64,000 nt of DNA from Nocardioides daphniae (GTDB lineage Bacteria; Actinomycetota; Actinomycetes; Propionibacteriales; Nocardioidaceae). Shown here one piece after another: positions 1 to 64,000 of the stretch; positions within the stretch are counted from its first letter, which is position 1, and each line of letters opens with the position of its first letter. The notes beneath the pieces are model-generated. The model had not been told where the DNA came from. It made no database searches and saw only the letters and a list, made by a program, of their open reading frames with translations. The stretch spans positions 1,054,001 through 1,118,000 of the forward strand of contig NZ_CP038462.1 in NCBI RefSeq assembly GCF_004777465.1. The letters run 5' to 3'. The position numbers and the translations under genes were made by a program.

Positions 1-1
1 G

Positions 2-787
2 GCCGTGGAGAACCTCAAGGAGGTCGACCAGGTCAAGGACGCCCTCGTCTCAGGCGTCAGCCACGAGCTGCGCACCCCGATCACCTCGATCCTGGGCTAC
101 CTGGAGATGCTCGAGGACGGCGGCTTCGGCCCGCTCTCCGGGGCCCAGGTGCAGGCCCTCGGCCGGGTCAAGGGCAACAGCAACCGCCTGCTCTCGCTGA
201 TCGACGACCTGCTGACGCTCTCGCGCATCCAGGACGGCTACCTGGCCGTGGAGACCACCCGGCTCGACCTGCGCGACGTGGTCTCCACCGCCGGCCACGA
301 GATGCTGCCCGCGCTGGAGGCTGCCGGGCTCGACTTCACCGTGGAGGTGCCCGAGGAGCCCGTCGCCGTGGTCGGCGACGCCGAGCGCCTCGGCCGTGTC
401 GTGGTCAACCTGGTCGGCAACGCGGCGAAGTTCACCGACCGCTTCGGCTCGGTGACCGTGCGCCTGGAGGTCGACGGGGACGACGCGGTCGTCGCCGTCA
501 CCGACACCGGCATCGGCATCCCCGAGGAGGAGCAGGACCAGCTCTTCGACCGGTTCTTCCGAGCCACCTCCGCCCGCGAGCGCGCCATCCAGGGAAGCGG
601 CCTCGGCCTGGCCATCGCCCGCGCCCTGGTGCAGTCGCACGGAGGTAGCATCGAGGTCGACTCCCAGGTCGACGTCGGGTCGACCTTCCGGATCCGGCTG
701 CCGCTGGAGGGGACGTTGTCGGTCCTCGAGCAGGCAGGCGGGCCGCCGTTGGAGCAGGAGACCGCGGGCGCCGTACGCCGGCGCTGA
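2..787 (+). CDS. Sensor histidine kinase, C-terminal part (5' end outside window)
   Basis: The frame is open to the left edge, so the sensor and membrane part lies outside the window. What remains is the transmitter core. A HisKA dimerisation domain has the H-box SHELRTP, with the phospho-accepting His encoded near base 62. A HATPase_c domain follows, with N-box NLVGNAAKF, G1 box DTGIGIP and G2 box GSGLGLAIA. This is the complete catalytic machinery of a membrane two-component kinase. The partner regulator is not visible, so the stimulus is unknown. A short tail after the ATPase domain is unstructured. Confidence 0.9.
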   Translation, partial: AVENLKEVDQVKDALVSGVSHELRTPITSILGYLEMLEDGGFGPLSGAQVQALGRVKGNSNRLLSLIDDLLTLSRIQDGYLAVETTRLDLRDVVSTAGHEMLPALEAAGLDFTVEVPEEPVAVVGDAERLGRVVVNLVGNAAKFTDRFGSVTVRLEVDGDDAVVAVTDTGIGIPEEEQDQLFDRFFRATSARERAIQGSGLGLAIARALVQSHGGSIEVDSQVDVGSTFRIRLPLEGTLSVLEQAGGPPLEQETAGAVRRR

Positions 788-845
788 CGGCCGCACGCGA
801 GGGCGTACGACGGGGGCACGCCGCCCGTGCCGGCCCCCGGACGCG

Positions 846-878
846 AAGGAACCCCCGGTCTTCGACCGGGGGTTCCTT
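846..878. terminator. Perfect 15-bp hairpin between the kinase and tRNA-His
   Basis: Fifteen perfectly paired bases flank a 3-nt TTC loop. The hairpin lies just beyond the 3' end of tRNA-His (minus strand) and downstream of the kinase stop, so it could end transcription from both sides. It has no U-tract on either strand, which is common in high-G+C actinobacteria. Confidence 0.6.
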
Positions 879-884
879 GCTGAC

Positions 885-961
885 TGGGGTGAGTGACGGG
901 GCTCGAACCCGCGACAACCGCGACCACAACGCGGTGCTCTACCAGCTGAGCTACACCCACC
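885..961 (-). tRNA. tRNA-His (GTG)
   Basis: On the minus strand the sequence folds as a full cloverleaf with acceptor GTGGGTG pairing to CACTCAC. The anticodon loop TTGTGGT reads GTG (codon CAC). The extra G at position -1 (base 961) faces C73, the identity element of tRNA-His. A 3' CCA is encoded at 885-887. Confidence 0.95.
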
Positions 962-1002
962 ATGGCGACTTGCTGGACAAGTCGTGAGGAAGCATAGAGG
1001 AC

Positions 1003-1650
1003 TCAGGCGCCCGGTGTGGAATCGGGGGTGCTGGCACCGCCCTGCAGGCCGGTGACGGAGCCCGCGTGCCTGGCCGCGATCTCCTTGGCCGTGCTCGAGT
1101 CGGGGCCGGGCGGCGTCACGAAGACGGCCTCGCGGTAGTAGCGCAGCTCCTCGATGCTCTCCTGGATGTCGGCGAGAGCGCGGTGGTTGCCGCGCTTCTC
1201 CGGCGCCTGGAAGTAGGCGCGGGGGAACCAGCGCTTGGAGAGCTCCTTGATGGAGGAGACGTCGATGTTGCGGTAGTGCAGGAAGCCCTCGAGCCCGGCC
1301 ATGTCGCGGGCCAGGAAGGCGCGGTCGGTGCCGATCGTGTTGCCGGCCAGCGGGGGACGGCTGCCCTCGGGGCAGTGCTCGCGGATGTAGGCGAGGACCT
1401 GGGCCTCGGCCTCCTCCATGGTGACGCCGCCGTCGAGCTCCTCGAGCAGGCCGGACTTCTGGTGCATGTCGCGGACGAAGTCGATCATCGTCTCGAGTGA
1501 CTCCGCCGGGGGCTTGATGATGACGTCGACCCCCTCGCCGAGCACGTTGAGCTCGAAGTCGGTCACCAGGGCGGCCACCTCGATCAGGGCATCCTTCTCG
1601 AGGTCGAGGCCGGTCATCTCGCAGTCGATCCACACCAGTCGGTCATTCAC
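1003..1650 (-). CDS. orn: Oligoribonuclease
   Basis: This 215-aa protein matches the usual length of oligoribonuclease, the 3'-5' exonuclease that degrades 2-5 nt RNAs, and pGpG from c-di-GMP turnover, to mononucleotides in the cytoplasm. The DEDDh motifs are in place: [10 protein letters not shown] near the N-terminus (Asp9, Glu11), a middle Asp in GTDRAFL, and the C-terminal His/Asp pair in NHRALADI. The start is the GTG at 1650, just before [16 protein letters not shown] box lies 8 nt upstream of it, suggesting a leaderless or near-leaderless transcript. The family is essential or growth-limiting in many bacteria. Confidence 0.96.
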
Positions 1651-1658
1651 GGGCCACG

Positions 1659-1664
1659 ACCCTA
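1659..1664 (-). promoter_or_regulatory. -10 box of orn, leaderless spacing
   Basis: TAGGGT on the minus strand ends 8 nt before the GTG of orn. It is one of a family of TANNNT boxes placed directly before start codons in this window. Confidence 0.5.
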
Positions 1665-1743
1665 CTAGTGATCGCCGACATCCGAGGGGTCGTGGGCCTC
1701 GACCGTCGGCACGGGGCTGCCGCTCGCGCTGTGGGCGCTGACC

Positions 1744-1749
1744 TAGGGT
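1744..1749 (+). promoter_or_regulatory. -10 box of the MauE gene, leaderless spacing
   Basis: TAGGGT ends 6 nt before the GTG at 1756. This favours 1756 over the GTG at 1750 as the translation start of the MauE protein. Confidence 0.5.
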
Positions 1750-1755
1750 GTGGAC

Positions 1756-2310
1756 GTGCAGCCTCCACGCGTCTGGCAGGGAGCGTTTCCCTGGATCGGT
1801 CTCGTCGCCCGTCTGGCGACCGGCGGCGTGTGGCTCGTGGCCGGGGCGATCAAGCTGCCCGACCCCTACGAGAGCATCAGCGCCGTGCGGGCGTACGAGG
1901 TGCTCCCCGAGGCGCTCGTCCCCGCGGTCGGCTACCTGCTGCCGGTGGTGGAGGTCGCGATCGGTCTGCTGCTGATCCTGGGCCTGCTGACACGCACCAG
2001 CAGCGTGGCCTCGGCGATCCTCTTCGCCGTCTTCGTCGCCGGCATCGCGTCGGTCTGGGTCCGTGGGATCGAGATCGACTGCGGCTGCTTCGGCGGGGGA
2101 GGCGAGAAGGAGGGCGCCTCGGCGGAGTACCCGCTGGAGATCGCCCGCGACCTGGGGCTGATGCTGCTCTCGGTGTGGCTGGTGTGGCGTCCGCGTACGC
2201 GGTGGGCGCTGGACAACATGCTCTTCCGCTCGTCCGAGCGGGGACCTGAAAGGAACGACGATGGCGAAGAACCCGCCGAAGAAGAACGCGCCGGGCACCC
2301 GGTCCGATGA
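1756..2310 (+). CDS. MauE/DoxX-type redox membrane protein
   Basis: This 184-aa protein has four hydrophobic segments and the paired cysteines DCGCFGG between segments three and four, a layout typical of the MauE/DoxX redox-associated membrane family. Such proteins are thought to pass electrons to or from periplasmic thioredoxin-fold proteins. The next gene encodes exactly such a protein and starts inside this one (50-nt overlap). A joint role in exported-protein disulfide formation, in place of DsbB or VKOR, is my inference. The last ~25 residues are acidic and poorly conserved, as expected where the reading frame overlaps its neighbour. Confidence 0.8.
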
Positions 2311-3127
2311 GCGGGCCGCGACCGCGGCCAAGCGGGAGGCGCGTCGCGAGAAGGCCGCGCGCCAGGCCGCTGCCGCACTGGCCGAGAAGAAGGCGCGCCA
2401 GCGCAAGGAGCGCCTGATGGTCGGCGGCATCGTCGCCGCCGTCGTGCTGCTCGTGGCCGGCGTCGTGACCTGGCAGGTCATGCGCAACTCCGGCCCCGTC
2501 GCCGTCCCGGACAACGCCACCGACAAGTACGGCGTCTCGATGGGTGAGGCCGACGCCGGCGCCCAGATCGAGATCTTCGCCGACTTCCTGTGCCCCGCCT
2601 GCAAGAGCTTCGAGGCCGCGGCGGAGGCGCCGCTGACGCAGCTGGCCGAGGCCGGCGCTGCCCACGTCACCTACAACCCTGTCGTCATCCTCGACCAGTT
2701 CGGCGACTACTCCGAGCGCGCCGCCAACGCCTTCGCCGTCGTGCTCGACACCGCCGGCGCCGAGGTGGCCCTGGAGTTCCAGGCCGCCCTCTTCGCCGAG
2801 CAGCCCTCGGAGTCGGGCTCCAAGCCCGACGACGACTGGCTCATCGACCTCGCCGTGGAGTCGGGCGCCAAGGAGTCCGAGATCCGCGACGACATCGAGG
2901 GCATGAAGTTCGAGCGCTGGGTCAAGGAGGCGACGCAGGAGTCGGAGCGCCGCGGCCTGCGTGGCACGCCGACCATCTTCATCAACGGCAACCAGGTGGA
3001 GCCCCAGGACGCTCTCAACCAGATCCAGCAGCTCGCCCAGGCGGCCGGACCGGCCCAGCCCGAGGGTGACGCCGGCGCGGGTGAGGGTGACGCAGGTGAG
3101 GGTGACGCGGAGAAGGACGCCAGCTGA
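2261..3127 (+). CDS. Membrane-anchored DsbA-family thiol-disulfide oxidoreductase
   Basis: This 288-aa protein has a Lys/Arg/Ala-rich cytoplasmic N-terminus, one membrane anchor at about residues 49-70, then an extracytoplasmic thioredoxin-fold domain. The redox motif CPAC sits in [11 protein letters not shown] and the cis-Pro loop is GTPTIFING. The tail is a Gly/Asp/Glu/Ala repeat of low complexity. The fold and motif match actinobacterial Thioredoxin_4 proteins that oxidise secreted proteins. An AAGGAA ribosome site precedes the ATG. It overlaps the MauE gene upstream and shares TGATG with the gene downstream, so the three are translationally coupled. Confidence 0.9.
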
Positions 3128-3381
3128 TGCACGTCGTCAAGGTGCAGCGGTGGGTCATCACCGCGCTGGTCCTCACCACCGCCCTCCACTTCGTCGCGGG
3201 CCTGCTGATCCTCGCCGTCACGCTCGACCGGGCCGACGCCTTCTGGGTGCTGACCGTCATCTCGATGATCGTCACCGCCCTGGCGATCGTCGGCGTACGC
3301 CTGCTCCACCAGGTCTCGCCGTTGACGGTGTGGCTGCTCGTGGCGGTCGTTCCACTGGCGGTCTCGCTCTACTTCCGCTGA
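3127..3381 (+). CDS. Small three-helix membrane protein
   Basis: The 84-aa product is almost entirely hydrophobic, with about three transmembrane helices and short charged loops. Its ATG overlaps the stop of the DsbA gene (TGATG), so it is probably made as part of the same operon. I recognise no family. A helper role to the disulfide pair is possible, but only the position supports it. Confidence 0.7.
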   Translation: MHVVKVQRWVITALVLTTALHFVAGLLILAVTLDRADAFWVLTVISMIVTALAIVGVRLLHQVSPLTVWLLVAVVPLAVSLYFR

Positions 3382-3465
3382 CAGACTTCCGCTGACCACG
3401 GAACCGGGTCTGGCCACCCGGTCGGCGCCTTTCGAGGGTCGCTGGCCGGGTGGCACACTCGGCGG

Positions 3466-4533
3466 ATGAGCATCCCCGCCCGTACGCCCGGACGGCTCTC
3501 CGAGTTCGTCGCGGGCCTGCCCAAGGCCGAGCTGCACGTCCACCACGTCGGGTCTGCGTCGCAGCGGATCGTCCAGGAGTTGGCCGAGCGCCACCCCGGC
3601 ACGGTGCCCAGCGACCCCGACGAGCTGCGCAAGTTCTACGAGTTCCGCGACTTCGCCCACTTCATCGAGGTCTACCTGGCCGTCGTCGACCTGCTGAAGG
3701 AGCCGGAGGACATCCGGTTGCTGACCTACGAGGTCGCACGTGACCTGGCGCGCCAGAAGGTGCGCTACGCCGAGCTGACCTGCACGCCCTACACGTCGGT
3801 GCTGCCGCACGAGGCGCGGCGAGGAATGCCGATCGAGGCCTACACCGACGCGATCGAGGAGGCTCGGGTCGCCGCCGAGCGCGACTTCGGCGTCGTCCTG
3901 CGGTGGATCTACGACATCCCGGGGGAGTCGGGCGTCCCAGCGGCCGACGAGACGCTCCTCTTCGCGCTCGAGTACCCGCCGTCGGCCCTGGTCGGCTTCG
4001 GCCTCGGCGGTCCGGAGATCGGCGTCCCGAGGCCGCAGTTCCAGCGTCACTTCGACGCCGCCCGGGCCGCCGGGCTCCGCTCCGTGCCGCACGCGGGGGA
4101 GACCACTGGCCCGGAGACGGTCTGGGACGCGATCCGGCTGCTGGGGGCGGAGCGGATTGGCCACGGCACCACGGCTGCCCAGGACCCGGTGCTGCTGGAG
4201 TACCTGGCTGAGCACCGGATCCCGCTCGAGGTCTGCCCGACCTCCAACGTGGCGACCCGAGCCGTCGACTCGCTGGACGCCCACCCGTTGCGCACCTTCC
4301 GCGACGCCGGCGTCGTGGTCTCCATCAACTCCGACGACCCGCCGATGTTCGACACCGACCTCAACACCGAGTACGAGGTGGCGGCCGACATGTTGGACCT
4401 CGACGAGCGGGGAGTCGCCGACCTCGCTGTCGCGGCGGTGGACGCGTCCTTCGCCACGGAGCACCTGAAGAGTGAGCTGCGTGCCGAGATCGACGCCTGG
4501 ACCTCGGCCTTCCTCGCCGAGCGGGCAGACTGA
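3466..4533 (+). CDS. Adenosine deaminase-family hydrolase (adenosine or 6-aminodeoxyfutalosine deaminase)
   Basis: A 355-aa amidohydrolase-fold deaminase. Metal and catalytic motifs are the N-terminal HVH in AELHVHHVGS, HAGE, GHGT and SINSDDP. The residues after HxH are HVGS, where canonical adenosine deaminase has LDGA or LEG. That variant occurs in an actinobacterial subgroup that includes 6-aminodeoxyfutalosine deaminases of menaquinone synthesis, so the substrate cannot be fixed here, and no other futalosine-pathway gene is in view. The ATG at 3466 is 6 nt after a CACACT box, a weak leaderless signature. Confidence 0.85.
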   Translation: MSIPARTPGRLSEFVAGLPKAELHVHHVGSASQRIVQELAERHPGTVPSDPDELRKFYEFRDFAHFIEVYLAVVDLLKEPEDIRLLTYEVARDLARQKVRYAELTCTPYTSVLPHEARRGMPIEAYTDAIEEARVAAERDFGVVLRWIYDIPGESGVPAADETLLFALEYPPSALVGFGLGGPEIGVPRPQFQRHFDAARAAGLRSVPHAGETTGPETVWDAIRLLGAERIGHGTTAAQDPVLLEYLAEHRIPLEVCPTSNVATRAVDSLDAHPLRTFRDAGVVVSINSDDPPMFDTDLNTEYEVAADMLDLDERGVADLAVAAVDASFATEHLKSELRAEIDAWTSAFLAERAD

Positions 4534-4538
4534 CGCCC

Positions 4539-5132
4539 ATGGCTGGCTTCTTTGACTCGACCGATTCCGCTGCGCCCCTGATCCCGACGATGCGTGACCG
4601 CATGCTCGCCGGGCAGCCCTACGTCGCTGACAGCACGGTGCAGGAGCTGACCGACCGAGGCCAGCGGGCGGCCGTGGCGTACAACGCGGCGAGCCCGACG
4701 GACGCCGAGGCCAGGCGCGCCCTCCTGGAGGAGCTCTTCGGCCAGGTGGGGGAGGACGTCGAGGTGCGCAGCCCCGTGCACGTCGACCTCGGCACCCGCA
4801 TCTCCCTCGGCGACCGCACCTTCGTGAACTTCGGGCTGGTCGCGCTTGACGTCGCCGAGATCCGGATCGGCGCCGACGTCCAGATCGGTCCGAACGTCCA
4901 GCTGCTCACCCCGCTGCACCCGCTCGACGCCGAGCAGCGCCGCCAGAAGTGGGAGGGCGGCGCGCCGATCACCATCGGCGACAACGTCTGGCTCGGTGGC
5001 GGCGTCATCGTCTGCCCGGGCGTCACGATCGGTGCGGACACCGTGGTCGGCGCGGGCTCGGTGGTCGCCAAGGACCTGCCTGCGGGCGTACTCGCCGTGG
5101 GCAACCCGGCGAAGGTGATCCGCCACCTCTGA
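4539..5132 (+). CDS. Maltose/galactoside O-acetyltransferase-like hexapeptide protein
   Basis: A 197-aa left-handed beta-helix acetyltransferase. The N-terminal MRDRMLAGQPY is the typical Mac domain. It is followed by hexapeptide repeats (IGADVQIGPNV, TIGDNVWLGGG, TIGADTVVGAG) and the catalytic-type loop LLTPLHPLD. Members transfer acetyl from acetyl-CoA to sugar hydroxyls. The actual acceptor is not predictable. The gene starts 5 nt after the deaminase stop. Confidence 0.9.
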   Translation: MAGFFDSTDSAAPLIPTMRDRMLAGQPYVADSTVQELTDRGQRAAVAYNAASPTDAEARRALLEELFGQVGEDVEVRSPVHVDLGTRISLGDRTFVNFGLVALDVAEIRIGADVQIGPNVQLLTPLHPLDAEQRRQKWEGGAPITIGDNVWLGGGVIVCPGVTIGADTVVGAGSVVAKDLPAGVLAVGNPAKVIRHL

Positions 5133-5178
5133 GCCGACTCGTCTGCTGCGCCTCCGCGGCGCCCTGTTGAGCATCTCT

Positions 5179-6453
5179 CTACCTCCGCCGGTGGAATCTC
5201 AGGTCGCCGTTGGCGAGTGTGGCGAGGTCGTAGGCCGCGTCGTGGGCGCGGTGGTGATGCCGGCTGCACAGCAAGGCAGCGTTGTCGAGGTCGGTGGCGC
5301 CGCCGTGGGACCAGGGGACGAGGTGGTGGGCCTCGGACCAGGTGCCGGGGATCGTGCAGCCTTCGGCGCGGCAGGTGCCGTCGCGCAGGGCCAGGGCGCG
5401 GCGTTGGGCCTTGGTGAAGAGCCGGGCGGCGCGGCCGACGTCGAGGACTTCGCCGTCGGTGCCGAGGACGGCGGGGATGATCTGGGCGGTGCAGGCCAGG
5501 CGTCGGGCCTGGGCGGCGGTGATGGTGTCGAACCCGTCGCCGGGGGTGGTGTTGTCGATGGTGGCCACCCCGAGCTCCTGCTTCAACGTCTCGAAGGGGA
5601 GGGTGACCATGACGTGGGTGGCGTCGCCGCCGTGGATTGGGAGGCGCGTGGGGTCGAGGGTCTCGAGGAGCTGGGTGAACGCCTCGGCCATCTTGCGGGG
5701 CTGGGTGATCCGCTGACCGAATGCAGTTGGCTTGTCAGCGTCGGCGTCGTCGACGGTGCTGCGCACCGCGCCGTCGGCCAGTCGCGGGTTGCTGAACGCG
5801 TGAAGGTAGGTCCCGAGCCGGGCCGCGGTGGCGTCGGGCACGACTGCGGTGATCCGGGTGGTGCCGTCGCCCAGGGCGCGGATCCGTAGGCGCTGCCGCT
5901 CGCTGGCCCGTCTCTCGGCATCGGCCAGCCGGCGGGCTTCTTCCTCCTCGAACCGGTCGGGGTCGACGAGCTCGAGGATCCGGCGGCCGAGCTTGGCCAG
6001 GTCGCTGGGGTCGTGGTCGGCGGCGAGCTCGACGAGCTTGGTCTCGGCGGCCTCGATCACGTCCAACCCGACCCGGGCCGGGAGCTCCTCGACCGCGGCC
6101 GCGATCACCCGGGCCTGGGCGATGCTCACCCGTCCCTCGCGCACGCCCGCCGCCAACGTCGGCCGCTCCCGGTCCAACGCCTCGGCCAGCCGCAGGTCGG
6201 CGGCGGCGTCGCCGCGGCGTACGTGCCCGTGGTGGGCCAGCCAGGTCGCGATCGACCGGAATCCCTCACCTTCGGCGGCGTCGCCCGCGGCGGCCATCAC
6301 CCGTAGCCGCAGCTCGGCAGTGCGCGACTCGACCTCCAGCAGCGACAGCAGCGCACCGGCCTTCTCATCGGCGCTCATGAACGTCGGGTTCACGTCGCAC
6401 ACCGACTTCAGCGACGCACTGATCGCCTCCGCGACCGCGTTCACCGGATGCAC
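5179..6453 (-). CDS. DUF222 (13E12 family) protein with C-terminal HNH nuclease domain
   Basis: A 424-aa protein with a helical DUF222 region (about residues 30-310) and a C-terminal HNH domain: CRAEGC, then SEAHHLVPWSHGG, then LLCSRHHHRAHD. The zinc-type CxxxxC/CxxH framework and HH catalytic pair are complete. These genes are multicopy in many actinobacteria, and in M. tuberculosis several 13E12 genes are LexA-controlled. Here a perfect SOS box lies 165 bp upstream, so damage induction is likely. Whether the protein cuts DNA as a repair factor or is a selfish element is unknown. Confidence 0.92.
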   Translation of the reverse strand: MHPVNAVAEAISASLKSVCDVNPTFMSADEKAGALLSLLEVESRTAELRLRVMAAAGDAAEGEGFRSIATWLAHHGHVRRGDAAADLRLAEALDRERPTLAAGVREGRVSIAQARVIAAAVEELPARVGLDVIEAAETKLVELAADHDPSDLAKLGRRILELVDPDRFEEEEARRLADAERRASERQRLRIRALGDGTTRITAVVPDATAARLGTYLHAFSNPRLADGAVRSTVDDADADKPTAFGQRITQPRKMAEAFTQLLETLDPTRLPIHGGDATHVMVTLPFETLKQELGVATIDNTTPGDGFDTITAAQARRLACTAQIIPAVLGTDGEVLDVGRAARLFTKAQRRALALRDGTCRAEGCTIPGTWSEAHHLVPWSHGGATDLDNAALLCSRHHHRAHDAAYDLATLANGDLRFHRRR

Positions 6454-6611
6454 GGCACACCTCCTGGGACGACGACGCCATGCACGGCATGGCTCTGGAC
6501 GGTCGTCGCTCCTGGAGGCCCGGAACCCGAGCTATCACGTCACCCTCGCAACTGGCCCCACCGTCTCCGCCGACTCGATGGCCGCGGTGTCATGAGTGAG
6601 AACCTACGGCG

Positions 6612-6617
6612 ACTCTA
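6612..6617 (-). promoter_or_regulatory. -10 box abutting the SOS box
   Basis: TAGAGT on the minus strand follows the LexA box directly. LexA bound there would occlude the -35 region and spacer. The leader to the DUF222 start would be about 150 nt. Confidence 0.4.
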
Positions 6618-6633
6618 TCGAACACCAGTTCGA
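6618..6633. promoter_or_regulatory. LexA (SOS) box upstream of DUF222-HNH gene
   Basis: TCGAAC-ACCA-GTTCGA is a perfect match to the actinobacterial LexA consensus TCGAACNNNNGTTCGA. It lies in the otherwise empty interval upstream of the DUF222 gene, next to a -10-like box in the matching orientation. Confidence 0.8.
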
Positions 6634-6662
6634 GTATGAAGTGCCAAAATGGGGGATTCGGG

Positions 6663-6998
6663 TCAGGCCGTGCGCGGGGCGTACATGATCACCGCGACGC
6701 CGACCAGGCAGATCAGCGCGCCCGTCACGTCGTACCGGTCGGGCTTGAAGCCGTCGACGGCCATGCCCCACAGCAGGGAGCCTGCGACGAAGACCCCGCC
6801 GTACGCCGCCAGGATGCGCCCGAAGTGGGCGTCGGGCTGGAGGGTCGCGACGAAGCCGTAGATGCCGAGCGCGATGACGCCGGCGCCGATCCACAGCCAG
6901 CCGCGGTGCTCGCGCACGCCCTGCCACACCAGCCAGGCACCGCCGATCTCGGCGAGGGCGGCCAGGGCGAAGAGGGTCATCGAGCGCACGGTGTCCAC
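6663..6998 (-). CDS. YnfA/UPF0060 family small membrane protein
   Basis: 111 aa, four transmembrane helices. Signature segments of the UPF0060 family are present: [33 protein letters not shown] and [12 protein letters not shown]. The family resembles small multidrug-resistance transporters, and E. coli YnfA has been linked to drug efflux. The substrate here is unknown. A GACAAT box lies 6 nt before the GTG start. The length is normal for the family. Confidence 0.9.
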
Positions 6999-7026
6999 GC
7001 GGAGATTGTCGCTGACGACTGCTTCG

Positions 7027-7065
7027 GTGGAGGATTCCAGTCACCAGGTGACTGAAATCCTCCAC
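7027..7065. terminator. Near-perfect 19-bp palindrome downstream of tRNA-Arg
   Basis: Two 19-base arms with one mismatch are separated by a single A. The element begins 8 nt past the mature 3' end of tRNA-Arg, so a terminator or processing hairpin is the simplest reading. There is no U-tract, and the near-absence of a loop is unusual for a terminator. Confidence 0.5.
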
Positions 7066-7072
7066 TCAAGGG

Positions 7073-7146
7073 CGCCCCCGGCAGGATTCGAACCTGCGAC
7101 CAGCGGATTAGAAGGCCGCTGCTCTATCCAGCTGAGCTACGGAGGC
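7073..7146 (-). tRNA. tRNA-Arg (TCT)
   Basis: A cloverleaf on the minus strand has acceptor GCCTCCG pairing with CGGGGGC (one G-U), T-loop TTCGAAT and anticodon loop TTCTAAT, giving anticodon TCT (codon AGA). CCA is not encoded, unlike the other three tRNAs in the window. Confidence 0.95.
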
Positions 7147-7374
7147 AACGGGACGCAGCCGGTGCGAACGTCGGGAGCTCCCGCGCGTGCGCGCTGACCC
7201 GGCCTGGTGACCCGGGGCGGAGTCTAGCGACCTCGCTGCCGCGGCTGGCCCGTCTGGTCGGGAGAGCCTCATCGATTGACGCTGTCACTGACCAAGTTTC
7301 GTGACCTCATCGGATCAAGTCGTACGTGGCGGACAAGGGTCGACACCGCTCGGCACGCGGGACAAGATGAGGAG

Positions 7375-8367
7375 ATGCCACTCTCGGGCCGTCCAAGGAC
7401 CAGGGCGGCGATCCTCGCGGTCGTCGTCGCCTCCACCCTCGCGGCCTGCGGGGTGACCCGCGGCGACGACAGCCGCGACCTGCTGATGATCATCCCCAAC
7501 AGCCCGGGGGGCGGCTACGACCTCACCGGGCGCGCAGCCGTCGCGGTGATGGACGCCGAGGAGATCACCGGCGGCGACATCACGGTCGACAACGTGGTGG
7601 GCGCCGGGGGAGCGGTGGCGATGACCTCGCTCATCGGGCGGGCCGGCGACGAGCACACGCTGATGACCGTCGGCCTGGGCGTGGTGGGCTCGACCTACTC
7701 CTTCGGCAGCGAGTTCGGGGTCACCGACGCCACCCCGATCGCCCAGCTGATGAGCGAGCCGGAGGGCATCCTGGTGCCGGCCGACTCGCCCTTCGAGGAC
7801 CTCGACGACCTGGTCAAGGCGTGGAAGACCGACCCGGGGGAGATCGCGATCGGTGGCGGTTCCTCGCCGGGCGGCCCGGACCACCTCTTCCCGATGCAGC
7901 TGGCCGCCACCGTGGGCATCGACGCCAACGACGTCAACTACGTGGTCTACGACGGCGGCGGTCCGCTCACCAGCGCGTTGCTCGGCAAGAAGATCGAGGT
8001 CGGCTTCTCCGGCCTGGCCGAGTTCGAGGGCTCGATCCGCAGCGGCGACCTGCGGGTGCTCGGCGTCTCGGGGGAGGAGCGCTACCCGTCGGGCCAGCTC
8101 GCCGAGGTCCCGACGCTGACCGAGCAGGGCGTCGACCTCGTCTTCCTCAACTGGCGCGGCGTCCTGGCGCCGCCGGACATCAGCGAGGCCCGCACCGAGG
8201 CTTTGATCGCCTACTTCGAGGAGATGCACGCCAGCCCCGGCTGGAAGGAGGAGGTCGAGAAGAACGGCTGGACCGACGACTTCCGCACCGGCGACGACTT
8301 CGGCACCTTCCTCACCGAGCAGGACACCCGGGTGGCTGACACCCTCGACGAGCTGGGGCTGCTGTGA
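7375..8367 (+). CDS. tctC: Tripartite tricarboxylate transporter substrate-binding lipoprotein
   Basis: 330 aa from the ATG at 7375, chosen because a GAGGAG-type ribosome site lies just upstream and a lipoprotein signal follows at once (hydrophobic run ending in lipobox LAAC). The mature part is a Bug/TctC-type periplasmic-binding fold, with family segments PNSPGGGYD, VVGAGGAVA and SGLAEFEGSIRSG. The protein captures a carboxylate outside the membrane and delivers it to TctAB. No tctDE regulators are adjacent. It overlaps tctB by 4 nt. Confidence 0.9.
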   Translation: MPLSGRPRTRAAILAVVVASTLAACGVTRGDDSRDLLMIIPNSPGGGYDLTGRAAVAVMDAEEITGGDITVDNVVGAGGAVAMTSLIGRAGDEHTLMTVGLGVVGSTYSFGSEFGVTDATPIAQLMSEPEGILVPADSPFEDLDDLVKAWKTDPGEIAIGGGSSPGGPDHLFPMQLAATVGIDANDVNYVVYDGGGPLTSALLGKKIEVGFSGLAEFEGSIRSGDLRVLGVSGEERYPSGQLAEVPTLTEQGVDLVFLNWRGVLAPPDISEARTEALIAYFEEMHASPGWKEEVEKNGWTDDFRTGDDFGTFLTEQDTRVADTLDELGLL

Positions 8368-8903
8368 GCGCGACCGACCTGCCGGGCCCCGTCCCCGGCC
8401 ACACCCCCGACACCGGGCCCGTCCGGTCCCACGACAGGGCGCAGTACCTGCTGGCGCTCGTCCTCGCCGTGGTCGGCGTCTACACGGTCCTCGACGCGCG
8501 CGGCCTCAACGTCGGCTTCGGCGACCCGATCGGGCCACGGGTCTTCCCGTACGTCATCGGCACGGGCCTGGTGCTGCTCGCCGTGCTGCTCGCGATCGCG
8601 ACCTCCCGCGGTGACGTGCCGCAGGCCGAGGAGGGGGAGGACGTCGACCTGACCACCCCGCCGGACTGGCTCACCGTCGCCAAGCTGGTCGCCATCTGCG
8701 TGCTCAACCTGGTGCTGGTCAACGTGCTGGGCTGGGCGATCACCGGTGCCTTCCTCTTCGCCGGCGCCGCCTGGGCCCTCGGCAGCCGCACCCTCGTACG
8801 TGACATCGCGGTCGGCGTCGTGCTCTCGGTGGGCAGCTGGTACTTCTTCTACTCCGGGCTCGGCGTGCAGCTCACGCCCGGCATCCTCGACGGGATCCTG
8901 TGA
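8364..8903 (+). CDS. tctB: Tripartite tricarboxylate transporter small membrane subunit
   Basis: 179 aa with four hydrophobic helices. A conserved [16 protein letters not shown] follows the first helix, as in TctB/DUF1468. It works with TctA as the small membrane component. GTGA overlap with tctC and TGATG overlap with tctA show tight coupling. The N-terminal ~25 residues are Pro-rich and cytoplasmic. Confidence 0.88.
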
Positions 8904-10440
8904 TGGAGACCCTCGACCTCCTGCTCGGCGGCTTCGCCGACGCCTTCACCTGGCAGAACCTCGCCTTCGCCGCCATCGGCGTGCTGCTGGGCACCTTCGT
9001 CGGCGTCCTGCCCGGCATCGGCCCGGCGATGGCCTTGGCCCTGCTGCTCCCGGTGACCTACGGCCTCGACGTCACCCAGGCGCTGATCATGTTCGCTGGC
9101 ATCTACTACGGCGGCATGTACGGCGGCTCGACCACCTCGATCCTGCTCAACACCCCCGGCGAGAGCGCCTCGGTGATGACGGCGATCGAGGGCAACAAGA
9201 TGGCCAAGCGCGGCCGCGCGGCGCAGGCGCTGGCGACCGCCGCGGTGGGCTCCTTCATCGCCGGCACCATCGGCACCCTGCTGGTCGCCTTCTTCATGCC
9301 GACCCTGGCCGAGCAGGCCGTGAAGATCGGCGCACCCACCTACTTCGCGATCATGCTGCTGTCGATGGTGCTGGTCAGCAGCGTGCTGGGCGCCTCGAAG
9401 CTGCGCGGCTTCATCGGGCTCTTCATCGGCCTCACCATCGGCCTGGTGGGGCTCGACCAGTCGACCGGCCAGGCGCGGCTCACCGGCGGGTCGCTCGAGC
9501 TGGCCGACGGCATCGACATCGTCGTGGTCGCCGTGGGCGTCTTCGCCATCGGCGAGGCGCTGTGGACTGCCGCCCACCTGCGGCGGCGACCACTCGACGT
9601 ACTGCCGGTGGGCCGTCCGTTCCTGGGGCGCGAGGACTGGCAGCGGTCGTGGGCCCCGTGGCTGCGTGGCACGGCGCTGGGCTTCCCGTTCGGCGCGCTG
9701 CCCGCGGGCGGCGCGGAGACGCCGACCTTCCTGTCGTACATCACTGAGCGCAAGCTCGCCGGCCGCAAGGGGCGTGGCAACGAGTTCGGCCACGGAGCCA
9801 TCGAGGGCGTCGCGGGCCCGGAGGCCGCCAACAACGCGAGCGCCGCCGGGATGTTCGTGCCGCTGCTCGCCCTCGGCCTGCCGGTGACGGCCACCGCGTC
9901 GATCCTGCTCGCGGCGATGCAGAAGTACGGGATCGTGGCCGGGCCGACCCTGATGACCGACCAGTCCGACCTGATCTGGACACTGCTGGCGAGCCTGCTG
10001 ATCGGCAACACCCTGCTGCTGGTGATCAACCTGCCGCTCGCCCCGGTCTGGGCCAAGCTGCTCCGGGTGCCGCGGCCGCAGCTGTACGCCGGCATCCTCT
10101 TCTTCGCCTCGCTCGGTGCCTACAGCGTCAACCGCGACCCGTTCGACCTGGCTCTGCTGCTGGTCTTCGGGGCGCTGGGATTCGCGATCCGCCGGTTCGG
10201 GATCCCCGTGCTGCCGTTGATCCTCGGCGTCATCCTCGGGCCGCTGATGGAGGTGAAGCTGCGCGAGGCGCTCGACGTCTCCGGGGTGACATCAGCGGCC
10301 TCTTCAACGAGGGGCTGGCGATCTTCGTGTACGTCCTCGTCGCCCTGGCCGTGGTGGTGCCGATCGCGCTGAGCAGGCTTCGGCCGGCGGGGCCCAGCCT
10401 CGTCGACGAGGTGTCCGACAAGCAGGAGGAGAGGCGATGA
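8903..10440 (+). CDS. tctA: Tripartite tricarboxylate transporter large permease subunit (one frameshift)
   Basis: About 512 aa when repaired, with the normal TctA arrangement of ~12 helices. The two signature Gly/Pro loops are visible: [17 protein letters not shown] near residue 40 and [18 protein letters not shown] in the middle. The frame breaks at the GGGG run at 10283-10286. Adding one G restores [19 protein letters not shown] and carries the frame to a TGA at 10438 that overlaps the universal stress gene (CGATGA). The break removes only the last ~50 residues and is most likely a sequencing error. Confidence 0.9.
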
Positions 10441-10841
10441 CGGTCGTGGTGGGGTACATCCCCAACGAGTTCGGGGAGGTCGCGCTGGACGCCGGCGTGC
10501 AGGAAGCGTTGCGCCGGGGGTCGCGGGTGGTCGTCGTCAACGCGACGCGCGGCGACAGCTACATCGACGAGCGCTTTGTCGGCGAGTCCTCCCTGGGTGC
10601 CCTCGAGGAGCGGTTGGCGGGCCTCGGTGTCGAGTGCGAGCTCCGCCAGACCATGGGGCCGGACGTCGCCGACGAGCTGGTCGGGGTCGCTCGCGAGGTC
10701 GACGCCGACATGATCGTCCTTGGCCTGCGTCCGCGCTCGCCCGTGGGCAAGCTGCTGATGGGCAGCGTCGCGCAGCGCGTGCTGCTCGACGCGTCCTGCG
10801 CGGTGCTCACCGTGAAGCCCCCGCGCCCGACGGGGCACTGA
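10437..10841 (+). CDS. Universal stress protein (UspA family)
   Basis: 134 aa, single UspA domain. The ATP-binding type motif is present: GLRPRSPVGKLLMGS fits G-x2-G-x9-G-S, and the fold starts with VVVGYIPNEFG. Its ATG overlaps the restored end of tctA, so it is the last gene of the transporter operon and may tune transport to energy or stress state. Its 3' end runs 35 nt into the convergent amidohydrolase gene. Confidence 0.88.
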   Translation: MTVVVGYIPNEFGEVALDAGVQEALRRGSRVVVVNATRGDSYIDERFVGESSLGALEERLAGLGVECELRQTMGPDVADELVGVAREVDADMIVLGLRPRSPVGKLLMGSVAQRVLLDASCAVLTVKPPRPTGH

Positions 10842-12635
10842 CCCTGCCGGCGACCCTGCCATCGACCCTGCCGGCGACCCTGCCATCGACCTTGCGTCCA
10901 GCGGGGAGGAACGACCCGGTGCCGAAGTCGGTCCCGAAGCCCGCCGCGAAGGCACCAGCCTCCCAGACGACCCGACCGGAGATGACGGTCGCGTGCACCG
11001 CGGCGTCGTTGCGGTTCACCATGCGGTGGATGCCGCCGAGCTCCTCCAGCGGCGCCTCGTGGTAGTCGTCGACCGATCCGTCGAGCCCGGCGGGGGCGAT
11101 GACGACGACGTCGGCCCGGTCGCCGACGGCGATGCGGCCGGCTCGAGCCGGTAGAAGTCGGCCAGCTCGCCGGTGAGCTTGTGGACCGCCTTCTCCACCG
11201 ACATGAAGGGGCGACCCGCAGCCTCGGCACGGTGCACCCGGTCGAGCAGGCAGACCGCGAAGTTGTAGAAGGCCATGTTGCGCAGGTGGGCCCCGGCGTC
11301 GGAGAAGCCGATCGTCACGCCGGGGGTGTTCGCCAGGCGGTTGGCGACCCCGGCCCGGGAGTTGGCGATGACCGTGGTCCACCGGAAGGCAGTGCCGTGC
11401 TCGACGACGAGGTCCAGGAAGCAGTCGACGGGGTGGACGTCCCGCTCGCGTGCCACGTCGCCGACCGTGCGCCCCACCAGTGCTTCCTCCGGGCACTCGG
11501 TGATCCGGGCGTCGTCGAAGTCGCGGTGCCACACGCGCGGGCTGAAGCGCTTTTCGAAGTCCGCGCGGAACCAGCGCCGGTAGGCCTCGTCGCGGAGCAG
11601 GTCGTTGCGGCCCATCTCCTCCTTGAGGTGCAGCGCCTCGCGCCCTGAGCCGAACTCCTCGAAGACGACCAGGTCGACCCCGTCGGCCCACACCTGGAAG
11701 GTGGTCGGCAGGTGCTGCCAGACGAACTTGCCCTTCCCGATCCGGTTCACCGCGTAGGCGATGGGGGCGAAGATCCGGTTGACCCACGGCTCGGCCACCG
11801 TGTCGGCTGCCGAGAGCAGGGAGACCGGCAGCGGCTTGCGCAAGATGCCCGTCGAGGTGGCGGCGTAGAAGGCCACGTCGACCTTGGTGTTGAGGTTCGG
11901 GACGCCCTGGAGCACCCCGTCGCGCCGCCGCAGGATCTTGCTGATCCGCCGGAACTCCTTCCAGCTGGCGTGGGTCGAGGGGAGGGTGCGGGAGCGGTAG
12001 CGGTCGCCGTCGAGCTTGTCCCACGGGTTCGTCATCGTGGAGACCCCGAGGAAGCGAGCGTCGAGCGCAGCCTCCACCCGGCGCTCGATCTCCTTGGCCT
12101 CCTGCCGGGTCGGCTTGTGCTGGTCGTCGGTGGAGCGGCCCAGCCCCATGACGGAGGCGCGTACGTCGGAGTGACCCAGGAAGGACGCGACGTGCGGACC
12201 CAACGACAGCTCGTCCAGGGCCCGGGCCCACTCGGCAGGCGTACGCCAGGTCTTGCGCTTTCGCATCGCCGCCAGCACCGCCTCGCGGGGGAGTGGCTCG
12301 ACCCGGCTGAAGAGGTCGGCGACGTCCAAGGGGTCGCTGTAGACCGCGGAGATCGAGCAGTTGCCGACGAGCACGGTGGTCACGCCGTGGCGGACCGACT
12401 CCGTGAGGCCCGGGGCCACGACGAGCTCGGCGTCGTAGTGGGTGTGGGCGTCGACGAAGCCCGGCATCACCCAGCGCCCCTCGGCCTCGACCACCCGGGT
12501 GGACTCTCCGACCTCCAGGTCGGCTCCCACGGCGCTCACCTGGCCGTCGCGGATCCCGACGTCGGCGCGGCGGCCGGGTGCCCCGGTCCCGTCGAAGTAG
12601 GTGCCGCCGCGGATGACGACGTCGAACTGGTCCAC
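10807..12635 (-). CDS. N-acyl-D-amino-acid deacylase-type amidohydrolase (one frameshift)
   Basis: About 609 aa when repaired. It is an amidohydrolase-3 family member: N-terminal beta-sandwich, the metal pair DAHTHYD, then GNCSISA, a long family insert, FLGHSDVR, and the C-terminal SDAGAHLRN. Relatives hydrolyse N-acyl-D-amino acids. The frame breaks near 11138-11143, after DFYRLEP, and resumes with RIAVGDRADVVVIAP, so one base is missing. The start is the GTG at 12635 with GAGGAG 7 nt before it. The last residues come from a 12-nt tandem repeat (VDGRVAGR twice), and the 3' end overlaps the convergent UspA gene. Confidence 0.85.
10841..10888. repeat. Four tandem 12-nt units at a convergent gene junction
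   Basis: ACCCTGCC(GG/AT)CG is repeated four times with the middle pair alternating GG, AT, GG, AT, which also makes a 24-nt unit repeated twice. It encodes the C-terminal tail of the amidohydrolase on the minus strand and lies exactly at the end of the UspA gene. Confidence 0.85.
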
Positions 12636-12732
12636 GCGGTGCTCCTCGACTGACGGGTGTGAGTGGAATGTAATCCGGGTCACAGCGGCTTGCCGAGGTC
12701 TGCGTCTATTCGGTGAACCACCAGAAATGATC

Positions 12733-12744
12733 GAACGACCGTTC
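12733..12744. promoter_or_regulatory. GAAC-N4-GTTC dyad upstream of the amidohydrolase
   Basis: GAACGACCGTTC is a perfect dyad about 100 bp upstream of the amidohydrolase start. The core equals the Cheo/SOS core, but the outer bases fit the actinobacterial LexA box on only one side. It could instead be a TetR-type operator. Confidence 0.35.
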
Positions 12745-12765
12745 ATCTCCGGATGCGCAAAGGCA

Positions 12766-12799
12766 GCACCGCCCCGGCCCGAGCGGGCCGAGGCGGTGC
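12766..12799 (-). terminator. Terminator of the nucleobase permease gene
   Basis: The stem GCACCGCC/GGCGGTGC is extended by GGCCC/GGGCC around a GAGC loop. On the minus strand it is followed by TGCCTTT. It lies 36 bp beyond the permease stop. Confidence 0.75.
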
Positions 12800-12834
12800 C
12801 GTGTCGTGCGGTGACGTGCGTGAGCCGCGAGGCG

Positions 12835-14156
12835 TCAGGCCTTCGCGGGCTCCCTGCGGAGCTTCTCGAGGCCCGCCATCAGGTGGTAGAGCACCAGCAC
12901 GGCGGCAGTGCCGATCGCGATGCCACCCAGCTTGATGTCACCGAAGACCAGGACGTCGTTGCCCATGCCCATCGCCAGGATGAGGGCGACGGCGACCGGG
13001 AAGAGGTTGCGCTGCTCGCCGAAGTCGACGCGGGCGTCGATCCACATCCGCACGCCGATCAGGCCGATGATGCCGTAGAGGGCGAGGGTCACGCCGCCGA
13101 TGACGCCGTTGGGGATCGTGAAGAGCAGCATGCCGAACTTCGGCGACATCGCGAGCAGGACGGCGATGATGCCGGCCACCCAGTAGGCCGCGGTGGAGAA
13201 GACGCGGGTGGCGCTCATGACGCCGATGTTCTCGCCGTAGGTCGTGGTGGCCGAGCCACCGCCGAGGCCGGCGACGACCGTCGCGGCGCCGTCGGCGAAG
13301 AGGGTCTTGCCGGTCATGTCGTTGATGGAGTCGTCCTTCACCAGGTGCGCGACCGAGCGGACGTGGCCGACGTTCTCGGCGATCAGCACGAAGACGACGG
13401 GCAGGAACATCGGCAGGATCGACCAGTCGACGCTGGGCGTTGTGAAGGTCGGCAGGCCCAGCCAGTCGGCCTGCTCGACGCCGCTGAAGTCCAGGACCCC
13501 CATCGGCCAGGCCGCGAGGTAGCCGACCACGAAGCCGAGGAGGACGGCGATGCGCCCGACCATGCCGCGGAAGAGGGCGGCGATGACGACGATGGCCAGC
13601 ACGGTGATGGCGGCCAGCGCGACGTGGGTGTTGTCGGCCGGTTTGCCGCCGGGCATGAAGAGCCCGGCCGGGTCCAGGTGGATGACGTTGTTCCACGACG
13701 CGTGCGCCAGGTTGAAGCCGATCAGGGCGACGATCGCACCCCCATCACCACCGGCGGCATCAGCGAGTGGATCCAGCCGGTGCCGACCTGGTTGACCAGC
13801 AGGCCGACCAGGGCGAGCAGGGCGCCGGTGACCACGATGCCGAAGAGGGCGGCACTGAAGTCGTCACCGTTCTTCGAGGCCATCACCGGCGCGATGAAGG
13901 CGAAGGACGAGCCGAGGTAGCTGGGCACCCGGTTGCGGGTGATGAGCAGGAAGAGGATCGTGCCGATGCCCGAGAAGAGCAGGGTGGTGCTGGGCGGGAA
14001 GCCGGTGATCAGCGGCACGAGGAAGGTCGCACCGAACATCGCGATGACGTGCTGGGCGCCGAATCCGATGGTCTGCAGCCAGCCGAGGCGTTCGCCGGGC
14101 TTGACGATGGCGTCGGGGGCGACGGACTTGCCGTCACCGTGAAGGGTCCAGGACAC
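12835..14156 (-). CDS. uraA: Uracil/xanthine permease, NCS2 family (one frameshift)
   Basis: About 440 aa when repaired, with 12-14 helices as in UraA-type proton symporters. Family motifs are GAQHVIAMFGATFLVPL near the N-terminus, AENVGHVRSVAHL (substrate-binding Glu and the GH pair) and SATTTYGENIGVMSATRV. The frame breaks in a C5 run at 13739-13743, between PPVVMG and IVALIGFNLA, where one base is missing. The start is GTG with AGGAGG 7 nt upstream. Uracil is the likeliest substrate, but xanthine or uric acid cannot be excluded. Confidence 0.88.
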
Positions 14157-14227
14157 CTGTGGTCCTCCTGTTGAGGGGTGAGGAACCCGTCGGGGGCGGG
14201 TTCGAGTGGCCTGAGCCTAGGGACGTC

Positions 14228-14862
14228 TCAGTCGCAGTTGTCGCACAGCCCGGTCGCGGGCAGCACCATGAAGCAGCTCGGGCAGAGCTTCTCGGCCGGG
14301 GGAGCGGGCTTCGCGGGGGGCTTCGCGGCCGCCGCCTTGCGCGGCGCGCGCGGGGTCGTCGTACGCGGCGTGCTCGCCCGCGGGGTGGACGTACGCGGTG
14401 CGCGTGGCGCCCGCTCGCCGGCCACGGGCGCCGGGGGAGGGCGGGCTCGCCGCCGTCGGCGGGCAGGTCGGCGCCGTGGCGCCGGTAGCACTCGAGGCGC
14501 TCGGTGGCCGCGTGCATCTCCGGGCTGGTGACGACATCACCGCGCACGGCGTTGACGGTGTCGGCGTACCACTCGGGCATCCGTCCGTCGGGGCCGATCA
14601 CCAAGGAGCCGAGCAGCGGCTCGGCGCGGCGGTGGCAGTCCTTCGCGACGCGGAAGAGGATGTCGCCGATCCACAGGCCCGGCGCCTGCCGGTTGCGGAT
14701 GCGCGTGCGCTCCTGCACCTGGCGCGCCAGCTCGGGCACCGTGATGACGGCGTGGTAGTCGCCGGCCACGTCGGCCAGGACGTGGCGGGCGGCGAGCGCG
14801 AAGGTCTCCCTGGCGTTCTCCAGGTCGATGGTGCGGGCCTCGATCCAGGGAGTGTCGTTCAC
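14228..14862 (-). CDS. Uncharacterised protein with C-terminal zinc ribbon (one frameshift)
   Basis: About 212 aa when repaired. The N-terminal ~130 residues form a helical domain I do not recognise, with RIRNRQAPGLWIGDILFRVA as its best-defined stretch. The second part is a Pro/Ala/Thr/Lys-rich linker, and the C-terminus is a single zinc ribbon, CPSCFMVLPATGLCDNCD. The two halves are in different frames. The break is in the GGGGG run at about 14430-14436. A TAGGAT box 8 nt before the GTG suggests a leaderless mRNA. Function unknown. Confidence 0.65.
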
Positions 14863-14870
14863 GTCCCGGA

Positions 14871-14876
14871 ATCCTA
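14871..14876 (-). promoter_or_regulatory. -10 box of the zinc-ribbon gene
   Basis: TAGGAT on the minus strand lies 8 nt before the GTG start, in leaderless-type spacing. Confidence 0.45.
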
Positions 14877-14888
14877 CGCCTGCACGGA

Positions 14889-14924
14889 CGAGGGCTCCCG
14901 GCCGTCCACGGCGGGGAGCCCTCG
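14889..14924. terminator. 11-bp hairpin after the crotonase gene
   Basis: CGAGGGCTCCC pairs perfectly with GGGAGCCCTCG, with further GC pairing inside the loop. It lies about 50 bp past the stop of the minus-strand crotonase gene. Confidence 0.65.
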
Positions 14925-14975
14925 ATGTGACCTGTCCGACCTCGCGCCGGACCTGGCACGGGCGGCGGGGGTGGG

Positions 14976-15651
14976 TCAGAAGGTGAGGTCGGCCGGCTGC
15001 GGCGTGAGCAGCGCGTCGACGGCACCGGCGTACAGCACCTGCTTGATGCGGCCCAGGGTGCGACGGTCCTTGCCGGCGAGGTGGACGACCTTCGCCTCGG
15101 CAGCGGCGCGCAGCTCGTCGAGCGAGGTGGCCTCGTCGACCAGGCCGGCCGCGGCTGCCTCGGCGCCCCCCCAGCGCCGGCCGGTCGTCATCGAGGCGAC
15201 CTGGGTCTGCGGGGTGGTCTTGGCGACGATCAACGCGTTCATACCGGCGGTGAAGGGGATGAGGATGTCGACCTCGGGGAAGCAGAAGAAGCCGCGGTCG
15301 TCGCGCATCACCCGGTAGTCATGGGCGATCGCCAGCATGGCGCCACCCCGAAGGCGTGGCCGTTGATGGCGGCCACCGTCGGCACCGGAAGCGTGAGGAC
15401 CTTGGCGAACATCGCGTGGATGCGGTCGACGTAGGTGGGCAGCTCGCCCGGGTGGGCCATGACCCACTCGAGGTCGAGGCCGTTGGAGAAGAACTTGTCG
15501 CTGCCGGTGGTCAGCAGGACGGCCGGCTCGGTGCTGCCCGCGATCTCGTCGAGGGCGGTGTCGACCTCGGTGAGGAAGTCGGGGAGAAGCGGTTCTCGTC
15601 GCCGCCGAGGTCGAGGGTCCAGACGGGCCCTTCCTTGATGAGTGCAGGCAT
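14976..15651 (-). CDS. Enoyl-CoA hydratase/isomerase family protein (two frameshifts)
   Basis: About 225 aa when repaired. Crotonase fold: N-terminal GPVWTLDLGGDENRFSP, first oxyanion loop FFSNGLDLEW, second oxyanion loop NGHAFGGGAML, then RGFFCFPEVD. The N-terminal pattern recalls delta3-delta2-enoyl-CoA isomerases of the ECI type more than classical hydratases, so isomerisation in beta-oxidation of unsaturated acyl-CoAs is a reasonable guess. Two breaks both fall in short runs: CCCC near 15582, after NRFSP, and GGGG near 15350, inside the second oxyanion loop. Each lacks one base. Confidence 0.8.
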
Positions 15652-15741
15652 GTTCTCTCTCCTGGATGCGTACGTCCGTCGCCGGGAGGCGACGGAACGA
15701 GGTTACCCGCGGGTAGCCATCTTGTCGCCCCCGCGTCGGCC

Positions 15742-16226
15742 GTGGTCGCGGCGAGCGCCGTGACCTTGACGACGGCCCCCGCGAACGCGGTCGCCGTCAA
15801 CGGTGGTTGTGCGCAGCGGTTCGTGGACCCCGGGCACCCCGCTCGAGGACACGACCCCGGCGGCCAGCTACCTGGGCGACCCCCGGAGCGCGTGGTCGGA
15901 CGAGGCCACCACCTTGGTCGTGCCGGACTACACCCTGACCAGGAACGGCGGCACCGTCGTCGGCGAGACGCGCAACTTCGCGCTCACCTACAGCAAGGGC
16001 ATGAAGTCGTTCGCCCCTGCCTGGTCAAGCCGGCCGTGCTGAAGAACTCCCGCGTGATTAAGCGGCTCACCGGCCGCGTGAGCGTCTCCGACCTCGCCGC
16101 GCTGGTGAGGGCGGGGCAGAGGCGGTCGCCTCCTACCCGGACGGCACCCCCGTCGTCGAGGAGAGGTCCGGCGGCGGAGGACTGGCGTACTTCCTCTTCC
16201 GCGACCGTGACGCCTGGCGCAGCTGA
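15742..16226 (+). pseudogene. Broken gene for a secreted hypothetical protein (about three frame changes)
   Basis: Four stretches of protein-like sequence follow each other in changing frames. They are a signal-peptide-like AVTLTTAPANAVAV, then WTPGTPLEDTTPAASYLG through ALTYSKGMKSFAP, then LVKPAVLKNSRVIKRLTG through SDLAALV, and finally AVASYPDGTPVVEE through FLFRDRDAWRS before the TGA. Together they would make one exported protein of about 160 residues. No family is recognised. The breaks may be sequencing errors as in neighbouring genes, or true decay. The start is uncertain. Confidence 0.45.
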
Positions 16227-16313
16227 CGCCGCGCCCCCACCCGCCGCGCCCGTGCGCCGCCCATGAACGGCGATCCTCTTCCGCTACCTGTCAGCGGAAG
16301 GGGCTCGCCTCCG

Positions 16314-17451
16314 TCATCGTACGAGCAGGACCAGGGCCTCGTAGTGACCCGTCTGCGGGAACATGTCGAGCAGCTGGGCGCGCACCGGCCGCAACGACGG
16401 CATCGCCGCCAGGTCGCGCGCCAAGGTCTGCGCGTTGCAGCTCGAGTAGAGGACGTACGGCGTCCCCGAGCGCTCCAGCCACCCGGCCAGGTCGGCGCCG
16501 ATGCCGCGCCTCGGCGGGTTGACCACGACCAGGTCCGGGGCGTCGTCCTGCGCCAGCGCCCACGTGGTCGCGTCGGCAGTCACGAACTCCAGGCCGGACA
16601 GGCCCAGCTCCGTGGCGGTGGTGCGGGCGCTCACGATCGCCTCGGCGCTCACCTCGACCCCGGTGGTCCGACGCCCGGGTGCGGCCAGGTGCAGCGCGAA
16701 GCCACCCACGCCGCAGTAGAGGTCCCACACCCTCCTCGCGTCACCGGCGTGCTCCGCGACCCAGTCGCGGGCGGCACGGTAGAGCCCGGCCGCCACCTCG
16801 GTGTTGGTCTGGAAGAAGCTCTGCGGGCGCAGGTGCAGCCCCACCTCGTTGACCTGCATCGTGAGGGTCTCGCCGTGGAGCACGACCTCGTCGGGCCCCT
16901 CGAGGACGGCCTTGTGCTCGGGCTGGAGGTTGACCGAGACCACCTCGGCGGTGCTGCCGGCCTCGTCGAGGCGCGCAGCAGGGTGGCCAGGTGCTTGCGG
17001 ATCCGCAGCACCGGCTCGGTGGAGCGCAGCACGAAGCGCACCATCAGCCCGCCCGAGGGAGCCTCGGTGACCAGCACGTGCTGAGCTCGCCGCGGCGCGT
17101 CGCGAGGTCGTACGGCACCAGGCGCGCGAGCGTCACGAAGCCGGCGAGCACCTCGAGCGCGGCGTGCATCCGAGGCGTGTAGAGCGGGCAGTCGCGCAGG
17201 TCGACGCCGTCGCCGTCCGGCGTCAGGATGCCGAGCGTGGGGGAGTCGACGGTGCCGCCGGCCACCATCTTCGCCTTGTTGCGGAAGCCCGCCTCGGGGC
17301 CGACGAAGGGCTCCAGCCACTCCGGGCTCCCGAAGGGCTCGAGCAGCGTACGCACGTGCGCACCCTTGTCGGCGACCTGCTCGACGCGCGGCACGGGGAT
17401 CAGGCTGCAGGAGCGGCAGCGGCCGGCCTCGAAGTGGGCACACTCGATCAC
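16314..17451 (-). CDS. rlmC: 23S rRNA (uracil-5-)-methyltransferase RlmC (two frameshifts)
   Basis: About 379 aa when repaired. The N-terminal iron-sulfur motif CAHFEAGRCRSC, the segment GFRNKAKMV, the SAM site WDLYCGVGGFALH, the motif VNPPRRGIG and the catalytic Cys loop YSSCNAQT all match RlmC closely, which methylates U747 of 23S rRNA. Breaks lie near 17082 (RRGEL to QHVLVTEAP) and near 16974 (ATLLR to GSTAEVVSVN), each one base short. It starts 24 nt after the peptidase gene on the same strand, probably one operon. RlmD or TrmA are less likely given the CxxC spacing and overall similarity. Confidence 0.88.
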
Positions 17452-17475
17452 GGGCGTGCCCCTGCGGGACGCGGG

Positions 17476-18924
17476 TCAGCCACGCAGCCGGCCCATCCAC
17501 TCCTCGACGGCCTCGGGGGTGCGGGGCAGGGCCTCGGAGAGGTTCCGCGAGCCGTCGGCGGTGACGAGGATGTCGTCCTCGATCCGGATGCCGATGCCGC
17601 GCAGCTCCTCGGGCACGAGCAGGTCGTCGTGCTGGAAGTAGAGGCCGGGCTCGACGGTGAGGACCATGCCCTCGGCCAGGTCGCCCTTCGCGTACGCCTC
17701 GGGCGCGGCCTGCGCGCAGTCGTGGACGTCCATGCCGAGCATGTGGGAGGTGCCGTGCAGCGTCCAGCGGGCGTACACCTTGGAGGTGGGGTCGAGCGCC
17801 TCCTCTGCGCTGACCGGCAGCAGGCCCATGTCGGCCAGGCCGCGCGCGAGCACCCGCATCGCCGCGTCGTGCGGGGCGGAGAAGGGCGCGCCGGGGCGGA
17901 CCGCGTCGATGCCGGCGACCTGTGCGTCCAGCACCAGCTGGTAGAGCTCGCGCTGGACGGGGGAGTACGTCCCGGTCACCGGGATCGTGCGGGTGACGTC
18001 GGCGGTGTAGAGGTTCGTGTTCTCCACGCCCATGTCGAGCAGGAGCAGGTCGCCGGGCGTGACCGGGCCGGTGTTCTCGATCCAGTGCAGCGTGGTCGCG
18101 TGCGAGCCGCCGCCGACGATCGAGTCGTAGCCGACGTCGTTGCCCATGGCGCGGGCGCGACGGAAGAAGGTGCCCTCGATCCACCGCTCGCCGAACTCCA
18201 GCACCCGGTCCCACTCGCGGACGGAGTCCTCGAAGCCGAGCGTGGTGATGTCGCAGGCCTCCTGCAGCTGCGCGACCTCCCAGTCGTCCTTGACCAGGCG
18301 CAGCTCCGACAGCACGCGGCTCAGCTCGGCGTCGGCGCCCTCGTCACCGCTGACCGCACGGTCCACCTCGGCCGAGACGCCACGGTGGACGCGGGTCTTG
18401 GTCTGGTCGGAGAGGCGCTGGGCCAGCTCGTCGACGTGGCGCACCTCGAGGTCGAGCGACGCCGCCATCTCCTCGAGCGAGGGACGCTTGCCGGCCCACA
18501 GTGCGCCGTACTGGCGGTCGCGGAAGAACTCGTCGGTCTCGCGCGACGAGCGGGGACGGGCGTACAGCACCTGGCTGCCGTCGGGCTCGACGACGAGCAC
18601 GGCGTCGGTGGTCTGGTTGCCGGTCAGCCACGTGTGCGCGGTGTCCGGGCGGAAGCGGTAGTCGGTGTCGTTGGAGCGCACCTTGAAGGTGCCGGCCGGG
18701 ACCACCAGCCGCTCACCCGGGAAGAGGCCCGCCAGGTGCTCGCGCCGGCGCGCGGCGTGCGGCGCGACGGGGTGCCTGGAGACGTCGGAGGCCAGGTCGG
18801 CCCACCCGGTGCGCATGAAGGCGGCGTACGCCTCGGGCACGGCGGGGTCGTGCGACTGGGTGCCGGGAGCCTGCGCGTCGGGCTGCTCGCTCAGCGGGGC
18901 CTGGGGTTCCGTCTGCTCGCTCAC
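17476..18924 (-). CDS. pepP: Xaa-Pro aminopeptidase-type M24 metallopeptidase
   Basis: 482 aa. The N-terminal aminopeptidase P domain (GLFPGERLVVPAG, DYRFRPDTAHTWLTG) is followed by a pita-bread catalytic domain with all five metal ligands: LLLDMG, YTADVTR, GTSHMLG, VEPGLYF and GIRIEDD. It removes N-terminal residues before proline. The first ~30 residues are a Gln/Pro-rich extension. The GTG start lies 7 nt after TAGAGT, a leaderless signature. The gene is divergent from prsW, with only 70 bp between starts. Confidence 0.92.
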   Translation of the reverse strand: MSEQTEPQAPLSEQPDAQAPGTQSHDPAVPEAYAAFMRTGWADLASDVSRHPVAPHAARRREHLAGLFPGERLVVPAGTFKVRSNDTDYRFRPDTAHTWLTGNQTTDAVLVVEPDGSQVLYARPRSSRETDEFFRDRQYGALWAGKRPSLEEMAASLDLEVRHVDELAQRLSDQTKTRVHRGVSAEVDRAVSGDEGADAELSRVLSELRLVKDDWEVAQLQEACDITTLGFEDSVREWDRVLEFGERWIEGTFFRRARAMGNDVGYDSIVGGGSHATTLHWIENTGPVTPGDLLLLDMGVENTNLYTADVTRTIPVTGTYSPVQRELYQLVLDAQVAGIDAVRPGAPFSAPHDAAMRVLARGLADMGLLPVSAEEALDPTSKVYARWTLHGTSHMLGMDVHDCAQAAPEAYAKGDLAEGMVLTVEPGLYFQHDDLLVPEELRGIGIRIEDDILVTADGSRNLSEALPRTPEAVEEWMGRLRG

Positions 18925-18931
18925 GCAGGTC

Positions 18932-18937
18932 ACTCTA
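18932..18937 (-). promoter_or_regulatory. -10 box of the M24 peptidase gene
   Basis: TAGAGT on the minus strand ends 7 nt before the GTG start. Confidence 0.5.
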
Positions 18938-18982
18938 CGCCCGCAGGCGCAGTCGCCGGTGTCCGCAGGAACGCGGCCCCGA

Positions 18983-18988
18983 TAGGGT
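18983..18988 (+). promoter_or_regulatory. -10 box of prsW
   Basis: TAGGGT ends 6 nt before the ATG. With the peptidase box on the other strand it forms a compact divergent leaderless promoter pair. Confidence 0.5.
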
Positions 18989-18994
18989 TCCCCC

Positions 18995-20116
18995 ATGGTC
19001 CGACACCACCGCGAGAGCGTGGTCTTCACGCTCGTGGTCACCCTGCTGGCCTTCCTGGGCGCCGCGCTGATGCTCGTGATCATCGCGCTCTCGGGAGCCC
19101 CGGCCACGTTGGGCCTGGCTGCAGTGATGGCCTTCCTGCCGGTCGGGCCGCTGGTCGCCTGCTTCCTTTGGCTGGACCGCTACGAGCCTGAGCCGCGGGT
19201 CCTGCTCGGCTCCGGCCTGGCCTGGGGCGCCTTCGTCGCCACCGCTGCGGCCATCGTGCTGCAGGGCGTCGGCGGGATCTTCGCCGGCTTCGACGAGGTG
19301 CAGGCCATCGCGGTGGTCGCCCCGATCGTCGAGGAGGCGACCAAGGGCGCCTTCCTGGTGCTGCTGCTGTGGTGGCGCCGCGCCGAGCTCGACGGGATGC
19401 TCGACGGGATCGTCTACGCCGGCATGGTCGGCGTCGGCTTCGCGTTCGTCGAGAACATCCTCTACCTGGCCGCGGCCTACAACGGCACCGACGGCGTCGG
19501 CCCCGGCGGCACCGAGGCCCTGACGGCGACCTTCGTGGTCCGCTGCCTCGTCAGCCCGTTCGCCCACCCGCTCTTCACCGCCTTCACCGGCATCGGTGTC
19601 GGGCTGGCCGTCAACAGCCGCAGCAACGGCGGCCGATGGCTCGCGCTCTCCACCGGCTACGCGCTGGCCGTGCTGTCGCACATGCTCTGGAACAGCGCCG
19701 CCGTGGGCCTCACCGGCAACTTCATCCTCGTCTACGTGACCCTGATGGCCCCGCTCTTCCTGGGCCTCGTCGGCTTCGCCGTCTGGCTGCGCCGGGCCGA
19801 GCGACGGATGCTGCACGCGGCGCTCGACGACGCTGCCCGTCGCGGCCTGCTGCCCGCCACCGACGTCGCCTGGCTGGTCGACCTGTCGGCCCGCCGCGCC
19901 GCCCGCCGCTTCGCCCAGCAGCAGGGTGGTGACACGGAGGAGGAAGCGATGGAGGAGTACCAGCAGGCAGCCGTTGAGCTCGGCTTCCTCCACCACAGGT
20001 ATCTTCGAGGCACACCGCCACCGGACTTCGCGACCCGTGGCCAGACCTTCGTGGCCCGGCTCAACGCCGTACGTCCCTACATCTCCTTCCCCGGACAGGT
20101 GGTCCCCACGCGATGA
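18995..20116 (+). CDS. prsW: PrsW-family intramembrane metalloprotease
   Basis: 373 aa with about eight helices. The PrsW/CPBP-like motifs are PIVEEATKG, VGFAFVENILY, the HPLFTAFTG helix and SHMLWN, which supply the Glu and His residues of the active site. B. subtilis PrsW cuts an anti-sigma factor. The target here is unknown. After the last helix comes a cytoplasmic domain of ~110 residues. The stop overlaps the ATG of a dynamin-like GTPase gene (ATGA), so the two are translationally coupled, a suggestive partnership at the membrane. Confidence 0.9.
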   Translation: MVRHHRESVVFTLVVTLLAFLGAALMLVIIALSGAPATLGLAAVMAFLPVGPLVACFLWLDRYEPEPRVLLGSGLAWGAFVATAAAIVLQGVGGIFAGFDEVQAIAVVAPIVEEATKGAFLVLLLWWRRAELDGMLDGIVYAGMVGVGFAFVENILYLAAAYNGTDGVGPGGTEALTATFVVRCLVSPFAHPLFTAFTGIGVGLAVNSRSNGGRWLALSTGYALAVLSHMLWNSAAVGLTGNFILVYVTLMAPLFLGLVGFAVWLRRAERRMLHAALDDAARRGLLPATDVAWLVDLSARRAARRFAQQQGGDTEEEAMEEYQQAAVELGFLHHRYLRGTPPPDFATRGQTFVARLNAVRPYISFPGQVVPTR

Positions 20117-21909
20117 CCGACGAGAAGCCCGTCGAGGACGCGACGACGCCCGGACCCACGGACGGGACCCCGGACGAGGGGACGCCCGCCCCGGTCCCCA
20201 GCGTCGAGAGCACCCAGATGCTGACCGCGCTCGTGCAGCTGCGCGGCGCCCTGCTGGCGGCCGACCTCCAGCTCGAGACGCCCGGCGTCACCGACCACCG
20301 CAAGGCCCGCAGCGAGATGGTCTCCCAGCTCGAGGACTACGTCATCCCGCGCCTGATGACGATCGAGGCTCCCATGCTGGCCGTGGTCGGCGGCTCGACC
20401 GGCGCCGGCAAGTCGACGCTGGTCAACTCCCTCGTGGGCCACGCCGTCACCACGCCCGGCGTGCTGCGCCCGACCACGCGCTCCCCAGTCCTGGTGCACC
20501 ACCCCGACGACGGCCACTGGTTCGGCCAGGACCGCCTCCTGCCCGACCTCGAGCGCGTCTCGGTCTCCACCAACGACCCCGCCGCGCTGCAGCTGGTCGC
20601 CTCGGAGTCGATGCCGCAGGGCCTCGCGATCCTCGACGCCCCCGACATCGACTCGGTCGAGGAGCGCAACCGCACCCTGGCCGCGCAGCTGCTCGCCGCC
20701 GCCGACCTCTGGCTCTTCGTCACCTCGGCCGCGCGGTACGCCGACCAGGTGCCGTGGGACTTCCTGCGCGAGGCCGCCGAGCGCTCTGCCGCCGTGGGAT
20801 CGTGCTCGACCGCACCCCCGACGACGCGCTGGAGACGGTGGCCACCCACCTGGCCCGGATGCTCGCGGCCCGCGGCCTCAAGGACTCGCCGCTCTTCACC
20901 GTGCCCGAGCGTCCGCTCCCGCCGTCGGGCTGCTGCCCGCCGACGCCGTCTCCGACATCCGCGAGTGGCTGGAGTCGTTGGCTGCCGACGCCGAGGCGCG
21001 CGCAGGCGTCGTACGCCAGACCCTCGACGGCGCGATCCGCACGGTCGCACGTCGTACGCACCAGATCGCCGACGCCGAGAGCGAGCAGGCCGACGCCCTC
21101 GAGCGGCTGCGGACCGGCGCCGACCGGGCCTACGACGCCTCGCTGGCCCAGGTGCTGGAGGCCACCGCCGACGGCACCCTCCTGCGGGGCGAGGTGCTCG
21201 TGCGCTGGCAGGAGTTCGTCGGCACCGGTGAGCTGCTCAAGTCGCTGGAGAACCGCGTCGGCTGGCTGCGTGACCGCGTCGTCAACGCCGTGAAGGGCAA
21301 GCCGCAGCAGGCCGAGCGCGTCACCGTCGCCGTCGAGTCGGGCCTGGAGACCCTGCTGCTGGAGCACGCCGAGGCCGCGGCCGAGGCAGCCCAGGCCTCC
21401 TGGAACTCACTCGCCTCGGGCCAGGGCCTGCTCGCGGACGCCGGGGAGGACCTCTCGCGGGCCTCGCGCGACTTCCGCCGCAAGGCCGAGCGCGCCGTGC
21501 GCGACTGGCAGTCCGGCGTGCTGGAGATGGTCCGCACCGAGGGCGCCGACAAGCGCACCACCGCGCGCTTCCTGGCGTACGGGGTGAACGGTCTCTCCGT
21601 GGCCCTCATGGTGGTCGTCTTCGCGCACACCGGCGGCATGCTTGTCGGTGCCGAGGTCGGCGTCGCAGGGGGAGGGGCGCTGCTGGGCCAGAAGCTCCTG
21701 GAGGCCGTCTCGGTGACCAGGCGGTGCGGACGCTGGCCGCCCGCGCCCGCCGTGACCTCGAGCGACGCGTCAACGAGCTCTTCGAGGCCGAACGTCGCCG
21801 CTACACCGACCTGCTGGACTCGCTGGGCGACGCCAAGGGTGCCTCGGAGAGCCTGCGTCAGGCCGCCCGCCGGATCGACGACCTGCGCTTCTCCCAGTCC
21901 TCGAAGTGA
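20113..21909 (+). CDS. Dynamin-like GTPase, first of a pair (three frameshifts)
   Basis: About 599 aa when repaired. An acidic Pro-rich N-terminus is followed by a helical stretch, a GTPase domain (P-loop GGSTGAGKST, switch II LDAPDID, LDRTPDD near the G4 position), a long helical stalk and a hydrophobic hairpin near AYGVNGLSVALMVVVFAH that would insert into membrane. Breaks lie near 20799 (RSAAV to IVLDRTP), 20922 and 21710 (KLLEAV to GDQAVRTLAA). The architecture resembles bacterial dynamins such as Streptomyces DynA/DynB, which act at division septa. It is co-transcribed with prsW. Confidence 0.82.
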
Positions 21910-22135
21910 GCGCCGGGGCGTCGGCCCGGTCCACGTCCCGGACTGACGTCGGGCTGACGTGGGCGCGGGCCCGGATGCCGGACCCGCTGGCGCCCCCGTG
22001 CGTACGCCTGCACACCCGCGTGGTGGCAGTGGCCTGAGGGGAGTGTGGGACTGGAGCGTCCCGATGATGCTACGGGGCCTGTCGACCACTATTCTGGGTA
22101 CTCGCAAGCCTTTCCCCCCGTTTGCAGAGGAAGCG

Positions 22136-23789
22136 ATGACGTCTCTTCTCGAGGGTGCCAAGAAGTTGGTCACCCGTGGCTCGGACATCGGTGCCCGTCT
22201 CGACGGGCTCGAGAAGGCCGTCGACGCCGCACGCGGTCGCGTCGACGAATCGGTCCTGGCCGAGACGTCCGCACTCGTCGACCGGACGGCCGCCCGCCTG
22301 CGCATCTCCGCCGACCACACGGTCGTCGCCCTGGCCGGCGCGACCGGCTCCGGCAAGTCGACCACCTTCAACGCCCTCACCGGGCTCGAGCTGAGCGCCG
22401 TGGGCGTCCGCCGCCCCACCACTCGTGGGCCACCGCCTGCGTCTGGGGCTCCGACGGCGCCCCCGAGCTGCTCGACTGGCTGGGCATCCCGCCGCGTCAC
22501 CAGGTCACCCGCGACTCCATGCTCAGCGTCGGCAACCACAAGGACGAGCTCGACGGCGTGATCCTGCTCGACCTGCCCGACCACGACTCCACCGAGGTCA
22601 GCCACCACCTCGAGGTCGACCGGCTCGTGCAGCTCGCCGACATGCTGATCTGGGTCCTCGACCCGCAGAAGTACGCCGACGCCGCGATCCACGACCGCTA
22701 CCTCTCCCAGCTGACCGGTCACCAGGACGTGATGCTGGTCGTGCTCAACCAGATCGACCGGGTCCCGGCGGAGCGCCGCGACGCCATGGTCGAGGACGTA
22801 CGCCGCCTCCTCGCCGCCGACGGCCTCACCGGCGTCCCGGTGGTCCCCGTCAGCTCGCGCGAGGGCTGGGGTGTGGCCGAGCTCCGCTCCGAGATCGCCA
22901 AGAAGGTCGCCAGCAAGAAGGTCGCGAAGGCCCGGCTCGAGGCCGACCTGCGCACCGCCGCGACCACCCTGCAGGGCTACACCGGCACCGCTGCCGTCCC
23001 CACCCTCTCCCCGGAGCGCGTGGAGGCCCTCGAGGACGCCTTCGCCGACGCCGCCGGGGTGCCGACCGTGGTCAAGGCGGTCGAGGACTCCACCCGCCTG
23101 CGCGCCAACCGCGCCACCGGTTGGCCGGTCACCTCGTGGCTCTCCCGCTTCAAGCCCGACCCGCTCAAGCGCCTCCACCTGGACCTCGGCGCGGAGGGCA
23201 AGATGCTCACCGGCGCCGCCCGCACCTCGGTGCCCGAGGCGACCCAGGTGCAGCGCGCCCGGGTCGACAGCGAGGTCCGTGCCCTCGTCGACGACGTGAC
23301 CACCGGCTTCAAGCAGAACTGGGCCCACTCGGTCCGGGTCGCCTCGGTCTCGCGCCTCGGCGACGTCAACGACCGCCTCGACCGCGAGCTGGCCACCACC
23401 GACCTGGGCGTCGACCGGATCCCGATCTGGGCCAGCGCCGTGCGGGTCCTGCAGTGGATGCTGATCCTCTCGGCCGTCGCCGGGGCCGCCTGGATCGCCC
23501 TGCTCACCCTCGGCACCGCGGCCGGGCTGACCGAGACCGAGACCCCCGAGGTCGCCGGTTGGCCGATTCCGCTGCTCCTGCTCGGGGGCGGCATCGGGCT
23601 GGGCGTCGTGCTGGCGCTGGTCTGCCGCGTGCTGGTCCACTCCACGGCCAAGCGGCGCGCCCGCGTGGCCGAGCAGCGACTCCGCTCGGCGATCCACGAG
23701 GTTCCGAGGACCTGGTCGTCGGTCCCGTGCGGACCGAGCTCGAGGCCTACTCGGCCACCCGCGCCGGCATCGCCGCCGCGCTGGGCTGA
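22136..23789 (+). CDS. Dynamin-like/YfjP-type GTPase, second of a pair (two frameshifts)
   Basis: About 551 aa when repaired. The GTPase domain has P-loop AGATGSGKST, G3 DLPDHDS, G4 NQIDRV and G5-like VSSREG. A long helical region and two membrane helices follow, near WMLILSAVAGAAWIAL and LLLLGGGIGLGVVLAL. One base is missing near 22424 (RRPTT to SWATACVWG) and another near 23702 (AIHEV to SEDLVVGPV). The 226 bp before it contain a TATTCT box and no gene, so it may have its own promoter while sharing function with the first GTPase. Confidence 0.82.
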
Positions 23790-23974
23790 GGCACCCCGCT
23801 CTACCTGTGGGCGCCCGACGGCTCGTCGTCGGGCGTCGACCCCCGTCGCACGCACCCAGGTGCGACCCCGGGGCCCCCTCCACAGGGCCACGGCTCCACG
23901 CAGCGTGCGCTGCGTGCTCCTCCTCCAGCATCGGAGGGACGACGCCACCGGGGCGTCGGGACGAGGAGCACGAC

Positions 23975-24430
23975 ATGAACGACGACCTGATCACCTTCAG
24001 CGGCTGGGTCGGCTCCCGGGTGGAGCTGACGCAGGTGCGCGGTGAGGTGCCCCTGGCCTCCTTCCGGGTGGGCAGCACGCCACGACGCCTGCGCGACGGG
24101 CGCTGGGAGAACGGCGAGACGATCTGGTACGCGGTCAAGGCCTGGCGCCACCTCGCGGCCAACGTCGCCGCCTCGGTCAGCAGCGGCGACCCGGTGCTGG
24201 TCACCGGCCGCTTCACCGCCGAGACCTGGCAGAAGGAGGACGGCACCACCGTCACCCGCCACGTCGTCGTCGCCCAGTCGGTCGGCCACGACCTGTCCAA
24301 GGGCACCAGCACCTTCGTGCGCCCCGCCACGGCCGCGGTCTCCTCGCGTGAGGCGGACGAGCAGGCGCCCGTCGACGAGCACGCCGACGCCGTGGGAGTG
24401 GCGGGGGAGCCGGAGCGTACGGCGGCTTGA
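23975..24430 (+). CDS. ssb: Single-stranded DNA-binding protein paralogue
   Basis: 151 aa, one OB fold (GWVGSRVELTQV, ASFRVGSTPRR, IWYAVKAWR, DPVLVTGRF). The C-terminus is a short Ala/Glu/Val tail without the acidic DDDxPF-type tip that essential SSB uses to recruit partners, so this is probably a secondary paralogue like M. tuberculosis Rv2478c, which also sits beside the ettA homologue. A GAGGAG site precedes the ATG. Confidence 0.88.
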   Translation: MNDDLITFSGWVGSRVELTQVRGEVPLASFRVGSTPRRLRDGRWENGETIWYAVKAWRHLAANVAASVSSGDPVLVTGRFTAETWQKEDGTTVTRHVVVAQSVGHDLSKGTSTFVRPATAAVSSREADEQAPVDEHADAVGVAGEPERTAA

Positions 24431-24445
24431 GACCGGTCGACCCGC

Positions 24446-24487
24446 GCAGGGCCGGGCGGCCGTCGCCGATGGACGCCCGGCCCCTGC
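24446..24487 (+). terminator. GC-rich hairpin between ssb and ettA
   Basis: GCAGGGCCGGGCG pairs with CGCCCGGCCCCTGC with one bulge. It separates the ssb gene from the promoter of ettA. Confidence 0.6.
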
Positions 24488-24494
24488 ATCCCGG

Positions 24495-24500
24495 TAGGCT
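24495..24500 (+). promoter_or_regulatory. -10 box of ettA
   Basis: TAGGCT ends 8 nt before the ATG of ettA. Confidence 0.45.
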
Positions 24501-24508
24501 CTGGCCTC

Positions 24509-26191
<1,683 letters not shown>

Positions 26192-26200
26192 GACGTCACG

Positions 26201-26238
26201 ACGAAGCCCCGACCACCGTGAGGCGGTCGGGGCTTCGT
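26201..26238. terminator. Bidirectional terminator between ettA and marR-type gene
   Basis: A perfect 14-bp stem, ACGAAGCCCCGACC with GGTCGGGGCTTCGT, has a 10-nt loop and lies between convergent genes. Confidence 0.85.
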
Positions 26239-26263
26239 CCTACGCAGGTGCTGCTCGCCGCGC

Positions 26264-26761
26264 TCAGCGCTGGCGGCGGAACTCCATCGCCGGGTGCGAC
26301 CCGACGAGGTGGTCGGAGACGGTGTTGAAGACGCGGCCGACGGCGGCGAAGTCCTCGTCGCTCACCAGGTCGACCAGGTTGTCGCGCACACCTCGTACGT
26401 GCACGTGCGCGGCCTGCTCGAGCAGCTCCATGCCCTGCGGGGTGAGCGCCGCCACGACGCCACGACCGTCGTCGGGGGAGGCGCGACGAGCGACGTAGCC
26501 GGCCTTCTCCATCCGGTCGATGGTGTGGGTGACGCGGGAGCGGCTGTGCGCCAGGGCGTCGGCCAAGTGGGCCATCCGCATCGCGTGGTCCTCACGCTCG
26601 GAGAGCCGGACGAGGATCTCGTACTCGGTGAGCGAGATGTCGTGGGCGCGACGCAGGTCGTCGTCCAGCCGGCCGAGCAGCAGTGCGTGGCCCAGCAGCA
26701 GGGCCCGCCACGAGCGCTGCTGCCCCTCGTCGAGCCACCGGGTCTCCCCCTGATCAGTCAT
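26264..26761 (-). CDS. MarR-family transcriptional regulator
   Basis: 165 aa winged-helix protein. The DNA-binding core is MRMAHLADALAHSRSRVTHTIDRM, followed by the wing ASPDDGRGVVAALT. Helices at both ends form the dimer interface. Divergent from the thioesterase gene, it probably controls itself and that gene. A TAAGGT box lies 7 nt before the ATG. The ligand is unknown. Confidence 0.92.
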   Translation of the reverse strand: MTDQGETRWLDEGQQRSWRALLLGHALLLGRLDDDLRRAHDISLTEYEILVRLSEREDHAMRMAHLADALAHSRSRVTHTIDRMEKAGYVARRASPDDGRGVVAALTPQGMELLEQAAHVHVRGVRDNLVDLVSDEDFAAVGRVFNTVSDHLVGSHPAMEFRRQR

Positions 26762-26768
26762 GGGGGTG

Positions 26769-26774
26769 ACCTTA
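26769..26774 (-). promoter_or_regulatory. -10 box of the marR-type gene
   Basis: TAAGGT on the minus strand ends 7 nt before the ATG. Confidence 0.5.
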
Positions 26775-26818
26775 GCGGTCCGCCCTGGCCTCATGGTGAC
26801 AGCGGGGAGGATGAGACG

Positions 26819-27703
26819 ATGACGGGCGTGCGCCACGTCTACGAGTGCCCGGTGCGCTGGGCCGATCTCGACATGCTCAACCACGTCAACAACGTGACCT
26901 ACGTCGACTACCTCCAGGAGGCCAGGGTCGACATGCTGCGCACCCACGCCCCGGACGCCAGGGCCGACGACCTGGCCGGTGGGCCGACCGAGGGACTCGT
27001 CGTGGTCAGCCACGACATCACCTACCTGGCCCCGATCGCGCCGCGCAGCGTGCCGATCAAGATCGAGGTGTGGGTCACAGAGGTGCGTGCCGCGTCGGTG
27101 ACGATGGCGTACGAGATCTTCGACGAGGTCGACGGGGGCGAGCGCGTCGTCTACGCGCGCGCCCACACCGTGCTCACGCCCTTCGTCTTCGCGGACGAGC
27201 GTCCGCGTCGGTTCACGCCAGCGGAGAAGGACGCCCTCAGGGTCTTCCTGGAGCCGCGCGAGGCCGAGCGTCCCGAGCGCACCGAGCCCCGCCACCTGGC
27301 CGACGGCCACTACCCGCTGCACGTGCGCTTCAGCGACGTGGACGTCTACGGGCACGTCAACAACGTCAAGTACTTCGAGTACTTCCAGGAGGCGCGCATC
27401 CCCGTCGTCGAGCGGATCACCGCGGGGCAGGACAACTCCGGCGTCGGCGTCGTGGTCGCCCGCAAGGAGGTCGACTACCTGAAGCCGATCCACTTCCGTG
27501 GCGAGCCCTACGACGTGTGGAGCTGGGTCTCCCGGGTCGGCAGCCGCTCGGTCACCGTGGAGTCGGAGATCTGCGACGGCGACACCGTGCTGAGCCGCGC
27601 CAAGGTGGTCATGGTCTTCTTCGACGCGAAGACCCAGCGCAGCGCGGCGCCGCCGGAGCCGTTGATGGCCCGGCTGCGGGAGTTCGCCGCCAGGACGGCC
27701 TGA
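26819..27703 (+). CDS. Double-hotdog acyl-CoA thioesterase
   Basis: 294 aa made of two fused 4-hydroxybenzoyl-CoA-thioesterase-type hotdog domains. Each begins with the same catalytic-helix motif: RWADLDMLNHVNNVTYVDYL at residue ~13 and RFSDVDVYGHVNNVKYFEYF at residue ~170. Most bacterial members are single-domain and dimerise, so this is an internal duplication that makes the dimer in one chain. The substrate acyl-CoA is unknown. A GGGAGG site precedes the ATG. Its position matches Rv2475c of M. tuberculosis. Confidence 0.88.
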   Translation: MTGVRHVYECPVRWADLDMLNHVNNVTYVDYLQEARVDMLRTHAPDARADDLAGGPTEGLVVVSHDITYLAPIAPRSVPIKIEVWVTEVRAASVTMAYEIFDEVDGGERVVYARAHTVLTPFVFADERPRRFTPAEKDALRVFLEPREAERPERTEPRHLADGHYPLHVRFSDVDVYGHVNNVKYFEYFQEARIPVVERITAGQDNSGVGVVVARKEVDYLKPIHFRGEPYDVWSWVSRVGSRSVTVESEICDGDTVLSRAKVVMVFFDAKTQRSAAPPEPLMARLREFAARTA

Positions 27704-27733
27704 GGCATCGACCCCGGGGGAGGGCCTCGGCCC

Positions 27734-28108
27734 TCACTCCGGGGTGTTGACCAGGAACTGCGCGGCGTGGGTGACGTACGCCCAGAACTGCTCGTCCTGC
27801 TCGGGCGTCAGGTCGGCGGCGTCCAGGCCGGCACGGAAGTGCTTCAGCCAGTGGGAGGCGGCGGCCGGGTTCACCCGGAAGGGCGCGTGGCGCATCCGCA
27901 GGCGCGGGTGGCCGCGCTGCTCGCCGTAAGTGCTGGGGCCGCCCCAGTACTGGGCGAGGAAGAGGGCGAAGCGGTCCGCGGCGGGGCCGAGGTCCTCCTC
28001 CTCGTACATCGGCCGGAGCACCTCGTCCTCGGCGACTCCCGCGTAGAACGTGTCGACGATCGTCCGGATGGTCTCCATGCCGCCGATCTCGTCGTAGAAC
28101 GTGCTCAT
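27734..28108 (-). CDS. glbO: Truncated haemoglobin, group II (GlbO type)
   Basis: 124 aa, the standard length for a 2/2 globin. Features of group II are visible: B10 Tyr in DTFYAGV, FLAQYWGGPSTYGEQRGHP, proximal His in MRHAPFRV, and G8 Trp in SHWLKHF. These proteins bind oxygen tightly and are linked to respiration and oxidative stress. An in-frame ATG 9 nt upstream is an alternative start. CACAAT lies 7 nt before the chosen ATG. Confidence 0.94.
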   Translation of the reverse strand: MSTFYDEIGGMETIRTIVDTFYAGVAEDEVLRPMYEEEDLGPAADRFALFLAQYWGGPSTYGEQRGHPRLRMRHAPFRVNPAAASHWLKHFRAGLDAADLTPEQDEQFWAYVTHAAQFLVNTPE

Positions 28109-28178
28109 GGCCCCCATTGTGCCGGGTCGAGCCAGCCGGTGCCGCTTCGCCGGAGCTGCGTCGGGCGAGGGCCGCGGC

Positions 28179-29198
28179 TCACTCCGCCGGCACGGCCTCC
28201 GTGCCGACGGGATCGACCGGGTCGTCGACGTAGCGGGTGTGGGGCACGACGATGCCCTCGGCGTCGAAGCGGGACTTGATCCGCTCGCGCAGGGCACGGG
28301 CCACCGGCCACTGCTCCATCGGGGCGGTCTTGACCGAGACGCGCACGGTGACGCCGTCGACCGAGATCTGCTCGACGCCCGGGACCTCGGGCTCCTCGAT
28401 GATCCGGCCGGTGAACTCGTCGTCGCGCCACATCTCGCGGGCCACGTCGAGCAGCACCTCCCGCGTACGCGTGAGGTCGGCCTCGTGGGAGACCTCGACG
28501 TCGAGCACGGCGCGCGCCCAGTTCTGGCTCATGTTGCCCACGCGCAGGATCTCGCCGTTGCGGACGTACCAGACCGTGCCGTTGCCGTCGCGCAGTCGCG
28601 TCACGCGCAGGGTGACCGCCTCGACGGTGCCCTGGACGTCGTTGATCCTGATCACGTCGCCGACGCCGTACTGGTCCTCGAAGATCATGAAGATGCCGGA
28701 GAGGAAGTCCTTCACCAGCGTCTGGGCGCCGAAGCCCAGCGCCAGGCCGAGGATTCCGGCGCTGGCCAGGACCGGCGCGATGTTGAGCCCCAGCTCGCTG
28801 AGCGCCATGGTGACGCCCACCGCCAGGAGTACGCCGGTGATCACCGACTTGAGCAGGCTCCCGATGGTCTTGGCCCGCTGGACCCTGCGGGTGGTCGCAG
28901 CGAGGTCGCTGGGCGACTGCTCGGCGCTGCGCCCCAGCACCCCGTTGCGGATCAGCCGGGTCGGGACCATCGGGGTCTCGGCCGAGCGCACGATGCGGTC
29001 GACCATGCGGTGCAGGAACCAGCGCGCCACCAGCGCCAGGAGGACCAGCAGGGTGATGGTGACCCCGACCTGGGTGGCGGCCGAGAGGCCTTCGTTGCCG
29101 GTGGCCTTCAGCATCACCTCGCACACGGCCTGCGCGTCCGTGCAGGGCGATTCGGCGACGCTGTCGGCGGGGCTCTTCGCGGTGCTCAGGACAGACAT
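28179..29198 (-). CDS. MscS-family mechanosensitive ion channel
   Basis: 339 aa. Helices come at about residues 43-62 and 118-140. The pore helix is ASAGILGLALGFGAQTLVKDFLSGIFM, with the Gly/Ala-packed TM3 typical of MscS, followed by the beta domain (DQYGVGDVIRI, VRNGEILRVGN) and a C-terminal alpha/beta domain ending in an Asp/Pro-rich tail. It should open on hypo-osmotic shock. It follows glbO's locus on the same strand but with a 70-bp gap. Confidence 0.92.
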   Translation of the reverse strand: MSVLSTAKSPADSVAESPCTDAQAVCEVMLKATGNEGLSAATQVGVTITLLVLLALVARWFLHRMVDRIVRSAETPMVPTRLIRNGVLGRSAEQSPSDLAATTRRVQRAKTIGSLLKSVITGVLLAVGVTMALSELGLNIAPVLASAGILGLALGFGAQTLVKDFLSGIFMIFEDQYGVGDVIRINDVQGTVEAVTLRVTRLRDGNGTVWYVRNGEILRVGNMSQNWARAVLDVEVSHEADLTRTREVLLDVAREMWRDDEFTGRIIEEPEVPGVEQISVDGVTVRVSVKTAPMEQWPVARALRERIKSRFDAEGIVVPHTRYVDDPVDPVGTEAVPAE

Positions 29199-29278
29199 GG
29201 CGCCCAGTATTGCGAACGCTCGGTTGCCCCTCGGAGGCCGAGGGACGATCGGGATGAGGGCTCCGGAAGGGGAGACGA

Positions 29279-29284
29279 TATCCT
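29279..29284 (+). promoter_or_regulatory. -10 box of small membrane protein gene
   Basis: TATCCT ends 7 nt before the GTG at 29292. Confidence 0.45.
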
Positions 29285-29291
29285 TGGGCGC

Positions 29292-29669
29292 GTGACCACC
29301 AAGAGCTCCTCCGTGACCACCAGCCCCGTCCGCGCCCTGCGCTCGTCGCTGCGCCTGTCCGTGCCGCTCACCGTCATCGGTTCCGCCCTGCTCGCCGCTC
29401 CGGCGATGGCGGACCTTCCCGAGGCGTGGGAGACCCCCGAGTCGGTCGGCTTCATGGACTTCTTCCTCATCGTCCTGGTCGTCCCGCTGGTCGTGGCGCT
29501 CGTGATCACGCTCCTCACCGTCCTGCCCGCGCTGGCACGTGGCGAGAAGCTGTCGGGTCACGTCTCCCCGGTCGCCGACGACTGGTTCGGCGGCCCCCGT
29601 GGCGGCAAGGCCGAGGTCGAGGCTTCCGGCGCCGCGAAGGACGCCGGTGGAGCCAGTGGCACGTGGTGA
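29292..29669 (+). CDS. Small membrane protein coupled to DUF5130 gene
   Basis: 125 aa. There is a signal-peptide-like first segment (VPLTVIGSALLAAPAMA), a second hydrophobic helix (FFLIVLVVPLVVALVITLLTV), and a soluble Gly/Ala tail containing DDWFGGPRGG. I do not recognise a named family. It overlaps the DUF5130 gene by 14 nt, and the pair probably works together at the envelope. Confidence 0.75.
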   Translation: MTTKSSSVTTSPVRALRSSLRLSVPLTVIGSALLAAPAMADLPEAWETPESVGFMDFFLIVLVVPLVVALVITLLTVLPALARGEKLSGHVSPVADDWFGGPRGGKAEVEASGAAKDAGGASGTW

Positions 29670-30036
29670 TCTGACCGCCAGCGAGCGGGCCGAGCTCGAC
29701 AAGGTCATCCGCGCCGCGGAGCAGGCCAGTCGCGTCGAGTTCTCGGTCTTCCGCGGCGTCAGCGACGGTGACCCGAAGGCGTTCGCCCGGTCGCTGCACG
29801 CCGCGCTGTCCGCACCGGACCGCAGCGTGCTGGTGATGGTCGACCCGCTCGCCCGCGTGGTCGAGGTCGTGACCGGCGCCGAGGTGCGCCGCACGCTCAC
29901 CGACGCCGAGGCCCACCTGGCCGTGATGGCCATGCAGACCGCGTTCGCCGAGGGTGACGAGGTCGGTGGCCTCAAGCGCGGCATCAACCTGCTGGCCGAG
30001 CACGCCCGCGCCCCGCAGTCGAACCACACGAGCTAG
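29656..30036 (+). CDS. DUF5130/TPM-like domain protein
   Basis: 126 aa from the GTG at 29656, which has GGTGGAG just upstream. The sequence shows the TPM-like pattern: AAEQASRVEFSVFRG, a strand-turn RSVLVMVDPLARVVEVVTG, and a C-terminal amphipathic region EGDEVGGLKRGINLLAEHA. A relative (DUF5130) lies next to pepN in mycobacteria, as here. No biochemical role is established. Confidence 0.8.
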   Translation: MARGDLTASERAELDKVIRAAEQASRVEFSVFRGVSDGDPKAFARSLHAALSAPDRSVLVMVDPLARVVEVVTGAEVRRTLTDAEAHLAVMAMQTAFAEGDEVGGLKRGINLLAEHARAPQSNHTS

Positions 30037-30090
30037 GCGCCCCGGGAGTCACGGCGTCCCGGCCCACGCCCCGGCTCCACGACGTACGAC

Positions 30091-30128
30091 GACGGCCCCG
30101 CCCCCTCCTGCGAGGGGACGGGGCCGTC
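30091..30128. terminator. Bidirectional terminator between DUF5130 gene and pepN
   Basis: GACGGCCCCG pairs with CGGGGCCGTC, continued inside by CCCTC/GAGGG. It lies between convergent genes. Confidence 0.8.
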
Positions 30129-30144
30129 GGCCGTTCTGGGGTCG

Positions 30145-32691
30145 TCAGGCCTGGGCGTCGCGGGCCTGCGCAGCGAGCGCGCGGGCGACGTCGGCGCGAC
30201 CCTCCTGCACGTAGCGCAGGGCCTGCACGGGCGCCTTCGACCCGGCGAGCCAGGCGTCGACCCGGTCGACGGTCTCCTGCGAGGCGAGCGCCTTGGGGAA
30301 GCCGTACTCCAGCACGACCGAGGCCTTGTGGAAGCCCAGCACGTCGACGAGCGTCTCCGCCGCGTCGAGGTACTTCTCGAGGTAGGGCGCGACGACCTCG
30401 TCCTGACCGTGCCGGAAGATCGACAGGACCATCTCGCGCGACGTCTCGTTGGGCGTCTGCGGGTCGAGGATCGCGGCCCAGCCTGCGGCCTTGGCGTCCG
30501 CGGTGGGTTGGGCGACACGGGCGGCCGCGGCGGCCTCCTTGCCCGCGATCGTGCTGTCGCGCTCGAGCTCGGCGTCGATCTCGGCGTCGGTGAAGCGACC
30601 ACCGGCGGCCAGTGCGCCGACGAGCAGCCAGCGCAGGTCCTGGTCGACCGCGAGCCCCTCGATGGTGACCGAGCCGTCGAGGAGGCCGACGAGCTGGTCG
30701 AGGCCCTCCTCGGAGCGCGCGGCGGCGGCGTACTGGCGGGCGAAGGTGAGCTGGTGGTCGCTGCCGGGCTCGGCGTCGAGCAGCAGCTGGTGCAGCCCCT
30801 CCTCCCACTCCTTCTTCAGCGCGGCACGGCCGGCCGGGTCGGAGTAGGAGGCCACGGCCAGCGCGGCCGACGCGGGGATGCGGGTGACGCCCCACGAGTC
30901 GGTCTCGGAGCCGATGTTGGCCAGCACCAGACGCACGAAGTCGGTGGCCGCCATCTCGGCGTCGCGGGTCATGTCCCAGGCCGCACCCCACACCAGGGCA
31001 CGGGCCAGCGAGTCCTCGAGGTCCGAGAGGTGGGCGACGGCGGTGGCCTGCGAACGCTCGTCGAGGCGGATCTTCGCGTAGGCGTGGTCCTCGTCGTTGA
31101 GCAGCAGCAGGTCGGGCTGGGCCTTGCCGACCAGCTCCGCCAGGGCGGTCTCGGCCCCCTCGACGTCGACCTCGACGTACTCCCGGCGCACCAGCGCGCC
31201 GGCGTCGTTGAGGTCGTACAGGCCGATGCCGAGGCGGTGCCGGCGCAGCGTGGGCTGCTCGGGCGCCGCGCTCTGCAGCACGGAGAACGAGGCGTACGTC
31301 CCGTCGTCGGCGAGCGTGAACTCCGGACGCAGCGTGTTGACGCCGGCGGTCTGCAGCCACTCCTTCGCCCAGCCCTTGAGCTCACGGCCGGACGCGGTCT
31401 CCAGCGCGGCGAGCAGGTCGTCGAACGTGGCGTTGCCGAAGGCGTGGTCCTTGAAGTACTGGCGCAGGCCGGCCAGGAACGGGTCGAGGCCGACCCAGGC
31501 GACGAGCTGCTTCAGCACCGACGCGCCCTTGGCGTAGGTGATCATGTCGAAGTTCACCTCGACCGCGTGCAGGTCGACGTTGTCGGCCGCGACGGGGTGG
31601 GTCGAGGGCAGCTGGTCGGCGCGGTAGCCGGTCTGCTTGCGGGCGTTGGCGAAGCCGGTCCAGGCGTCGGTGAACTCGGTGGCCTCGGCCTCGCACCAGT
31701 AGCAGGCCCACTCGGCGAACGACTCGTTGAGCCAGAGGTCGTCCCACCACTGCATCGTCACGAGGTTGCCGAACCACATGTGGGCCATCTCGTGGGTGAT
31801 GATCGAGGTGCGGAACTCGTAGAACGAGCGCGGCTGGCGCGAGCGGGGGAGGTACTCGTCGCGGATGGTGACGCAGCCCGCGTTCTCCATCGCGCCCATG
31901 TTGTACTCCGGCACGTAGAGCTGGTCGTACTTGCCGAAGGGGTAGGGGAAGTCGAACTTCTCCTCGAAGAACTCGAACGACTTCTTGGTCGTCTCGACCA
32001 GGTTGTCGCGGTCGAGGAACTCCACCAGCGACTGGCGGCAGTAGTGGCCCAGCGGGATCGTGCCGTGCTTGCCCTCGTAGGTGTCGAGCACCTCGTGGTA
32101 CTCGCCGGCCACGACGGCGGTGATGTAGGTCGACATCCGCTCGGTCGGGGCGAAGCGCCACACGGCCTTCCCGCCGCCTGCCGCCTCCGGCACCGGCGTC
32201 GCCGAGTTGGAGATGACCTTCCAGTGGTCGGGGGCGGTGACCGTGAAGGTGAAGACGGACTTGAGGTCCGGCTGCTCGAAGGTGGTGAAGACGCGACGCG
32301 CGTCCGGCACCTCGAACTGGCTGTAGAGGTAGACGCGGTCGTCGACCGGGTCGACGAAGCGGTGCAGGCCCTCACCGGTGTGCGAGTAGGTGCAGTCGGC
32401 CTTCACGACGAGCGTGTTGGTCTCGGCGAGGTCGTCGAGCGTGATGCGGCTGTCGACGTAGACCTCTGCCGGGTCCAACGAGCGACCGTTGAGGGTGATC
32501 TCGTGGACGGTCGCGTCCACGAGGTCGGCGAAGGTGCTCGCGCCGGGGGTGGTGGCGGAGAACTCGAGGGTGGTCGTCGAGCCGAAGGTCTTCTCACCGG
32601 TGGTGAGGTCCAGCTCGACGGTGTACGACGTGACGTCCAGGAGGGCGGCGCGGGTGGCGGCCTCGTCCCTGGTCAGGTTGGTTCCAGGCAT
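30145..32691 (-). CDS. pepN: Aminopeptidase N (M1 family)
   Basis: 848 aa, normal for actinobacterial PepN. The exopeptidase motif GAMENAG and zinc site HEMAHMWFGN-x18-E in NESFAEW are intact, and the C-terminal ERAP1-like helical domain is complete. It trims N-terminal residues of cytoplasmic peptides downstream of the Clp and other proteases. The start at 32691 is preferred over 32703 because a CATGAT box lies 7 nt before it. The homologue in M. tuberculosis is Rv2467, beside the Rv2466c-type reductase, as here. Confidence 0.95.
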   Translation of the reverse strand: MPGTNLTRDEAATRAALLDVTSYTVELDLTTGEKTFGSTTTLEFSATTPGASTFADLVDATVHEITLNGRSLDPAEVYVDSRITLDDLAETNTLVVKADCTYSHTGEGLHRFVDPVDDRVYLYSQFEVPDARRVFTTFEQPDLKSVFTFTVTAPDHWKVISNSATPVPEAAGGGKAVWRFAPTERMSTYITAVVAGEYHEVLDTYEGKHGTIPLGHYCRQSLVEFLDRDNLVETTKKSFEFFEEKFDFPYPFGKYDQLYVPEYNMGAMENAGCVTIRDEYLPRSRQPRSFYEFRTSIITHEMAHMWFGNLVTMQWWDDLWLNESFAEWACYWCEAEATEFTDAWTGFANARKQTGYRADQLPSTHPVAADNVDLHAVEVNFDMITYAKGASVLKQLVAWVGLDPFLAGLRQYFKDHAFGNATFDDLLAALETASGRELKGWAKEWLQTAGVNTLRPEFTLADDGTYASFSVLQSAAPEQPTLRRHRLGIGLYDLNDAGALVRREYVEVDVEGAETALAELVGKAQPDLLLLNDEDHAYAKIRLDERSQATAVAHLSDLEDSLARALVWGAAWDMTRDAEMAATDFVRLVLANIGSETDSWGVTRIPASAALAVASYSDPAGRAALKKEWEEGLHQLLLDAEPGSDHQLTFARQYAAAARSEEGLDQLVGLLDGSVTIEGLAVDQDLRWLLVGALAAGGRFTDAEIDAELERDSTIAGKEAAAAARVAQPTADAKAAGWAAILDPQTPNETSREMVLSIFRHGQDEVVAPYLEKYLDAAETLVDVLGFHKASVVLEYGFPKALASQETVDRVDAWLAGSKAPVQALRYVQEGRADVARALAAQARDAQA

Positions 32692-32798
32692 GGGCCCGAT
32701 CATGTCACTTCGGCCGGTGGGCGCCCAGCACCGTCGTGGGGCCGTTCCCGGATCGTTGCCTCGACCGCGTCGGGCGGCGACGCGTCACCGGGGCTGCC

Positions 32799-32804
32799 TA
32801 GCAT
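32799..32804 (+). promoter_or_regulatory. -10 box of chrA
   Basis: TAGCAT ends 7 nt before the GTG start of chrA. No ribosome site is visible, which fits a leaderless message. Confidence 0.5.
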
Positions 32805-32811
32805 CGAGCCC

Positions 32812-33962
32812 GTGGAACGCACCCGACCCCGCGAGCTCGCACTCCTCTTCCTCCGCCTGGGTGTCGTCGCCTTCGGCGGGCCCGCGGTGCACATCGCGTT
32901 GATGCGCGACGAGCTGGTGCGTCGTCGGGGCTGGCTCGACGACCAGCGCTTCCTCGACCTGATGGCCGCCACCAACCTGGTGCCCGGCCCGAACTCCACC
33001 GAGCTGGCGATCCACCTGGGCCACGAGCGCGGGGGCTGGCGCGGGTTCTGGGCGGCCGGGCTCGCCTTCATCCTGCCCGCCGCGTTGCTCGTCACCGGCC
33101 TGGCCTGGGTCTACGTCGAGTGGGGGAGCACCCCCGTGCTCGACGGGGTGCTGGCGGGGGTCGTGCCGGTGGTGGTGGCGATCGTCGTCTGGTCGGCCGT
33201 CGGCCTGGGGCCGACCGCCCTGCACAGTCCGTGGCTGCGCGTGCTGGCCGCCGTGGCGCTGGTGACCTACCTGCTCGGTGCCCCGGAGCTCGCCGTGCTC
33301 CTCGCGGGGGGAGTGCTGGGCGTCCTGGTGGGCTGGGGGAGCCGCCGCCGTCGTACGCAGCGTGCCTCGGGCCCGCAGGCCGTCGTGGCCGCCGCCGTGC
33401 TCTGGGCCGCCGACCGCACCGGCGGCGCGGTCGACCTGGAACGCCTCGCCACGCTGGGCTGGACGATGCTGCGGATCGGGGCGGTGCTCTACGGCGGCGG
33501 CTACGTGCTGCTGGCCTTCCTCGACGGTGAGTACGTCGAGCGCCTCGGCTGGCTCACCCGGACCGAGCTGCTCGACGCGGTGGCGGTGGGTCAGATGACC
33601 CCGGTCCGCTCTTCACCTCGGCGACCTTCGTCGGCTTCCTGGTTGCCGGCCTGCCGGGCGCGCTGGTCGCGACCGTGGCGATCTTCGCGCCCTCCTTCCT
33701 CTTCGTCGCGCTGCTGACCCGGGTGACGAGCCGGTTGCGCGCCCGCTGGTGGACGGCCGCCTTCCTCGACGGGGTGAACGCCACGGGACTGGCGCTGATG
33801 GTCGGCGTGGCCTGGCTGCTGGGCCGCGAGGCGTTCACCGACGTGGTGGGCCTGGGGCTCGCGCTGGTGACGCTGCTGGCGCTGTGGCGCACCCGCCTCA
33901 ACAGCGCCTGGCTCGTGCTGGGCGGGGCGGTCGTGGGCGGTCTGATTCACTGGGTGGCGTGA
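32812..33962 (+). CDS. chrA: Chromate transporter, two-domain CHR family (one frameshift)
   Basis: About 383 aa when repaired, with two homologous halves of ~6 helices each. The first carries FGGPAVHIALMRDELV and NLVPGPNSTELAIHLG. The second carries LYGGGYVLLAF and GQMTPGPLFTSATFVGF. The frame breaks at the GG at 33603-33604, within that last motif, where one G is missing. CHR proteins export chromate, often as sulfate-like anions. The substrate is not proved by sequence. It overlaps the reductase gene by GTGA. Confidence 0.88.
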
Positions 33963-34591
33963 CGACTGAGACTGACGCCCCGCGCAAGGACACCGCCGAC
34001 TTCTGGTTCGACCCGCTCTGCCCCTTCGCGTGGATCACCTCGCGGTGGATCCTCGAGGTGGAGAAGGTGCGCGACATCGAGGTGGTGTGGCACGTGATGA
34101 GCCTCGCCTACCTCAACCAGGACAAGGACATCCCCGACGAGTACCGCGAGATGCTCGAGCCGGCCTGGGGCCCGGTGCGCGTCTGCATCGCCGCCGAGCA
34201 GCGCCACGGCAAGCAGGTGCTGGCCCGGCTCTACACGGCCTTCGGCAACCGGATCCACCTCGCCGAGGACGACAACGCGATCACTCGCGAGCTGATCGCG
34301 GCCGCGGTCGCCGAGGCCGGCCTCGAGCCCGACCTCGTCGACGCCATGGACGACGCGTCGCTCGACGAGGCCGTGGCCCGCTCGCACCACGAGGGGATGG
34401 ACCAGGTCGGCGACGACGTCGGCACCCCCACCATCGCGATCAACGGCGCTGCCTTCTTCGGACCGGTGCTCTCGAAGACCCCGCGGGGCGAGGAGGCCGG
34501 CGAGCTCTGGGACGGCTGCGTCGCCGTCGCGAAGTTCCCCTACTTCTACGAGCTGAAGCGCTCGCGCACCGGCGAGCTCGACTTCAGCTGA
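33959..34591 (+). CDS. DsbA-fold reductase of the mycothiol-dependent Rv2466c family
   Basis: 210 aa. It closely matches the Rv2466c pattern (DFWFDPLCP, WITSRWILEVEKVRDIEV, WGPVRVCIAAEQ, GTPTIAINGAAFFGPVLSK). M. tuberculosis Rv2466c has a CPWC active site and uses mycothiol and mycoredoxin-like chemistry. Here the motif is CPFA, so only the first Cys remains and the enzyme should work by a monothiol route. The GTG start overlaps the chrA stop, which hints that it handles redox stress linked to the transported oxyanion. Confidence 0.88.
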   Translation: MTTETDAPRKDTADFWFDPLCPFAWITSRWILEVEKVRDIEVVWHVMSLAYLNQDKDIPDEYREMLEPAWGPVRVCIAAEQRHGKQVLARLYTAFGNRIHLAEDDNAITRELIAAAVAEAGLEPDLVDAMDDASLDEAVARSHHEGMDQVGDDVGTPTIAINGAAFFGPVLSKTPRGEEAGELWDGCVAVAKFPYFYELKRSRTGELDFS

Positions 34592-34601
34592 CGCTGCCGC
34601 A

Positions 34602-34634
34602 GAGGCCCTCGGAGGAGTCCCTTCCGGGGGCCTC
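34602..34634 (+). terminator. Hairpin after the reductase gene
   Basis: GAGGCCC pairs with GGGCCTC, with some further GGA/TCC pairing in the loop, 10 nt after the stop. Confidence 0.55.
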
Positions 34635-34675
34635 GTGCCTGTCCAGGGGGTGTTTCGCGGTGGGGTGGTGAGTGC

Positions 34676-35920
34676 ATGCTGAACGGCATGCTTCGACTTC
34701 CCCGTCCCTGCACCTTCCGACATCAGGGCGCGGTGGTCACCGCCCTGGTGGTGGCCGCCGCCGGGCTGGGCGCGCCCGCCGAGGCCGCCGCAGCCGGACC
34801 CGCCGCCCACCGCTCCGTGCCCGCCCCGCCGGTCTCCCTGCAGGGCGTGGGTGGCGGCGTACGGGAGGCTCGGCCCGCCGTCCCGGCCGGGGGCGCGACG
34901 CTGCGCACCGACCGCTTCTCGATGATCGGCGCGACCTGGACCGGGGGCGGCGACCCGCGGGTCCAGTTCAGCCTCCGCGGGGTTGACGGCTGGGGTCGCT
35001 GGCAGTCGCTCACCACGCTCGAGGACGGCCCCACGGCAGGTGCGGGGGAGGGCAACGGCGTACGCGGCACCGACCTGGTGTGGGTCGGCGCGGCGTCCCA
35101 CGTGCGCGTACGCAGCCTCGGTCACCGACCACGTGACCTGCGGCTCGTCCTGCTCGACACCTCGGGACGGCCCGAGGTGGTCCGACCCGCGGCGGAGCCC
35201 ACGACCGCACCGTCGGAGACGCCGACCGCGACCCCCACAGCGACCCCGACAGCGACCCCGACAGCGACCCCCACCTCCACCCCCACGGCACTGCCCACCG
35301 GGGAGGCCAAGCCGAGGCGGACGGCGCCGCCCCCGCGCATGCGTCCGCGCAAGAAGTGGGGTGCGAAGGAGAAGTGGCGCACCAGCCCGCCGGTGATGCG
35401 GCGGACGCTGAAGCAGGTCCACGTCCACCACACCGCTAGCAGCAACCGCTACTCGCGCGCCGACGTGCCGGGCATCCTGCGCGGCTTCTACCGCTACCAC
35501 ACCAAGTCGCTGGGCTGGTCCGACATCGGCTACAACGTGCTGGTCGACCGGTTCGGGCGCGCGTGGGTGGGGCGCCACGGCGGCGACATGGTGCGCGGCG
35601 CCCACACCCTCGGCTTCAACCACAACTCCATCGGGGTCGCCGTCATCGGTGACTACCGCCGCAAGAAGCCCACGAAGGCCGTGATCCGCACGGTTGCCCG
35701 CGTGGCCGCCTGGCAGCTCGACAAGAACGGTCGCCACGCCCTCGGCAAGGTCAAGGTCGTCTCCAAGGGCTCCGACCGCTTCCGCCGCGGCAAGGCAGTG
35801 ACGTTGCCGGTGATCGACGGCCACCTGCACACCAACCAGACCGCGTGCCCCGGCGCCCAGCTGGTCAAGGTGCTGCCCGGGATCCGCAAGCGGGCGGAGT
35901 ACCGGATCCGCAAGTACTGA
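34676..35920 (+). CDS. Secreted peptidoglycan-recognition/N-acetylmuramoyl-L-alanine amidase
   Basis: 414 aa. A signal peptide ends near AEAAAAG. A beta-rich domain (DRFSMIGATW, GWGRWQSL) is followed by a Thr/Pro repeat linker. Then comes a PGRP/amidase_2 domain with VHVHHTA, SDIGYNVLVDRFGRAWVGR, HNSIGVAVIGDY and GHLHTNQTACPG, which supply the zinc His/His/Cys ligands. It should cut or bind peptidoglycan outside the cell. The ATG at 34691 is an alternative start. Confidence 0.9.
   Translation: MLNGMLRLPRPCTFRHQGAVVTALVVAAAGLGAPAEAAAAGPAAHRSVPAPPVSLQGVGGGVREARPAVPAGGATLRTDRFSMIGATWTGGGDPRVQFSLRGVDGWGRWQSLTTLEDGPTAGAGEGNGVRGTDLVWVGAASHVRVRSLGHRPRDLRLVLLDTSGRPEVVRPAAEPTTAPSETPTATPTATPTATPTATPTSTPTALPTGEAKPRRTAPPPRMRPRKKWGAKEKWRTSPPVMRRTLKQVHVHHTASSNRYSRADVPGILRGFYRYHTKSLGWSDIGYNVLVDRFGRAWVGRHGGDMVRGAHTLGFNHNSIGVAVIGDYRRKKPTKAVIRTVARVAAWQLDKNGRHALGKVKVVSKGSDRFRRGKAVTLPVIDGHLHTNQTACPGAQLVKVLPGIRKRAEYRIRKY
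35225..35284 (+). repeat. 12-nt tandem repeat encoding a Thr-Pro linker
   Basis: Five degenerate units of type ACAGCGACCCCG (TATP) lie within the amidase gene. Length polymorphism is likely. This is a coding linker, not an intergenic repeat. Confidence 0.85.
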
Positions 35921-35937
35921 GCAGGTCAAGTACTGGG

Positions 35938-36669
35938 TCAGGTGCTCGTGGCCGCCGTGGTGGTGGAGACCATCACGGCGGTGGAGATCGCTGCCTGCGA
36001 GGCAGCGACGGCGTCGCGCACCGCCTTCGCCGCCCAGTCGCCCTCGGTGATCGCCTTGGCCCGCCTCTTCACCTCGCGCGGGCTGAGCTCACCGCGCTGT
36101 GAGGTCAGGTCGCCCGGCGCGAGCACCTTGTAGGCCTGGTCGACGGCGGCGAGGAGGGCCACCAGGGCGGCGGTGCGGGGCGTCGGCATGAGGCCGATGA
36201 CCAGGCAGTCGCGCAGGGACGCACGCACCTGCTGCTCGTGCTGGACGTCCACCGCCGGCCAGGTCGTGCTCGGGAAGAGCCCGAGGATCTTCGTCTCCCG
36301 CCGCTCGAGGATGCCCCGGGCGACGAGCCTGTCCTGCAGCTCCTTCCGCACGCCCCTGCCGAGCCGGTCCACGAGGCCCTGGGCCGTGCGCGGCTTCTCG
36401 GCGACGACCTCCCAGGCCCGGGCCAGCAGCGGGTCGGGTGCTGCGCCCCCGGCCGGCGGGTGGACGGCGTGGACCTTGGCCGTGTGCCACATCCCGCGCT
36501 TCTCCTCGACCTCGACCGCGCCGTCGAGGGCGAGCTCGGCCAGGAGCGCGCCGCCGAAGAGCGGTTGGGCGTAGGAGGCGGCGGCGAGGCGCCCCTTCTC
36601 GTCGTCCATCAGCAGGAGGAGCAGGTCCTCCGCGATCAGCGTCCTCGACTCGGCGTGCGGCTGGCTCAT
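35938..36669 (-). CDS. GPP34/GOLPH3-family phosphoprotein
   Basis: 243 aa. GPP34 fold features are the N-terminal LIAEDLLLLLMDDEKGR, LFGGALLAELALDGAV, ILERRETKILGLFPSTTWP and RTAALVALLAAVDQAYKVL. The eukaryotic relatives bind phosphatidylinositol-4-phosphate at the Golgi. The bacterial role is unknown. The ATG lies 7 nt after TAGGTT, and the gene is divergent from metG over just 56 bp. Confidence 0.9.
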   Translation of the reverse strand: MSQPHAESRTLIAEDLLLLLMDDEKGRLAAASYAQPLFGGALLAELALDGAVEVEEKRGMWHTAKVHAVHPPAGGAAPDPLLARAWEVVAEKPRTAQGLVDRLGRGVRKELQDRLVARGILERRETKILGLFPSTTWPAVDVQHEQQVRASLRDCLVIGLMPTPRTAALVALLAAVDQAYKVLAPGDLTSQRGELSPREVKRRAKAITEGDWAAKAVRDAVAASQAAISTAVMVSTTTAATST

Positions 36670-36676
36670 GCCGACG

Positions 36677-36682
36677 AACCTA
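36677..36682 (-). promoter_or_regulatory. -10 box of the GPP34 gene
   Basis: TAGGTT on the minus strand ends 7 nt before the ATG. Confidence 0.5.
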
Positions 36683-36713
36683 GCCGGGAGGCACGGCCGC
36701 GCACGAGCGTCAC

Positions 36714-36719
36714 TAGGAT
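36714..36719 (+). promoter_or_regulatory. -10 box of metG
   Basis: TAGGAT ends 6 nt before the ATG of metG. The two divergent -10 boxes are only 31 bp apart. Confidence 0.5.
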
Positions 36720-36725
36720 TCCCCC

Positions 36726-38519
36726 ATGAGCAAAGTCCTCTCCGCTGTCGCCTGGCCGTACGCGAACGGCCCGCGCCACATCGGCCACGTGGCCGGTTTC
36801 GGTGTGCCCTCCGACGTCTTCAGTCGGTACATGCGCATGGGGGCGGGCCACGACGTGCTCATGGTCTCCGGCTCCGACGAGCACGGCACGCCGATCCTGA
36901 TCGCGGCCGACGAGGCGGGGATGACCCCGCAGGAGCTGGCGGACAAGAACCACCGCCTCATCGTCGAGGACCTCGTCGGCCTGGGGCTCTCGTACGACCT
37001 CTACACGCGCACGACGACCGGCAACCACCACGCGGTGGTGCAGGAGATGTTCCGCGGGGTGCACGCCAACGGCTACTTCGTCGAGGAGACCACCTTCGGG
37101 GCGATCTCCCCGTCGACCGGTCGTACGCTGCCCGACCGCTACATCGAGGGCACCTGCCCGATCTGCAAGACCCCCGGTGCCCGTGGTGACCAGTGCGACG
37201 CCTGCGGCAACCAGCTCGACCCCCACGACCTGATCGACCCGGTCAGCCGCATCAACGGCGAGACCCCGCAGTTCATCGAGACCCAGCACTTCTTCCTCGA
37301 CCTCCCGGCCCTGGCCGAGGCGCTGGGGGAGTGGCTCGACGAGCGCGACGCGTCGGGCACCTGGCGCCCCAACGTCATCAAGTTCTCGATGAACATCCTC
37401 AAGGAGATCCGTCCCCGGGCGATGACGCGCGACATCGACTGGGGCATCGCGGTGCCGCTCGACGGCTGGCGCGACAACCCGACCAAGAAGCTGTACGTCT
37501 GGTTCGATGCCGTGATCGGCTACCTGTCGGCCTCGATCGAGTGGGCGCGCCGCTCGGGCAACCCCGAGGCGTGGCGCGAGTGGTGGAACGACCCGCAGGC
37601 CCTGTCGTACTACTTCATGGGCAAGGACAACATCACCTTCCACAGCCAGATCTGGCCGGCCGAGATGCTCGCCTACAACGGCAAGGGTGCCAAGGGTGGC
37701 GAGGCCCACGAGCTCGGTGAGCTCAACCTGCCGACCGAGGTCGTCTCCTCGGAGTTCCTCACCATGGAGGGGCGCAAGTTCTCCTCCTCCAAGAAGGTCG
37801 TCATCTACGTCGCCGACCTGCTGAGCCGCTACCAGGCCGACGCCTTCCGCTACTTCGTCGCCGCCGCCGGCCCGGAGAACCAGGACTCCGACTTCTCGTG
37901 GGCGGAGTTCGTGCAGCGCACCAACTCCGAGCTGGTCGCCGGCTGGGGCAACCTGGTCAGCCGCACGGCGACGCTGATCGCCAAGAACTTCGGTCAGGTA
38001 CCGGCGCCCGCCGGGCTGACCGCCGAGGACGAGGCCGTCCTGGCCACGACGCTGGCCGCCTTCGACACCGTGGGCGACCTGATCAGCCGCAACCGGATGC
38101 GCAACGCGATCAACGAGGCGATGCGCGCCGTGGCCGACGTCAACAAGTACGTCACCGACGCCGAGCCGTGGAAGATCAAGGAGGACCCCGAGCGCCTCGG
38201 GACCGTCCTGTGGGTGATGGCCCAGGCCGTCCAGGACCTCAACACCCTGCTCAGCCCCTTCCTGCCGTTCACGGCCAACCAGATCGACACGATCCTGGGA
38301 GGCGCCGGCGACCTGCAGCCGCTGCCGCGCATCGAGGAGGTCACCGACCTCGACCTCGAGGGCCGCGCCTACCCGGTGATCACCGGCGACTACGCGGGCG
38401 TGCGCGCCTGGGGCCGCCACGACGTCGTGGTCGGCACCCCGATCGAGAAGCCGACCCCGGTCTTCACCAAGCTCGACCCGACGCTGGTCGATGAGGAGCT
38501 CGCCCGACTGGGCATCTGA
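36726..38519 (+). CDS. metG: Methionyl-tRNA synthetase
   Basis: 597 aa, class I synthetase. The HIGH box appears in [12 protein letters not shown], and the KMSKS-equivalent is FSSSKK in [13 protein letters not shown] zinc knuckle lies in between ([18 protein letters not shown]), and the anticodon-binding helical domain occupies the last ~200 residues. There is no C-terminal dimerisation/tRNA-binding extension, so it is the shorter monomeric form. Essential for translation. Confidence 0.97.
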
Positions 38520-38597
38520 GCCGTCACGCTCCGACGAGCCTCCGGGCCCCGTCGCCCGGCCTGTGAATTCAGGCGGTGCGGCGGGGCCTGTTGCCGC

Positions 38598-38603
38598 TAA
38601 TGT
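38598..38603 (+). promoter_or_regulatory. -10 box of the LURP-one-like gene
   Basis: TAATGT ends 7 nt before the ATG. Confidence 0.5.
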
Positions 38604-38610
38604 CTCGCCC

Positions 38611-39204
38611 ATGACCGAGCCTGCGCACGACGAGACGTCCCGCACCATGTACCTGCCGCGCTTCTACGTGCGCCAGAAGATCACCCTCATGGTCAACCGC
38701 TTCGAGATCTACGCGGCCGACCCGGCCACGGGCGAGCAGGGCCAGCTGATGGCCTTCGCCGAGCAGAAGCGCTTCGCCTTCAAGGAGCAGGTCACCTTCT
38801 TCTCCGACGCCTCGAAGACCCGGGCGGTCTTCGGGTTCAGGGCGCGCCAGGTCATCGACCTCAACGCCGGCTACGACATCACCGACGAGGTCGGCGCACC
38901 GCTGGGCTACTTCAAGAAGGACTTCGCCCAGAGCCTGCTGCAGACCACGTTCCACGTGGAGGGCGCGGGCTTCGCGGGCAGCGGCAAGGAGCGCTCGCTG
39001 CTCTTCGCGCTGCTGCGCCGCTTCGCCGACCTGCCGGTGCCGATCCACTTCGACTACGTCGACTCGGCCGGCGCGCCCCTGCTCTCGATCACGCGCAAGT
39101 TCGCCGTGCGCGACCAGTACGACGTCCAGGTCGCCGACCCGCGGGTCGACTTCCGGGTGGCGGCAGCGATCGCTGTCGGCATGGACGTCCTGATGGACCG
39201 CTGA
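38611..39204 (+). CDS. LURP-one-related/Tubby-like beta-barrel protein
   Basis: 197 aa. Repeated strand patterns (YVRQKITLMVNRFEIY, LMAFAEQKRFAFKEQVTFF, QVIDLNAGYDITDE, PLGYFKKDFAQSLLQTTFHV) fit the LOR/scramblase-like barrel around a central helix. Bacterial members have no defined function. Membrane-lipid contact is suggested by fold only. The gene is leaderless by its -10 spacing. Confidence 0.75.
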   Translation: MTEPAHDETSRTMYLPRFYVRQKITLMVNRFEIYAADPATGEQGQLMAFAEQKRFAFKEQVTFFSDASKTRAVFGFRARQVIDLNAGYDITDEVGAPLGYFKKDFAQSLLQTTFHVEGAGFAGSGKERSLLFALLRRFADLPVPIHFDYVDSAGAPLLSITRKFAVRDQYDVQVADPRVDFRVAAAIAVGMDVLMDR

Positions 39205-39213
39205 GCCACGCCG

Positions 39214-40065
39214 ATGCTGCCTCCCGAGCCTGACGGCACACCTGTCTCCCAGGACGACCTCGACGTCACCGACCCGCGCTTCGACCTGGTCGCCGCGCGG
39301 GCCGAGGACCGGGAGGCGGCGCTGCTGGCGCCGCGGGAGGACGTACGGCACGTGGAGGACCTGGACGTCCGCGGCGTGCCCGTGCGCTGGTACCGGCCCG
39401 TCGAGGCCCCCGCCGGGCTGGTGGTCCACCTGCACGGTGGGGGATTCGTCTTCAACGACGTCGAGGTCCACGACCCGCACGTACGACGCCTCGCCAACCG
39501 CTCCGGCCTGGCGGTGCTCAGCGTGGAGTACCGACGTCCGCCCGAGGACCGCTTCCCTGCCGCCGTCGACGACGTCTCCACCGTCGTGGAGTGGCTCGAC
39601 GACGGCGGGCTCGCCACCTTGAGGCTGCCCGCCGACGTGCCCGTCTTCGGCCACGGCGACAGTGCCGGCGCCAACCTGGCGCTGGTCGCCGCCCTGCGGC
39701 ACCCGGGCCGCTTCGCCGGCCTGGTGCTGATCTATCCGTTCCTCGACCCGACGCTTGCCGGCGCGTCGTACGAAGAGGCGACGGAGGGCTTCGACGCGGC
39801 CGAGGCCCGGTGGTACTGGGAGCAGTACGCCGGCTCGCCCGACGACCTCACCCACCCCGACCTCGCCCCGCTGCTCAGCGACGGGCTCGCCGGGCTGCCT
39901 GCGACGCTGGTGGCCACCGCGGAGAACGACCCGTGCCGCGACGACGGCGAGACCTTGGTCACGCGCCTGGCCGACCTCGGCGTCGAGGTCGTCGGCACCC
40001 GCTACCTCGGCGTCGTGCACGGCTTCTGGCGCCGTCCTGAGGAGTACGACGCCGCCGAGTGCTGA
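39214..40065 (+). CDS. Alpha/beta hydrolase, hormone-sensitive-lipase type esterase
   Basis: 283 aa. Oxyanion motif HGGGF, nucleophile elbow GHGDSAGAN, catalytic Asp in ENDPCRDDG and His in VVHGFWR are all present in HSL-family order. It probably hydrolyses short acyl esters. It starts 9 nt after the LURP-one-like gene and may share its transcript. Confidence 0.92.
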   Translation: MLPPEPDGTPVSQDDLDVTDPRFDLVAARAEDREAALLAPREDVRHVEDLDVRGVPVRWYRPVEAPAGLVVHLHGGGFVFNDVEVHDPHVRRLANRSGLAVLSVEYRRPPEDRFPAAVDDVSTVVEWLDDGGLATLRLPADVPVFGHGDSAGANLALVAALRHPGRFAGLVLIYPFLDPTLAGASYEEATEGFDAAEARWYWEQYAGSPDDLTHPDLAPLLSDGLAGLPATLVATAENDPCRDDGETLVTRLADLGVEVVGTRYLGVVHGFWRRPEEYDAAEC

Positions 40066-40109
40066 TGGGGCAGGTGGCCGGTTTTCTGACCCGGCGCACC
40101 TGAGGGAGA

Positions 40110-40625
40110 ATGGCGCCCATGCGCGTTCACATCGGTTCCGACCACGCCGGCCTCGAACTCAAGGACCACCTGCTCAACTGGCTCGTCGACGAGGGCTACG
40201 AGGCCGTCGACCACGGCCCCTTCGTCTACGACGCGCTCGACGACTACCCCGTCTTCTGCCTGCGTGCCGCCGAGGGCGTCGCCGCCGATCGCGCCGAGGG
40301 CCTCGACAGCCTCGGCATCGTCATCGGTGGCTCCGGCAACGGTGAGCAGATGGCCGCCAACAAGGTCATCGGCATCCGCGCCGCCCTGGTCTGGAACGAC
40401 GACACCGCCGCGCTGGCGCGCGACCACAACGACGCCAACGTCATCTCGGTCGGCGGTCGCCAGCACACGATCGAGGAGATGACCCGCTTCATCGGCATCT
40501 TCCTCGAGGCTCCGTTCTCCGGCGACGAGCGCCACGTGCGCCGCATCGGCCAGATGAGCGAGTACGAGCAGACCCGCGAGCTCCCGCCGCTGCCCGAGTC
40601 CGCCCTGCGCGGCCCGGAAGCCTGA
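40110..40625 (+). CDS. rpiB: Ribose-5-phosphate isomerase B
   Basis: 171 aa (168 if started at the second ATG, base 40119, which has a better-spaced GAGGGAG). RpiB motifs are GSDHAGLELK, GIVIGGSGNGEQMAANK, ALVWNDDTAALARDHNDANV and SVGGRQHT. It interconverts ribose-5-P and ribulose-5-P. The catalytic residue region GGSGNGE is of the mycobacterial Ser type rather than the E. coli Cys type. It sits next to nei, as do Rv2465c and Rv2464c. Confidence 0.95.
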   Translation: MAPMRVHIGSDHAGLELKDHLLNWLVDEGYEAVDHGPFVYDALDDYPVFCLRAAEGVAADRAEGLDSLGIVIGGSGNGEQMAANKVIGIRAALVWNDDTAALARDHNDANVISVGGRQHTIEEMTRFIGIFLEAPFSGDERHVRRIGQMSEYEQTRELPPLPESALRGPEA

Positions 40626-40646
40626 CCGGCAGGATCTGGGCGACGG

Positions 40647-41477
40647 ATGCCTGAGGGGCACACCCTCCGCCGTCTCGCGGGCCACCTGGACGAGGCCTTC
40701 GCCGGACGCCCGGTGCGGGCCTCGAGCCCGCAGGGCCGCTTCGAGGTGGAGGCGCGGCAGATCGACGGCGCGGTGCTGGTCGGCGCCGACTCGATCGGCA
40801 AGCAGCTCTTCGTCGAGTTCAGCGGCGAGCGCTTCGTCCACGTCCACCTGGGCCTGATCGGGGGCTGGGAGGTCACCACGGGCGTCGAGGAGGTCCCGCC
40901 GCCGGTCGGTGCCGTACGCCTGCGCCTGGCGACGGCGACGGCGTACGCGGACCTGCGCGGTGCCACCCGGTGCGACCTGGTCGGACCGGAAACCGTGGAG
41001 CGGGTGCGGGCCCAGCTCGGGCCTGACCCGCTGCGCCCCGAGGACGACGTGGAGCGGGCCTGGGCGAAGGTGCGGGTCAGCAGCCGCACCATCGGCGACC
41101 TGCTGATGGACCAGACCGTGCTCGCCGGCGTCGGCAACGTCTACCGGGCGGAGGTGCTCTTCCGGCACCGCATCGACCCCCTGCGCCAGGGGCGACAGGT
41201 CACCCGGGCCCAGTTCGTCGCCCTGTGGGACGACCTCGTGGTCCTGATGAACGAGGGGGTGGCCACCGGTCGGATCGACACGGTGCGGCCCGAGCACACC
41301 CCCGAGGCGATGGGACGGCCGCCGCGCAAGGACGACCACGGGGGAGAGGTGTACGTCTACCGACGCACCGCGATGCCGTGCCTGGTGTGCGGCACGCCGG
41401 TGAGCAGCAGCACGCTGGGTGGTCGCAACCTCTTCTGGTGCAGCAAATGCCAACGCGCCCCGCGTCGGCGCGACTAG
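40647..41477 (+). CDS. nei: Fpg/Nei-family DNA glycosylase (endonuclease VIII type)
   Basis: 276 aa. The catalytic N-terminus is MPEGHT (Pro2 nucleophile, Glu3), the H2TH region is VLAGVGNVYRAEVLF, and the C-terminal zinc finger is CLVCGTPVSSSTLGGRNLFWCSKC. The start pattern and the segment HVHLGLIGGW resemble M. tuberculosis Rv2464c (Nei1). It removes oxidised bases and nicks the abasic site. It lies 21 nt after rpiB and is probably co-transcribed. Confidence 0.94.
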   Translation: MPEGHTLRRLAGHLDEAFAGRPVRASSPQGRFEVEARQIDGAVLVGADSIGKQLFVEFSGERFVHVHLGLIGGWEVTTGVEEVPPPVGAVRLRLATATAYADLRGATRCDLVGPETVERVRAQLGPDPLRPEDDVERAWAKVRVSSRTIGDLLMDQTVLAGVGNVYRAEVLFRHRIDPLRQGRQVTRAQFVALWDDLVVLMNEGVATGRIDTVRPEHTPEAMGRPPRKDDHGGEVYVYRRTAMPCLVCGTPVSSSTLGGRNLFWCSKCQRAPRRRD

Positions 41478-41510
41478 GGTTGGACCCCGGACGGGAATCG
41501 AGGGTGGTGC

Positions 41511-42605
41511 ATGACTGAGCAGGCGTCGATGCTGTCTGCCCCTTTCCGCACGCTCCGCCGACGGGTTCAGCGCAGCATGCGCACCGGCTGGTCGATGGAG
41601 CTGCTGGCGCTGATCGTCACCGCGGTGGGGATGGCGGTCCTGATCGTCACGTTCCCGTCGTGGGCGCCGCTGATGATGCTGGTGCTTCCGCTGGCCGTGG
41701 GCAGCCTCGTCCTCGGACCCAAGGAGCTGCCCTGGTTCGTGGTCTTCGTGCTCCTGGTGCTGGCGCTGACCACCACGCAGCGGGCCGACATGAACGCCCG
41801 CTCGGCGGTCACCGTCGCGGTCGTCTTCGCGCTGGGCTTCATCATCCTGCTCGCGTCGTTCCGACGCTCACGCCTCGGCGTCGCCGGGGTCCGCGGCGAG
41901 TCGATGCTGGTCGACCTGCGCGACCGCATCCTCAAGCAGGGCACGATCCCCGACCTGCCCGACGACTGGCAGGTCGAGTGGGAGCTCCGCTCGGCCGGCG
42001 GCACCCTCTTCGCGGGTGACTTCGTGGTGGCCTCCCGGGCCTCCTGCGGCCGGCTCGACCTGGTCGTGGTCGACGTCTCCGGCAAGGGCGAGCAGGCCGG
42101 CACCCGGGCGCTCCTGCTCTCGGGCGCCTTCGGTGGCCTGATGGGGGCGCTCTCGCCGGAGGAGTTCCTGCCCGCCGCCAACGACTACCTGCTGCGCCAG
42201 GAGTGGGTGGAGGGGTTCGCCTCCGCGGTGCACCTCTCCCTCGACCTGACCACCGGCCGGTACGAGGTGCGCTCGGCCGGGCACCCGCCCGCCGCGCTGC
42301 ACGACGCCGGCGCCGGTCGCTGGGCCGTCCTCGACACCGAGGGACCGTTGCTGGGCCTGATCCCCGGCGCGGAGTTCCCGGTGAGCACCGGCACGATGCG
42401 CCGCGGCGACGCGATGCTGCTCTACACCGACGGCCTGGTGGAGACGAAGGGCCGCGACATCTCGATGGGCATCGACCGCATGCTCGGCCAGGCCGAACGG
42501 GTCCTGCGTGGCGACTTCTCCAACGGCGCCGCACGCCTGGTCGACGCCGTCGGCGGCCCCGACGACGACCGCGGGTTGCTGCTGCTGCACCGCAAGCTCG
42601 CCTGA
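41511..42605 (+). CDS. Membrane-anchored SpoIIE/RsbU-type PP2C phosphatase
   Basis: 364 aa. The N-terminus has four to five helices in residues ~28-120. A PP2C-like domain follows: AGGTLFAGDFV (normally GGDxYD), VVVDVSGKGEQAG, GHPPAALHD, LLYTDGLVETKG and DDRGLLLL. Such phosphatases act on anti-anti-sigma factors. The GDFV in place of the usual GGDfyD should be checked for metal binding. No anti-sigma partner is adjacent. Confidence 0.88.
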   Translation: MTEQASMLSAPFRTLRRRVQRSMRTGWSMELLALIVTAVGMAVLIVTFPSWAPLMMLVLPLAVGSLVLGPKELPWFVVFVLLVLALTTTQRADMNARSAVTVAVVFALGFIILLASFRRSRLGVAGVRGESMLVDLRDRILKQGTIPDLPDDWQVEWELRSAGGTLFAGDFVVASRASCGRLDLVVVDVSGKGEQAGTRALLLSGAFGGLMGALSPEEFLPAANDYLLRQEWVEGFASAVHLSLDLTTGRYEVRSAGHPPAALHDAGAGRWAVLDTEGPLLGLIPGAEFPVSTGTMRRGDAMLLYTDGLVETKGRDISMGIDRMLGQAERVLRGDFSNGAARLVDAVGGPDDDRGLLLLHRKLA

Positions 42606-42700
42606 CGACCCGACTTGCGCCATCGCCGCGCCGGTGTGGCACCATGTCTCCCGCGCGGCCTGCTCGACCGACGTACGTCGGGAGCGCGGCACACGTGCAC

Positions 42701-42774
42701 GCGGATGTAGCTCAATGGTAGAGCCTCAGTCTTCCAAACTGATTACGCGGGTTCGATTCCCGTCATCCGCTCCA
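42701..42774 (+). tRNA. tRNA-Gly (TCC)
   Basis: Cloverleaf with acceptor GCGGATG/CATCCGC, anticodon loop CTTCCAA (anticodon TCC, codon GGA), T-loop TTCGATT and encoded CCA at 42772-42774. Confidence 0.95.
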
Positions 42775-42819
42775 AGGAGCCTCGGGGGAGTCCTTCTCAG
42801 TCCGTCACGGGCTCTTTGA

Positions 42820-42895
42820 CGGGGCGTAGCGTAGTGGCTAGCGCGCCTGCTTTGGGAGCAGGAGACCGCAGGTTCGAGTCCTGTCGCCCCGACCA
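42820..42895 (+). tRNA. tRNA-Pro (TGG)
   Basis: Acceptor CGGGGCG/CGCCCCG, anticodon loop TTTGGGA (anticodon TGG, codon CCA), T-loop TTCGAGT and encoded CCA at 42893-42895. It lies 45 bp after tRNA-Gly, probably on one transcript. Confidence 0.95.
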
Positions 42896-43100
42896 CCGTC
42901 CTCCACCACGCGGGTGCCCTCCCGGTGCGCAGACGGGGGATTTCGACCCCGGGGAGGGGTGCAAGTACGCTGGTCTGTGGACGAATCTGCCCGAGCCCCG
43001 CGCGACGTGGGTTGCTCGTTCGGAGCCCCTGCCCATCCCGGGCAGGCCAATGCCCAACGGGCACCCCAGACCTTGCACCACCATGGATAGGAGAACACCT

Positions 43101-44468
43101 GTGAAGAGCGCCGTCGAGAACTTGAACCCGACCCGGGTCAAGCTGACTGTCGAGGTGCCCTTCGAGGAGCTCAAGCCGAGCCTCGACGCGGCGTACAAGA
43201 AGATCGCCCAGCAGATCAACGTCCCCGGCTTCCGCCGTGGCAAGGTCCCGGCCGCGGTCATCGACCGCCAGGTCGGACGCGGTGCCGTGCTGAACGAGGC
43301 GATCAACGAGATCGTCCCCGCCAAGTACATGGAGGCCCTGACCGAGAACGACCTGGAGCCCCTGGCCCAGCCCGAGATCGAGGTCACCAAGCTGGAGGAC
43401 AACGACGTCGTCGAGTTCACCGCCGAGGTCGACGTGAAGCCGCAGTTCGAGCTTCCGGCCTACGACGGCCTCGAGGCGCAGGTCGATGACATCACCGTCA
43501 CCGACGCCGATGTCGAGGAGCAGGTCCAGGCGCTGCGTGAGCGCTTCGGCACCCTGGTCGACGTGGAGCGCGCGGCCGCCGACGGCGACTTCGTGACCAT
43601 CGACCTGCGCGCCGACCAGGACGGCGAGACCGTCGAGGGTGGCGAGGTCTCCGGCATGTCCTACAAGGTCGGCCGTGGCGGCATGCTCGACGGCCTCGAC
43701 GAGGCCCTCGTCGGCATGTCGGCCGGCGACGAGAAGACCTTCTCCTCCGAGCTGGTCGGTGGCGACCTGGTCGGCGAGGCCGTCGAGGTCACCGTCAAGG
43801 TCACCGGCGTGCAGGAGCAGCAGCTGCCCGAGTTCGACGACGAGTTCGCCCAGCTCGCCTCCGAGTTCGACACCGCCGAGGAGCTCAACGCCGACGTGCG
43901 CGAGCGCCTGGGTCGCGGCAAGCGCCTCGAGCAGGCCGCCGCCGCGCGCGACGCCGTCCTCGAGGTCCTCCTGGAGAAGGTCTCGATCCCGCTCCCCGAG
44001 ACCGTGGTCACCGACGAGCTCAACTCCCGTCGCGCCAACATCGAGCAGCAGCTGATGTTCTCCGGCACCACGATGGAGAAGTACCTCGAGGACGAGAACC
44101 AGACCGTCGAGGAGTTCGAGGCCGACCTCGACCGCCGCGTGCGTGACGCGATCACCGCGCAGTTCATCCTCGACAAGGTCGCCAAGGCCGAGGAGCTCGG
44201 CGTCGACCAGAACGACCTCAGCCAGCACATGGTGATGCGCGCCCAGCAGTCCGGCCAGGACCCGCAGGAGTTCGCGAACCACATGTTCGAGCACAACCAC
44301 ATCCCCGAGCTCGTGCAGGAGATCCTGCGCGGCAAGGCCCTGGCGCAGATCGTCGAGTCGGCGACCGTCAAGGACGCCTCGGGCAACGTGGTGGACCTGA
44401 AGAACCTCCGCCCGGACGGCACCATCGGTGAGCCGGCCGCCGAGGAGGAGGCCGGCGAGGAGGCCTGA
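43101..44468 (+). CDS. tig: Trigger factor
   Basis: 455 aa. The N-terminal ribosome-docking domain has the signature GFRRGKVP. A PPIase (FKBP) domain follows at ~155-235 (DFVTIDL, SYKVGRGGMLDGLDEAL), then the helical C-terminal cradle ending in a Glu/Ala-rich tail. It folds nascent chains at the ribosome exit. The start is GTG with a GGAG site 9 nt before it. It leads the tig-clpP1-clpP2-clpX protein-quality cluster. Confidence 0.97.
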   Translation: MKSAVENLNPTRVKLTVEVPFEELKPSLDAAYKKIAQQINVPGFRRGKVPAAVIDRQVGRGAVLNEAINEIVPAKYMEALTENDLEPLAQPEIEVTKLEDNDVVEFTAEVDVKPQFELPAYDGLEAQVDDITVTDADVEEQVQALRERFGTLVDVERAAADGDFVTIDLRADQDGETVEGGEVSGMSYKVGRGGMLDGLDEALVGMSAGDEKTFSSELVGGDLVGEAVEVTVKVTGVQEQQLPEFDDEFAQLASEFDTAEELNADVRERLGRGKRLEQAAAARDAVLEVLLEKVSIPLPETVVTDELNSRRANIEQQLMFSGTTMEKYLEDENQTVEEFEADLDRRVRDAITAQFILDKVAKAEELGVDQNDLSQHMVMRAQQSGQDPQEFANHMFEHNHIPELVQEILRGKALAQIVESATVKDASGNVVDLKNLRPDGTIGEPAAEEEAGEEA

Positions 44469-44493
44469 GCCTCCCGCTGACCCGCTGAGCTCC

Positions 44494-44527
44494 GGACCCC
44501 CGTCGCCCTTCCGGGCGGCGGGGGTCC
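44494..44527 (+). terminator. Strong hairpin between tig and clpP1
   Basis: A 15-bp stem with one G-U pair and a TTCC loop. It separates tig from the regulated clpP1P2 promoter. Confidence 0.85.
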
Positions 44528-44547
44528 TGCGCGTCGTGGCCCGTGTG

Positions 44548-44561
44548 CGCTGTGGGCGAAC
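44548..44561 (-). promoter_or_regulatory. ClgR operator upstream of clpP1P2
   Basis: On the minus strand the site reads GTTCGC-CCACA-GCG, an exact match to the GTTCGC-N5-GCG motif described for the Clp/Lon activator ClgR in Streptomyces. It ends about 40 bp before the -10 box of clpP1, a good position for an activator. Confidence 0.7.
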
Positions 44562-44599
44562 AGGGCGCCACAACGCGTGGATTGGTCGGTGCCACGGGC

Positions 44600-44605
44600 T
44601 AGTGT
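44600..44605 (+). promoter_or_regulatory. -10 box of clpP1
   Basis: TAGTGT ends 7 nt before the GTG at 44613, so this GTG is probably the start of both mRNA and protein. Confidence 0.5.
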
Positions 44606-44612
44606 CATCGAC

Positions 44613-45260
44613 GTGAACCTGAACTCCAGCGCTTCCCCGACGTCGCCCCAGATGAACGGCGGCGGCTCCTACGGGCTCGACGACCACATCTACCAGCGCC
44701 TGCTCAAGGAGCGGATCGTCTTCCTCGGCTCCGAGGTGCGAGACGCCAACGCGAACGCGATCTGCGCGGCGCTCCTCCTGCTCTCCGCGGAGGACCCCGA
44801 GGCGGACATCTTCCTCCACATCAACAGCCCGGGCGGCTCGGTGGACGCCGGCATGGCGATCTACGACACGATGAACTACATCCCCAACGACGTGGTCACC
44901 GTGGGCATGGGTCTGGCCGCGTCGATGGGCCAGTTCCTCCTCTGCGCCGGCACCAAGGGCAAGCGCTACGCCCTGCCGCACGCGCGGATCATGATGCACC
45001 AGCCCTCCTCGGGCATGGGCGGCTCCGCCTCCGACATCAAGATCCAGGCGCAGCAGTCCCTGCACATCAAGAAGGTGCTCCTCGACCTGATCGCCGAGCA
45101 CACCGGCCAGTCGGTCGAGCAGGTCATCGCCGACGCCGACCGCGACCGTTGGTTCACCGCTGAGCAGGCCAAGGAGTACGGCCTGGTCGACAAGGTGATC
45201 GCCAGTGCCCGCGACGCCGCCGACGAGGGTCGCCCCGCCCACACGAAGAAGGACGACTGA
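44613..45260 (+). CDS. clpP1: ATP-dependent Clp protease proteolytic subunit 1
   Basis: 215 aa. The catalytic triad is Ser in GLAASMGQF, His in ARIMMHQP and Asp in ADRDRWFT. The N-terminal ~20 residues (Asn/Ser/Pro-rich) are probably a cleaved propeptide. In actinobacteria ClpP1 and ClpP2 form a mixed tetradecamer that is active only with ClpX or ClpC1. An ATG at 44577 would add 12 residues but overlaps the promoter. It lies 3 bp from clpP2. Confidence 0.95.
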   Translation: MNLNSSASPTSPQMNGGGSYGLDDHIYQRLLKERIVFLGSEVRDANANAICAALLLLSAEDPEADIFLHINSPGGSVDAGMAIYDTMNYIPNDVVTVGMGLAASMGQFLLCAGTKGKRYALPHARIMMHQPSSGMGGSASDIKIQAQQSLHIKKVLLDLIAEHTGQSVEQVIADADRDRWFTAEQAKEYGLVDKVIASARDAADEGRPAHTKKDD

Positions 45261-45263
45261 CCC

Positions 45264-45872
45264 ATGAACTACTACATCCCGCAGTGGGAGGAGCGGACCT
45301 CCTACGGGTTCCGCCGCATCGACCCCTACGCGAAGCTCTTCGAGGAGCGCATCATCTTCCTCGGGTCGCCGATCTCCGACGACGTGGCCAACGCCGTCAT
45401 GGCCCAGCTGCTCTGCCTGGAGACGATGAACCCCGACCAGGACATCTCGATCTACATCAACTCGCCCGGTGGCTCCTTCACGGCGCTCACCGCGATCTAC
45501 GACACGATGCAGTTCATCAAGCCCGACGTGCAGACCGTCTGCCTGGGCCAGGCGGCCTCGGCGGCGGCGATCCTGCTCGGCGCCGGCACCCCCGGCAAGC
45601 GTCTCGCGCTGCCGAACAGCCGGATCCTGATCCACCAGCCCTACACCGAGGGCACCTTCGGCCAGACCTCGGACATCGAGATCCAGGCCAACGAGATCCT
45701 GCGCATGCGCGAGCTGCTGGAGAAGATGATCTCCGAGCACTCCGGCAAGGACATCGAGCAGGTGAGCCGCGACATCGAGCGCGACAAGATCCTCACCGCC
45801 GATCAGGCCCTCGAGTACGGCCTGATTGACTCGATCCTGCAGAACCGCAACTCGGCGCTCGCCCTCGGCTGA
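45264..45872 (+). CDS. clpP2: ATP-dependent Clp protease proteolytic subunit 2
   Basis: 202 aa. The triad is Ser in GQAASAAAILL, His in ILIHQPYTEG and Asp in IERDKILTADQA. The start MNYYIPQWEERTSYG keeps the hydrophobic-pocket and pore-loop residues. It is the partner ring of ClpP1 in the same operon and is expected to dock the ATPase. Normal length, no defects. Confidence 0.97.
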   Translation: MNYYIPQWEERTSYGFRRIDPYAKLFEERIIFLGSPISDDVANAVMAQLLCLETMNPDQDISIYINSPGGSFTALTAIYDTMQFIKPDVQTVCLGQAASAAAILLGAGTPGKRLALPNSRILIHQPYTEGTFGQTSDIEIQANEILRMRELLEKMISEHSGKDIEQVSRDIERDKILTADQALEYGLIDSILQNRNSALALG

Positions 45873-46022
45873 GCAGCCCCACCACGGGTCGGCACCCGCC
45901 GACTCCTCGAGGCACTCCGTGTCCCGCCCCCATCCGGGGCGGGGCCGGGGTACCGTCGACAACAGCTCCAAGCACGACCGCCGGGAGACCCTTCCCGGCC
46001 CAGACCAGAGGAATGATCGCTC

Positions 46023-47297
46023 GTGGCTCGAATCGGTGACGGCGGTGACCTGTTGAAGTGCAACTTCTGCGGGAAGAGCCAGAAGCAGGTCAAGAAGCTC
46101 ATCGCCGGGCCCAACGTCTACATCTGCGACGAGTGCATCGAGCTCTGCAACGAGATCATCGAGGAGGAGCTCGCCGAGGGCAGCGAGGTCGGCATGGCCG
46201 ATCTCCCCAAGCCCCGGGAGATCTTCGAGTTCCTCAACTCGTACGTGATCGGCCAGGAGCACGCCAAGAAGTCGCTCGCCGTCGCGGTCTACAACCACTA
46301 CAAGCGGGTGCAGGCGCAGGCGGCGATCGCCACCACGAAGCAGAAGGACGAGGCCGTCGAGGTCGCCAAGTCCAACATCCTGGTGATCGGTCCGACCGGC
46401 TGCGGCAAGACCTACCTGGCCCAGACGCTGGCCCGCATGCTCAACGTGCCCTTCGCGATCGCCGACGCCACCGCGCTCACCGAGGCCGGCTACGTGGGCG
46501 AGGACGTCGAGAACATCCTGCTCAAGCTGATCCAGGCCGCTGACTACGACGTCAAGAAGGCCGAGACGGGCATCATCTACATCGACGAGATCGACAAGGT
46601 CGCCCGCAAGGCGGAGAACCCGTCGATCACCCGCGACGTCTCCGGTGAGGGTGTGCAGCAGGCGCTGCTCAAGATGCTGGAGGGCACGACCGCGTCGGTG
46701 CCCCCGCAGGGTGGTCGCAAGCACCCCCACCAGGAGTTCATCCAGATCGACACCACCAACATCCTCTTCATCGTGGGTGGCGCCTTCGCCGGGCTCGAGC
46801 ACATCGTCGAGCAGCGCGTCGGCAAGAAGTCCCTCGGCTTCACGGCCGAGGTGCGTGGCGAGGCCGAGCGCGAGGCCGAGGACCTGATGGCGCAGGTGCG
46901 CCCCGAGGACCTCACCAAGTTCGGCCTGATCCCTGAGTTCATCGGCCGCCTGCCGCTGATCGCCAGCGTCAGCAAGCTCGACAACGACGCGCTGGTCCAG
47001 ATCCTCACCGAGCCGCGCAACGCCCTCGTCAAGCAGTACCAGCGCCTCTTCGAGCTCGACGGCGTCGAGCTCGACTTCGACGACGAGGCCATCGCCTCCA
47101 TCGCCGAGAAGGCGCTGGAGCGGGGGACCGGTGCCCGAGGCCTGCGCGCGATCATCGAGGAGGTGCTCCTCCACGTCATGTACGAGGTGCCCTCGCGCGG
47201 TGACATCGCCAAGGTCATCGTCACCCGCGCCGCCGTCATGGAGGGTGCCGCCCCCACCCTGGTCCCGCGGGAGCCGGAGAAGAAGAAGTCCGCCTGA
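46023..47297 (+). CDS. clpX: ATP-dependent Clp protease ATP-binding subunit ClpX
   Basis: 424 aa. The zinc-binding domain is CNFCGKSQ...[10 protein letters not shown], the Walker A is GPTGCGKT, the pore loop is GYVGED, the Walker B is IIYIDEIDK, the RKH-type loop is QGGRKHPHQ, and the ClpP-docking loop region follows. It unfolds tagged substrates for ClpP1P2. It lies 150 bp after clpP2, starts with GTG behind AGAGGA, and probably has its own promoter. Confidence 0.97.
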
Positions 47298-47311
47298 CGC
47301 GTTCGGCGACC

Positions 47312-47352
47312 TGTCGCCCCCACCCCTTGGCCGCACGCCAGGAGGTGGGGGC
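47312..47352 (+). terminator. Terminator of clpX
   Basis: TCGCCCCCACC pairs with GGTGGGGGCGA, with CCTTGGC/GCCAGG pairing inside, 15 nt after the stop. Confidence 0.8.
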
Positions 47353-47457
47353 GAAGTCATGTGCAGGACTTTTGCCAATCCGGCCCTTTCCCAGCACAAC
47401 CGGGAGAGAATGGTGTAGTCATCGCACATCTCGGGACCAGAAGGGCACCACCCCGCA

Positions 47458-48219
47458 ATGAGCTCGGAGCACAAGCGTCCTCTGTACGCCTTCGCCGTCG
47501 TGGCGTTGCTGTGCGCCCTCTTCGTCGGAAACGGCCTGCGCAGCGACGCCTTCGTCGGCATGCTGCGCGCCATCGAGTCCCCGCGCATGGTCGTCCCGGA
47601 CCGGACCGAGGTCGCCGAGCCGCCGGCACCGGTCGTCGCTCCCGACGAGGTCTCCGGCCTGAGCTCGGTGACCAGCGAGGCCGAGGCTGCTCCGTCCGCC
47701 AAGAAGACTGCGGGCGCGACCCCGCGTCGTACGGTGGCCAGCCCGGCCCAGCGCAAGGCGAAGCCGGCACCGAAGGCCGCCCCCGCTCCCGCGCCGTCGC
47801 CCGAGCAGGGCGACGACCACGGCCAGGGCCACGAGTACGGCAAGGGCCACGAGCACGGCAAGGGTCACGGGCACGGCAAGGGTCACGACGACGCCAGGGG
47901 CCACGGCCGCAGCGGTGGCCACGAGAAGGGTCGCGGCGAGGGCCGTGAGCACGACCGGAGCCACGGCAAGGGCCGCTCCCACGACCGTGGCGACGACCAC
48001 GGGAAGAGCGAGCGCGGACACCGCGGCAAGTCCGACCACCGCAAGTCCGACCACCGCAAGTCCGACCACCGCAAGTCCGAGGGCCGCGACAAGGGTCGTT
48101 CGCACGACCGTCGCGACGACCGGGGCCACGGCAGGTCCGGCCACAGCAGGTCCCACAAGGGCGGTCACGGCAAGTCCCACGGAGGCGGTCACGGCAAGGG
48201 CGGCCGCGGCCACCGCTGA
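47458..48219 (+). CDS. Membrane-anchored His/Lys/Gly-rich low-complexity protein
   Basis: 253 aa. One membrane segment (residues ~9-27) is followed by ~35 ordinary residues, an Ala/Pro/Lys linker, and a tail of about 137 residues containing 25 histidines with Lys, Arg, Gly, Asp and Ser. The tail is built from HGKG-type and RKSDH-type repeats. It is basic and likely outside the cell. Metal storage or buffering, or binding to the wall or DNA, are possible. I know no family for it. Codon use is as high in G+C as the neighbours. Confidence 0.75.
   Translation: MSSEHKRPLYAFAVVALLCALFVGNGLRSDAFVGMLRAIESPRMVVPDRTEVAEPPAPVVAPDEVSGLSSVTSEAEAAPSAKKTAGATPRRTVASPAQRKAKPAPKAAPAPAPSPEQGDDHGQGHEYGKGHEHGKGHGHGKGHDDARGHGRSGGHEKGRGEGREHDRSHGKGRSHDRGDDHGKSERGHRGKSDHRKSDHRKSDHRKSEGRDKGRSHDRRDDRGHGRSGHSRSHKGGHGKSHGGGHGKGGRGHR
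48031..48075 (+). repeat. Three perfect 15-nt repeats in the His-rich gene
   Basis: TCCGACCACCGCAAG occurs three times head to tail and encodes SDHRK. A partial fourth copy follows. Confidence 0.95.
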
Positions 48220-48270
48220 CCCGCACCGCTGCCCCGGCTCCGCTGATTAAGCCCCGGCCACACGCACCTA

Positions 48271-48312
48271 CGACGAAGGGCTCCTCACCGCCAGGTGAGG
48301 AGCCCTTCGTCG
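48271..48312. terminator. Perfect 19-bp bidirectional terminator before valS 3' end
   Basis: Two 19-nt arms (CGACGAAGGGCTCCTCACC and its exact complement) enclose GCCA. It lies between convergent genes. Confidence 0.88.
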
Positions 48313-48334
48313 TGTCACGCGGCAGGGGAGGCGG

Positions 48335-50939
48335 TCACTCCGCGGCAGGAGCGACCTCGGCCTCGACGGTGAGCTCGGTGGCCTCCTCGTCGACGGTGAA
48401 GACCAGGTCGCCGGTGATCTTGCCGGCCTGGCGCAGGTCGGTCTCGGCGGCACGGGCCCCCTCGACCAGCTTCGCGGGACCGGAGACCTCCACCCGGGTC
48501 AGCTCGTGGCGCATCGAGACCTTCGCCTTCGACTTGGCGCCACGGATGCCACCCAGCGCCGCGGAGACACCGGCCAGGGCGCCCGGGTCGCTCGCCGCGG
48601 CGCTGCCCAGGTCGTTGGGCTCGGGCCAGGCGTGGGTGTGGATCGACCCCTCGCGCCACCACGACCAGACCTCTTCGGTCACGTAGGGCAGGAAGGGCGC
48701 GAGCAGGCGCAGCTGGACGTGCAGGGCGACCGCCAGGGCAGCGCGCGCCGACTCCGTGGCCAGGCCGCCGTCCTCGGCGTACGCGCGCTCCTTCACCAGC
48801 TCGACGTAGTCGTCGCAGAACTCCCAGAAGAAGCGCTCGGCGACCTCGAGGGCCGTGGTGTAGTCGTACGCCTCGAAGGCCTCGGTTGCGGTGCGGATCG
48901 TCTCGGCGAGGCGACCCATGAGGGCGGTGTCGACGGGCTCGTAGACGGCGACGGGGCTCGGGTTCGTGGCACCGACGTAGCTGAGCACGAACTTCGAGAC
49001 GTTGAGGACCTTCATCGCCAGGCGACGGCCGACCTTCATCTGGCTCTCGTCGAAGGGCGAGTCCAGGCCGGGCGGGCCATCGCGGCGCGCCAGCGGACGG
49101 CGTCGGCACCGAACTTGTCGAGGATCTCGGTGGGGACGACGTTGCCCTTCGACTTCGACATCTTCTTGCGGTCGGGGTCGACCACGAAGCCCGACAGCAT
49201 GGCGTGCGACCACGGCACGACACCGTTCTCGTGGTGGGCACGGACCACGCGGGAGAAGAGCCAGGTGCGGATGATGTCGTGGGCCTGCGTGCACAGGTCC
49301 ATCGGGAAGACCCGCTCGAAGAGGTCCTGGTCGATCTCCCACTTGCCCGCGATGTGCGGGGTGAGCGACGAGGTCGCCCAGGTGTCCATCACGTCGGGGT
49401 CACCGATGAAGCCGCCGGCCTTGCCGCGCTGCTCCTCCGAGTAGCCCTCGGGGGCGTCGGTGGAGGGGTCGACGGGCAGCTGCGCCTCGGTGGGCAGCAG
49501 CGGGTGGTCGTAGTCGGGCTCACCCTCGGCGTCCAGTGCGTACCAGACCGGGAAGGGGATGCCGAAGAAGCGCTGACGGCTCACCAGCCAGTCGCCGTTG
49601 AGGCCACCGACCCAGTTGTCGTAGCGGTGCTTCATGTGCTCGGGCACCCAGGTGATCTTCTCGCCCTCGCCGACCAGCTCGTCGCGCAGGTCGGCGTCGC
49701 GGCCGCCGTTGCGGACGTACCACTGGCGCGTGGAGACGATCTCGAGCGGCTTGTCGCCCTTCTCGTAGAAGTTGGCCATGCGCTCGGTCGGCTTGGGCTC
49801 GCCGTCGAGGTCGCCGGTCTCGCGGAGCTTGGCGACCATCGCCTCGCGCGCGGAGAAGACGGTCTTGCCGGCCAGGTCCTCGTACGCGGCAGCAGCCTGC
49901 TCGCTGGAGAGCCACTCGGGCGTCTCGCGGGTGAGGCGGCCGTCGCGACCGACGACGGTGCGCACCGGCAGCTGCAGCTCTCGCCACCACTGGACGTCGG
50001 TGAGGTCACCGAAGGTGCAGCACATCGCGATGCCGGCGCCCTTGTCGGGCTCGGCGGCGGGGTGGGCCAGGACCGGGATCTCGACCCCGAAGACGGGCGA
50101 GGTGACGGTGGTGCCGAAGAGCGCCTGGTAGCGCTCGTCGTCAGGGTGGGCGATCAGGGCGACGACCGACGGGATCAGCTCGGGACGGGTGGTCTCGATG
50201 TGGATCGGGCCGGCGGCGCCGTGGAAGGCCACGCGGTGGTAGGCGCCGGGGTAGGGGCGGGCCTCCAGCTCGGCCTGGGCGACCGCGGTCTGGAAGGTGA
50301 CGTCCCACAGGGTCGGGGCCTTCTGCAGGTATGCCTCGCCGCGGGCGAAGTTGCGCAGGAACGCGCGCTGGCTGACGGTCTGGGCGTCGTGACCGATCGT
50401 CGTGTATGGTGTTCCAGTCGACCGAGAGGCCGAGGCGGCGCCACAGCGACTCGAAGACCTGCTCGTCCTCCTCCACCAGCTGCTCGCAGAGCTCGATGAA
50501 GTTGGGGCGGCTGATCGCCACCTGCTTCTTCGGGTCGGGCTTCGCCGGCGGCGTGAAGTCGGCCGTACGGCAGGCTCGGGTCGCAGCGGACGCCGAAGTA
50601 GTTCTGCACCCGACGCTCGGTCGGCAGGCCGTTGTCGTCCCAGCCCATCGGGTAGAAGACCGACTTGCCGGTCATCCGCTGGTAGCGCGCAATGACGTCG
50701 GTGTGGGTGTAGGAGAAGACGTGGCCGACGTGCAGCGAGCCGGAGACGGTGGGCGGGGGAGTGTCGATCGAGTAGACGTTCTCCCGCGGCTGGGTGCGGT
50801 CGAAGGCGTAGGTGTCGTCAGCCTTCCACTGCGCGGCCCACTTCTCCTCAAGACCCTCCAGAGCCGGCTTGTCCGGTACGACGACGTCGCGCGGTGCGGG
50901 CGGCGTCGTGGACAGGTCGGGATGCTGGTTGTCAGTCAT
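48335..50939 (-). CDS. valS: Valyl-tRNA synthetase (three frameshifts)
   Basis: About 868 aa when repaired. The HIGH box is in [13 protein letters not shown], the KMSKS in [11 protein letters not shown], the editing domain in [12 protein letters not shown], and the C-terminal anticodon domain and coiled-coil arm are present. Breaks lie near 50571 (SLPYG to ADFTPP), near 50405 (VDWNT to TTIGHDAQT) and near 49083 (AMARP to [10 protein letters not shown]). An essential gene cannot be broken three times in a living cell, so these are sequence errors. TAGACT lies 6 nt before the ATG, inside the end of the upstream gene. Confidence 0.93.
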
Positions 50940-50945
50940 GGGGGA

Positions 50946-50951
50946 AGTCTA
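50946..50951 (-). promoter_or_regulatory. -10 box of valS
   Basis: TAGACT on the minus strand ends 6 nt before the ATG and overlaps the stop codon of the preceding gene, so valS has its own promoter. Confidence 0.5.
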
Positions 50952-52244
50952 GGAGGCGCTGACCTCCTGCAGGAAACCAGTTCCGGGAGCCTTGCGCCGG
51001 CCCGTCGCGGTGAGGAACGACTGGTAGGCGCGGTCGTCCGCGGTCCCGACCTCGGAGGGCGACCAACCGGAGTTCACCTTGTAGTCCGCGAGGATGTCGC
51101 GGAGGAACGGCACGACGCTCGTGTCGTCGACCACCTGGCGGGCCACGCCGCACAGGTCGAGGTGGCCCTCGGAGGGGCTCACCAGGTCGATGACGCCACC
51201 CCACGAGCAGGTCAGGTCGCCGGCGCCGTGCTCGGCGAAGGCGTCGGCGAGCACGCCGGTCAGGAGGAAGACGCAGTCCTCGCGCACCGCCGCCTCCTTG
51301 GAGCGCAGGGCGTTGCCGACGCGCTTGCCGAGGTCGCCGCGCTCGATGACGTCGAGCAGGCCGGCGAGCGTACGCACCTCGGGCGTCGCGGCCTTGAAGA
51401 GGATGAGCGAGGAGGAGCGGGCACGGCGGTGCGCCCAGCGCGTCATCGCGTCCTCCCAGAAGAGCTCCTGCGTCCCCGGCGGGAGGCCGGCGTCGGCCAC
51501 CGCCTCGAGCAGGGCGTCCTCGTTGGTGAGCAGGAACATCGCCGGCTCACCCGCCTGCGGGTGGGCCGGGTCATGCGGCCGCTCCTCGAGCTGGGCGTGG
51601 TCGGCGATCTCGCCGCCGCGCTCCATGAGCAGCTCGATCAGGCCCAGGTAGACGGGGCGCGGCACCAGGTTGTCGGTGAGGTCGGGCAGGACGAACTCGT
51701 CGATCCACCACTGGGTGGCGGTGGCGATGGCGTCCTCGAGGCGGCTCTGGCCCTTGCCGGAGGCGGAGGAGGAGCCGGACGAGGAGGACGAGCCGCCGCC
51801 GAGCAGGCGGCCGAGGCGGCCGAGGCGGGAGGGGCGCTGCTGGGCGGGGACCGCGACGGTCTCGCCGCGGTCGGCCATCCGGTCGGTCAGCGCGCGGGTG
51901 ATGATCTCGGCCAGGTCGCCCTGGTCCAGGGCGAGCAGCAGCGGGACCCCGATGTCGAGGGAGAACGGGTCCTCGTGGGTGACGACGTGGGAGTTGCCGA
52001 CGACGCGGATCTGCTCAGGTGGGGGCGAACCGGCCTCCATGGCGACGGTGCGCACGAAGTGCCACAGCCCGGGCTGCTCCAGCGGGCCCACGGTGGCGGC
52101 GCCCTGCAACATCGAGCTGGCGTCGATCGTGTAGACCTGCTGCCACAACGAGGTCAGCCACTCCTGGCCGGGGGCCGGGGTGTTCTGGGCAGGAACGGGT
52201 GCTCCTGTCGGCAGGCCGGGGCCTCCCACAGCGATGTCCGTCAC
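50949..52244 (-). CDS. Uncharacterised soluble protein beside valS
   Basis: 431 aa with no signal or membrane helix. The N-terminal half has a Pro/Ala-rich start, a folded block (LWQQVYTIDASSML through RADRGETVAV-type sequence) and a Gly/Ser-rich linker with nine serines near residue 165. The C-terminal half is mostly helical and Asp/Glu/Leu-rich (FVLPDLTDNLVPRPVYLGLIE, TRWAHRRARSSSLILFKAA). I recognise no family and no catalytic motif. The GTG has GGGAGG upstream. Confidence 0.7.
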   Translation of the reverse strand: MTDIAVGGPGLPTGAPVPAQNTPAPGQEWLTSLWQQVYTIDASSMLQGAATVGPLEQPGLWHFVRTVAMEAGSPPPEQIRVVGNSHVVTHEDPFSLDIGVPLLLALDQGDLAEIITRALTDRMADRGETVAVPAQQRPSRLGRLGRLLGGGSSSSSGSSSASGKGQSRLEDAIATATQWWIDEFVLPDLTDNLVPRPVYLGLIELLMERGGEIADHAQLEERPHDPAHPQAGEPAMFLLTNEDALLEAVADAGLPPGTQELFWEDAMTRWAHRRARSSSLILFKAATPEVRTLAGLLDVIERGDLGKRVGNALRSKEAAVREDCVFLLTGVLADAFAEHGAGDLTCSWGGVIDLVSPSEGHLDLCGVARQVVDDTSVVPFLRDILADYKVNSGWSPSEVGTADDRAYQSFLTATGRRKAPGTGFLQEVSAS

Positions 52245-52267
52245 GTGTCCTCCCTGGCGGCGGGGTC

Positions 52268-52346
52268 TCTCGGGGCCGTCCCGAGAAATCGATCGTAACG
52301 GCGGCCTCCGGCGAATGTGCCGGATCACGAGAACTCCCGCGGGAGT
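52268..52346. other. Two palindromes in the interval before the uncharacterised gene
   Basis: TCTCGGG/CCCGAGA with a 5-nt loop lies at 52268-52286. A loopless 14-bp perfect palindrome ACTCCCGCGGGAGT lies at 52333-52346. They may form a terminator for the flavodoxin-like gene or an operator for the gene that starts at 52244. Confidence 0.45.
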
Positions 52347-52360
52347 CCGGGGGCGGCGCT

Positions 52361-52997
52361 TCAGCCGCGTCCGCGACCACCTGTGAAGGGCTTCGCAGAG
52401 CCCTCCTCGATGCCGGCGCGGATCTTCTTCTCGACCATGGCGGCGATGCGGTTGGCGACCTTGGGGACGGGCCGGTCGCTGAACCAGTCGGCCTCGAACC
52501 AGCCTCGCTCGTCCCAGTAGGCCGCGTCGACCGGCTCCTCGTCGCGCCCGCCCTCGACCAGGAGCCGGGCCACCCGGAAGCCGATCAGGTCGGCCACCGT
52601 CTGCCTCGGCTCGACCGGGTCGAGCGCCTCGGCGTGCAGGGTCGCGGCGAGCTGGTCCAGCGCGGTGTCGACCTTGGCCCGGTAGGGCGCCTTCTTGAGG
52701 CCGGGGTCGTTGACGCCGAGTGCACCGGGGTGGCGAAGACGACGAGGTCGGCGGTGTCCATCAGGGTGCGTGCGGGGGAGGTGCGCTCGAAGGAGGGGCA
52801 GCTCTGCTCGCCGGCGGTCATGCAGGAGAGGCACGCGGGGCAGCTGGGGCCGACGTCCAAGTCGTCGGTGGTGACGACGTCGACGGCCACCTCGAGGGCC
52901 GGGTCGACGGCCCGTACGCGGTCGAGCAGCTGCTCGACGAGAGCGCCCGTCGTCCCGCTCGTGCCGTGGCCGGTCCCATGATCACGCCGATGCGCAC
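52361..52997 (-). CDS. Flavodoxin-like NAD(P)H/FMN oxidoreductase with Cys cluster (about three frameshifts)
   Basis: About 212 aa when repaired. The start VRIGVIMG is a Rossmann/flavodoxin first strand. After the first break (near 52975) GALVEQLLDRV is followed by VVTTDDLDVGPSCPACLSCMTA, a CPACLSC cluster seen in NADPH-dependent FMN reductase-like proteins that may carry an iron-sulfur cluster. The next frame gives GVNDPGLKKAPYRAK and a helical C-terminus ending in a Gly/Arg tail. The break near 52725 separates the halves. A TAGGAT box lies 28 nt before the GTG. Confidence 0.65.
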
Positions 52998-53025
52998 GCC
53001 AGCGCCCCTTTCGTCGAAGGTTTAT

Positions 53026-53031
53026 ATCCTA
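53026..53031 (-). promoter_or_regulatory. -10 box of the flavodoxin-like gene
   Basis: TAGGAT on the minus strand sits in an unusually A+T-rich patch (TTTATATCCTAT on the plus strand), with a short leader to the GTG. Confidence 0.45.
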
Positions 53032-53063
53032 TCGACGCGGGCCGCTGGCGAGAGTGGAACGGG

Positions 53064-53939
53064 TCAGCGGCGTACGCGCAGGGTCACCGACGCGGTCGCC
53101 CTCAGGTGCTTGCTGCCCGCGGCGGGCGTGAAGGTCACGGTGACCTTGTGGCGACCTGGGCGCAGCGTGCGCGGCAGTGCCGCGCGGAACGAGAGACCCT
53201 TGGTGACCTTCCGGGTGGTGACCACGCGCTTCCCGACGGTGACCTTCACGGTGCCCCGCGGCTGGCTCGTCGAGGCGCCCTTCGCGAGCGTGACGACCAC
53301 CTTGGCCGGGGTCTTGCCGACCAGCTGCACCTTCTTGGTCAGCCCGGCCTTCAACGCCGGCTTGACCGCGGGCGCCGGGGCGGGGTCGGACGGGGGAGCG
53401 TTCCGTCCCTCCACGGGCACCTGGACCACCGGCGTGCTCGTCGGCGTGCAGTTGATGACGACCGTGAAGACCAGGTAGGTGAACTCGACCCGGAGCGCGC
53501 CCGGGGTCAGGGCGACGGTCGAGGAGGGCGTCGTCACCCGGCCGGTCAACGCGGGGAGGTCGGTGGGCGTGCCGGGGTTGATCGTGACCTGGCGCTCGCC
53601 CGACAGGGTCGCGGCTGCGCCGTCGACGTCCGCGGCCATCGAGCTGCGCATCGTGACCGTGATTGGCGACGTGATGCCGGGGATCGCGGGGCGCCCGGTG
53701 GTCATCGCGAGGTTCACCGCCGCGCCGTCGGCCTGCGCGGTGACCTCGGCGCTGACCGGCATCTCGAAGGCCGTGGGCGCGGTGACCACGGCGCTCTTCT
53801 CGGGCAGGCACGTGTAGTCGAGCGCGGCGGTGGTCGCCGCGGTGGCGGCGGTCGGGCTGAGCAGGGCGCCCAGGAGGGCACCGGCGGCAAGGAGGCCAGC
53901 CGGGCGGAGGGTGCGACGGGGGTGCGGGGCAGGGCTCAC
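53064..53939 (-). CDS. Secreted Ig-like protein with DUF6801-type N-domain
   Basis: 291 aa. The signal peptide runs to about AATAA. The N-terminal beta domain has two cysteines (YTCLPEKSAV and VVINCTPT), as in DUF6801-type actinobacterial exported proteins. A Pro/Ala linker follows, then an Ig-like big-domain repeat (AKVVVTLAKGAS, GTVKVTVGKRVVTTRKV, GRHKVTVTFTP, VTLRVRR). No enzyme motif. It is probably an exported surface or adhesion-type protein. Confidence 0.75.
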   Translation of the reverse strand: MSPAPHPRRTLRPAGLLAAGALLGALLSPTAATAATTAALDYTCLPEKSAVVTAPTAFEMPVSAEVTAQADGAAVNLAMTTGRPAIPGITSPITVTMRSSMAADVDGAAATLSGERQVTINPGTPTDLPALTGRVTTPSSTVALTPGALRVEFTYLVFTVVINCTPTSTPVVQVPVEGRNAPPSDPAPAPAVKPALKAGLTKKVQLVGKTPAKVVVTLAKGASTSQPRGTVKVTVGKRVVTTRKVTKGLSFRAALPRTLRPGRHKVTVTFTPAAGSKHLRATASVTLRVRR

Positions 53940-54145
53940 GGTGCGGGCTCCTCTAGGGGCTCGGGCAGGGACGGGCGTACGCGCGCCGAGGCGCGGCTGC
54001 TGACCAGTGGAGTGTGGTGGATCACAGCGCTCCCGTCAGGCACTTCGCCTGCCCGTCCCACGGATTGGGTAGGCCGGGCGAGCTGAGGGGACCAGCTGTG
54101 CGGCACCCCTGCGCCGACGGTGAGGCTCTGCGAGGGGCGAGCGCC

Positions 54146-54151
54146 TAGAAT
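54146..54151 (+). promoter_or_regulatory. -10 box of folC
   Basis: TAGAAT ends 9 nt before the ATG of folC. Confidence 0.4.
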
Positions 54152-54160
54152 CGGCGAGCG

Positions 54161-55556
54161 ATGAGCCACACTCCTGACGCCCCTGAGGGCCCCCGTTTCG
54201 CGCAGACCTTCGACGAGGTCAGCGACGCGCTCCTGTCCCGATGGCCCGAGACCCGGCTCGAGCCCTCGCTCGACCGGATCCAGGCCTTCACCGAGCTGCT
54301 CGGGGACCCCCAGCGCGCCTACCAGGTGGTGCACCTCACCGGCACCAACGGCAAGACCTCCACCTCGCGGATGATCGACACGCTGCTGCGTGCCCTGGAC
54401 CTGCGCACAGGACGGTTCACCTCCCCGCACGTCGAGAAGATGAGCGAGCGGATCTGCCTCGACGGTGAGCCGCTCAGCGACGAGGCCTTCGTCGACGCCT
54501 TCAACGACGTCGCGCCCTACACGCACCTGGTCGACTCCAGCCAGGAGCACCCGCTCTCCTTCTTCGAGACCGTCGTCGGCATGGCGTACGCAGCCTTCGC
54601 CGACGCCCCGGTCGACGTCGCGGTGGTCGAGGTCGGCATGGGCGGCTCGTGGGACGCCACCAACGTCGTCGACGCCCAGGTCGCCGTGGTCCTGCCGATC
54701 GCCCTCGACCACGCCCAGTACCTGGGGGAGTCGCCCGTCGACATCGCCCGGGAGAAGGCCGGCATCATCAAGGAGGGCAGCTACGCCGTGCTGGCGCAGC
54801 AGACCCCCGAGGTCGCCGCCGTCCTCCTCGAGCGCGCTGCCGCGGTCGGCGCCACCATCGTCCGCGAGGGCATGGAGTTTCGGCGTCATCTCCCGCGTCC
54901 CGGCCGTCGGTGGCCAGATGGTCTCGATCCAGGGTCTGCGCGCCCGCTTCGACGACCTCTTCCTCCCGCTGCACGGCGCCCACCAGGCGCAGAACGCCGC
55001 GGTCGCCCTCGCCTCGGTGGAGGCGCTGCTCGGCGAGGCCCCACTGGACGAGGAGCTGGTGCGGGCCGCCTTCGCCGAGTTCACCTCGCCCGGTCGCCTC
55101 GAGGTCGTGCGCCACTCGCCCACGATCGTGCTCGACGCCGCCCACAACCCGCACGGCGCGGAGGCCACGGCGGCCGCGCTGGAGGACTCCTTCGCCTTCG
55201 ACCCGGTGGTCGGCGTCATCGGCGTGATGGGCGACAAGGACTACGAGGGCGTGCTCGCGGCCTTCGAGCCGCACATGGACCACCTCGTGGTGACCCAGAA
55301 CTCGACCCCGCGTGCGATGAGCGCCGAGGCGCTGGGCCAGGTGGCGCGCGGCGTCTTCGGTGAGGACCGGGTCACCGTCGTGCCCGACCTGGCCGACGCC
55401 ATCGACCGGGCCGCCGCGCTGGCCGAGGCCGGCCAGGCGTTCGGTGACGGCATCGGTGCCGGCGCCGTCCTGGTGACCGGCTCCGTGGTCACCGTGGGGG
55501 AGGCCCGCGCGATGATCCGCCCGGTGGGCCGCGACCGCAACGCTGGAGGCAGCTGA
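54161..55556 (+). CDS. folC: Folylpolyglutamate synthase/dihydrofolate synthase (one frameshift)
   Basis: About 464 aa when repaired, Mur-ligase-like fold. ATP loop LTGTNGKTSTSRM, SPHVEKMSERI, the metal/ATP region VVEVGMGGSWDATN, EKAGIIKEG and the C-domain LDAAHNPHGAEA are all present. It adds glutamate to folates. The frame break is an extra T in the TTT at 54878-54880, between EGMEF and GVISRVPA. It shares TGATG with the DUF4233 gene, as in other actinobacteria. Confidence 0.93.
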
Positions 55557-56037
55557 TGAACGACCCCGTCCAGCCCGGGATCGACCCCGACGACACCCTC
55601 GCCGAGTCTCCCGAGGAGACCCCGGAGGAGATCGTCGCCCGCAACCTGGCGAAGTCGCCGACCCGCGGCATGTGCGCGGCGATCCTCGCGCTGCAGTCGA
55701 TCGCCCTGGGGCTCACCACCCGGTGCTGATCATGGTGGCCGACGTCTCGCGCGGCGTCGCGCTGCTGATCGGTGTCGGTCTGGCGGTCCTCTGCCTGCTC
55801 ACCGCCGGGATGCTGCGCCGTCCGTGGGCCTACCACGTCGGCACCGCCATCCAGGTCGCCTCGCTCGCGCTCGGCTTCGTGATCCCGCTGATGTTCGTGC
55901 TCGGGATCATCTTCGCCCTGCTGTGGGGCGGAGCGATCGCGCTGGGTCGCAAGATCGAGCGTGAGAAGGCCGCCGCCTGGAACGCCTGGCTCCTGGAGCA
56001 GCAGAGCGAGCAGCAGGGCGAGCAGCAGGGCGCCTGA
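55556..56037 (+). CDS. DUF4233 membrane protein (one frameshift)
   Basis: About 160 aa when repaired, with four hydrophobic helices between an acidic N-terminus and a Gln/Glu-rich tail. DUF4233 genes lie between folC and ndk in many actinobacteria. The break is in CCC near 55721 (ALGLTT to VLIMVADVS), one base short. Function unknown. It is coupled to folC by start/stop overlap. Confidence 0.82.
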
Positions 56038-56056
56038 GGCTTCCCGGCGCCTCGGT

Positions 56057-57403
56057 TCAGCCCAGCGCGGCGACCAGCACCTCCAGCGCTCGGTCGAGCT
56101 CGTCGTCGTCCGGGCCGCCGAAGCCGACCACCAGCCCGCTGAGCCCTGCGCTGCGGCAGTAGGTGGAGAGCAGGTTGACCCGGAAGCCCGCCTCCTCCGC
56201 CGCGCGCTGCGCCCGGGCCGCCCGCTCCTCCTCGAGCAACCACGTCGAGTACATGCCGGCGACCGGGCCGGCGAGCTCGGCGTAGGGCGAGAGGGCGGCG
56301 ACGACCCGCGGTGCGCGCTCGGCGTACGCACGTCTCGCCGCGCGTACGACGGCGTCGACGTGGCCGTCGCGCAGCATCACCGCGAAGGCCGACTGCACCG
56401 CCCACGGCGGGGTGTCGTGGGTCAGCGCACGGAAGGCGTCGACGGTGGGGCGCAGGTGGTCGGGGAGGACCGCCCAGCCCAGCCGCAGCGACGGCATCAC
56501 CGACTTCGAGGCGGTCCCGAGCAACGCCACCTGCCCACGCGCCATGGCCGCCAGCGCCGGCACGGGCGCCACGTCGTAACGGAACTCCGAGTCGTAGTCG
56601 TCCTCGATCACGAGGACCCCGGCGCGCTCGGCCTCGGCCAGCAGGCGGACCCGCTCGTCGGCGCCCATCACGTGGCCCAACGGGTGCTGGTGGGCCGGGG
56701 TCACGTAGGCCGCAGCGAGGCCGGCGAGGTCTCCCACCGGTCCGGAGGCCGGGAGGTCGACGACCTGCCGCCCGCTGGCCAGGACCACCGCGACCGCGGC
56801 CCGGTAGCCCGGGTCCTCGACGCCGACGGGCCGCTGGGGCAGTCCGGTCAGCGCGTGGCGCAGGCCCTGCGTGGTGCCGCTGGTGACCAGCACGTCGTCG
56901 GGGTCGACGTCGAGGCCACGGGTGCGGGCGATCCGCTCGGCCAGCGCCGTCCTCAGCTCCGGCAGGCCCCGCGGGTCGTCGTAGCCGCGCGGTGGGGTGG
57001 CGTCGGTGACGCTGCGCCAGGCCCGGCGCCAGGCGGCCGTCGTGGTGCGCGGCACGGGGCTGGGGCGCCACGGGGTGCCGGCGTCCATCGGCACCAGCGG
57101 GCGCGCCGGGGTCGCGCGGGGGCGTGGGGCGACCTGCCGCAGGGCGACCTCCGGCCCGGCGGCCACCCAGGTGCCCGAGCCGGTGCGGCCCTCCACCCAG
57201 CCCTCGGCGCGCAGCTGGTCCCATGCGGTGTCGACGGTGGCCCGGGAGACGCCCAGGTCGGTGGCCAGCGCGCGGGTGCTGGGCAGGCGGTCGCCCACCG
57301 TGAGCGTGCCGTCGAGGGCGAGACGTCGTACGCCGTCGGCGAGCTGCACGCTGAGCGGCGTACGGGAGTCGCGGTCGAGCCGCACCGGCAGGGGAGTGGT
57401 CAT
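56057..57403 (-). CDS. MocR/PdxR-type GntR regulator with aminotransferase-like domain
   Basis: 448 aa. The N-terminal winged helix (GVRRLALDGTLTVGDRLPSTRALATDLGVSRATV, first half shown by position ~25-58) joins a fold-type-I PLP domain with GYDDPRGLPELR, IEDDYDSEFRYD and the PLP-Lys loop GTASKSVMPSLRLGW. Such regulators sense PLP or amines and often control vitamin B6 genes. It is divergent from a PNPOx-like gene with three operator-like repeats in between, which supports that role. Confidence 0.92.
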   Translation of the reverse strand: MTTPLPVRLDRDSRTPLSVQLADGVRRLALDGTLTVGDRLPSTRALATDLGVSRATVDTAWDQLRAEGWVEGRTGSGTWVAAGPEVALRQVAPRPRATPARPLVPMDAGTPWRPSPVPRTTTAAWRRAWRSVTDATPPRGYDDPRGLPELRTALAERIARTRGLDVDPDDVLVTSGTTQGLRHALTGLPQRPVGVEDPGYRAAVAVVLASGRQVVDLPASGPVGDLAGLAAAYVTPAHQHPLGHVMGADERVRLLAEAERAGVLVIEDDYDSEFRYDVAPVPALAAMARGQVALLGTASKSVMPSLRLGWAVLPDHLRPTVDAFRALTHDTPPWAVQSAFAVMLRDGHVDAVVRAARRAYAERAPRVVAALSPYAELAGPVAGMYSTWLLEEERAARAQRAAEEAGFRVNLLSTYCRSAGLSGLVVGFGGPDDDELDRALEVLVAALG

Positions 57404-57430
57404 CGCGGGGCCTCACGCAGGTCAGACCGA

Positions 57431-57478
57431 AGTGGCCCGACGAGAAGTGTCTGGATTGGCCCGTTCTCTCGGGCCACT
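57431..57478. promoter_or_regulatory. Triple repeat operator between mocR and PPOX genes
   Basis: AGTGGCCCGA (57431), ATTGGCCCGT (57455) and the inverted copy TCGGGCCACT (57469) lie in the 94-bp divergent intergenic region. Two copies run in the same direction 24 bp apart and the third faces them, a layout expected for a MocR dimer. Confidence 0.6.
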
Positions 57479-57497
57479 GAGCGTGGACGATGGTCTC

Positions 57498-58250
57498 ATG
57501 AGCACGAGCGCCCCCGCCCCCCAGGCCGCGTCCCGACTGTCCGACCTCCCGCTGGAGCCCACGGACCGCACCACCGTTACCAGGGGCCGCAACCGGGTGG
57601 TCGCCGACCGCACGAAGCTGCTGGCGCTGCTGGCCGACGGGCTGGTGTGCCACGTCGGCGTCGACGTCGGCGACCACCCGGTCGTGCTGCCCTGCGCCTA
57701 CGCGGTCGACGTCGACGGCCCCGACGCGGGCGGCACCCTCTACCTCCACGGCTCGGTGGCGGCGGGCTGGATCCGCCGCCTGCTGGCCGACCCTGCCCAC
57801 GCGACCATCTGCGTCACCGTCACCGAGCTCGACGGGCTGGTCACCGCCCGCTCGCCCTTCCACCACTCGATGAACTACCGCTCGGCCGTGGTCGTGGGTC
57901 GCGCCCGGGAGGTGACCGACACCGAGGAGCGTCGCCACGCGCTCGACCTGGTCGTCGACCACATGGTCCCGGGCCGCTCGGCCACGCTGCGGCCCAGCAC
58001 CCGCAAGGAACTGGCCGCGACCGCCGTCCTGGCGGTCCCGCTCGCCGAGGCGTCGATGAAGGAGCGCGCCGAGGGGCCGGTCGACGACGAGGCCGACGTG
58101 GCGTCCGGAGTGTGGGGCGGCCACATCCCGCTGCGCCGGGTCGCCGTCGACCCGGTGCCCGCGCCCGACGCGGTGGGGGAGGTGCCCGAGGACGTCCGCG
58201 CCCGGGCCGCGGAGTTGGCCGGTCGTGCCCTCCGGGCGGCGGCTCGTTAG
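57498..58250 (+). CDS. Pyridoxamine-5'-phosphate-oxidase-like flavin-binding protein
   Basis: 250 aa split-barrel FMN-binding fold: RNRVVADRTKLLALLADGLVCHVG, GTLYLHGSVAAGWIRRL, HSMNYRSAVVVGRAREV. It resembles the PNPOx-like subgroup that includes MSMEG-type flavin or F420 proteins rather than classical PdxH. The substrate is unknown, but the divergent MocR regulator points to B6 metabolism. It ends 9 bp before ndk. Confidence 0.82.
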   Translation: MSTSAPAPQAASRLSDLPLEPTDRTTVTRGRNRVVADRTKLLALLADGLVCHVGVDVGDHPVVLPCAYAVDVDGPDAGGTLYLHGSVAAGWIRRLLADPAHATICVTVTELDGLVTARSPFHHSMNYRSAVVVGRAREVTDTEERRHALDLVVDHMVPGRSATLRPSTRKELAATAVLAVPLAEASMKERAEGPVDDEADVASGVWGGHIPLRRVAVDPVPAPDAVGEVPEDVRARAAELAGRALRAAAR

Positions 58251-58253
58251 GCT
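58248..58253 (+). promoter_or_regulatory. -10 box of ndk
   Basis: TAGGCT ends 6 nt before the ATG and overlaps the stop codon of the upstream gene. Confidence 0.5.
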
Positions 58254-58259
58254 GCCCCC

Positions 58260-58667
58260 ATGACCCAGCGCACCTTCGTCCTGCTCAAGCCCGACGCCGT
58301 CAAGCGCGGACTGGTCGGCCAGATCCTGGCCCGCTTCGAGTCGAAGGGTCTGCAGATCGTCGCGCTCGAGCAGCGCACCATCGACGCGGCGCAGGCCGAC
58401 GCGCACTACGCCGAGCACGTCGAGCGCGACTTCTACCCGCCGCTGCGCGACTTCGTCACCTCCGGCCCGCTCGTCGCGGTGGTCCTCGAGGGCGACGAGG
58501 CGATCGAGGTCGTCCGTGCCCTCAACGGCGCCACCGACGGCCGCAAGGCTGCGCCCGGCACGATCCGCGGCGACTACTCGCTCTCCAACCGCGAGAACCT
58601 GGTGCACGGCTCGGACAGCCCCGAGTCGGCCGAGCGCGAGATCGCCCTCTGGTTCCCGGCTCTCTGA
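58260..58667 (+). CDS. ndk: Nucleoside diphosphate kinase
   Basis: 135 aa, normal for Ndk. LLKPDAVKRGL near the N-terminus, GATDGRKAAPGTIRGDY and the phospho-His in ENLVHGSDS are intact. It balances NTP pools from ATP. Usually it directly follows DUF4233. Here a MocR/PPOX pair has been placed between them. Confidence 0.97.
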   Translation: MTQRTFVLLKPDAVKRGLVGQILARFESKGLQIVALEQRTIDAAQADAHYAEHVERDFYPPLRDFVTSGPLVAVVLEGDEAIEVVRALNGATDGRKAAPGTIRGDYSLSNRENLVHGSDSPESAEREIALWFPAL

Positions 58668-58711
58668 GCCAGCCCCACCTGTACGACCCACCTGTCAGAC
58701 GGAGAGCCACC

Positions 58712-59491
58712 ATGGGCACCGCACTCGCCGCCCACCTCGCCGACTGGATCGACGGGCTGGGCCTGACCGACCACCTGGCCGACGCCGGGCTGCCGAGCTT
58801 CACGCGCGACGAGGCCGGCACCCCGACGTGGACCGAGGCCGACGGCACAGCGCTCTCCGACGAGCGGCTGGTCCAGCTCGACGCCTCGCTGCGTGACCAC
58901 GGCGACGACCCGGCCCACGGCGTCCCGGTGGCGCTGCTGCTGCTCGCCCGCAAGGCACGGCTGCGCGCCGAGCTGCTCACCACCCCCGCCTGGACCTACG
59001 AGCACCTCGCCCAGGTGCGTGACGCCTCCGTCAACGCCACCCGCTTCTGGGTGCACAAGCAGGCCCAGGCCCACCAGCTGTTCACCGTGACCCGGGGTGA
59101 GCACCTGCTCGTCCCGGCCTTCCAGCTGACGGCGAGCGGGGACGTACGCCCGGAGCTGCTGCCCGTGCTCGAGCCGCTGCTCTCCTCGGGCACCGACCCG
59201 TGGGACGCCTGGATCTGGTTGACCCACCCGGCCGGACTGCTCGGCGGCGGGGTGCCGGAGCAGCAGGCGGCCGACCCCGAGGAGGCGGCGCTGGTGGCCC
59301 ATGCGGCCCGCAAGCTCGCCGAGCGTGCCGCGGCCTCCCCGAAGGCGGCCCGCCGAGCCGCTCCCGCGCCTGCCGTGACGCCCCCGGCCCCCGGTGGTGG
59401 GCTGCGGCTGCGGCGGCCACCACTGAGCCCGGCCGCGCACCGGTCGTGGGGCGCGCGTGTCCTGCCGGGATCGGCGCCCTCGTCTCCCTAG
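58712..59491 (+). CDS. Protein with Xre/MbcA/ParS-like antitoxin-type domain
   Basis: 259 aa. After a variable N-terminus, residues ~95-190 show a helix-turn-helix-like VRDASVNATRFWVHKQAQAH, then LLVPAFQL and the segment TDPWDAWIWLTHPAGLLGG. The last two resemble the toxin-binding DUF2384/Xre-MbcA-ParS domain of RES-Xre modules. No RES toxin gene is adjacent. The C-terminus is an Ala/Pro tail. It lies between ndk and mreB, so it could also be a DNA-binding protein of another type. Confidence 0.6.
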   Translation: MGTALAAHLADWIDGLGLTDHLADAGLPSFTRDEAGTPTWTEADGTALSDERLVQLDASLRDHGDDPAHGVPVALLLLARKARLRAELLTTPAWTYEHLAQVRDASVNATRFWVHKQAQAHQLFTVTRGEHLLVPAFQLTASGDVRPELLPVLEPLLSSGTDPWDAWIWLTHPAGLLGGGVPEQQAADPEEAALVAHAARKLAERAAASPKAARRAAPAPAVTPPAPGGGLRLRRPPLSPAAHRSWGARVLPGSAPSSP

Positions 59492-59494
59492 GCT
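59489..59494 (+). promoter_or_regulatory. Candidate -10 box upstream of mreB
   Basis: TAGGCT overlaps the stop of the preceding gene. The transcript would have a leader of about 65 nt, containing a GAAGG ribosome site before the mreB ATG. Confidence 0.35.
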
Positions 59495-59563
59495 GATCCG
59501 TGTCGCCTCGGGGTCGCCCGAGGGGACGCTTCTTCCCCCGGATCGACCAGCGAAGGCACGCAC

Positions 59564-60591
59564 ATGGCGAACAGTGTCATCGGCCGTGACATGGCCGTCG
59601 ACCTCGGAACGGCCAACACGCTGGTCTACGTCCGCGGCAAGGGCGTCGTCCTCGACGAGCCCAGCGTCGTCGCGATGAACACCACCACCGGCGAGGTCCT
59701 GGCCGTGGGCCACGAGGCCAAGCGGATGATCGGCCGCACGCCCGAGTCGATCACCGCCATCCGCCCGCTCAAGGACGGCGTGATCGCCGACTTCGACGCG
59801 ACCGAGCAGATGCTGCGCTACTTCATCCAGCAGGTGCACCGTCGCCGCTACTTCGCCAAGCCCCGCATGGTCATCTGCGTGCCCAGCGGCATCACCGCCG
59901 TCGAGCAGCGCGCGGTGAAGGAGGCGGCCTACTCCGCCGGTGCCCGTCGCGTCTACGTCGTCGAGGAGCCGATGGCTGCCGCGATCGGCGCGGGCCTGCC
60001 GGTGCACGAGGCGACCGGCAACATGGTCGTCGATGTCGGCGGCGGCACCACCGAGGTCGCCGTCATCTCGCTCGGCGGCATCGTCACCAGCCTCAGCGTC
60101 CGCACCGCCGGCGACGACCTCGACCAGGCGATCATGGCGTGGATGAAGAAGGAGTACTCCCTGATGCTGGGGGAGCGCACCGCCGAGGAGGTCAAGATGA
60201 CCCTCGGCTCTGCCTTCCCGCTGCCGCAGGAGCCCGAGGCCGAGATCCGCGGCCGCGACATGGTCTCCGGCCTGCCGCGCACGGTCACCGTCTCCACCGT
60301 CGAGGTGCGCCACGCCCTCGAGGAGCAGATCCACGACATCGTCGACGCCGTCCGGATGACCCTCGACCAGACCCCGCCCGAACTGGCCGGCGACATCATG
60401 GACCGCGGCATCGTGCTCACCGGGGGCGGCGCCCTGCTCCGCGGCCTCGACGAGCGCCTGCGCCACGAGACCGGCATGCCCGTCCACCTCGCCGAGCACC
60501 CCTGGAGGCCGTCGTCTTCGGCGCCGGCCGCTGCGTCGAGGAGTTCGAGGCGCTCCAGCAGGTGCTCGTCTCCGACCCGCGACGGTTCTGA
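59564..60591 (+). CDS. mreB: Rod-shape-determining protein MreB (one frameshift)
   Basis: About 342 aa when repaired, actin-fold ATPase. Phosphate-1 loop AVDLGTANTLVY, phosphate-2 VVDVGGGTTEVAV, adenosine motif GIVLTGGGALLRGLDERL and VEEPMAAAIGAGLP are intact. One C is missing in the run at 60499-60502 (AEHP to EAVVFGAGRC), which makes the raw frame run on into mreC. It directs elongasome-driven lateral wall growth. Its presence suggests rods at some stage, unlike mycobacteria, which lack MreB. Confidence 0.95.
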
Positions 60592-60607
60592 GGGAGCAGC
60601 GAATCTG

Positions 60608-61525
60608 ATGGGACTGCGACTTCCGGAGAAGCGCTGGCGCGGGCTCGACGACCGCCAGCCGCCCCGCTCGACCCTGATCGCCCTGGTCCTGGCCTCGATC
60701 ACCCTGATGGTGCTCGACCAGCAGACCGGCGACTCCTCGCCCGTGGAGCCGGTGCGGGCCGTGGTCAGCGAGGTCTTCGCGCCCGTCGAGGCCGTGACCT
60801 CGGTCGCCGTACGCCCGTTCACCACCGTGCCGACCTGGTTCCGGTCGAAGGACTCGCTGCGCAAGGAGGTCGAGCGTCTCGAGGCCGAGAACTCCGCCCT
60901 CCGTGAGGAGGTCGCCACCAGCGACCTCGACGTGCAGACCCTGGTCGAGTTCGAGGGGCTGACCGCAGCCGCTGCCGACCTCGGCCGTGCGCTCGTACCG
61001 GCCCGGGTCATCGGCTACGAGCCGGCGCAGTCGTTCAGCCGCACGGTGACGATCAACGCGGGCACCGCCGCCGGCGTACGCCCCGACATGACCGTCGTCA
61101 ACGACGAGGGCCTGGTCGGCCGCGTGCTCCGCGCGACCCGGCGCACCGCCACCGTCCTGCTCATCCTCGACCCCGAGTCGGTGGTCGGTGGGCGCATCGG
61201 CCAGAGCAAGGAGATCGGCTTCCTCAAGGGCCGTGGCGTGCTCGGCCGTGAGGGCCGCCTCGACCTCGAGCTCCTCGACCAGAGCCTGGTGCCGGCGCAG
61301 GGCGACACCGTCCTGAGCTGGGGCAGCGACGGCGTCGGGCCCTACGTCCCCGGCGTCCCGGTCGGCACCGTCACCGACGTCTTCGAGAGCGTGCGCGAGC
61401 AGAGCCGCCGCGCCGTCATCGAGCCCTTCGTCGACTTCACCGCCCTCGACGTGGTCGGCGTGGTCGTGCCGCCCGACACCTCGAGCGACCGCGCGCTGGT
61501 CCGCGTCGACGGGAGCATCGGATGA
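60608..61525 (+). CDS. mreC: Rod-shape-determining protein MreC
   Basis: 305 aa. One N-terminal helix (ALVLASITLMVLDQQ), a coiled coil (LRKEVERLEAENSALREEV) and the double-barrel extracytoplasmic domain (VIGYEPAQSFSRTVTINAG, NDEGLVGRV, DVVGVVV) follow in family order. It bridges MreB and the PBP2/RodA synthase. The real start is the ATG at 60608, and the apparent in-frame link to mreB is an artefact. It overlaps mreD by ATGA. Confidence 0.95.
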   Translation: MGLRLPEKRWRGLDDRQPPRSTLIALVLASITLMVLDQQTGDSSPVEPVRAVVSEVFAPVEAVTSVAVRPFTTVPTWFRSKDSLRKEVERLEAENSALREEVATSDLDVQTLVEFEGLTAAAADLGRALVPARVIGYEPAQSFSRTVTINAGTAAGVRPDMTVVNDEGLVGRVLRATRRTATVLLILDPESVVGGRIGQSKEIGFLKGRGVLGREGRLDLELLDQSLVPAQGDTVLSWGSDGVGPYVPGVPVGTVTDVFESVREQSRRAVIEPFVDFTALDVVGVVVPPDTSSDRALVRVDGSIG

Positions 61526-62041
61526 GCCTCGTACGCGGCCTCGTCGGCCTGCTCCTCGTCGTGGTGGCCCTCGGGCTCCAGACCTCCCTCTTCCCGCACC
61601 TGGCATGGAACGGCGTCGTGCCCAACCTGGTGCTGCTCGTCGTGGTCGCCGCGGCCCTCTCCCGCAGCCCGCAGTTCGCGCTGGTGCTGGGCTTCACCGG
61701 CGGCGTGCTGATGGACCTGGTCGGCCCGGCCGACCACTTCGCCGGCCGGTGGGCGCTCGCCTTGGTCGTCGTGGCCTGGGTGGCGGCGCGCGTGCGCCAG
61801 GACACCCGCCCCGGCACGCTCGCCGTGCTGGGCACGGTCGCCGCCTCCTCCTTCATCGGCACCTCGGTCTTCGCGCTGACCGGCCTGGTCCTGCGTGACC
61901 CGGTGGTCGGCGTGGGCGAGATGCTCGGCGTGATCGGTCGCCGTCCTGTGGGACCTGCTGCTGACCCCGATCGTGCTGCCGCTGGCCATGAAGGTCCTGC
62001 GTCGTGGCGCGCCCGCCGGCGCGGAGCGGGTCGGGGTCTGA
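61522..62041 (+). CDS. mreD: Rod-shape-determining protein MreD (one frameshift)
   Basis: About 172 aa when repaired, five to six helices. SLVRGLVGLLLVVVALGLQ opens the protein, and the C-terminus LWDLLLTPIVLPLAMKVL is restored by removing one G from the GG near 61938. The stop then overlaps the ATG of the PBP2 gene (TGATGG), giving continuous coupling mreC-mreD-PBP2. Confidence 0.88.
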
Positions 62042-64000
62042 TGGCGGTCACCGGGGCTGAGCGGAGCCGGCTGCGCCTGCTGGTGCTGCGCGCCCTCGTG
62101 CTCACGCTCTTCCTCACCCTCTTCGCCCGCCTCTACTACCTCCAGGTCGTCGGCGGCGACGACTACCGCGCCAAGGCGGCCGACCAGTCGGTGCGCGACA
62201 TCGTCGTGCAGCCGCAACGCGGACTGGTCGTCGACGACATGGGCCGTCCCCTGGTCGCCAACCGGCTGAGCTGGGTCGTCTCGATCGACCGCTCCGTGCT
62301 GCGCAAGCTGGAGGAGGACGAGCGCGACAAGCTCGTGGCCCGGGTCGCCACTGCGGTCGACCAGCGACCGGCCAAGGTCGAGCGGCGACTCCTCGACTGC
62401 GGCTCGAGCGGCGCCGAGTCGGGTGTCTGCTGGAACGGCTCGCCCTTCCAGGCCGTCCCGGTGGCCACCGACGTCGACCAGGCGGTCGCGCTGCGCATCC
62501 TCGAGCAGCCCGAGGACTACCCGGGCGTCGTCGTCGAGCAGCAGAACGTGCGCTCCTACCCCTCGCCCTTCGGCGTCAACCTGGCCCACGTGCTCGGCTA
62601 CCTCAGCCCGATCACCGAGGAGGAGTTCGACTCGGCCTCCGAGGCGGACGACCGCTCGCTCAACGGTGCCTCGGTCGTCGGCCGTGCCGGCGTGGAGCGG
62701 CAGTACGACGAGTGGTTGCGCGGCATGCCCGGCTACCGGCGCGTCTCGGTCGACTCGATGGGCCGCGTCCTGGGCGACGACAGCGAGATCGCCAGCACGC
62801 CGGGCGACACGCTGGTCACCTCCATCGACGCCAAGGTGCAGGCGACGGTCGAGAAGGAGCTGGCCCGCTCGATCGCCACCCAGCGCGCCACCGTCGACAA
62901 GGTCACGGGCCGCAAGTTCGCGGCCGACTCCGGCGCCGCGGTGGTGCTGGAGGCGAAGACCGGACGGGTGGTCGCGATGGCCAGCCAGCCGACGTACGAC
63001 CCCGAGGTCTGGGTCGACGGCATCACCGACAAGGAGCTGGCGCGCCTCTACTCCGAGAAGGCCGGCACCCCGCTGCTCTCGCGGGTCACCCAGGGCCAGT
63101 TCGCGCCGGGCTCGACCTGGAAGCCCTTCATGACCGCGGCGGCGCTGCGCAACGGCTACAGCGCCGACACCCGCCTCCCGTGCGGGGCCAGCTACCAAGT
63201 GGGCAACCGCCCCTTCAAGAACTTCGAGTCGGGCACCTACGGCACCATCGGCTTCGCCAAGGCGCTCGAGGTCTCCTGCAACACCTTCTTCTACGCGATC
63301 GGGCACAACTACTGGAAGAAGTTCGGCTCCGACGTCGACGACGTAGACGCGCGTGACCCGCTGGTGGAGGGCGCCCAGGAGTGGGGCTTCGGCTCCGAGA
63401 CGGGCATCGACCTGCCGGGCGAGGCGTCGGGCCGGATCGCCGACCGGGCGTGGAAGCGTGCCTACTACGACTCGCAGAAGAGCTACTACTGCGGCATCGC
63501 CAAAAAGCCGCAGACGGCCGACACCTCGGCGTTCCTGTACAAGTTCGCGCGTGAGTTCTGCGTCGAGGGCTACGCCTACCGCGCCGGCGACGCCGTCAAC
63601 TTCTCCATCGGGCAGGGCGACACCATGGTGACGCCGCTCCAGCTCGCCGTCGGCTACGCCGCCCTCTCCAACGGCGGCACGCTGTGGCAGCCCCGGGTGG
63701 GCAAGGCGATCGTGACGCCCGAGGGCGAGGTCATCCAGCAGATCAAGCCGAAGAAGGCCGGCAAGGTGAAGTCGACCAAGGCCCAGCTCGCCTTCATCGA
63801 CGACGCGCTCAAGGGCGTCGCCAGCGTCGGCACGATGAGCTGGAAGCTCGGCGGCTTCCCGCTCGACCAGGTCCCGATCCGCGCCAAGACCGGCTCCGCC
63901 GAGGTCTACGGCAAGCAGTCGACCGGGTGGGTGGCCAGCTACACCAAGGACTACGTCGTCATCATGATGATCAGCCAGGGCGGCACCGGCTCGGGCTCCA
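62041..64000 (+). CDS. mrdA: Penicillin-binding protein 2 (class B), truncated by window end
   Basis: 653 codons are visible, open to the right edge. N-terminal anchor (LLVLRALVLTLFLTLF), dimerisation domain (PQRGLVVDDMGRPLVANR), then transpeptidase with SxxK in APGSTWKPF, SxN in EVSCNTFFY and KTG in RAKTGSAEV. It is the elongasome transpeptidase working with RodA. The rodA gene would be expected just beyond the window. Only a short C-terminus is missing. Confidence 0.94.
   Translation, partial: MAVTGAERSRLRLLVLRALVLTLFLTLFARLYYLQVVGGDDYRAKAADQSVRDIVVQPQRGLVVDDMGRPLVANRLSWVVSIDRSVLRKLEEDERDKLVARVATAVDQRPAKVERRLLDCGSSGAESGVCWNGSPFQAVPVATDVDQAVALRILEQPEDYPGVVVEQQNVRSYPSPFGVNLAHVLGYLSPITEEEFDSASEADDRSLNGASVVGRAGVERQYDEWLRGMPGYRRVSVDSMGRVLGDDSEIASTPGDTLVTSIDAKVQATVEKELARSIATQRATVDKVTGRKFAADSGAAVVLEAKTGRVVAMASQPTYDPEVWVDGITDKELARLYSEKAGTPLLSRVTQGQFAPGSTWKPFMTAAALRNGYSADTRLPCGASYQVGNRPFKNFESGTYGTIGFAKALEVSCNTFFYAIGHNYWKKFGSDVDDVDARDPLVEGAQEWGFGSETGIDLPGEASGRIADRAWKRAYYDSQKSYYCGIAKKPQTADTSAFLYKFAREFCVEGYAYRAGDAVNFSIGQGDTMVTPLQLAVGYAALSNGGTLWQPRVGKAIVTPEGEVIQQIKPKKAGKVKSTKAQLAFIDDALKGVASVGTMSWKLGGFPLDQVPIRAKTGSAEVYGKQSTGWVASYTKDYVVIMMISQGGTGSGS

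What the first reader, a model, noticed from the sequence alone, without database searches (positions are those of the whole stretch)
1659..58253. Repeated leaderless-promoter signature at about fifteen genes
A TANNNT hexamer (mostly TAGGNT) ends 6-9 nt before the start codon of orn, MauE, the zinc-ribbon gene, the M24 peptidase, prsW, ettA, marR, the 29292 gene, chrA, GPP34, metG, the LURP-like gene, clpP1, valS, folC and ndk. With a -10 to +1 distance of 6-8, transcription would start at or next to the start codon. Several of these lack a ribosome-binding site. Leaderless mRNAs are known to be common in actinobacteria; the regular signature here also helps fix start codons (1756, 44613, 18924, 32812).
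Basis: partly seen in the sequence, partly recalled or inferred. Interest (0 to 1): 0.7.

Follow-up and report, generated by a model that had tools for sequence, protein, structure and literature searches.

The report
Leaderless-gene promoters, locked at metG/ettA
In this Nocardioides-like actinobacterium about one sampled gene in eight carries a TANNNT motif 6-8 bases before its start codon, so its messenger RNA likely begins at the start codon itself: a known habit of actinobacteria, but at two translation genes (metG and ettA) the motif is kept in most of the relatives sampled across the class, which would point to a selected and still untested role.

Summary
All 16 named genes have TANNNT ending 6-9 nt before a start codon (15 at 6-8, folC at 9). 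In an 864-kb sample of the same genome, with starts called from codon usage only, TANNNT piles up at spacers 6, 7 and 8 (56, 38 and 15 of 877 genes) against about 1.5 per offset in shuffles. These 109 genes almost lack a Shine-Dalgarno stretch of 5 nt or more (2 of 109 against 221 of 768), have C at -1, show no -35 box and are rare inside tight operons. Best reading: sigma-A-type -10 boxes that place +1 on the start codon, giving leaderless mRNA; no TSS data were available. 'Mostly TAGGNT' is overstated (8 of 16 here, 32 of 109 in the sample). The phenomenon in Actinobacteria is published. What my searches did not find in print is gene-level persistence: metG keeps the signature in 78 of 80 near relatives and 26 of 30 class-wide loci (17 of 17 families, including highly divergent metG lineages), ettA in 24 of 30; ndk (8 of 30), clpP1 (6 of 30) and infC (0 of 30) do not. 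A 'locked leaderless' role for MetRS and EttA is a testable lead, not shown.

The parts
1659..1664 (-). -10-like TAGGGT, 8 nt before orn GTG at 1650
   Evidence: RNase_T domain; TAGGGT/7 before the ortholog in G141
1744..1749 (+). -10-like TAGGGT, 6 nt before MauE GTG at 1756
   Evidence: MauE domain
   Evidence: no Pfam or NCBIfam match
18932..18937 (-). -10-like TAGAGT, 7 nt before M24 peptidase GTG at 18924; divergent from prsW
   Evidence: Peptidase_M24
18983..18988 (+). -10-like TAGGGT, 6 nt before prsW ATG at 18995
   Evidence: PrsW
24495..24500 (+). -10-like TAGGCT, 8 nt before ettA ATG at 24509
   Evidence: EttA by NCBIfam; kept in 24 of 30 class loci, own included
26769..26774 (-). 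-10-like TAAGGT, 7 nt before MarR-type regulator ATG at 26761
   Evidence: MarR-family matches below curated cut-off
29279..29284 (+). -10-like TATCCT, 7 nt before GTG at 29292 (125-aa product, no known family)
   Evidence: no match
32799..32804 (+). -10-like TAGCAT, 7 nt before chrA GTG at 32812
   Evidence: Chromate_transp
36677..36682 (-). -10-like TAGGTT, 7 nt before GPP34 ATG at 36669; divergent from metG
   Evidence: GPP34
36714..36719 (+). -10-like TAGGAT, 6 nt before metG ATG at 36726
   Evidence: kept in 78 of 80 near loci and 26 of 30 class loci
   Evidence: no Pfam or NCBIfam match
44600..44605 (+). -10-like TAGTGT, 7 nt before clpP1 GTG at 44613
   Evidence: CLP_protease; same TAGTGT/7 in same-genus G157
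50946..50951 (-). -10-like TAGACT, 6 nt before valS ATG at 50939
   Evidence: alt_ValS N-terminal match
54146..54151 (+). -10-like TAGAAT, 9 nt before folC ATG at 54161; offset at background rate, weakest case
   Evidence: FolC; spacer 9 not enriched
58248..58253 (+). -10-like TAGGCT, 6 nt before ndk ATG at 58260
   Evidence: NDK; 8 of 30 class loci, own included

Best explanation
The TANNNT hexamers that end 6-8 nt before the start codon of 109 of 877 sampled genes are likely the -10 boxes of housekeeping (sigma-A-type) promoters that would start transcription on the first base of the start codon, so the mRNAs are predicted to be leaderless. Shown from sequence: position, excess over shuffles, missing Shine-Dalgarno, C at -1, no -35 box, rarity in tight operons, and persistence in relatives. 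Inferred: that RNA polymerase starts there, and that ribosomes start on the 5'-terminal AUG or GUG, probably mainly as 70S particles. Which genes use it drifts with distance, but metG and ettA keep it in most sampled families of the class. I propose selection to make MetRS and EttA by the leaderless route, which by work mainly in E. coli responds to fMet-tRNA supply and continues when the Shine-Dalgarno route is blocked; this last step is a hypothesis.
For: Spacer peak at 6/7/8 = 56/38/15 of 877 against about 1.5 each in shuffles. 5-nt SD 2 of 109 against 221 of 768; C at -1 in 79/92/93% at spacers 6/7/8; purine at -1 in 13 of 109 against 374 of 768. Divergent genes 53 of 276 against operon-internal 8 of 245. 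Starts ATG 60, GTG 49, TTG 0 of 109. 77 of 109 hexamers lack AGG. Family level: 6 of 8 leaderless orthologs keep it in G141 against 5 of 50 others. metG: 78 of the 80 best of 594 loci, -1 = C in 72 of 75, strongest conservation in the hexamer and the bases just before it; class-wide 26 of 30 loci, 17 of 17 families. ettA 24 of 30 loci, 23 of them at spacer 6-8 and one at 9, own included, 15 of 18 families. Background 0.66% per start-like codon at spacers 5-9. In the class, 8 of the 9 other same-class genomes scanned exceed the reversed-pattern control. Literature.
Against: No TSS, 5'-RACE or ribosome profiling for this organism. No -35 box was found, whereas S. lividans leaderless promoters are reported with a TTGACn -35; M. 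tuberculosis lacks one. Codirectional genes with gaps of 80 nt or more, where a promoter could sit, have it in only 18 of 215. One same-class genome (G050) has fewer pattern hits than control, 440 against 524, and in the wider phylum scan of 119 genomes many are at control level. In G062 leaderless state is not significantly kept (3 of 10 against 13 of 98, p = 0.17). Controls for the metG/ettA claim are few: ndk, clpP1 and infC only; leuS and serS loci could not be fetched. infC, the initiation factor tested, is not leaderless (0 of 30), so 'initiation genes in general' is false.
Confidence: 0.92

Rival explanations
1. The hexamer is a Shine-Dalgarno variant: TAGGNT contains AGG at normal SD spacing, and the mRNAs have ordinary leaders.
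For: AGGA and GAGG in the other genes peak at spacings 6 and 7; TAGGAT of metG contains AGGA; a 4-nt SD match is present in 26 of 109.
Against: 77 of 109 hexamers have no AGG; TAHNNT alone is 43 against 5.1 at spacers 5-9; when AGG is present at spacer 6-8 it is flanked by T...T in 32 of 175 cases against 1 of 106 (spacer 0-4) and 4 of 246 (12-30); SD of at least 5 nt is nearly absent; divergent metG lineages also use TACCAT, TAAGAT or TACCGT.
Confidence: 0.04
2. The pile-up is a base-composition or start-calling artefact.
For: High-GC genome and home-made gene caller; some starts are wrong (it missed or shifted 5 of the 16 window genes).
Against: Starts were called without upstream signals, so errors dilute the peak; dinucleotide shuffles give 7.4 against 112; other ATG and GTG codons carry it at 0.3% and 0.1% against 12% and 10% at gene starts; reversed-pattern control 23 against 107.
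Confidence: 0.01
3. This rival concerns the metG/ettA part only: their persistence is a by-product of gene order or slow turnover, not selection for leaderless translation.
For: Leaderless genes are commoner at divergent pairs than in tight operons (53 of 276 against 8 of 245); GPP34-metG is such a pair here; orthologs are kept at family level in general (6 of 8).
Against: By a crude GC-frame test the upstream neighbour of metG is codirectional in 48, divergent in 28 and unreadable in 4 of 80 loci, and of ettA codirectional in 22, divergent in 1, unclear or too short in 7 of 30; ndk and clpP1 are mostly not leaderless at the same distance; metG homologs only 26-43% identical are also leaderless, in 14 of 18 loci.
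Confidence: 0.45

Closest known systems
TA-led (leaderless) genes of Actinobacteria, Zheng et al. 2011 (PMC3160421; passages read, some from the abstract)
   Same: TANNNT around 12 bp upstream, excess over dinucleotide shuffles, over 20% of genes in Actinobacteria, 18.9% in S. coelicolor
   Different: Here 12.4% with crude start calls in one Nocardioides-like genome; adds -1 C, operon position and gene-by-gene class comparison
Leaderless transcriptome of M. tuberculosis, Cortes et al. 2013 (PMC3898074; passages read)
   Same: TANNNT -10, no -35 motif, purine +1 preferred, about a quarter of genes with a primary TSS leaderless
   Different: Experimental TSS there, sequence only here
P. acnes leaderless mRNAs (PMC3848588; passages read), same order as Nocardioides by recalled taxonomy
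   Same: TAnnnT -10; AUG, GUG and UUG starts 68/29/3%
   Different: P. acnes shows a GnTTnG -35 at translation-machinery genes; no -35 motif seen here; no TTG in 109 here
Leaderless promoters of S. lividans TK24 (PMC8079986; passages read, some from the abstract)
   Same: TAnnnT in 93.4% of leaderless promoters; ATG and GTG starts
   Different: A -35 TTGACn is reported there, not found here

Membership tests
Actinobacterial leaderless (TA-led) genes | TANNNT with first T around 12 bp upstream of the start codon | tested here: met
   first T at 12-14 nt in 109 of 877
Actinobacterial leaderless (TA-led) genes | excess over dinucleotide-shuffled upstream regions | tested here: met
   112 against a mean of 7.4, maximum 13 in 40 shuffles, spacers 5-9
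Actinobacterial leaderless (TA-led) genes | no Shine-Dalgarno | tested here: met
   5-nt SD 2 of 109 against 221 of 768; 4-nt 26 of 109 against 419 of 768
Actinobacterial leaderless (TA-led) genes | TSS within 0-3 nt of start codon | not testable with these tools
   no RNA data; pyrimidine at -1 in 96 of 109 is indirect support
Actinobacterial leaderless (TA-led) genes | translation from the 5'-terminal codon | not testable with these tools
   needs reporter or ribosome profiling
Sigma-A promoter with -35 box (S. lividans leaderless type) | TTGACn 16-17 nt before the -10 | tested here: not met
   TTGAC 1 of 109 over spacers 14-23; no TGAC or TTG peak in 108
Shine-Dalgarno-led genes | purine-rich anti-SD match independent of flanking T...T | tested here: not met
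   77 of 109 without AGG; T...T flank specific to spacer 6-8

The most novel reading that the evidence does not exclude
Actinomycetes lock two proteins that act at the first step of translation, methionyl-tRNA synthetase (supplier of fMet-tRNA) and EttA (gate on the 70S initiation complex), onto leaderless mRNAs, in divergent metG lineages alike, so that their synthesis follows the 70S/fMet-tRNA route rather than the 30S/Shine-Dalgarno route: a restart kit that stays translatable when canonical initiation is throttled.
Probability: 0.22. Interest if true: 0.75.

Novelty: new member of a known kind. Interest (0 to 1): 0.4.

Why it matters
Leaderless genes in actinobacteria have been counted for over a decade, but why particular genes are leaderless is open. 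A pair of translation genes that keep the architecture in most families sampled, in divergent enzyme lineages, while ndk, clpP1 and infC do not, gives named genes on which to test whether leaderless expression is selected. Practically, the 6-8 nt spacer plus C at -1 helps to fix start codons in this genome.

Tried and rejected
A Shine-Dalgarno reading, a composition artefact, a -35 box, and gene order as the sole cause of metG persistence were tested. 'All initiation genes are leaderless' was rejected by infC, 0 of 30. GPP34 and the 38611 gene could not be compared in relatives: 61 and 63 of the 80 metG loci gave no hit and 18 and 14 only a partial one. The first metG class script ignored strand; its counts are replaced. 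The leuS and serS controls failed for lack of DNA; the valS comparison gave no answer twice. A peptide-motif look for infC found nothing and was replaced.

Dropped or limited rows: 892 genes were called, 877 had enough upstream sequence. Class comparisons used the 30 best-scoring loci returned from 60 genomes, so about half of the genomes, the more distant ones, are unseen; the ettA, ndk, clpP1 and infC sets include the own locus. In the 80-locus metG set the 2 misses are L103, where the match begins too near the locus end although TAGGCT is visible, and L110, with an N-terminal extension. In one search the 4 misses are L302, L306, L307 (start not located) and L320 (spacer 9). One ettA hit (L125) is at spacer 9; three ettA misses (L134, L138, L139) show TANNNT at spacer 10, not counted. 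clpP1 starts are uncertain, so 6 of 30 is a lower bound. The G141 and G062 stretches were spread along the contig, but some were placed so as to include known loci (ettA, ndk and clpP1 in G141; ettA and clpP1 in G062); without these genes the kept counts are 4 of 5 and 2 of 8 (from the rows).
Full report
WHAT WAS CLAIMED. A TANNNT hexamer ends 6-9 nt before the start codon of sixteen named genes, read as a leaderless-promoter signature.

IS IT THERE. Yes. All 16 are present; 15 sit at spacer 6-8 and folC at 9.

IS IT MORE THAN CHANCE. The window lies at 1,054,001-1,118,000 of a 3,558,816-base single contig. I took 40 further stretches of 20 kb spread over it, called 892 genes with starts chosen by codon usage alone, and counted TANNNT by offset for the 877 with enough upstream sequence. 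Offsets 6, 7 and 8 hold 56, 38 and 15; every other offset from 0 to 29 holds 0-3; shuffles give 0.6-1.9 per offset. At non-start ATG and GTG codons the 6-7 nt arrangement occurs in 0.3% and 0.1%, at gene starts in 12% and 10%. Of the 109 genes, 11 lie in the window, so the pattern is not local. TAGGNT is 32 of 109, not most. Offset 9, used for folC, is not enriched. In a scan of 119 genomes of the phylum the own genome shows 195 TANNNT-N6-ATG against 66 reversed; 8 of the 9 other same-class genomes also exceed control, G050 does not, and many other genomes of the phylum are at control level.

WHAT IT IS. Three properties separate leaderless promoters from ribosome-binding sites. First, SD matches of 5 nt or more are in 2 of 109 against 221 of 768 other genes, and of 4 nt or more in 26 of 109 against 419 of 768. 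Second, the base before the start codon is C in 79, 92 and 93% at spacers 6, 7 and 8, and a purine in 13 of 109 against 374 of 768: the pyrimidine-purine step expected (recalled) of a start site on the A or G of the start codon. Third, the T...T frame matters and AGG does not: 77 of 109 hexamers lack AGG, and AGG at the right offset is framed by T...T in 32 of 175 cases against 1 of 106 and 4 of 246 at other offsets. By context the share is 53 of 276 at divergent pairs, 28 of 125 with a codirectional gap of 25-80 nt, 18 of 215 with a gap of 80 nt or more, 8 of 245 under 25 nt, and 2 of 16 at stretch ends. The low share at long codirectional gaps was not explained. No -35 motif was found, as in M. 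tuberculosis and unlike S. lividans. TTG starts are 0 of 109 against 24 of 768 (p = 0.06).

COMPARISON WITH RELATIVES. The best metG loci are Nocardioides, up to 84% identity, so the organism is Nocardioides or close to it (inferred). Of 58 orthologs found in the sampled stretches of same-family G141, 6 of 8 leaderless genes are leaderless there too, against 5 of 50 others (p = 0.0003); of 108 in G062, another family of the class, 3 of 10 against 13 of 98 (p = 0.17). Some stretches were placed to include known loci; without those genes the kept counts are 4 of 5 and 2 of 8. So the state turns over with distance, as Zheng et al. reported.

Two genes behave differently. metG carries the signature in 78 of the 80 best of 594 loci, mostly as TAGGAT, all at spacer 6-8, with C at -1 in 72 of 75. 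Conservation is strongest in the hexamer (1.1-2.9 bits) and the bases just before it (up to 0.8), with only weak bumps elsewhere (up to 0.37 bits, at -28 and -27 from the hexamer). In 30 metG loci from across the class it is present in 26, in 17 of 17 families. These include 12 of 12 enzymes like ours and 14 of 18 that are only 26-43% identical to it, so divergent metG lineages share the architecture. ettA has it in 24 of 30 loci, own included, 23 at spacer 6-8 and one at 9, in 15 of 18 families. By the same kind of scan ndk has it in 8 of 30 loci (4 of 17 families; many of the rest show SD sequences, by eye), clpP1 in 6 of 30 (3 of 20 families, a lower bound), and infC in 0 of 30. By a crude GC-frame test the upstream neighbour of metG is codirectional in 48 of 80 loci, divergent in 28 and unreadable in 4, so compact divergent promoters alone do not explain it.

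MECHANISM. Committed reading: sigma-A-type -10 box, +1 on the start codon, leaderless mRNA. Position, composition and conservation are shown; transcription start and translation route are inferred. For metG and ettA I propose, as hypothesis only, selection for the leaderless route. A review (PMC9031893; passages read) says that leaderless translation starts mostly on 70S particles, is strongly enhanced by fMet-tRNA, is inhibited by high IF3 although low IF3 can help, and may be activated by (p)ppGpp, mainly from E. coli work; an abstract seen in a listing says it continues under kasugamycin (PMC4929434). MetRS makes the Met-tRNA precursor (recalled), and EttA is a translational throttle on 70S initiation complexes (EttA identity; its role recalled). 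The sign of any feedback is not predicted here.

WHAT IS KNOWN. Leaderless genes in Actinobacteria, their TANNNT signal and their importance for start prediction are published. In the open-licence library I saw nothing on class-wide persistence at metG or ettA in these listings: 'leaderless' with 'EttA' (5 papers), 'methionyl-tRNA synthetase' (9 listed of 10), conserved-ortholog terms (5 listed of 6), 'metG' with Streptomyces and TSS terms (none), 'Rv2477c' (1 paper, where 'leaderless' stands only in the reference list), aminoacyl-tRNA synthetase terms (6 listed of 7) and 'metS' (10 listed of 27). Most of these were judged by title and abstract only. Subscription journals and supplementary tables were not searched.

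VERDICT. The added lead is gene-specific persistence at metG and ettA, with few controls.

Noticed in passing
48335-50939 (-): valS (alt_ValS type) lies in several reading frames: profile 1-108, 218-607 and 617-825 match three different ORFs, and the GC-frame trace changes near 50.6, 50.45 and 49.1 kb. An essential gene broken this way suggests assembly indels.
   Followed up: partly
54161-55556 (+): folC matches its model only to about half, and the reading frame changes near 54.85 kb; the gene starting at 14862(-) seems to lose its frame near 14.5 kb. Frame errors may be frequent in this single-contig assembly.
   Followed up: partly
L323-L352 (infC loci, class-wide): infC has an ATC codon three codons before the conserved GAG/GAA of the N-terminus in all 30 loci, mostly behind a clear SD, by eye: an AUC start of IF3 looks conserved. 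The AUU start of E. coli infC is recalled, not looked up.
   Followed up: partly
18924-18995 and 36669-36726: Two divergent gene pairs (M24/prsW and GPP34/metG) have both starts leaderless-like, with only about 70 and 56 bp between start codons.
   Followed up: no
L293-L322: Very different metG lineages (26-43% identity to ours) occur in the class, even within one family: the same-family genome G141 has a metG only 28% identical to ours.
   Followed up: partly
own-genome sample: No TTG start among 109 leaderless-like genes against 24 of 768 others (p = 0.06).
   Followed up: no
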